The notes under the pieces: model-generated | Database searches by the model: none | Seen by the model: only the letters and a program-made list of their open reading frames with translations | Told to the model about the DNA's origin: nothing | From: a virus | Length of the DNA stretch: 20,894 nucleotides | Reading direction: 5' to 3' (one strand) | Virus record (IMG/VR): IMGVR_UViG_3300013137_000125 | Location: 1-20,894 of that record | Made by a program: the position numbers and the translations under genes | In this document: positions 1-20,894 of the stretch, in pieces | Layout: each line of letters opens with the position of its first letter | Position numbering within the stretch: the first letter of the stretch is position 1

Positions 1-747
1 CAGCCAAGTTCCGTTAGTAGTTGCTTCATAAAGAATATTTCTAGAGATATCAAAAGCTAAATCCCCAAGCTCGGGGATAGAGTCTGGATTAGAGTCTATG
101 GAAGAGTATATTCCCACTTCTTTATCAGTAGCGTCAATCCAGGTTCCAGCAGTTATTGCCGTGTACACCTTTTCACTTCCGGTAGTTAAATCGAGAAATC
201 TATCGCCAATTGCAGGATCAACTTTCTCTGTTTTAGATATGTATGTATAATAAATACTAATTGTATTTGCTGGAGATTCTAAAACAACTTCTCTATCTGG
301 ATAGAAGATGCTCTTTATAGAGTCATATCGTGATCTGAAGTAAGTTTGATAATCCTCTGTTTGAGTATCTGAGAAGTTCTCGTTATAAACATATTGCAGG
401 AAAGAATATATCTTCTCTGCAAATTCTGATGAATTATAGATATTAAATAACTCTAGGATCATATTAAAACTGGTAATATTTTTCTTAATTTCAGAAAAAT
501 ATATAAGCGCAAAATAGATGCTTAACATCGTTTGGTATATTTTATTTTTACTTTCGATCAATGAATCAAATTCAGCGAATAAAGCGTCTCTGTCAGTAAT
601 CATCTGCTCAAATAAACTTCTTAATTCTATAGCATCTCTATTATTCGTTTCAGTAAATAGTGTCTGAGCATCGCTTGATGTTCTCGATAGACTTGCTAAA
701 TTTTCGGTCATCGTTCTTCTTAGTTTATCGTAAATAGATTCAGCCAT
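1..747 (-). CDS. Hypothetical probable virion protein, N-terminal 249 codons (runs off left edge)
   Basis: The reading frame is open from ATG at 747 to base 1, so only the N-terminus is present. The start is supported by a GGAAGGTGGT ribosome site at ideal distance and by an AACA-type promoter at 767-778. The protein begins MAESIYDKLRRTMTENLASL. Residues 1-130 look alpha-helical. After about residue 150 it becomes rich in beta-prone and polar residues, with stretches such as ITAGTWIDATDKEV and ATTNGTWL that resemble repeated beta modules of phage structural proteins. I do not recognise a family. A virion or tail role is inferred from the late-type promoter and from the neighbouring structural-type gene at 1206-2843. 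Confidence is high that it is a gene and low for its role. Confidence 0.8.
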   Translation of the reverse strand, partial: MAESIYDKLRRTMTENLASLSRTSSDAQTLFTETNNRDAIELRSLFEQMITDRDALFAEFDSLIESKNKIYQTMLSIYFALIYFSEIKKNITSFNMILELFNIYNSSEFAEKIYSFLQYVYNENFSDTQTEDYQTYFRSRYDSIKSIFYPDREVVLESPANTISIYYTYISKTEKVDPAIGDRFLDLTTGSEKVYTAITAGTWIDATDKEVGIYSSIDSNPDSIPELGDLAFDISRNILYEATTNGTWL

Positions 748-766
748 ATTAGCACCACCTTCCATA

Positions 767-778
767 TAAAGTATTGTT
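767..778 (-). promoter_or_regulatory. Late-type phage promoter, AACA(N6)TA
   Basis: Minus-strand AACA-ATACTT-TA followed by TATG. It lies about 20 nt upstream of the ATG at 747, just after the terminator hairpin of the preceding gene. It fits the AACA(N6)TW late promoter described for phage AR9 (from memory). Start of transcription is expected at or just after the TA. Confidence 0.6.
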
Positions 779-799
779 TCCGATTGATTTTCTCATTAA

Positions 800-831
800 A
801 AAATATAAAATGGATAGCCATTTTATATTTT
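800..831 (-). terminator. Hairpin terminator after the 115-aa gene
   Basis: A perfect 14-bp inverted repeat (800-813 with 818-831) with a 4-nt loop lies just beyond the TAA at 837. On the minus strand it is followed by a T-rich stretch. It separates the 837-2843 unit from the next promoter at 767-778. Confidence 0.75.
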
Positions 832-836
832 CTTCT

Positions 837-1184
837 TTATTGCTTATTTAAGATTTTTCTAGCTTTTTGTTCAAGTTTGTATTTCTTGATTCTCTTGCTA
901 AATGAGAGATCTTTGTTTGATGGACATACACACTTGTCTAATGTTCTTCCACATTTTGAACATGTGAAATGACTTGCTCTCTCTTTTGCAGATAGACCTT
1001 TTGTAAGTTTTTTCGCAGAGGCAAAGATTGTAGAACTACCTTCTTTTAGACGCTTACCAATTACTTTCAAAGCTGTAAAGCCTCCTACTAAAATAATTGT
1101 TAAAAGAATAAGATGTGATGCGGTCATCTCCATTAAACTAAGCTCGAATAATTCTTTCCATAATAATTGTAGATTTTCTAACAT
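837..1184 (-). CDS. Small membrane protein with four-cysteine zinc-ribbon-like motif
   Basis: 115 aa. The start at 1184 is set by TAAGGAGGAAGT just upstream. One clear transmembrane segment covers about residues 22-42 (LILLTIILVGGF core). A basic linker follows, then a compact cysteine cluster CxxC...CxC (C75, C78, C85, C87) that looks like a small zinc ribbon, then a very basic tail (KKYKLEQKARKILNK). The gene follows the 545-aa gene after 21 nt, so the two are co-transcribed, and it ends in a hairpin terminator. A membrane anchor carrying a cytoplasmic zinc module is a reasonable description. I do not recognise the family, and function is unknown. Zinc binding is inferred from cysteine spacing only. 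Confidence 0.8.
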   Translation of the reverse strand: MLENLQLLWKELFELSLMEMTASHLILLTIILVGGFTALKVIGKRLKEGSSTIFASAKKLTKGLSAKERASHFTCSKCGRTLDKCVCPSNKDLSFSKRIKKYKLEQKARKILNKQ

Positions 1185-1205
1185 TTTTACTTCCTCCTTA
1201 TATTT

Positions 1206-2843
1206 TTATATTTTTTCTAGACATTTAATTATTGGTTCATTCTCATCAGTTGTTCCAATACAAATTTTATAATCTGATGCATTTAGGTCACCCTCGTCGA
1301 CTAGGCCGATAAAGCCAGGGCCATATGCAGTGTATACTCTTAAGACATTTGTTCTCAGAATTCCAAGAATCATAGATGCTTTACTATAAAGATCTTGTTC
1401 ACTGCTAAAAGAGTAGATAGGAACTGTAAAATCTCTTTGAACTAGAGTAGGAACTCCCTCTACTAATTCCTCGACATAGTGGTTAATACTCATTGTTGCA
1501 AGGGCATTATCACTAAAATAGAATCTGTCTAACGAAATTGCTTTCAAGATAGATTCAAACAATGCTCTGTTTACGTAGATTGCTAAAGTGAAATCCTGTC
1601 CTTGTGAATCATTTACAACGACTGTAAGATTGTCATAATCAATTTCAACATTTGGTGAGAATAATTCTCCGTTTCTATTGAACATTTTCACAATCATTAG
1701 ATCTTGAACTTCAATATTGTGATCAATCATATAAGCATGGACTTTTAGAAAGTCTGACTTCAGATATTGCCACATATAAATATCTTTAATTGGTTGGTCA
1801 ATGTTATATGTGAAAATACTGTGGAAAACTTCTTGTCCGATTACTTGTTCCCCACTGCTAATCTCAAAATAAATTGCCGATTTTCGATTTAATTTAATGT
1901 TCTCAATTGCAATTGAGTAGAAACCTTCATCTTGCTCTGGAGCGGTACTTTGTAAGCTATAAATTGTATCTTGAGTAAGTGTTATGAATTTATCAAGATT
2001 GATTGACATAATAAATGAGTTTGGAAGCCAAGCTGAAACCTGAACTCTAAAATTGATTGTATACTCGCCTTCAGACATGCCTTCTCTTATGATTGAAGAT
2101 GGTGCATCAAGATCAAGAACATTAATAAGGAAATTTTCTTTTTCATTTACGAAGAAGCAATCCTTACCAGTAAGGGCATTAATTTTCTTTAAGATCATCT
2201 GCTCATTTGTTCCAATAGAGATTAGATAAAGTCTTAATTTATCCATATCAGATGTATTATTAACATCTAAACCGAGAATCTCAGCTATAATTTTTACATA
2301 TGATTTTGGTATCTCTGTATTAAGATATCTGTCATTTAAGAATTGGAACATACCAACTTGGAATCTTGATTTAATATAATATGCCAAATCCATGTTCTGA
2401 ACGAATTTATTTACAGTAATTCTGAAATTGAAATTTGTTGTGATATAATCATTTGTATAATAAATTGAATATTTATTATCTGGGTCAATTACAAGTTTCT
2501 TATAGTTTCGTCTCATATCTTTTCTAAGATATAAATTTGGACTAGAAAGATGCATTGACTTTTCCATCCCGCCGATTGGATCATCTAGACTAATACTTGG
2601 AGAAATTGCCATGTTCGGAAATTGAATTTTATTCAAATTCGTATTATGCTTATTATTTCTGTTTTGTGCTTGAACTGTTTCGGCCGTGTCAATATAGACT
2701 GATTTAAAGAAACCTCTTGGAAATTTTGATGTAATATGTTCTCTAATTTCGCCAGTTATTGAGCTAATTAAAGTAGATGCAGATGCAATAGATTGCACAA
2801 GTTTGATTTCATTCTCTGCTGGATATATAATCACTTTAATCAT
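1206..2843 (-). CDS. Large hypothetical protein, probable virion/tail structural protein (545 aa)
   Basis: The frame stays open to a TTG at 2876, but the start is taken as ATG 2843 (MIKVIIYPAENEIK). That ATG sits directly behind GGAAGGGAG. The upstream TTG lies inside the promoter AACAATAAATTA (2862-2873), so translation from it is unlikely. The protein has no membrane segments or signal peptide. It is beta-rich with many NxxF and YxxxxN stretches, in the style of large phage tail or baseplate proteins. No catalytic motif stands out. It is the first gene of a two-gene unit with the membrane protein at 837-1184. The structural role is inferred from composition and the late-type promoter, and the family is not recognised. 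Confidence 0.85.
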   Translation of the reverse strand: MIKVIIYPAENEIKLVQSIASASTLISSITGEIREHITSKFPRGFFKSVYIDTAETVQAQNRNNKHNTNLNKIQFPNMAISPSISLDDPIGGMEKSMHLSSPNLYLRKDMRRNYKKLVIDPDNKYSIYYTNDYITTNFNFRITVNKFVQNMDLAYYIKSRFQVGMFQFLNDRYLNTEIPKSYVKIIAEILGLDVNNTSDMDKLRLYLISIGTNEQMILKKINALTGKDCFFVNEKENFLINVLDLDAPSSIIREGMSEGEYTINFRVQVSAWLPNSFIMSINLDKFITLTQDTIYSLQSTAPEQDEGFYSIAIENIKLNRKSAIYFEISSGEQVIGQEVFHSIFTYNIDQPIKDIYMWQYLKSDFLKVHAYMIDHNIEVQDLMIVKMFNRNGELFSPNVEIDYDNLTVVVNDSQGQDFTLAIYVNRALFESILKAISLDRFYFSDNALATMSINHYVEELVEGVPTLVQRDFTVPIYSFSSEQDLYSKASMILGILRTNVLRVYTAYGPGFIGLVDEGDLNASDYKICIGTTDENEPIIKCLEKI

Positions 2844-2861
2844 CTCCCTTCCTTTTTCATA

Positions 2862-2873
2862 TAATTTATTGTT
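2862..2873 (-). promoter_or_regulatory. Late-type phage promoter, AACA(N6)TA
   Basis: Minus-strand AACA-ATAAAT-TA followed by TATG, 19 nt upstream of the ATG at 2843. It lies between the upstream terminator (2895-2920) and the ribosome site, as at 767-778. It gives a short leader that holds only the ribosome site. Confidence 0.65.
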
Positions 2874-2894
2874 CAAATAGGGATTCTTAAATAC

Positions 2895-2920
2895 AAAAAA
2901 AAAAGAAGCGGAAGGCTCCT
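2895..2920 (-). terminator. Intrinsic terminator after the 57-aa gene
   Basis: On the minus strand AGGAGC-CTTCC-GCTTCT (one G.T pair) is followed by a run of about ten T. It begins 4 nt after the TAA of the 57-aa gene (2925). Confidence 0.85.
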
Positions 2921-2924
2921 TGAA

Positions 2925-3098
2925 TTACTCCAAAACTTCCAATTTCTTTTCTAATTCAGAAATTTCTTCCTGAATTTGATTTTGTCTTGTGTCAACAGCA
3001 TCGAGTTGAGAAGTTGACATCCATTGACTTCTGTTATACAGGTCCATAGATTCATTTCTCAAAGCATCAATTTTGTTTTCGATTTCGACTTTACTCAT
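2925..3098 (-). CDS. 57-aa coiled-coil protein
   Basis: A short gene with a strong ribosome site (CGGAGGAAAAAATA before the ATG at 3098), ending in TAA directly before an intrinsic terminator. The protein starts MSKVEIENKIDALRNESMD and ends in a heptad-like helix (QIQEEISELEKKLEVLE), so a parallel coiled coil or helical hairpin is likely. It has no cysteines or membrane segment. A possible promoter (TATATATTATAA at 3144-3155) and a weak GAGAG/CTCTC hairpin lie in the leader. Unknown function; small phage proteins of this kind are often early host-directed factors or virion adaptors, but nothing here decides between them. Confidence 0.8.
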   Translation of the reverse strand: MSKVEIENKIDALRNESMDLYNRSQWMSTSQLDAVDTRQNQIQEEISELEKKLEVLE

Positions 3099-3143
3099 TA
3101 TTTTTTCCTCCGTGAGAGTTTAATTCTCTCTTTTTCTCTAATA

Positions 3144-3155
3144 TTATAATATATA
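3144..3155 (-). promoter_or_regulatory. AT-rich promoter candidate TATATATTATAA
   Basis: One of three identical 12-mers on the minus strand upstream of genes that lack an AACA motif (others at 8047-8058 and 16665-16676). It resembles the TATATTAC-like early element I recall for phiKZ, and it also contains a host-like -10 core. It lies 46 nt upstream of the 57-aa gene. Confidence 0.4.
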
Positions 3156-3177
3156 TCTAAAATTAGATAATTTACAG

Positions 3178-3234
3178 TTAAAATAAATCTAGATCTCTTT
3201 CGATATAATCTGGATATTTGATATGTCTTCCCAT
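3178..3234 (-). CDS. Putative 18-codon micro-ORF
   Basis: A near-perfect ribosome site (GGGAGGTAAATT) stands before ATG 3234, which opens an 18-codon frame (MGRHIKYPDYIERDLDLF) ending at TAA 3178. It lies between the terminator of the 150-aa gene and the 57-aa gene, so expression would need read-through of the hairpin. It could be a real micropeptide, a leader, or a ribosome-site remnant. Only the strong ribosome site supports it. Confidence 0.4.
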   Translation of the reverse strand: MGRHIKYPDYIERDLDLF

Positions 3235-3253
3235 AATTTACCTCCCTAAAATA

Positions 3254-3283
3254 AAAAGGAAAATGATTACTCATTTTCCTTTT
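3254..3283 (-). terminator. Terminator with the stop codon of the 150-aa gene in its loop
   Basis: A 13-bp perfect stem (3254-3266 with 3271-3283) has the TAA of the upstream gene as part of its 4-nt loop. On the minus strand a T run follows (TTTTTATTTT). The last codons of the gene form the 5' arm. Confidence 0.8.
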
Positions 3284-3719
3284 CGGTATCTGTTCTTCTA
3301 AACTGTTGTAAGCTTTCAACTTTCTTTTTGAGAGTTGCCAATCTTACTTTTTCATTATTTTGATTTATTGCAGCTGCAGTTAATTCTACATAGAAATCTT
3401 CAGTGATAAATCTCAATAATTCTTCTTCTGATCCGAAGTATTTCGTTGTAAGATATGCTCTATATGTTGAGGATATCTCATTGAAAACTTCGTATATACT
3501 AGCTGATATTACCTCTTCCAAATCTTCATCTCTAATAAAATCAGTATCCTTGACTAATTGAGTTTTGAAAATGGCAATGAAATAGTTTTTAATAATATTC
3601 TTTTTTCTAGTCATTAATAAATTCAGGAAGCCCAGATCTTGCTCCCAATTCATATAATTTTCTTCAGATTTTACTTGCAGAGTTTCCTCTTTTTTAGTTT
3701 CTTTCTTTTTTCCAAACAT
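3267..3719 (-). CDS. Hypothetical 150-aa acidic helical protein
   Basis: The chosen start is ATG 3719 behind AGAGGTGAAAAGT; a GTG three codons upstream overlaps that site and is less likely. The N-terminus is lysine-rich (MFGKKKETKKEE). The rest is helical with acidic patches (DFIRDEDLEEVISAS) and ends in a charged tail (RRTDTEKENE). No domain is recognised. It is the last gene of the run that starts at 6366, lies 11 nt after the primase stop, and ends in a hairpin that contains its stop codon. Position next to primase makes a replication-associated role possible, but this is only context. Confidence 0.8.
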   Translation of the reverse strand: MFGKKKETKKEETLQVKSEENYMNWEQDLGFLNLLMTRKKNIIKNYFIAIFKTQLVKDTDFIRDEDLEEVISASIYEVFNEISSTYRAYLTTKYFGSEEELLRFITEDFYVELTAAAINQNNEKVRLATLKKKVESLQQFRRTDTEKENE

Positions 3720-3730
3720 ACTTTTCACCT

Positions 3731-4738
3731 CTAGATTATTACTCGTTTGACCTTAATTCTATCAGCAGGAACACCGAAATCTTTGTCAAGAGTATTATAA
3801 TAGATTGTTAGAGGACTATTTTTTAAATAAACAGAATCTTGCTTCATTTCCTTAAAGAAATAAGTATCCACGTCGTTATCTGAATAGATAATTACGTTTA
3901 AATTTAAAAATCCCATTCTGATATAATGAGAAATTACTGCATTATAGCCTTTTCCGGCTGCGGCAGCAAAGATATACTTAGTTTCATCTACTTTATCTTT
4001 ATAGAAGTTTTGATAAACTCCAATAATGTCGAAGATACCTTCAGTCATTACTAAAGTAATTTCATCACTAAGGATATCAACAGCAGATTTAATATTATAT
4101 AATTTACTGCTTGTTGTTAGTTCCCCGCCAGACAGATCTAGATTGAAATATCTTTTCTTTTGTTGTCCAGTGATATCTCTAAAGATTACATGAGTTCCAT
4201 CAGAAGACAAAAATCCAATTGCATTAATAAAATCATATTGAGGTCTATTGTAAACGTCCAGCGGGACTCGAATATAATTATCAGCAAAGAATTGCGCAGC
4301 ATTTGTGATTGCTTTAAATTTATCGACAATTTCTTCATTTGTAAAACTTGTACCAAATCTAGCATTAAAATAATTGACTGCATTCACTGACGACGCGCTC
4401 TCAATTCTATTCAATACTGGATTTCTTCTATTTATTACTGTCTTTTGATTTGTAGATGTCTTGATTGACTTATTTGCTTCTATGATAGATGAGCTCAAAT
4501 CAGAATTAAAGATACCTAAATCTCGAAGAGTCTGAGTGTTTAGAACTCCAGCAGTTGTACACTTTTGGCAGTAGAACTTAAAAGGCGGAGTCATCTCGAT
4601 GTACATATGAGCATGAGTCTTATCTTTTTTGCTATCTCCGCAGTATGGACAACGGACTCTTACTTCTTTATGATTTGTTGTTTGATATGAAGGTTTCTTA
4701 CTTGTTAAAATCAACTTTCTAATATCTTCTGTATCCAT
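3731..4738 (-). CDS. DnaG-type DNA primase
   Basis: 335 aa. It should make RNA primers for phage DNA replication. The N-terminal zinc-binding domain is clear: CPYCGD (C30, C33), then YCQKC (C57, C60), the CxxC/CxxC form of DnaG-like primases. The TOPRIM catalytic core follows. Its acidic motif is MTEGIFDIIG (E233 in the TEG turn) and its DxD motif is YSDNDVDTYF (D287, D289). AAAAGKGYN around 258-266 lies between them, as in primases. It is shorter than bacterial DnaG (about 600 aa) and lacks a recognisable DnaB-binding C-terminal domain, which is common for phage primases. The start is supported by GAGGTGATTAA before ATG 4738. It sits mid-operon, 9 nt after the membrane-protein gene and 11 nt before the 150-aa gene. 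Confidence 0.92.
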   Translation of the reverse strand: MDTEDIRKLILTSKKPSYQTTNHKEVRVRCPYCGDSKKDKTHAHMYIEMTPPFKFYCQKCTTAGVLNTQTLRDLGIFNSDLSSSIIEANKSIKTSTNQKTVINRRNPVLNRIESASSVNAVNYFNARFGTSFTNEEIVDKFKAITNAAQFFADNYIRVPLDVYNRPQYDFINAIGFLSSDGTHVIFRDITGQQKKRYFNLDLSGGELTTSSKLYNIKSAVDILSDEITLVMTEGIFDIIGVYQNFYKDKVDETKYIFAAAAGKGYNAVISHYIRMGFLNLNVIIYSDNDVDTYFFKEMKQDSVYLKNSPLTIYYNTLDKDFGVPADRIKVKRVII

Positions 4739-4747
4739 TTAATCACC

Positions 4748-5470
4748 TCAAATATCTATACCTTGTAGTTTAAGGTATGTCTCTAATTTATGAGATCTTC
4801 TGCCTTTTTTAAGCCATCGATTTCTCTTAATATTAATTTGTTGTATGTCTATTTTATCATTAAAGTCAAAAAAGAAATCTTCAGTGATTGACTGATCATG
4901 AACTAGAGATCTCCAATCAACGAAGTCAGAGTACTCTTCAATTATTTCTTTTTCTAACTTTGTTGTTTCAAAAATGATATTCCAGTCCAGTCTATCTGGA
5001 AATCTCTCAATAATTTCTTTTGATGGATTTCTTGAAACTCTTTTCCAGTATTCCTTATTTGTATTTATTCTATCCATTAGTTCAAAATTAATTCTACCAA
5101 TCTTAGAATAAATTTCATGTCCGTCTAATACATTTTGATACTCAACAATTTCATCATCAGAAAGTGTTTTTACAATCCTCTTTTGAATAAGATATGCAAA
5201 ATCACCATACTTAGATATCATTGTTAATTTTACTTTCTTAGTCAATAGAAAATTTGTATAAACATATGCTGGAGCAATTAATATGATCATAAAAATAAAT
5301 TGGACTGTTTCCCAAAGCCAATCTAGGAAATCATCAGACCAATCTTCAATTGTATCAAACATTTCTCTTGCAACGTGATTCTTATGAAAGAAGAAAGCTA
5401 AGAGAAATGATACTGCACCAAAACTGCCAAATCCAGCCATAAACCAGAATAAAATTGGGTTAATTGTCAT
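4748..5470 (-). CDS. Two-helix membrane protein with C-terminal DW-type repeats
   Basis: 240 aa. Two hydrophobic helices (about residues 5-28 and 52-76) anchor the N-terminal third. The C-terminal part holds imperfect repeats of about 20 residues with the pattern I-x-x-F/Y-x-D-x-x-D-W (FPDRLDWNII, YSDFVDWRSL, FNDKIDIQQI), preceded by a more degenerate unit. Such tandem helical repeats are usually protein-binding surfaces. It ends at TGA 4748, the only TGA stop among the genes here; read through, it would end two codons later at TAA. Just 3 nt separate it from the gene upstream and 9 nt from the primase start. Function unknown. Confidence 0.82.
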   Translation of the reverse strand: MTINPILFWFMAGFGSFGAVSFLLAFFFHKNHVAREMFDTIEDWSDDFLDWLWETVQFIFMIILIAPAYVYTNFLLTKKVKLTMISKYGDFAYLIQKRIVKTLSDDEIVEYQNVLDGHEIYSKIGRINFELMDRINTNKEYWKRVSRNPSKEIIERFPDRLDWNIIFETTKLEKEIIEEYSDFVDWRSLVHDQSITEDFFFDFNDKIDIQQINIKRNRWLKKGRRSHKLETYLKLQGIDI

Positions 5471-5473
5471 AAT

Positions 5474-5902
5474 TTAACCTACATAGAATTCAATAGTTCT
5501 ATCAGACTTGTTAAATTCCCTTTCATCATAATATAGCGGCTCATTAACAGCAACCTGTGTTTTACCATATTCTACAAAACTTGTGCAAATATGAAATACT
5601 GCTTTCAGATATCCATAGGCTTCTACAAGTTCATTATATTCTTCAAACCATTCAGTTTGTTCTCTATCCTGATTTGTTAGTGGATATGGAGTATCCAATC
5701 GGTACTTTAGAATATCTTTCTCAAGATTATCTACAATTCTCTCGATATTATTAATATCTATCTGTTTATATTTATCCCATGTTCCTTGTAGGATAAAATC
5801 ATCTTCATCTAGAATTCTATATGCTGCAGAACTTCTTCCCAGTTCAGCCAATAAAATTCGTTTATTTTCTTCTCTTCCGTATATGTAAAGAGACCATCCC
5901 AT
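5474..5902 (-). CDS. Hypothetical 142-aa protein
   Basis: Start ATG 5902 behind GATAGGAGAAAT. The protein begins MGWSLYIYGREENKRILL and has an acidic, aromatic-rich middle (QTEWFEEYNELVEAYGYLKAVF), with alternating strands and helices and no membrane segment. It contains one cysteine and no visible catalytic motif. It is the second gene of the run 6366 to 3267, 11 nt after its upstream neighbour and 3 nt before the membrane-protein gene. I do not recognise a family. Confidence 0.8.
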   Translation of the reverse strand: MGWSLYIYGREENKRILLAELGRSSAAYRILDEDDFILQGTWDKYKQIDINNIERIVDNLEKDILKYRLDTPYPLTNQDREQTEWFEEYNELVEAYGYLKAVFHICTSFVEYGKTQVAVNEPLYYDEREFNKSDRTIEFYVG

Positions 5903-5913
5903 AAAAATTTCTC

Positions 5914-6366
5914 CTATCTTAATTTAAGAAAGAGTTTAAATTCTCTCTTAAATTTTTCTCTATATGCTTTTTCAAGTAGTCTTTCAAACATATCTGCAAC
6001 ATCGATTTTCCCATTAACACTAATATCTGCTAGTCTTAACTTAGATCTAAATGATGGCCCATTATGTTGGACTACATATTCTGTGCCAAATAAAACTACT
6101 TTTTTAACCTCTGTTCCTGTCTTACTTGTTAATCCACGATTGTACATTGTGTCTAGAATACCATTTACTTCTCTTTCTATTAGATGAAAATTAAGCATCA
6201 AATATTCTTGCAAGTCTTCAGGCATATTAAAAAAAGTTATGTCCATTTCAATAGTTAATGTAGAAAAAAGAGGGGGATTTGTTACATCGATTCTTTTATA
6301 TTCTCCATTAATAATTTTGTAATTAAATCTTGACGGTGTTATTATACGAATATCAAAAATCTCCAT
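5914..6366 (-). CDS. Hypothetical 150-aa protein
   Basis: Start ATG 6366 behind TTAGGAGGAAAAT. The N-terminal half is beta-rich (IFDIRIITPSRF, LFSTLTIEMDITFF). The C-terminus is helical and basic (DMFERLLEKAYREKFKREF). No family is recognised. It is the first gene of the five-gene run leading to primase. The T tract of a UUCG-loop terminator ends only a few bases upstream of its ribosome site and no promoter motif lies between. Transcription therefore probably arrives by read-through from the 522-aa gene. Confidence 0.8.
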   Translation of the reverse strand: MEIFDIRIITPSRFNYKIINGEYKRIDVTNPPLFSTLTIEMDITFFNMPEDLQEYLMLNFHLIEREVNGILDTMYNRGLTSKTGTEVKKVVLFGTEYVVQHNGPSFRSKLRLADISVNGKIDVADMFERLLEKAYREKFKREFKLFLKLR

Positions 6367-6381
6367 ATTTTCCTCCTAATA

Positions 6382-6411
6382 TAAAAAGAAAGAGTCCGAA
6401 GACTCCTTCTT
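6382..6411 (-). terminator. C(UUCG)G tetraloop terminator
   Basis: On the minus strand an 11-bp stem (one G.T pair, 6386-6396 with 6401-6411) closes a TTCG loop flanked by C and G. It is followed by CTTTTTA. It lies just after the TAA at 6426. UUCG loops are exceptionally stable and common in intrinsic terminators. Confidence 0.85.
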
Positions 6412-6425
6412 AGTAAATATATTTC

Positions 6426-7994
6426 TTAAATTAAGAATGCTAGATCGATTAACTCGTCTGCAACTTTTCCAACTTTAACCGTTGAATCAAATAATTCTTC
6501 GCCAGCATTATCTGTAAATACTGAGCTATAAGTTGTTGCAATAATTGCCGAGAGAGGTTTTTCAACTTCTTCAGAAAAGTTATTGTATTTTGCAGCAAAT
6601 AGTTCTTTGTATTTCTTTGAGTCTTGGATCAGTGGTCTAATTCTTTTACCTGAAATGTTCGTACGCTCTTTATGTTTTTCACAATGTGCGCTTAAAATCT
6701 GTGGCAAAAGAACAAACTTATGATTCTCTAAATATTTCTTTGTTGCAATTAGTAGATAGACATACTCATAGAATGTTAAAAACTTAATTGCCATCTTGTC
6801 TTGGAAATATTTGAAAGTAAGCATTGAGACAATTTTCTCTTGAATGCCATGTCTACTAATATATTTTATTGCAGATCTAATTTCATCATCAGAGACTTTA
6901 ACTCCAAAGTGAACTGGTATTTCCTTGAGTGTTTGCTTAATGCTTAGTTTGCGAGTCATATAAAGACCTTCATCTTTTCTGAGCATCTGGATTTCAAGAC
7001 GTTCGTATTCAGATGTTTCTTCATCATCGTCAGAATACTTTTCTGAGCTTCCTCCGCCGAGTGTTGTGAATTTGTGTTTAAATTTGTTCTGAAACAAGAA
7101 GTCAATCTGATTAATAATTACTGATTGGAAGAAGCTTACAACATTCTTGTCTTTGTCAATCGCCAGTTTAGGGATTGCATTAGTCAAGAGCTTTTTGTAA
7201 ATTTCAAGTGTCTCAGTATCTTTTGTGATGCCTTGATTCTTTGCAACCGCCCAGAATCTTTTATCAGAATAAACAGTCTTGCTAACACGACTAAGAGTTA
7301 GTTTATAGAGTTTGTTTCTAATTGCCGCGGCATTCTTTGCAAACTTCTCGAACAAATATGAGAAAATATTTGCATTGATTTCTTCAAATTGAAAATCTTC
7401 GAACTCATCGCTATCAAGTTCTTCCTGTGTTTTCGCAAACAGCGATTTATTGTAGGTAAAATAAACCGAGATGATTGGGATCATAATTCTGTAAAGATAG
7501 GCAATCTTAATCAGAGCTTTTGCGTGTTTATCGGAGAATTGTAATTCTTCGTTAATCTTTTTCTTTTTGTCTTTTGTTTCTTGGGTAATTTTATCTAAAT
7601 TCAGTGCATAATGATCCTCGACATATTTATCAATGGTCTTGATTAAGAGCTTATCATGAGAGTCGGTAATTGAATCGACCATCGTGATAAAGACATCATA
7701 TGTTGTCGCCTCATTAATCATAAGTTTTGATTTAACATTGATCATGTCGTAGAAAATAATTGCGAGGTCATCGTTGAACTTTTCGCCTTCATCTAGAAAC
7801 AATTCTTCATATGTTTCTATAATCATAGGTACAAGGTTCTTGAAATTTCTCTTTGAATTCATTTCAAATAAGTTGTAGACATCTAATAATTCTTGCCCAA
7901 AGATTCTATCAAATGCAACCCCAAAGTTGTTCCCGCCGTTAGTTGAGAAGAAATTAAACTCACTGCCAGCTTCGATTTGGATTTTATTAGTCAT
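6426..7994 (-). CDS. Large hypothetical helical protein (522 aa)
   Basis: Start ATG 7994 behind GAGGAGGTATTTT. Almost entirely alpha-helical in appearance and charged, with a lysine-rich patch near residues 140-150 (KDKKKKINEE), a low-complexity acidic loop at about 315-330 (GGGSSEKYSDDDEETSEYE) and a basic segment at 440-460 (CEKHKERTNISGKRIRPL). No membrane segments and no zinc motif. The leader contains a stable 13-bp hairpin (8016-8045), with a TATATATTATAA element just upstream. Length and helical nature recall regulatory or virion-internal proteins of jumbo phages, but I cannot assign a family. Confidence 0.82.
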   Translation of the reverse strand: MTNKIQIEAGSEFNFFSTNGGNNFGVAFDRIFGQELLDVYNLFEMNSKRNFKNLVPMIIETYEELFLDEGEKFNDDLAIIFYDMINVKSKLMINEATTYDVFITMVDSITDSHDKLLIKTIDKYVEDHYALNLDKITQETKDKKKKINEELQFSDKHAKALIKIAYLYRIMIPIISVYFTYNKSLFAKTQEELDSDEFEDFQFEEINANIFSYLFEKFAKNAAAIRNKLYKLTLSRVSKTVYSDKRFWAVAKNQGITKDTETLEIYKKLLTNAIPKLAIDKDKNVVSFFQSVIINQIDFLFQNKFKHKFTTLGGGSSEKYSDDDEETSEYERLEIQMLRKDEGLYMTRKLSIKQTLKEIPVHFGVKVSDDEIRSAIKYISRHGIQEKIVSMLTFKYFQDKMAIKFLTFYEYVYLLIATKKYLENHKFVLLPQILSAHCEKHKERTNISGKRIRPLIQDSKKYKELFAAKYNNFSEEVEKPLSAIIATTYSSVFTDNAGEELFDSTVKVGKVADELIDLAFLI

Positions 7995-8015
7995 AAAATA
8001 CCTCCTCAGAAAATT

Positions 8016-8045
8016 AATGAAAGAAAGTTCAGACTTTCTTTCATT
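8016..8045 (-). terminator. 13-bp perfect hairpin between the 8099 and 7994 genes
   Basis: AATGAAAGAAAGT pairs with ACTTTCTTTCATT around a 4-nt loop. On the minus strand it is followed by TAATTTTC; on the plus strand by TTTTT. It may end transcription from the gene at 8099. If the AT-rich element at 8047-8058 is a promoter, it would instead form a stable hairpin at the 5' end of the 7994 mRNA. Confidence 0.6.
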
Positions 8046-8046
8046 T

Positions 8047-8058
8047 TTATAATATATA
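8047..8058 (-). promoter_or_regulatory. AT-rich promoter candidate TATATATTATAA
   Basis: The second of three identical 12-mers, 53 nt upstream of the 522-aa gene and immediately before the hairpin at 8016-8045. No AACA(N6)TA site is present in this gap. Confidence 0.4.
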
Positions 8059-8098
8059 TTTATTACATTTTTAATCTTTTAATAAAAAATTTTTTCTT

Positions 8099-8920
8099 TT
8101 AATCATTCATTAAACTGCGCTTTGCTCTTCTTGCACTAATTTTAGCACGAGGAGCTTTTCTTGTTAAGATATTTCCAACAGGTTTCGGTCTATTTTTCTT
8201 AGCATTTTCAATAAATTCTTGGCGCATTTTTTGCCTTCTAGTGTCTCGATCGTTGTCAATGACTTTTGGAGCTTTAGCTTTTTCATGCTTTGCAAGAGCA
8301 TAAATCTGAACAATCTTATCTGGATCTGCTATTTGATAAAGAAGATTTCTTTCCTCAAGTGCATTCATCTTCTTCCCAAACTTATTGATGTAGTTATCAG
8401 TTAAACAAAATCCATCTAGAAGATATCTTGCTGCAATATATGTTGACTTTTCATATCCAAGTGCTTCAACTGGGTTTCTAGTAGTCGGCGGCGTAGTTAA
8501 GGCAGTCATTGGAAGTTTCTCTGCAAACTCGTCAATTATCAAATCGTCATGATAATAAACATATGCGTATGTGAAAATGAATGAAGGTGAGTTTGAAAAC
8601 ATTCTGGTATTTCTAGTAGAGTATCTTTGTGTTGGATCGTTGTCAATTCTAAATAAAACATCATAGAAAAGTTTATTTGATCGGAAATCTTCCGAAGGAA
8701 CTCTCACATGAAACAAAAGATCTCCATTTGAGTAGACATATGGAACTGCATAGAATTGATTTCTGTATGAGTTTAGAATCTTAATAAATGCTGAATTCAG
8801 ACCTGCTTTAATTACCTTACGAGATGCCAGGAACGCAGATCCTCGTCATCGATATGGATTATCGATGTATTGTCTTATGCTTATTTTTATAGCATTTTTT
8901 TTCTTTACAGGAAGTACCAT
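8099..8920 (-). CDS. Hypothetical protein with in-frame TGA at codon 25
   Basis: Read from ATG 8920 (ribosome site GTGAGGTGGT, spacing 8), the frame gives 24 codons (MVLPVKKKNAIKISIRQYID then NPYR), then TGA at 8846-8848. It then runs on without interruption for 249 codons to TAA 8099. Both sides look protein-coding and share the same frame, and there is no ATG, GTG or TTG with a good site directly after the TGA; the first plausible restart is TTG 8716. The C-terminal 60 residues are very basic (RKAPRAKISARRAKRS). The cause could be a nonsense mutation (CGA to TGA), read-through, or a sequence error. A late-type promoter lies 35 nt upstream of the ATG. No family is recognised; a nucleic-acid-binding or virion role fits the basic tail. 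Confidence 0.65.
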
Positions 8921-8954
8921 ATCCCATACCACCTCACTTTCTTAGGAATTTCTA

Positions 8955-8966
8955 TAAATTATTGTT
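8955..8966 (-). promoter_or_regulatory. Late-type phage promoter, AACA(N6)TA
   Basis: Minus-strand AACA-ATAATT-TA, extended as TATAG. It drives the gene starting at 8920. Its 15-nt extended sequence is identical to the plus-strand promoter at 9001-9012, and the two face away from each other. Confidence 0.65.
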
Positions 8967-9000
8967 CTATATATTTTATCTTTTTAGCTTTCGAAGGGAA

Positions 9001-9012
9001 AACAATAATTTA
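9001..9012 (+). promoter_or_regulatory. Late-type phage promoter of the free-standing endonuclease
   Basis: AACA-ATAATT-TA followed by TAGGGGG. Only 16 nt separate it from the ATG at 9029, a leader that holds just the ribosome site. It is an exact inverted copy of the promoter at 8955-8966. Confidence 0.65.
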
Positions 9013-9028
9013 TAGGGGGTCTGCTAAA

Positions 9029-9934
9029 ATGGGAAGAAGTTTAACAAATAATGAGTTTTTAGAAAAATTATCTGAAAGAAGAGGAAGCGAGTATGTTCCT
9101 CTCGAGTTATATAAGAATACCACAACAAAAATAAAAGTTAAACATACTTGTGGAAATGAAATACTAATTAGACCAAATGATTTATTATCTGGCAAAAATT
9201 GTCCAATATGTTCTTTAAAAAGTAAAAAAAGTAAATTGAAAAAAGGGAAGAAAATCTTTCAAGAAGAAATAAATAAACTTTACAATAATGAATATGAAGT
9301 CTTATCAGAATACCATAACTATCTAGAAAAAGTAAAAATAAAACATAAAAATTGTGGAAATGAGTATGAAATAATACCAGGCAATTTTTTAAAAGGACAG
9401 AAACTATGTCCTTTTTGTATTAGTAAAAATAGTAATAAACAAAAAACATCTGAAGAATTTAAAAATCAAATTAAAGACTTGGTCGGCAATGACTATATTC
9501 TAATAAGTGACTATAAAAATGTAAAAACTAAGATTAAAATCCGTCATAATATTTGTCACCATGAATATGATGTATTGCCTACAAATTTTCTAAAGGGTAG
9601 AAGATGTCCACTTTGTTGGAGTTCTCATGGAGAAGATATTATAAGAAAATATCTTCAAGAACATAATCTATCTTATATACCTGAAAAAACCTTTCCAGAT
9701 CTAAAAGATAAGAGTTTTTTAAGATTTGATTTTTATCTAGAAAAAATAAATACGTTAATAGAATATGACGGAGAGTATCATTATATTCCTTTAAAGGGTC
9801 AAGATTATCTAGAGAAACAACAATACAGAGACCAGTTAAAGAATAAATATTGTAAGGACAAAAATATAAAACTGATTAGAATAGCATATTGGGACCAGAA
9901 GAATATAAAAAATATTCTAGATAAAAATTTATAA
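9029..9934 (+). CDS. Free-standing EDxHD (Vsr-like) homing endonuclease with three zinc modules
   Basis: 301 aa. Start ATG 9029 follows ATAGGGGGTCTG; a start 53 codons upstream would lie before the promoter and is rejected. Three repeated treble-clef-like modules bind DNA. Each has the pattern H..C...N-x-F/L-L-x-G...C-P-x-C: H39/C41/C58/C61, H106/C109/C127/C130, H173/C176/C193/C196. The C-terminal domain matches Vsr-fold EDxHD endonucleases such as I-Bth0305I: E202 in GEDIIRKYL, D234 in RFDFYL, IEYDGEYHY with H251, D268 in YRDQLKNKYC, then the strand IKLIRI. It is the only gene on this strand for about 6 kb around and sits between the chaperonin and the gene with the internal TGA. A homologue lies in intron 2 (17993-18766). 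It looks like a separately inserted mobile gene. Confidence 0.9.
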   Translation: MGRSLTNNEFLEKLSERRGSEYVPLELYKNTTTKIKVKHTCGNEILIRPNDLLSGKNCPICSLKSKKSKLKKGKKIFQEEINKLYNNEYEVLSEYHNYLEKVKIKHKNCGNEYEIIPGNFLKGQKLCPFCISKNSNKQKTSEEFKNQIKDLVGNDYILISDYKNVKTKIKIRHNICHHEYDVLPTNFLKGRRCPLCWSSHGEDIIRKYLQEHNLSYIPEKTFPDLKDKSFLRFDFYLEKINTLIEYDGEYHYIPLKGQDYLEKQQYRDQLKNKYCKDKNIKLIRIAYWDQKNIKNILDKNL

Positions 9935-9938
9935 TAAT

Positions 9939-9970
9939 AAATAACAAACTCGGGTATGAGTTTGTTATTT
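9939..9970. terminator. Bidirectional hairpin terminator
   Basis: A 13-bp perfect stem (AAATAACAAACTC with GAGTTTGTTATTT, 6-nt loop) is followed on the plus strand by TTCTTT and on the minus strand by TATTATTATAAATTTTT. It lies between the convergent endonuclease (stop 9934) and chaperonin (stop 9975) genes and probably ends both transcripts. Confidence 0.8.
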
Positions 9971-9974
9971 TTCT

Positions 9975-11768
9975 TTATCTTACTCTTTGATCGATTTGAT
10001 CAGTAATATTAAGATTTAGTGTAATCATTTGATTAGATGTTGCAATAATACCAATAATTGAGATGACACTTCTTAGAATTTGAATATCAGTATCAACAGA
10101 GTTTATAACTTCTGTCTCGCCCATATTCTCGTATTTGTGCAATTTTAGATTATAGAATTTGGATTCTTTGATACAAGTTCCCACGACTTCTTCAACTTGT
10201 TCTTCATTAAAATAACTGTTATTCAGAACATTTTTATAACTTTCCAAAAATGCATCAGAGAAAATCCAGATAAATTCCATAAAGAATTGACCAATATTTT
10301 CTACTGGGATATAGGAATACTTTTCAGATAATATTCCAACTAACTCTTCATCTTTTTCATTGAGAATTTTTGGAACCATAATATTACCACCAGGGATAAT
10401 ACCGTGTTTAATAGCTGATTTTGCTGCAAGAATTGCATCTTCAAATAATCTTTCGCGAGTCATTCTTTCAGTCAATGATTTGCCGGCAACGTGAATTACT
10501 GCAGTTGAGTCAGTTAGTGTTGAAATTCTTCTCTTTAATTGGTAGATATCAAATTGCAAATCCATATTTGGTTCTTCAATTTGTAACTTTTCTTGTAGTT
10601 TAGCTCTAAGCTCTACAACTTTGGCTTCTACTTTTTCATTCTTTTCTTCCTTACCAATAATCTGTGTTGTTTTCTTAGTAATGAACGCCTTCTGAGCTCT
10701 GCCAATAAATCTTGCTGGATTCTGCATAATTTCAGCTGGCTTATTCTCTAACTTCTTGAATACTTCGGCACCAACTAAGAGTGCTAGATCTTCTATGTCA
10801 TATCTTCCAGTTTCAGTGACTAGTTCCATATCAACAGCAGTAAAGACAATCTCAGGATCTTTCTTGATACTCTTATGTTTTAGTCTATTAGTCTTTAAGA
10901 ATGTTTTAACATCTTCGTCATATCCGTTTGCAACGAATACTAACTCGGCTTTTTGAGTTCCACAAACTTCTCCAATAATTGGGGCGATAATTGCAGGGAT
11001 ATCATTATATGTTAAGAAAGCGTCAGTAATAAAGATTCTTGGTTCTTGATCATGAATTATTTTTTTATTTTCATAGCCCTCAGCAAAATAGTCTTCAATA
11101 TAACCATCACGCCATTCAAGACCACGTTTAATTTCATAACTGTCTTTTTCTTTTTTATCCATAATGTCTGTTGAAACGAAACCAAACTCACCAATTTTTT
11201 CGTAGATCTCTTTGATCAATTTACCAGTTTGTCTATCATTATTTGTCGAGATCATAGCAACTGTTTCGACTTCATGAAGATCTTTAGATACTGGTCTTGC
11301 TACCTTTTTAAGTTCTTCCTCAAGATAGACTGAAATATCATTTAGAATATCTAGAACATCCTTTGGCGCTACTTTATTAAATAATTCTAACTCTGGAGCA
11401 GTCAATGTGCTATAAAGTGCTTCAGCAACAACAATTGCCGAGGTTGATCCATCACCAACGGTCATCACTTGATTACTTGCAACTTGACGAACTAAATCAA
11501 GGATAGTTCTCGATGCTTCATCATTGAAATTAATTTTATTCATTAAGTCATATCCGTCTTTTGTTGCAAAGTGTTTCATTTCTCTATCTTGGATAATTGT
11601 TGTCGTTCCATATGGTCCGAGTGTTCCGCATAAAATTTTTGAGATAATTTGTAAGGTTGCTCTAATTTTTGCTTTTGTATTCTTCTCTTCGACGACATTT
11701 GCCATAATTAGTGAGTCGACACTATTTTCTTTACAGATATCTATATTACTTTTTTCTCTTAGTTTCAT
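9975..11768 (-). CDS. Divergent phage GroEL-like chaperonin
   Basis: 597 aa, a little longer than GroEL (about 548). ATP-site signatures are present in order: TLGPYG at 49-54 (GroEL TLGPKG), KDG with D71 (GroEL D52), GDGST with D106 (GroEL catalytic D87 in GDGTT), FEDA with D444 (GroEL D398) and IPGGN with G460-G461 (GroEL AGGG). Apical and intermediate domains fill the space between. It has an N-terminal extension of about 20 residues and lacks the GGM-rich C-terminal tail. No GroES gene is seen. AR9 and some other jumbo phages encode similar chaperonins that can act without a co-chaperonin. The start ATG 11768 has its AAAGGAG site inside the upstream gene and overlaps it by 23 nt. It is the last gene of the baseplate operon, so it probably folds virion proteins. 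Confidence 0.93.
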   Translation of the reverse strand: MKLREKSNIDICKENSVDSLIMANVVEEKNTKAKIRATLQIISKILCGTLGPYGTTTIIQDREMKHFATKDGYDLMNKINFNDEASRTILDLVRQVASNQVMTVGDGSTSAIVVAEALYSTLTAPELELFNKVAPKDVLDILNDISVYLEEELKKVARPVSKDLHEVETVAMISTNNDRQTGKLIKEIYEKIGEFGFVSTDIMDKKEKDSYEIKRGLEWRDGYIEDYFAEGYENKKIIHDQEPRIFITDAFLTYNDIPAIIAPIIGEVCGTQKAELVFVANGYDEDVKTFLKTNRLKHKSIKKDPEIVFTAVDMELVTETGRYDIEDLALLVGAEVFKKLENKPAEIMQNPARFIGRAQKAFITKKTTQIIGKEEKNEKVEAKVVELRAKLQEKLQIEEPNMDLQFDIYQLKRRISTLTDSTAVIHVAGKSLTERMTRERLFEDAILAAKSAIKHGIIPGGNIMVPKILNEKDEELVGILSEKYSYIPVENIGQFFMEFIWIFSDAFLESYKNVLNNSYFNEEQVEEVVGTCIKESKFYNLKLHKYENMGETEVINSVDTDIQILRSVISIIGIIATSNQMITLNLNITDQIDQRVR

Positions 11769-12285
11769 GCTTGAATGCTCCTTTTGTCAGTGCAAAACCC
11801 ATTTCATCAGGACGAAGCTCAAGGTCTTTCTTTACCATCAAAATTTGTTGCTTAATTGTCTCGTCTGAGTAGTCAACCAAGAATAAAATTCTATTAGCAA
11901 TTTTTGTAATAAACATACCAGTATTAGTGTTTCTGCTAAATAGGTTCTTGAAATCTTTATCTAGTGCTTTTTTAGTTATTAAGATTGCATTATTAACTCG
12001 AACAAAGGTCTTTTCTAATGGAACTCTATTCATACTTTTATATTCATTTGAGAAATCATTATAAAAAAGATATCTTAATGTTGCGTCTTCCTTAGACTCG
12101 AATAATCTTTTTTCTAGAAATTTAATTCTCTGCTTCAGTTCTATAATTGTATTCTTGTGGTTCTTGGAACCATAGAATTCGCCTTTATATTCTCTTTGTC
12201 TTTTTTCTTCTCTTTGTCTTTTTTCTTTCTGTTTGAAATGTTTCTTTATCTCTTTCTTGAGATGTTTCTTTATTTCCGCTTTCAT
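11746..12285 (-). CDS. Basic hypothetical protein with repeated lysine/arginine-rich N-terminus (179 aa)
   Basis: Start ATG 12285 behind GAGGAGAGATATT. Residues 1-35 are strongly basic and internally repeated (KKHLKKEIKKHF, then EKRQREEKRQRE), forming a charged helix. A coiled-coil stretch follows at about 45-65 (IIELKQRIKFLEKRL). The remainder is a mixed globular region with a hydrophobic helix (GMFITKIANRILFLVDY). The end overlaps the chaperonin start by 23 nt and supplies its ribosome site, so the two are translationally coupled. Unknown family; nucleic-acid or scaffold binding is suggested by charge only. Confidence 0.82.
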   Translation of the reverse strand: MKAEIKKHLKKEIKKHFKQKEKRQREEKRQREYKGEFYGSKNHKNTIIELKQRIKFLEKRLFESKEDATLRYLFYNDFSNEYKSMNRVPLEKTFVRVNNAILITKKALDKDFKNLFSRNTNTGMFITKIANRILFLVDYSDETIKQQILMVKKDLELRPDEMGFALTKGAFKHETKRKK

Positions 12286-12297
12286 AATATCTCTCCT

Positions 12298-12651
12298 CTA
12301 CGGTAATATAAACGTCAGTATATCCTCTTCCTGATAAATCTCCTGACAAATCTTTGACATTTCTCTTTTTAAATTTTCAATAATTATATCTTCGAGAAAC
12401 AGATGAGATTTTACCTTAAAAATTTTCATCTCGTTCTCTTTGCCGTTAGCAGCAATACCCAATTTTTCTACAATAAATTTACCCTTAAATGAGGGAAGAA
12501 ATGATACCTTGTTAACTGGAACTACTGTCTTAAGTACGTTTAAAAAATCATAAAGATTTGAAATATACCCGATCCCTTCTATATAATTTTGGGCGTTCAG
12601 TACTTCATCATCTGAGATCTTTGTCACGTTAGCGCAGGCTTTAATTAACAT
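12298..12651 (-). CDS. Hypothetical 117-aa protein
   Basis: Start ATG 12651, spaced 9 nt from AAAGGAGGT; another ATG 8 nt upstream is out of frame and too close to the site. The protein begins MLIKACANVTKISDDEVL, is of mixed helix/strand type, and ends in EEDILTFILP. No membrane segment or known motif. Twelve nucleotides separate it from the next gene in the operon between baseplate genes and chaperonin. A role in virion assembly is inferred from position only. Confidence 0.8.
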   Translation of the reverse strand: MLIKACANVTKISDDEVLNAQNYIEGIGYISNLYDFLNVLKTVVPVNKVSFLPSFKGKFIVEKLGIAANGKENEMKIFKVKSHLFLEDIIIENLKREMSKICQEIYQEEDILTFILP

Positions 12652-12666
12652 AGTATCATACCTCCT

Positions 12667-12942
12667 TTATTTTCTGTTGTTTCTGATGTCTTCATTTAAT
12701 TTAATTTTCGCTTTCTTTAGATGAGTCAAAAGTGGAATTTCTGTATTTAAAACTTCGCTAAGAGATAGTTTACCTTCAAATAAATCCATAAGATAAACTA
12801 TCTCCATAGCCTTTTCATCTTTTACAGCTTCAAGTTTAAAGAAATTCTCTTCGATTTTTTTTAACTTGGCATTTAATTCCTCTTTTGTATCTGTCTCTTT
12901 TAGTATTGGGCTTTCTCGAAGATTAGTGTAAAAAGTATGTTT
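12667..12942 (-). CDS. Open frame in the -1 frame after the 468-aa gene, start unresolved
   Basis: The frame is open for 91 codons from after a TGA at 12943-12945 to TAA 12667, overlapping the last 43 nt of the 468-aa gene in its -1 frame. From about codon 16 it reads as an ordinary soluble helical protein (ETDTKEELNAKLKKIEENFF ... THLKKAKIKLNEDIR). No ATG, GTG or TTG with a ribosome site lies near its beginning; the first in-frame ATG (12807) would give only 46 aa and cut into the helix. It may be made by -1 frameshifting from the 468-aa gene, by a non-standard start, or the window may contain an indel. No canonical slippery heptamer is visible in the overlap. Confidence 0.55.
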   Translation of the reverse strand, partial: KHTFYTNLRESPILKETDTKEELNAKLKKIEENFFKLEAVKDEKAMEIVYLMDLFEGKLSLSEVLNTEIPLLTHLKKAKIKLNEDIRNNRK

Positions 12943-14306
12943 TCAACTGAAAGAGGGACTTCATTAACTTCATGTCCGCATTCAGAGCATTTGATATTTT
13001 TAATTGAGTAGGTAATTCTATTTTCGTCAATTCTTTCATCCACAGCATCTTTAAATTCATTGGCATCGTCAATTGGAAGAGTGTCAATTACCCTTAAGAT
13101 TGCTGGCTTTTTATATTCTTCGAAATATGTACTTCCATCCTTAGATGGAATTAAAAGTCTGTTCACATAAAGCATATATACGATATTCTTGCTATCTTTG
13201 TCAATAGTCTTTTCAGGGACTGTCTTCAAGATTTCAAGAAGATCCATTAAACTTGGTGTTCTTAATTCAACAATAATGTTTGTTTGTGAAAGTTGAATCG
13301 CTTGATTTTTACCAATTAGCGAGAATTCTCTCATCTTTTCAGCAGAACTTGCTTCTCTAGAAACTTTATCGATTAGCTTTTTCATATGTTCACTATCGGT
13401 TGTTTTGATTAAGTTTCCATGATTTACTTTGTAATCTCTTTCAGCTTCACAAGCCGGGCAAGTAAATCTGAATGAACCTTCATTTGGGAATGTTGACGCA
13501 TAAATACCATAGTAGAATGTTTCCATGTCTTCAACAGAGGTATTTTGTAGCCAGTTTTCAAAATTCATTTTGCCAATTGAGGTATCATAAATCTTTTCCC
13601 AAACAGTATAAAACAAGCTTTTTTGTCTTTCATAGATATTAAGATTTTCTCTCAGGATATCCATAATGTCTTTGTGAACTAACGGAAGAACTTTTGCCAT
13701 ATAACCAGACTGTGCTGCCACAATTTGGAAAGCGGCTTTATTTCCATATAAAGCACTTCTTAGATCTCTTTCTTTATCAAGTTCATTTTTATTAATAACC
13801 TTGATTTTATTGAGATCAACAACTTTTGCCTTGCTCCTTGGCTTTTCTTCTTCAATAGGTTCTTGTTCCTGCTTAGCAATTCTTTCTTCAATTTCGTCTA
13901 GATCGCTAAATAGATCAACTTCAACTTCTTCTTCAAGTTTTGGAAGATCTAGATCTGCCATTGGAATAGCGGGACCAATTGCTTCTTTTTCTTCTTTATT
14001 TTTTTGAAGCATCTTTTTAGCTAAACTTAGAGTTGTTTTGGCAACTGCTTCTTCTTTAATCTCAGCTGCTGGCGCTATTACAACTTCTTCAACTTTTACT
14101 TCCTCTTTTACTACTGCCGCAGGTTTTGGTTCAACAACTTGTGGTTCAGGGATTACTTCCCCCTTTGAGTTAATTGCAACTGGAATTGGTGCTGGCATAT
14201 TTTTTAGCATTTCTGCTTCAAGTGTTGATAATGTCTTAACATCACCAAAACTTTCGCCTGGTTTTAGATACATTGTCTGACCAGGTAGTGGTTTCTTATT
14301 TTCCAT
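12900..14306 (-). CDS. Zinc-ribbon protein, possible baseplate hub or assembly protein (468 aa)
   Basis: Start ATG 14306 behind AAAGGAGAGAAG. Residues 1-165 are low complexity: proline-, alanine- and glutamate-rich, probably disordered. The C-terminal 300 residues form a folded domain in which two CxxC knuckles far apart in sequence (C283/C286 in CPAC; C440/C443 in CSEC) can make one zinc ribbon with a large helical insertion between. The arrangement and the ending CSECGHEVNEVPLSVENILF resemble small zinc-ribbon baseplate proteins of T4-type phages (gp26/gp51 family), an uncertain match from memory. It lies two genes after the gp25-like wedge gene in the same operon, which supports a baseplate role. 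The -1 frame after its stop is open (see 12667-12942). Confidence 0.8.
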   Translation of the reverse strand: MENKKPLPGQTMYLKPGESFGDVKTLSTLEAEMLKNMPAPIPVAINSKGEVIPEPQVVEPKPAAVVKEEVKVEEVVIAPAAEIKEEAVAKTTLSLAKKMLQKNKEEKEAIGPAIPMADLDLPKLEEEVEVDLFSDLDEIEERIAKQEQEPIEEEKPRSKAKVVDLNKIKVINKNELDKERDLRSALYGNKAAFQIVAAQSGYMAKVLPLVHKDIMDILRENLNIYERQKSLFYTVWEKIYDTSIGKMNFENWLQNTSVEDMETFYYGIYASTFPNEGSFRFTCPACEAERDYKVNHGNLIKTTDSEHMKKLIDKVSREASSAEKMREFSLIGKNQAIQLSQTNIIVELRTPSLMDLLEILKTVPEKTIDKDSKNIVYMLYVNRLLIPSKDGSTYFEEYKKPAILRVIDTLPIDDANEFKDAVDERIDENRITYSIKNIKCSECGHEVNEVPLSVENILFTLIFEKAQY

Positions 14307-14320
14307 TTTTCTTCTCTCCT

Positions 14321-14539
14321 TTATTCTTGTTTTAAACTTGGTTTCTTAAACTTTATTTCTACTGACACTAATTGTCCGTCTTCATATTCGATCCACTCAA
14401 CTCCATCAACACTGCATAGATTTATACCCATATAATTTGGAATTATACCGATATCAAGCGGAGCTCCTCCAAGGAATTCTCCATTGTTTGATCTATTAAT
14501 TATTTCAGTAGTTGTTAAATAATTTCTCTTTGTCTTCAT
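14321..14539 (-). CDS. Hypothetical 72-aa protein
   Basis: ATG 14539 follows a modest site (AGGTTAGAAG) 8 nt after the wedge gene stop; the frame ends at TAA 14321. The protein begins MKTKRNYLTTTEIINRSNNG and carries GGAPLDIGIIPNYMG and a beta-rich C-terminus (VSVEIKFKKPS). It resembles a small head-to-tail or baseplate accessory protein by position between two baseplate-type genes, but no family is recognised. Confidence 0.75.
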   Translation of the reverse strand: MKTKRNYLTTTEIINRSNNGEFLGGAPLDIGIIPNYMGINLCSVDGVEWIEYEDGQLVSVEIKFKKPSLKQE

Positions 14540-14547
14540 CTTCTAAC

Positions 14548-14967
14548 CTAATGTGTTTCATTTAATATAGTAAGCTCTCCACTTTTTTCATAAAGTAAGA
14601 AATTGCTATTTATTGACTGAGAGTTTAATTTTGAGGAAACGCTTATACCAAGCATATTTCTTCCTTCATTAATAATTCCAGTTTCGTCACTTACAATCTC
14701 GACATTGATATATACTCCGCTAATATCTGGAATATATCTCGCAATTTGTTGAGAAAGTTCTGATTTGATAATATCAATCTGAGTCTGATCGAGAAGGTCA
14801 AATTGATATTTTTCAATGTTCATACCAAAAGAAGGAGTATTTGGATAATTCCCCTTTCTTGATAAAAGAATATTACGAATATTCAGAATGATTGCATCAA
14901 CATCTGTATATTCAGATGCCTTAATAAAATTGCTTTGTTGGAACATCCAATCTCTGTATTTTGCCAT
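14548..14967 (-). CDS. gp25-like baseplate wedge protein
   Basis: The start is taken at ATG 14967 (MAKYRDWMFQQ), which has AAAGGAGAACAAA at the right spacing; an ATG 17 codons upstream has no site. The 139-aa product follows the T4 gp25/lysozyme-like wedge pattern: an N-terminal helix with AIILNIRNILLSRKGNYPNT, then PSFGMNIEKYQFD, a helix IIKSELSQQIARYIP, and beta strands VYINVEIVSDE. In the family the segment around ARYIP usually reads EPR; here it reads IPD. gp25-like proteins join the wedge to the tail tube and sheath in contractile tails. First gene of the operon that ends with the chaperonin, behind an AACA promoter at 14998-15009. This is the best evidence that the phage is a myovirus. 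Confidence 0.88.
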   Translation of the reverse strand: MAKYRDWMFQQSNFIKASEYTDVDAIILNIRNILLSRKGNYPNTPSFGMNIEKYQFDLLDQTQIDIIKSELSQQIARYIPDISGVYINVEIVSDETGIINEGRNMLGISVSSKLNSQSINSNFLLYEKSGELTILNETH

Positions 14968-14997
14968 TTTGTTCTCCTTTCTTAATATGTTCTCATA

Positions 14998-15009
14998 TAA
15001 ATATATGTT
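14998..15009 (-). promoter_or_regulatory. Late-type phage promoter, AACA(N6)TA
   Basis: Minus-strand AACA-TATATT-TA followed by TATG, 31 nt upstream of the wedge gene start. It should drive the whole 14967-9975 operon. It lies back to back with the plus-strand promoter at 15058-15069. Confidence 0.65.
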
Positions 15010-15057
15010 GAGGGGCATCTATTCTTTTAAATTTTAAGAACTAAGTGAATAAATGGA

Positions 15058-15069
15058 AACAATTAATTA
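15058..15069 (+). promoter_or_regulatory. Late-type phage promoter, AACA(N6)TA
   Basis: AACA-ATTAAT-TA followed by TATG, 24 nt upstream of ATG 15094. It drives the two-gene plus-strand unit. Confidence 0.65.
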
Positions 15070-15093
15070 TATGAATATACAAGAGGTGATATT

Positions 15094-15783
15094 ATGAAAA
15101 CTATTGACGAAGAAAAGAATGTTCAGGATGTCGTAAATAATGAAGACAAAATAGAACTCAATATGTCAGTTAGTGATTTTGATATGTCAGTAGCTGAGAT
15201 TGATAGCACTGAAGATATTGATATGAAGCTAGTAAGTTATATTGAAAAAGAAATTAGAAATTCATTTGAATACAGATCATATGTTCAGTATTTAAAAGAT
15301 GAATTAGATTTAACTAAATGTGCTTTGCTACCAAGTATTGATGTGAAGACTACACCAGTCACACTGGAGTTTCACCATTTCCCGTTGACTCTCTTTGATA
15401 TTACAGAAACAATTGCAAAATCAATGGTTCATAAAGCTAAATCTGAAACCGTATCTTGCTTTAATATTGCTGAAGAAGTAGTATTAGAACACTTCAGAAA
15501 TAATGTCGGATTAGTACCACTTACGGAGACTCTCCATCAAATGGCTCACAATAATGCTATCATAGTTCCGATCAATAAAGTAAACGGAAACTACAAAGAA
15601 TTTATCAATAAATACAAAGCCTTTATTGAACACGACAAACTAGATAGAATTACAATGATGGAAGCGTATAATGATTCAGATGATGCACAACAATATAATA
15701 ATGACAAACTCAAAAAGAGAATTGTAAATTATAATATCGAATATAGAAAGAATAAAAAGGAGGAAGATGAAAATGATGTTTAA
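15094..15783 (+). CDS. Putative HNH-fold-like phage protein (229 aa)
   Basis: Start ATG 15094 behind AAGAGGTGATATT. The first 45 residues are acidic and probably disordered. The core has LEFHHFPLTL (H94, H95) and, 44 residues later, VGLVPLTETLHQMAHNN (H148, H152, N153). The layout, a HH pair, then a (N/G)LVPL loop and HxxxH, resembles a beta-beta-alpha metal (HNH) nuclease fold as often found in phages, but the zinc-knuckle cysteines of many HNH enzymes are missing, so activity is uncertain. The C-terminus is lysine/glutamate-rich. The next gene starts inside its last codons, so the two are coupled. Confidence 0.75.
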   Translation: MKTIDEEKNVQDVVNNEDKIELNMSVSDFDMSVAEIDSTEDIDMKLVSYIEKEIRNSFEYRSYVQYLKDELDLTKCALLPSIDVKTTPVTLEFHHFPLTLFDITETIAKSMVHKAKSETVSCFNIAEEVVLEHFRNNVGLVPLTETLHQMAHNNAIIVPINKVNGNYKEFINKYKAFIEHDKLDRITMMEAYNDSDDAQQYNNDKLKKRIVNYNIEYRKNKKEEDENDV

Positions 15784-16405
15784 GAAATTGCAAGAACAAA
15801 TCCAAGTTCAAAAAGTAAGAGAGCTTGATAAAAAAGATCTAAAATCCTTACAAGAACAAGAATTTCAAATTGAATCTATTTTAGAAGAAATTAATGACCT
15901 AATCAAAGGTGGAAAAGCAGATAATCATACTGTAGAAAGTATTGCCGCGCTTCATAAAGTTTCAGTTGAACAAATTCAAAAGCAAATTGAAAAAGGAATC
16001 AAAGTTGAAACAGAGCATGTTGATGGAGACGAAAAAAGAGCTGCTGAAATCGCAAAGGATCACTTAGTTGAATTCCCAGATTATTATGATCGTCTAGATA
16101 AAATGGAAGAAAAAGCAAAAGCTGATCTTAAAGAATCATATAATGCTTATCTTGAAATTCTAAGAGAAGAATCAATGCCAGAAGATCCACAATATGGTTT
16201 ACCTGAGTTAAAGAAGTTTCCGCTTTATGATAAGAAACACGTCTTAGCAGCAATCAAATTCTTTAATTGGGTTTCTCCAAAAGATGAATCCAAATTAGCA
16301 CATGCTATCATTGCAAAGATGAAAGAACATGGGCTAAGACAAAGCAATGTTGGAGATGAAAATAAACTTAAGAATTATGTTCTCAAGGTAAATTTACCCG
16401 AATAA
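15773..16405 (+). CDS. DUF5661-like phage protein (210 aa)
   Basis: The start is taken at ATG 15773 (spacing 9 from AAGGAGG); ATG 15767 is in frame but only 3 nt from the site. The middle (ALHKVSVEQIQKQIEKGIKVE, split by TEHVDGDEK, then AKDHLVEFPDYYDRLDKMEE) matches, from memory, the conserved EH...A..HL.E.PDYY..L..ME pattern of the small phage and bacterial domain DUF5661. A second conserved stretch follows: FPLYDKKHVLAAIKFFNWV and AHAIIAKMKEHGL, a pattern seen near prohead proteases and core proteins. Function unknown; a capsid-related role is possible. It overlaps the preceding gene by 11 nt and ends before a bidirectional terminator. Confidence 0.85.
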   Translation: MMFKKLQEQIQVQKVRELDKKDLKSLQEQEFQIESILEEINDLIKGGKADNHTVESIAALHKVSVEQIQKQIEKGIKVETEHVDGDEKRAAEIAKDHLVEFPDYYDRLDKMEEKAKADLKESYNAYLEILREESMPEDPQYGLPELKKFPLYDKKHVLAAIKFFNWVSPKDESKLAHAIIAKMKEHGLRQSNVGDENKLKNYVLKVNLPE

Positions 16406-16409
16406 AAAA

Positions 16410-16435
16410 AAAGACTAGCCATTTGGCTGGTCTTT
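16410..16435. terminator. Bidirectional terminator between convergent genes
   Basis: An 11-bp stem (one G.T pair, 16410-16420 with 16425-16435) is followed by TTTCTT on the plus strand and by a run of nine T on the minus strand. It ends the plus-strand unit (stop 16405) and the minus-strand 65-aa gene, whose TAA (16434-16436) overlaps the stem. Confidence 0.88.
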
Positions 16436-16631
16436 ATTTCTTCTTCGAAGTAGAGCGATTGTCGAAACGAGGCGCAAATTTTTCGCGGGCTTCGTCATCG
16501 GCCGTGTTTTTTCTGAATTTTTTGGCTTCCTTCACTCTTGGATTTTCATCCATCTCCCCAGTGTTGAAGCGATACCAGATATCACGTTTTTGCTCTCTTA
16601 AAGATTTTCTTAAAGATTTTTGATGTGCCAT
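16434..16631 (-). CDS. Small basic hypothetical protein (65 aa)
   Basis: The frame runs from ATG 16631 to TAA 16434. The ribosome site AAAGGAG lies rather far (12 nt) upstream; a GTG inside it is out of frame. The protein is very rich in charged residues (MAHQKSLRKSLREQKRD; KEAKKFRKNTADDEAREK; STSKKK at the end), with one W and no hydrophobic segment, so it is probably a nucleic-acid-binding or unstructured peptide. Its GC content appears slightly higher than its neighbours around 16450-16510. It has a promoter candidate of its own (16665-16676) and terminators on both sides, so it is a separate transcription unit. Confidence 0.75.
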   Translation of the reverse strand: MAHQKSLRKSLREQKRDIWYRFNTGEMDENPRVKEAKKFRKNTADDEAREKFAPRFDNRSTSKKK

Positions 16632-16664
16632 AGTTAGTGTGCACTCCTTTCTTTTATTACATAT

Positions 16665-16676
16665 TTATAATATATA
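16665..16676 (-). promoter_or_regulatory. AT-rich promoter candidate TATATATTATAA
   Basis: The third identical 12-mer, 34 nt upstream of the 65-aa gene and just after the terminator of the polymerase gene. This isolated single-gene unit has no AACA motif, so it is the clearest case for promoter function. Confidence 0.45.
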
Positions 16677-16701
16677 AACGAAAGATATTAGATTACAAAA
16701 A

Positions 16702-16729
16702 AAAAGATAAAGCATAAGCTTTATCTTTT
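16702..16729 (-). terminator. Intrinsic terminator of the polymerase beta gene, containing its stop codon
   Basis: On the minus strand AAAAGATAAAGC-TTAT-GCTTTATCTTTT followed by further T. The TAA of the gene (16721-16723) lies in the 5' arm of the 12-bp stem. Confidence 0.9.
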
Positions 16730-17863
16730 GTCTTCCATTATTTCTTTTATTTGTTTACCAAGCTCAACCATTACTTTATTTCCATATAACATTGAGTATA
16801 CGTCCGCGGTCATACGCGAGATGATACCAGTTGGAGTTAGGATAGCTTCAATAACTTCTTCTTCACGGTATTCAGTTAATGGTGATTCTTCAGGTGCAAG
16901 TACTTTTGAGATAACACCTTTAAGAGCAGTTGAGTATGTAAGTTTATCTCCAGCGCTCATTCTATTATAATATTCTGTATAAAATTCTACTAAAACACCA
17001 TCATATTCTTCAGTACCAACTTTTTCGCTAGTTTGCTGCTCAGTTGGCGGAATTCTTAAGTTACTTGATTTAATGTCTCCGAGAACTGCTTTTCTCTTTT
17101 GAACTTTAGCTTTGTATTTCTTAACAATATGTTGCAGTGATTCACTTAATTCTTCAAGAGGTCTATTGTAATAGATTCTAATATTAGCAACAGTTCCAGT
17201 ATATTTACTTGTAATCTTTTCATTACCAACTGCTTCAGCAACATCTGATCCCAAACTCTTCGCAAGGTCTGCTAGGAAGTCACTAGTGCTCGGATCCTCA
17301 AAACTTGTTGTGAAGTCAAGTAAAGTATCGCCAATTTTAATTGTTTGTCCGACTTCGGCAATCTTATGAACAATTGTGTTTGGTCCTAAAGCCACTTGTT
17401 TTAGCATTGTAACATATGATGCTGCTTTTTCAGAAAGTGTCTCTGAAATTACAGTCGAGTCTTCGTAAGAAAGGTCCATTGGAGAAATTGCAATCTTAGT
17501 TAAAGTTCCTGGTTTGTAATCGATATCTTTACCCTTTCCAGTAAAGAATGATGGGTTATATGCAAGAGCATCATTCTTTTTGAATTTGTCACCTTGTTTC
17601 ACAGTGACTAGGAATTTTTGTTTGATATAGAATCCCGAGTTTGAGTTCTTAACAAATACTTCTGAAAGGTCAATTGCATTTTTTGTTCCATTGTCATACT
17701 TGAGAATTGCAAGTTGATTTGTAAGATCCATCAATTCAACAATTCCATCTTCTTTTGCTTTGAACACAAAGTCATCTGAAATCATAAATGCCATTGTCTT
17801 GTTTACACCAGAACCAATGAGTTGTTTGTGAGTCTTAACTACTGGCATTGTGTGTTTTGTCTG
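16721..17863 (-). CDS. RNA polymerase beta-like subunit, exon 3 (catalytic DPBB region)
   Basis: 380 codons plus TAA. It begins at the predicted 3' splice site with QTKHTMPVVKTHKQLIGSG, the counterpart of E. coli ...RADKPLVGTG; the ATG 17848 within it is an internal methionine. Counting from that ATG, active-site landmarks are SYEDST with E129-D130 (E. coli E813-D814), VTVKQGDKFKKNDALA (VxxGDxxxxGDVLAD), AGDKLTYSTALKGVISKV with K302 and K310 spaced as in E. coli K1065 and K1073, and TPTGIISRM (NPLGVPSRM). The Gly- and His-rich centre of the bacterial GDKMAGRHGNKG loop is replaced. The protein stops about 30 residues after the SRM motif, so the C-terminal clamp part of bacterial beta is missing from this gene and may be encoded elsewhere. 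Probably part of a phage multisubunit RNA polymerase. Confidence 0.9.
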   Translation of the reverse strand, partial: QTKHTMPVVKTHKQLIGSGVNKTMAFMISDDFVFKAKEDGIVELMDLTNQLAILKYDNGTKNAIDLSEVFVKNSNSGFYIKQKFLVTVKQGDKFKKNDALAYNPSFFTGKGKDIDYKPGTLTKIAISPMDLSYEDSTVISETLSEKAASYVTMLKQVALGPNTIVHKIAEVGQTIKIGDTLLDFTTSFEDPSTSDFLADLAKSLGSDVAEAVGNEKITSKYTGTVANIRIYYNRPLEELSESLQHIVKKYKAKVQKRKAVLGDIKSSNLRIPPTEQQTSEKVGTEEYDGVLVEFYTEYYNRMSAGDKLTYSTALKGVISKVLAPEESPLTEYREEEVIEAILTPTGIISRMTADVYSMLYGNKVMVELGKQIKEIMEDKR

Positions 17864-18955
17864 CAGTTTTGTTCAGTATAAGTCGTTAATTTATACCCGT
17901 CTTTATAGACAGCTTATATTTTCATATAAGACCAGACTATATCATCACCTTTTATAGAGGTGTCTCGCGCTGTCCCTACGTTTTTAGGGCACCTAGTCGT
18001 TGAACTTTTCTAATATATCTTTAATTATGTTACTTATATTTTTCTTATTAGTATAAGGGATTCTAATAAGATTTATATTATTTCTTAGGCAATATTCATT
18101 TTTTCTAGTATCATTTTCTTGTTGAATTAGTAGAGTTTTTTCTTTTTCTTCTTGAGTACCATTTAATGGAAATGTTGGAATAAAATGAGCTTCTCCGTCA
18201 TATTCAATAAGAAATTTTAATTTATTCTCTTGATCGAATACCGCAAAGTCAAATTCTAATATTGTAGTGAAATTCTTATTCCATAGATCTTTAAATGTAT
18301 ATTCTCTTGAAAAAGTTACACTATTTTTAAGTAGAAGTTCTTTTATTTTTCTTTCTTCTCGAGATTCGTAGCAATTAGGACATCTAGTTCCAGTATTTAA
18401 AAAATGGCCTGGAAGGACATAATATTCATTTCCACATTTATTATGTTTCATTTTGATTTTCTCTTTGCTATTTTTATACTCTGAAAGAACTTCATACTCA
18501 TTTCCAACGATATCAAAAACTTCTTTTTTGAAAATGTCTGTTGTTTTTAGAAGATGTCTATACTCTGAACAAAGAGGACATCTATTTTTACTATTTAAAA
18601 AATGATCTGGAGTGACATAATATTTATTATTACAATTAATATGTAATATTTCTATTTTCGTCCGAATGTTCTTATAATTTTTTTCTTCCGTTATAACTTT
18701 GTATTCATTGTTTCCTGATTTATGAATATCATCTATAACATCATTATAAGTTCTTTTTGTTGGCATAGTTTCACCTCCTTATTTAAATTTTAATTTTCCC
18801 TTATTTATTTTCTTATATATTAGATTTAGCTGCGGATTGTCCAATCTTAAACCTTTTTACTATATATGGCCTGCAATTAACAGGTTGAGTTAGTAGTTTA
18901 AGCTCTAAGGAGTTTCCCGCAATTCACGAGATTTTTAAAGTCTCCCAGTGTGTTA
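17864..18955 (-). ncRNA. Group I intron 2 in the polymerase gene, with endonuclease ORF
   Basis: 1092 nt. P1 is predicted between exon AAGTCTCT (18956-18963) and intron GGAGACTT (18938-18945), with the U.G pair at the splice site; the intron starts TAACAC, giving an immediate in-frame stop. Core elements in order: P-like AATTGCGGGAAACTCC (18909-18924), Q-like ACAATCCGCAGC (18829-18840), R-like GTTCAACGACTA (17994-18005) and S-like GATATAGTC (17935-17943); GACTA and TAGTC form P7. It ends with G at 17864; the first exon bases CAG can pair with CUG in the intron 5' loop as P10. The endonuclease gene fills the P6 region. The alternative 3' site 3 nt downstream keeps the frame too. Confidence 0.88.
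17993..18766 (-). CDS. Intron-encoded EDxHD (Vsr-like) homing endonuclease with two zinc modules
   Basis: 257 aa, start ATG 18766 behind AAGGAGGTGAAACT. Two modules of the type H..C...HFLN...C-P-x-C (H42/C45/C63/C66; H108/C111/C129/C132) precede a Vsr-like nuclease domain: E137/E138 in REERKIKELL, D172 in EFDFAVF, IEYDGEAHF with H194, D219 in NDTRKNEYC, then INLIRIPY. It is the same family as the free-standing 301-aa enzyme at 9029 but has one module fewer. It should cut intronless copies of the polymerase gene near the exon 2/exon 3 junction and promote intron spread. The last codons and the TAG stop (GTTCAACGACTAG) are the R element of the intron P7, so the ends of protein and ribozyme core are shared. 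A strong ribosome site but no promoter is seen in the intron. Confidence 0.92.
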   Translation of the reverse strand: MPTKRTYNDVIDDIHKSGNNEYKVITEEKNYKNIRTKIEILHINCNNKYYVTPDHFLNSKNRCPLCSEYRHLLKTTDIFKKEVFDIVGNEYEVLSEYKNSKEKIKMKHNKCGNEYYVLPGHFLNTGTRCPNCYESREERKIKELLLKNSVTFSREYTFKDLWNKNFTTILEFDFAVFDQENKLKFLIEYDGEAHFIPTFPLNGTQEEKEKTLLIQQENDTRKNEYCLRNNINLIRIPYTNKKNISNIIKDILEKFND

Positions 18956-19277
18956 AGAGACTTGCATCGCTTGTCTTGGTGGGTCTGCTTGTGTAGATGT
19001 GAAGCTTGAAAGCATTTCAGTTGGAGACAGAACATTTGTTGGTTCTAGTCTGCTTCTATTTTCAATATCATTAATATATCCACGAACTGATGAGACAATT
19101 GGATTATAGGTTAAGCCACGAGTGACGCCGGAGTTTGGTCCGAACGGTGTAGCATTACCAGCAATGATACCAACCATTGATTCATCATATGCACGAAGTT
19201 CTAGAGTGTATGCATCACCGAGATTTATACCTCTAAATCCTTTTGCACTTATTGATGCAATATTTTCCATTTCTAAC
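18956..19277 (-). CDS. RNA polymerase beta-like subunit, exon 2
   Basis: 322 nt that join exon 1 by completing a GT|G valine codon and then read LEMENIASISAKGFRG. The joined NPVLEMENIASISAKG lines up without gaps with the E. coli RpoB segment NPLSEITHKRRISALG (519-534). The following RGINLGDAYTLELRAYDESM and GNATPFGPNSGVTRGL match the RpoB stretch GFEVRDVH...ETPEGPNIGL. The exon ends VLSPTEMLSSFTSTQADPPR then QAMQVS, matching VSxxQxxSxxxSLIPF...NMQRQAV. The ATG 19270 is internal and has no ribosome site, so this is not a separate gene. The end at TCT 18956 is set by the P1 pairing. Confidence 0.88.
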
Positions 19278-19533
19278 CATTATCTTCGATTAAGTTCGTT
19301 AATCTTAACCCGCTTTCGCTGCTGCATATTTCTATGCAGATGAGACTATATCTTCACCTTTCGGTGCTCTCCATTTGGGACTTACTTAGTCCTACTCTAC
19401 TCACTTCCATCTTTCGATGTGTTTTCGATAGTCGTTGAACCTTCCTATTTCTAGGCTTGGCTGCTGATTGTCTTCGTCTTTAACGGTCAGAGTTTCCAGC
19501 AATTAAAAGAGTTTTACTCCGGCAGTAGCGTTT
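19278..19533 (-). ncRNA. Group I intron 1 in the polymerase gene (256 nt, no ORF)
   Basis: P1 pairs exon TCCGGT (19534-19539) with intron GCCGGA (19518-19523), with the splice-site U.G. Core elements follow: AATTGCTGGAAACTC (P-like, 19490-19504), AATCAGCAGCC (Q-like, about 19459-19469), GTTCAACGACTA (R-like, 19429-19440), P8 hairpin CACC-GAAA-GGTG, AAGATATAGTC (S-like, 19344-19354), and a P9 hairpin CTGCATA-GAAA-TATGCAG with a GNRA loop. The intron ends with G 19278. Removal joins CCG GT to G TTA GAA. No ORF is present. The R and S elements are nearly identical to those of intron 2, so the two are related. Confidence 0.9.
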
Positions 19534-20894
19534 ACCGGATTCAATGTTGAATGGTCATTTACGTTTGGTTCTTGTAATAATCTACTTACCAAGATATTTC
19601 GTGGAATGTCAAGAGTTTCTATGTTCCTACCGTTTAGTTTACTTCTTTGGTATTTAACGTATGCATCTGCTAAGATCTGATACATCATTGCAAAAACAAT
19701 TTCGTTTCCACGAATACGGAAGTTTCTAATATCATTTTGTGGACGATATGAATTGCTTGTCAACATTGTATTTCCCATTAATAGCAAATCGATAATATCA
19801 GTTGGTAGTTTTAGATCCTTTAAGACTTCTCTTGTAATTGGATCAATTGCAACGTTTAGATTGATTCGTAGTGTATTCTTAATATAAATTGGTTGGTCTA
19901 GTCTTTCAATGAAAAAGTCAGTATATGGCTTATCTAGGTCAAATTCCGCAAAGTCATATTCTTCAGTATTCATCATATAGAGAACGTTTAACAAGAGTGT
20001 ATTTTTAACTGTATCTTGATAATATAAATATTTATCTTTAAATTTTACCTCAACAAGATTAGAATCAGTCTTTAATTTTGTATCGAGTAACTTGTAATCA
20101 ACTTTATATCTTCTTAAGATATCAGTAATACCGTTCATTAAGCCAACAACGACAAAGATTGGATATGTTTCACCAAGAATTTTCATTTTCGTAAAGATAA
20201 AGCTCTTGCCAATTTGTGGTAATGATCCGCCATCTTTTCTTCCTAAAATTGTTGAGTAGATAAAGTCAAATAGGCTATCTGCAATCTTTTCATTTTTGTT
20301 CTCAGTTTCACCAGGAATAAATTCATAGAGATCAGTATCTTTAATATAAAGAATGCTCTCAGAGGAACGATTGATTCCGACTGGAGTCATTGTCTCATCA
20401 AAGAAGTTTTCTGGAACTGCTAACATGGAAATCTCTTGTTCTAGATCTTTTCTGTTAAACATGATTTCATATTTTGGTGTAATGATCGAAGTCAAATCAC
20501 TAGCAAGTTCCTCATATTCAAAGTCGTTCTTATAATTTGCGTTTGTGATATTATTTGAACCAAAATTAATTGTTACGTTTGGATTATTTTTCACATCTTT
20601 AAGAATCTTTAAAAGATATGAGTTTCTTCTAGAAAGTTTGCCATTGGTTCTTTCCATTGTGATTTTATTATAGTTTGTTGTAATTTCAACGCGGTCTGGT
20701 TTAGTTTTAACGATAGGCAAACGTGCTAATTGCTTAACCAAAACCTTTTTATTTCCACCGAGAAAGAAGTATCTCTTGTCAACAATTTTTGGAATGTCAA
20801 GTGAGAATGAAAGAAGTTTTCCCTCATCGGTTCTAAACTTAGCATAAATTGTATCTACTTGTTTGAAGTCATCAGATGTGTCTTCTCTTTGGAA
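19534..20894 (-). CDS. RNA polymerase beta-like subunit, exon 1 (5' end beyond window)
   Basis: Codons run in frame from base 20894 (FQREDTSDDF...), so the true start lies outside; the TTG at 20741 is internal. Near the edge LDIPKIVDKRYFFLGGNKK followed by VLVKQLARLPIV matches the RpoB motif [20 protein letters not shown]. The exon ends DHSTLNP plus two bases of a valine codon, equal to the start of the rifampicin-site segment of bacterial RpoB. With exons 2 and 3 it gives at least 941 residues (454 + 107 + 380). It should form the beta-like part of a phage multisubunit RNA polymerase that transcribes phage promoters; whether this is the virion or non-virion enzyme cannot be told here. phiKZ-type phages usually encode beta as two separate proteins, whereas here N- and C-terminal parts are in one spliced gene. 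Confidence 0.9.

Follow-up and report, generated by a model that had tools for sequence, protein, structure and literature searches.

Six copies of AACA(N6)TA lie just upstream of gene starts, on both strands, in the window, the 20,894-nt stretch of viral DNA analysed here (IMGVR_UViG_3300013137_000125). They raise the question of whether they are late promoters of the type known from phage AR9 and whether, as the initial annotation suggested, the genome carrying them contains uracil. In AR9, promoter recognition takes place on the template strand, where the polymerase requires uracil. The AR9 late promoter has the form AACA-(6N)-T-A/G (PMC5312081), rather than the ending TW cited in the initial annotation, and is read by the non-virion RNA polymerase (nvRNAP) together with gp226 (PMC5312081, PMC9209446). 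According to a 2020 review, bioinformatics fails to predict such promoters (PMC7598289).

Affiliation of the phage

The window covers part of the genome of an AR9-group jumbo phage. Its gene order is syntenic with AR9 g232-g225, and the polymerase tree separates the AR9 group, which includes the window phage, from the phiKZ group at 100/100. Viral scans returned two contigs of the clade only, and the genome_contigs scan added no members; the relatives of the window are referred to as G002 and G001, the latter a 333-kb contig. Genes that mark the affiliation are as follows.

3731-4738, minus strand: DNA primase, AR9 g225 orthologue (synteny)
8099-8920, minus strand: AR9 g227 / phiR1-37 g244-like gene (phrog_20045), whose codon 25 is an in-frame TGA
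9975-11768, minus strand: GroEL-like chaperonin, AR9 g228 orthologue (synteny)
16721-20894, minus strand: virion RNA polymerase beta subunit, intron-split and truncated at its 5' end where the contig stops

Six putative late promoters

Re-scanning of the window recovered all six sites at the positions first reported. The last base of AACA-N6-TA was taken as the presumed +1, and leaders were counted from there to the start codon.

767-778, minus strand: predicted late promoter AACAATACTTTA(TATG), 20-nt leader to the ATG at 747, gene 1-747
2862-2873, minus strand: predicted late promoter AACAATAAATTA(TATG), 19-nt leader to 2843, gene 1206-2843 (AR9 g251 orthologue)
8955-8966, minus strand: predicted late promoter AACAATAATTTA(TAG), 35-nt leader to 8920, g227-like gene 8099-8920
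9001-9012, plus strand: predicted late promoter AACAATAATTTA(TAG), 17-nt leader from 9012 to 9029, endonuclease gene 9029-9934
14998-15009, minus strand: predicted late promoter AACATATATTTA(TATG), 31-nt leader to 14967, gp25-like baseplate gene 14548-14967
15058-15069, plus strand: predicted late promoter AACAATTAATTA(TATG), 25-nt leader from 15069 to 15094, gene 15094-15783 (AR9 g242 orthologue)

The resulting leaders of 17-35 nt are close to the 16-35 nt reported earlier, and the placement after a terminator or in a divergent gap was likewise confirmed. Sites 8955 and 9001, the second of which is an exact inverted copy of the first, form one divergent pair and sites 14998 and 15058 another, while a terminator-like hairpin (2903-2921) lies upstream of the 2862 site. 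An A/T-rich hairpin upstream of the 767 site is visible in the sequence and was missed by the terminator scan.

Late promoters are kept at orthologous genes in the window, G002, G001 and AR9. For instance, AR9 g232, the orthologue of the baseplate gene, carries AACATTTCAATA, and its promoter P232 is a late promoter mapped by dRNA-seq (PMC5312081). The 2862 promoter is kept before the g251 orthologues of G002, G001 and AR9 (scores 19.7, 22.6 and 9.0, respectively). The g242 orthologue is also preceded by the motif in G001 (12.8) and by AACAATATAATA in AR9, so that orthologous promoters are shared with AR9 at g232, g242 and g251. At the g227 orthologue, the motif scores 19.1 in G001 and reads AACAATTATTTATATG in G002, and the G002 orthologue of gene 1-747 features AACAATAGTTTATATG at the equivalent place.

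Form and enrichment of the motif

The AACA core, the six-base spacer, the TA at the start site and the short leader are the same as in AR9. In the window and G002, the motif is longer, AACAATwwwTTATATG, and the extension AACAATwwwTTATA(TG) adds ~6 bits in the clade against ~2 in AR9. Shine-Dalgarno sequences start at motif position 14 or later, which fits a transcription start at position 12.

The A+T content of the window is 68%, and matches to AACA-N6-TA by itself are common in it (34 sites vs 21 expected from shuffles). AACA-N6-TATA occurs seven times vs 1.9 expected, and six of the seven sites sit 25-50 nt before a curated start; the probability of at least six of seven is ~1e-10, a figure that takes 1.6% of strand-positions to fall in the 25-50 nt zone and refers to a motif picked post hoc. 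The bias of post hoc choice is removed by the independent tests in the two relatives, in which the genome-wide search found enrichment at gene starts. In G002, 14 of 45 AACA-N6-TA sites have a start no more than 80 nt downstream (2.4 expected), in G001 90 of 481 do (19.5 expected), and AR9, used as a positive control, showed the same upstream enrichment. De novo EM on G001 upstream regions, run without a preset pattern, yielded gAACAATttATTATA. The G001 motif has 82 sites genome-wide, 67 of which are upstream of genes vs about 3-4 expected (3.1 for gene starts), and rotated gene starts never gave more than 11 upstream sites.

AACA ranked first among the 256 tetramers at six-base spacing in all eight genomes tested. 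The spacer-length profile peaks at n=6; secondary signals at n=3 and n=8 probably arise from the repeated TA in TTATA and from A/T-rich flanks. Few motif sites were found on the opposite strand.

Early and late promoter classes

Early promoters of the virion-polymerase type were scored with the AR9 early matrix, for which shuffled sequences gave no site at ≥23 and 0.07 per window at ≥14.

8042-8061, minus strand: predicted early promoter AAATATATATTATAAAAATG, 67 nt before the gp226 homologue, score 23.2
3139-3158, minus strand: probable early promoter AGATATATATTATAATATTA, 60 nt before gene 2925-3098, score 14.2
16660-16679, minus strand: possible early promoter GTTTATATATTATAAATATG, 48 nt before ORF 16434-16631, score 8.9

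The first is a perfect AR9-type early promoter, and the gp226 genes of AR9 and G002 also have one. A distinct early motif is found in G001 beside the late one. The AT-rich early class (AAATATATATTAT-6N-G) would be read by the virion polymerase and would turn on gp226 first.

In G001, genes for virion and structural proteins, terminase, portal, sheath and the virion RNAP are preceded by the AACA motif, and none of the five nvRNAP genes is, these being the orthologues of AR9 g089, g105, g154, g270 and gp226. This distribution indicates a late (nvRNAP) class, assigned from the kinds of gene that carry the motif in G001 and from the orthologous AR9 promoter P232 rather than from timing. Over 52 AR9/G001 reciprocal best hits, the G001 motif and the AR9 late motif are weakly associated (p=0.10), and the class argument consequently rests on the named genes. 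A strong proximal motif is absent from the G001 orthologues of major capsid, g078 and g264.

The gp226 homologue

The search for a gp226-like subunit found one inside the window, in the same setting as in AR9 (early promoter, g232-g225 gene order).

6426-7994, minus strand: gp226-like promoter-specificity subunit of nvRNAP, 522 aa (phrog_25005, 9e-39; 7s01_A, E=5e-25)

Foldseek matched the protein to 7um0_A (6.9e-14) and, distantly, to 8que_B, phiKZ gp68 (5.8e-5). The AlphaFold model is moderate (pLDDT 66), and no claim is therefore made on the geometry of Arg246, the residue that aligns with AR9 V206. In AR9 gp226, V206 excludes thymine, and the V206G enzyme shows that this position controls U vs T (PMC9209446). 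The position is Arg in all three clade members (window, G002 and G001) and Val in the eight other homologues aligned. In contrast to AR9, the base-contacting residues V206, I207 and Y210 are changed in the clade to R, F/Y and V/M, respectively; altered residues include those that, in the AR9 protein, touch the template strand at bases -10 and -9. Residue R363 of gp105, which belongs to the -10U pocket, is T in G001. Trees fail to order the clade relative to phiR1-37, so that V206R may or may not be derived.

Uracil or thymine DNA

In sequence data, uracil appears as T. A dUTPase normally keeps uracil out of DNA. G001 also differs from AR9 in encoding a dUTPase (PF00692, 1.5e-16, all five motifs) that adjoins gp226; the enzyme is known from G001 alone, and not from G002 or the fragmentary window. 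It was absent in a six-phage search of AR9, LPJP1, BpSp, phiR1-37, Machias and Madawaska, a pattern in six group members and no formal criterion of uracil phages. Unlike the clade, the other AR9-group phages tested keep V206 and gp105 R363 and are devoid of dUTPase. A uracil-DNA glycosylase inhibitor (UGI), a trait of the Bacillus members only, is absent in G001, G002 and four of the six other phages, which is uninformative because most uracil phages, non-Bacillus ones included, lack UGI (PMC10303552). ThyA, ThyX, dUTPase_2, UDG and tubulin were not found in any of the compared phages and do not discriminate.

Altogether, AR9-type late promoters re-tuned for, or tolerant of, thymine are the likely explanation of the locus. 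From the sequence evidence, it is very probable that the six sites are late nvRNAP promoters, and tolerance of thymine by the late promoter system is somewhat favoured. The nvRNAP, aimed by the gp226-like subunit, would read the six sites, and transcription would begin on or close to the final base of AACA-N6-TA, shortly before the ribosome-binding site. In the clade, the late element appears to have been lengthened, and base contacts of the specificity subunit are altered. The altered residues and the G001 dUTPase suggest that the uracil dependence of recognition is probably gone; the genome would probably be ordinary thymine DNA. Of the initial annotation, the AR9 promoter logic therefore stands, given the AR9-group affiliation, the gp226 homologue, the early and late motifs and the g232-orthologue site, and the uracil-containing genome finds no support, given Arg at the V206 position and the dUTPase of G001. 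There is about an even chance that the clade is a thymine-DNA branch of AR9-type phages that kept the AACA late promoter and lost the uracil requirement, with the -10 pocket rebuilt around arginine and a promoter of ~15 conserved bases serving, in place of uracil, to distinguish phage from host DNA. If this branch exists, nature would have produced a counterpart to the engineered V206G enzyme. In a lineage that joins an AR9-type promoter core to changed residues for uracil sensing and a dUTPase, the way in which the uracil requirement arose or was lost becomes directly testable, as does the idea that a longer promoter can take over from uracil in marking phage DNA.

Alternative explanations

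Chance matches in A/T-rich intergenic DNA could be invoked given the base composition and the abundance of AACA-N6-TA, but the position, strand, spacing and tetramer controls and the enrichment in two relatives make this scarcely credible; moreover, sigma-70-like sites show no excess (86 vs 84 in shuffles). It is also very improbable that the sites are early promoters of the virion polymerase, as a clade version of AR9 AAATATATATTAT, even though the long, conserved AT-rich element equals the AR9 early consensus at 10 of 13 positions and is preceded in G001 by an A-rich tract, as are AR9 early promoters. The six sites fail the early form (AAATATATATTAT, G 6 nt downstream, early genes): a conserved G at +20 is absent from motif sites, ribosome-binding sites occur as early as motif position 14, and matches of the G001 matrix in AR9 include zero annotated early promoters. 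The early reading was rejected on the separate early motif, with its exact AR9 form before the window gp226, and on the late-type gene set, from which nvRNAP genes are missing.

A uracil-DNA phage with uracil-needing, AR9-like late promoters, in which Arg246 is another way to exclude thymine or hold the base, is unlikely but carries more weight than either of these. The isolated group members examined had, or were presumed to have, uracil DNA (PMC9209446, PMC10303552), and the G+C content is low. Furthermore, AR9 g212, g242, g261, g260 and g227 represent families that were described as confined to phages with uracil DNA (PMC10303552); all of them have orthologues in G001, and g227- and g242-like genes are present in the window. 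Against this stand the replacement of both V206 and gp105 R363 in the -10U pocket, the dUTPase that six relatives lack, and the control of U against T by the V206 position in AR9.

Similar gene-start motifs in other phages

As in the clade, gp226 homologues are found in PBS1, BpSp, LPJP1, Staphylococcus Machias/S6 and Yersinia phiR1-37. The TATATG end of the window and G002 sites recalls the TATG of phiKZ, a thymine-DNA phage, but phiKZ late promoters consist of TATG only and, unlike those of the clade, have no AACA element (PMC7598289). As in the clade, AACA-N6-TR ranks first among gene-start motifs of LPJP1, BpSp, Machias and phiR1-37, and a candidate late-promoter consensus is now available for these four phages. 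In phiR1-37, no late consensus had been found before.

AACA motifs upstream of genes

The six AACA-N6-TA copies described in the initial annotation (767-778, 2862-2873, 8955-8966, 9001-9012, 14998-15009 and 15058-15069) are all present, and they shortly precede gene starts as claimed: measured to curated starts, the distance from the presumed +1 to the start codon is 17-35 nt. Gene starts were assigned with a simple script. The window has seven copies of AACA-N6-TATA: the six sites above and one within the primase gene (3796-3809, minus strand). For this motif, chosen by eye, the probability that six of seven copies would fall 25-50 nt ahead of a start is approximately 1e-10.

Because independent data were needed, relatives were retrieved via gp226-like and RNA polymerase genes. 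The clade has three members: the window, G002 (31 kb, 73% gp226 identity) and G001 (333 kb, 47% identity). In G001, gAACAATttATTATA was recovered by EM with no preset pattern. At a score of 12, the G001 weight matrix yields 82 sites, 67 of which lie 15-90 nt upstream of same-strand starts (3.1 expected; maximum of 11 in 500 gene-start rotations), so that the suggested genome-wide search revealed enrichment at gene starts. The identical pipeline applied to AR9 as a positive control placed 72 of 274 AACA-N6-TA sites upstream, versus 12 expected.

When all 256 tetramers were compared as X in X-6N-T(A/G) at gene starts, AACA came first in AR9, BpSp, LPJP1, Machias, phiR1-37, G001, G002 and the window. 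In phiR1-37 (NC_016163), LPJP1, BpSp and Machias, AACA-N6-T(A/G) shows strong enrichment in the interval 25-60 nt ahead of genes. It is a candidate late promoter consensus of phiR1-37, previously not found (PMC5312081), with 48 sites versus 6.5 expected, an enrichment computed rather than derived from mapped RNA.

Promoter class

Since the AACA motif and the AR9 early consensus agree in 10 of 13 positions, late and early assignments were compared. An early role was rejected: besides the AACA element, G001 has a separate motif, TTtATATATTAT-6N-G; the window gp226 gene is preceded at 67 nt by AAATATATATTATAAAAATG, identical to the AR9 early sequence, and AR9 and G002 likewise have an early promoter there; and the genes preceded by the AACA motif in G001 are of late type. 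These include orthologues of tail sheath, portal, terminase and prohead protease, as well as virion RNA polymerase (RNAP) beta and beta', UvsX and several virion proteins. None of the five non-virion RNAP (nvRNAP) genes of G001 has the motif close before it, and no annotated early promoter is among the AR9 sites fitting the G001 matrix. The AR9 equivalent of site 14998 is P232, which dRNA-seq mapped as a late promoter (PMC5312081). The earliest Shine-Dalgarno sequences start at motif position 14, which is compatible with transcription from position 12, the AR9 arrangement, but not from position 20. Weak points of a late assignment are the weak association across all reciprocal best hits (p=0.10) and a few late-type G001 genes, including the major capsid orthologue, without a strong proximal motif. 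We conclude from these sequence comparisons that the six sites are very probably nvRNAP late promoters; the AR9-like promoter logic initially proposed is supported.

The virion polymerase would fire early promoters, including that of gp226, which would next associate with the nvRNAP core. The complex would bind AACA plus the A/T-rich extension, and transcription would begin at the motif end. In AR9, a short motif is proposed to be enough because uracil marks phage DNA (discussed in PMC7598289). Beyond AACA/TR, the clade motif has about 6 extra bits versus about 2 in AR9, and may replace uracil as this mark. Values for LPJP1, Machias and phiR1-37 fall in between (4.1-5.1 bits); hence, the extension alone does not sharply set the clade apart.

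The specificity subunit and DNA base chemistry

The search for a gp226-like subunit was successful:

6426-7994, gp226 homologue (PDB sequence match 7s01_A, AR9 specificity subunit, 5e-25)

A fold search with its model (pLDDT 66) returned 7um0_A (6.9e-14), followed by 8que_B, a phiKZ nvRNAP chain (5.8e-5). The LPJP1 homologue (2650-4272) is annotated as two ORFs and appears split or interrupted.

In AR9, gp226 V206 and gp105 R363 contribute to the -10 base pocket; V206, described as invariant among uracil phages, keeps out the thymine methyl group, and a V206G variant takes thymine (PMC9209446). The uracil-containing genome considered possible in the initial annotation draws no support from these positions. 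Valine occupies position 206 in AR9, BpSp, SA1, Madawaska, Machias, phiR1-37, LPJP1 and the metagenome contig L060, whereas the window, G002 and G001 all have arginine there; I207 is replaced by F or Y and Y210 by V or M in the clade. At gp105 position 363, the six phages tested all have arginine and G001 has threonine, while gp105 K375 is variable among phages and uninformative. A gene encoded by G001 also points away from uracil:

G001:C1:118331-118738 (within locus entry L123), minus strand, trimeric-type dUTPase (PF00692, 1.5e-16)

dUTPase prevents uracil entry into DNA (PMC5122711). The five motifs were recognised by eye in the translation, and the best PDB match is 3h6x_A (7e-30). The gene sits as an insertion between the orthologues of gp226 and g227 and has weak late-motif matches upstream. 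No dUTPase was found in six AR9-group phages tested, in the window, itself a genome fragment, or in G002 (31 kb). Conversely, G001 keeps orthologues of AR9 g212, g242, g261, g260 and g227 (AR9 proteins matched by length and coordinates), whose families are listed as uracil-phage-exclusive (PMC10303552). The uracil-DNA glycosylase inhibitor was not found in G001 or G002, nor in four of six other phages, and its absence is uninformative on uracil. On balance, we favour, with some reserve, thymine DNA read by a relaxed or re-tuned enzyme, and a uracil genome in this clade seems rather unlikely.

Gene content of the window

The minus strand encodes, in order, counterparts of AR9 g232, g231, g228, g227, gp226 and g225, plus the virion RNAP beta subunit; features of note are:

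AR9 g232 counterpart, minus strand, baseplate wedge
AR9 g228 counterpart, minus strand, GroEL
AR9 g225 counterpart, minus strand, primase
16721-20894, minus strand, virion RNAP beta subunit, intron-split
19322-19554, group I intron RF00028 within the beta gene (E 2e-21)
17993-18766, stretch with endonuclease ORF interrupting the beta gene

In the polymerase tree, the window falls into one group with AR9, LPJP1, phiR1-37 and the Staphylococcus jumbo phages, separated from phiKZ-like phages with 100/100 support. The beta gene has two or more interruptions; its AR9 orthologue, g189, is likewise in several pieces. The g227-like gene (8099-8920, minus strand) has an in-frame TGA at codon 25 plus one extra codon (NPYR*RGSAF). 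G002 reads NPYRGSAF, and the 6-base stop-bearing insertion may stem from mutation or from misassembly. Between GroEL and g227 lies a free-standing endonuclease gene of the phrog_559 type (8952-9934); its own putative late promoter repeats the neighbouring promoter, 34 bp away, exactly over 15 bases in inverted orientation.
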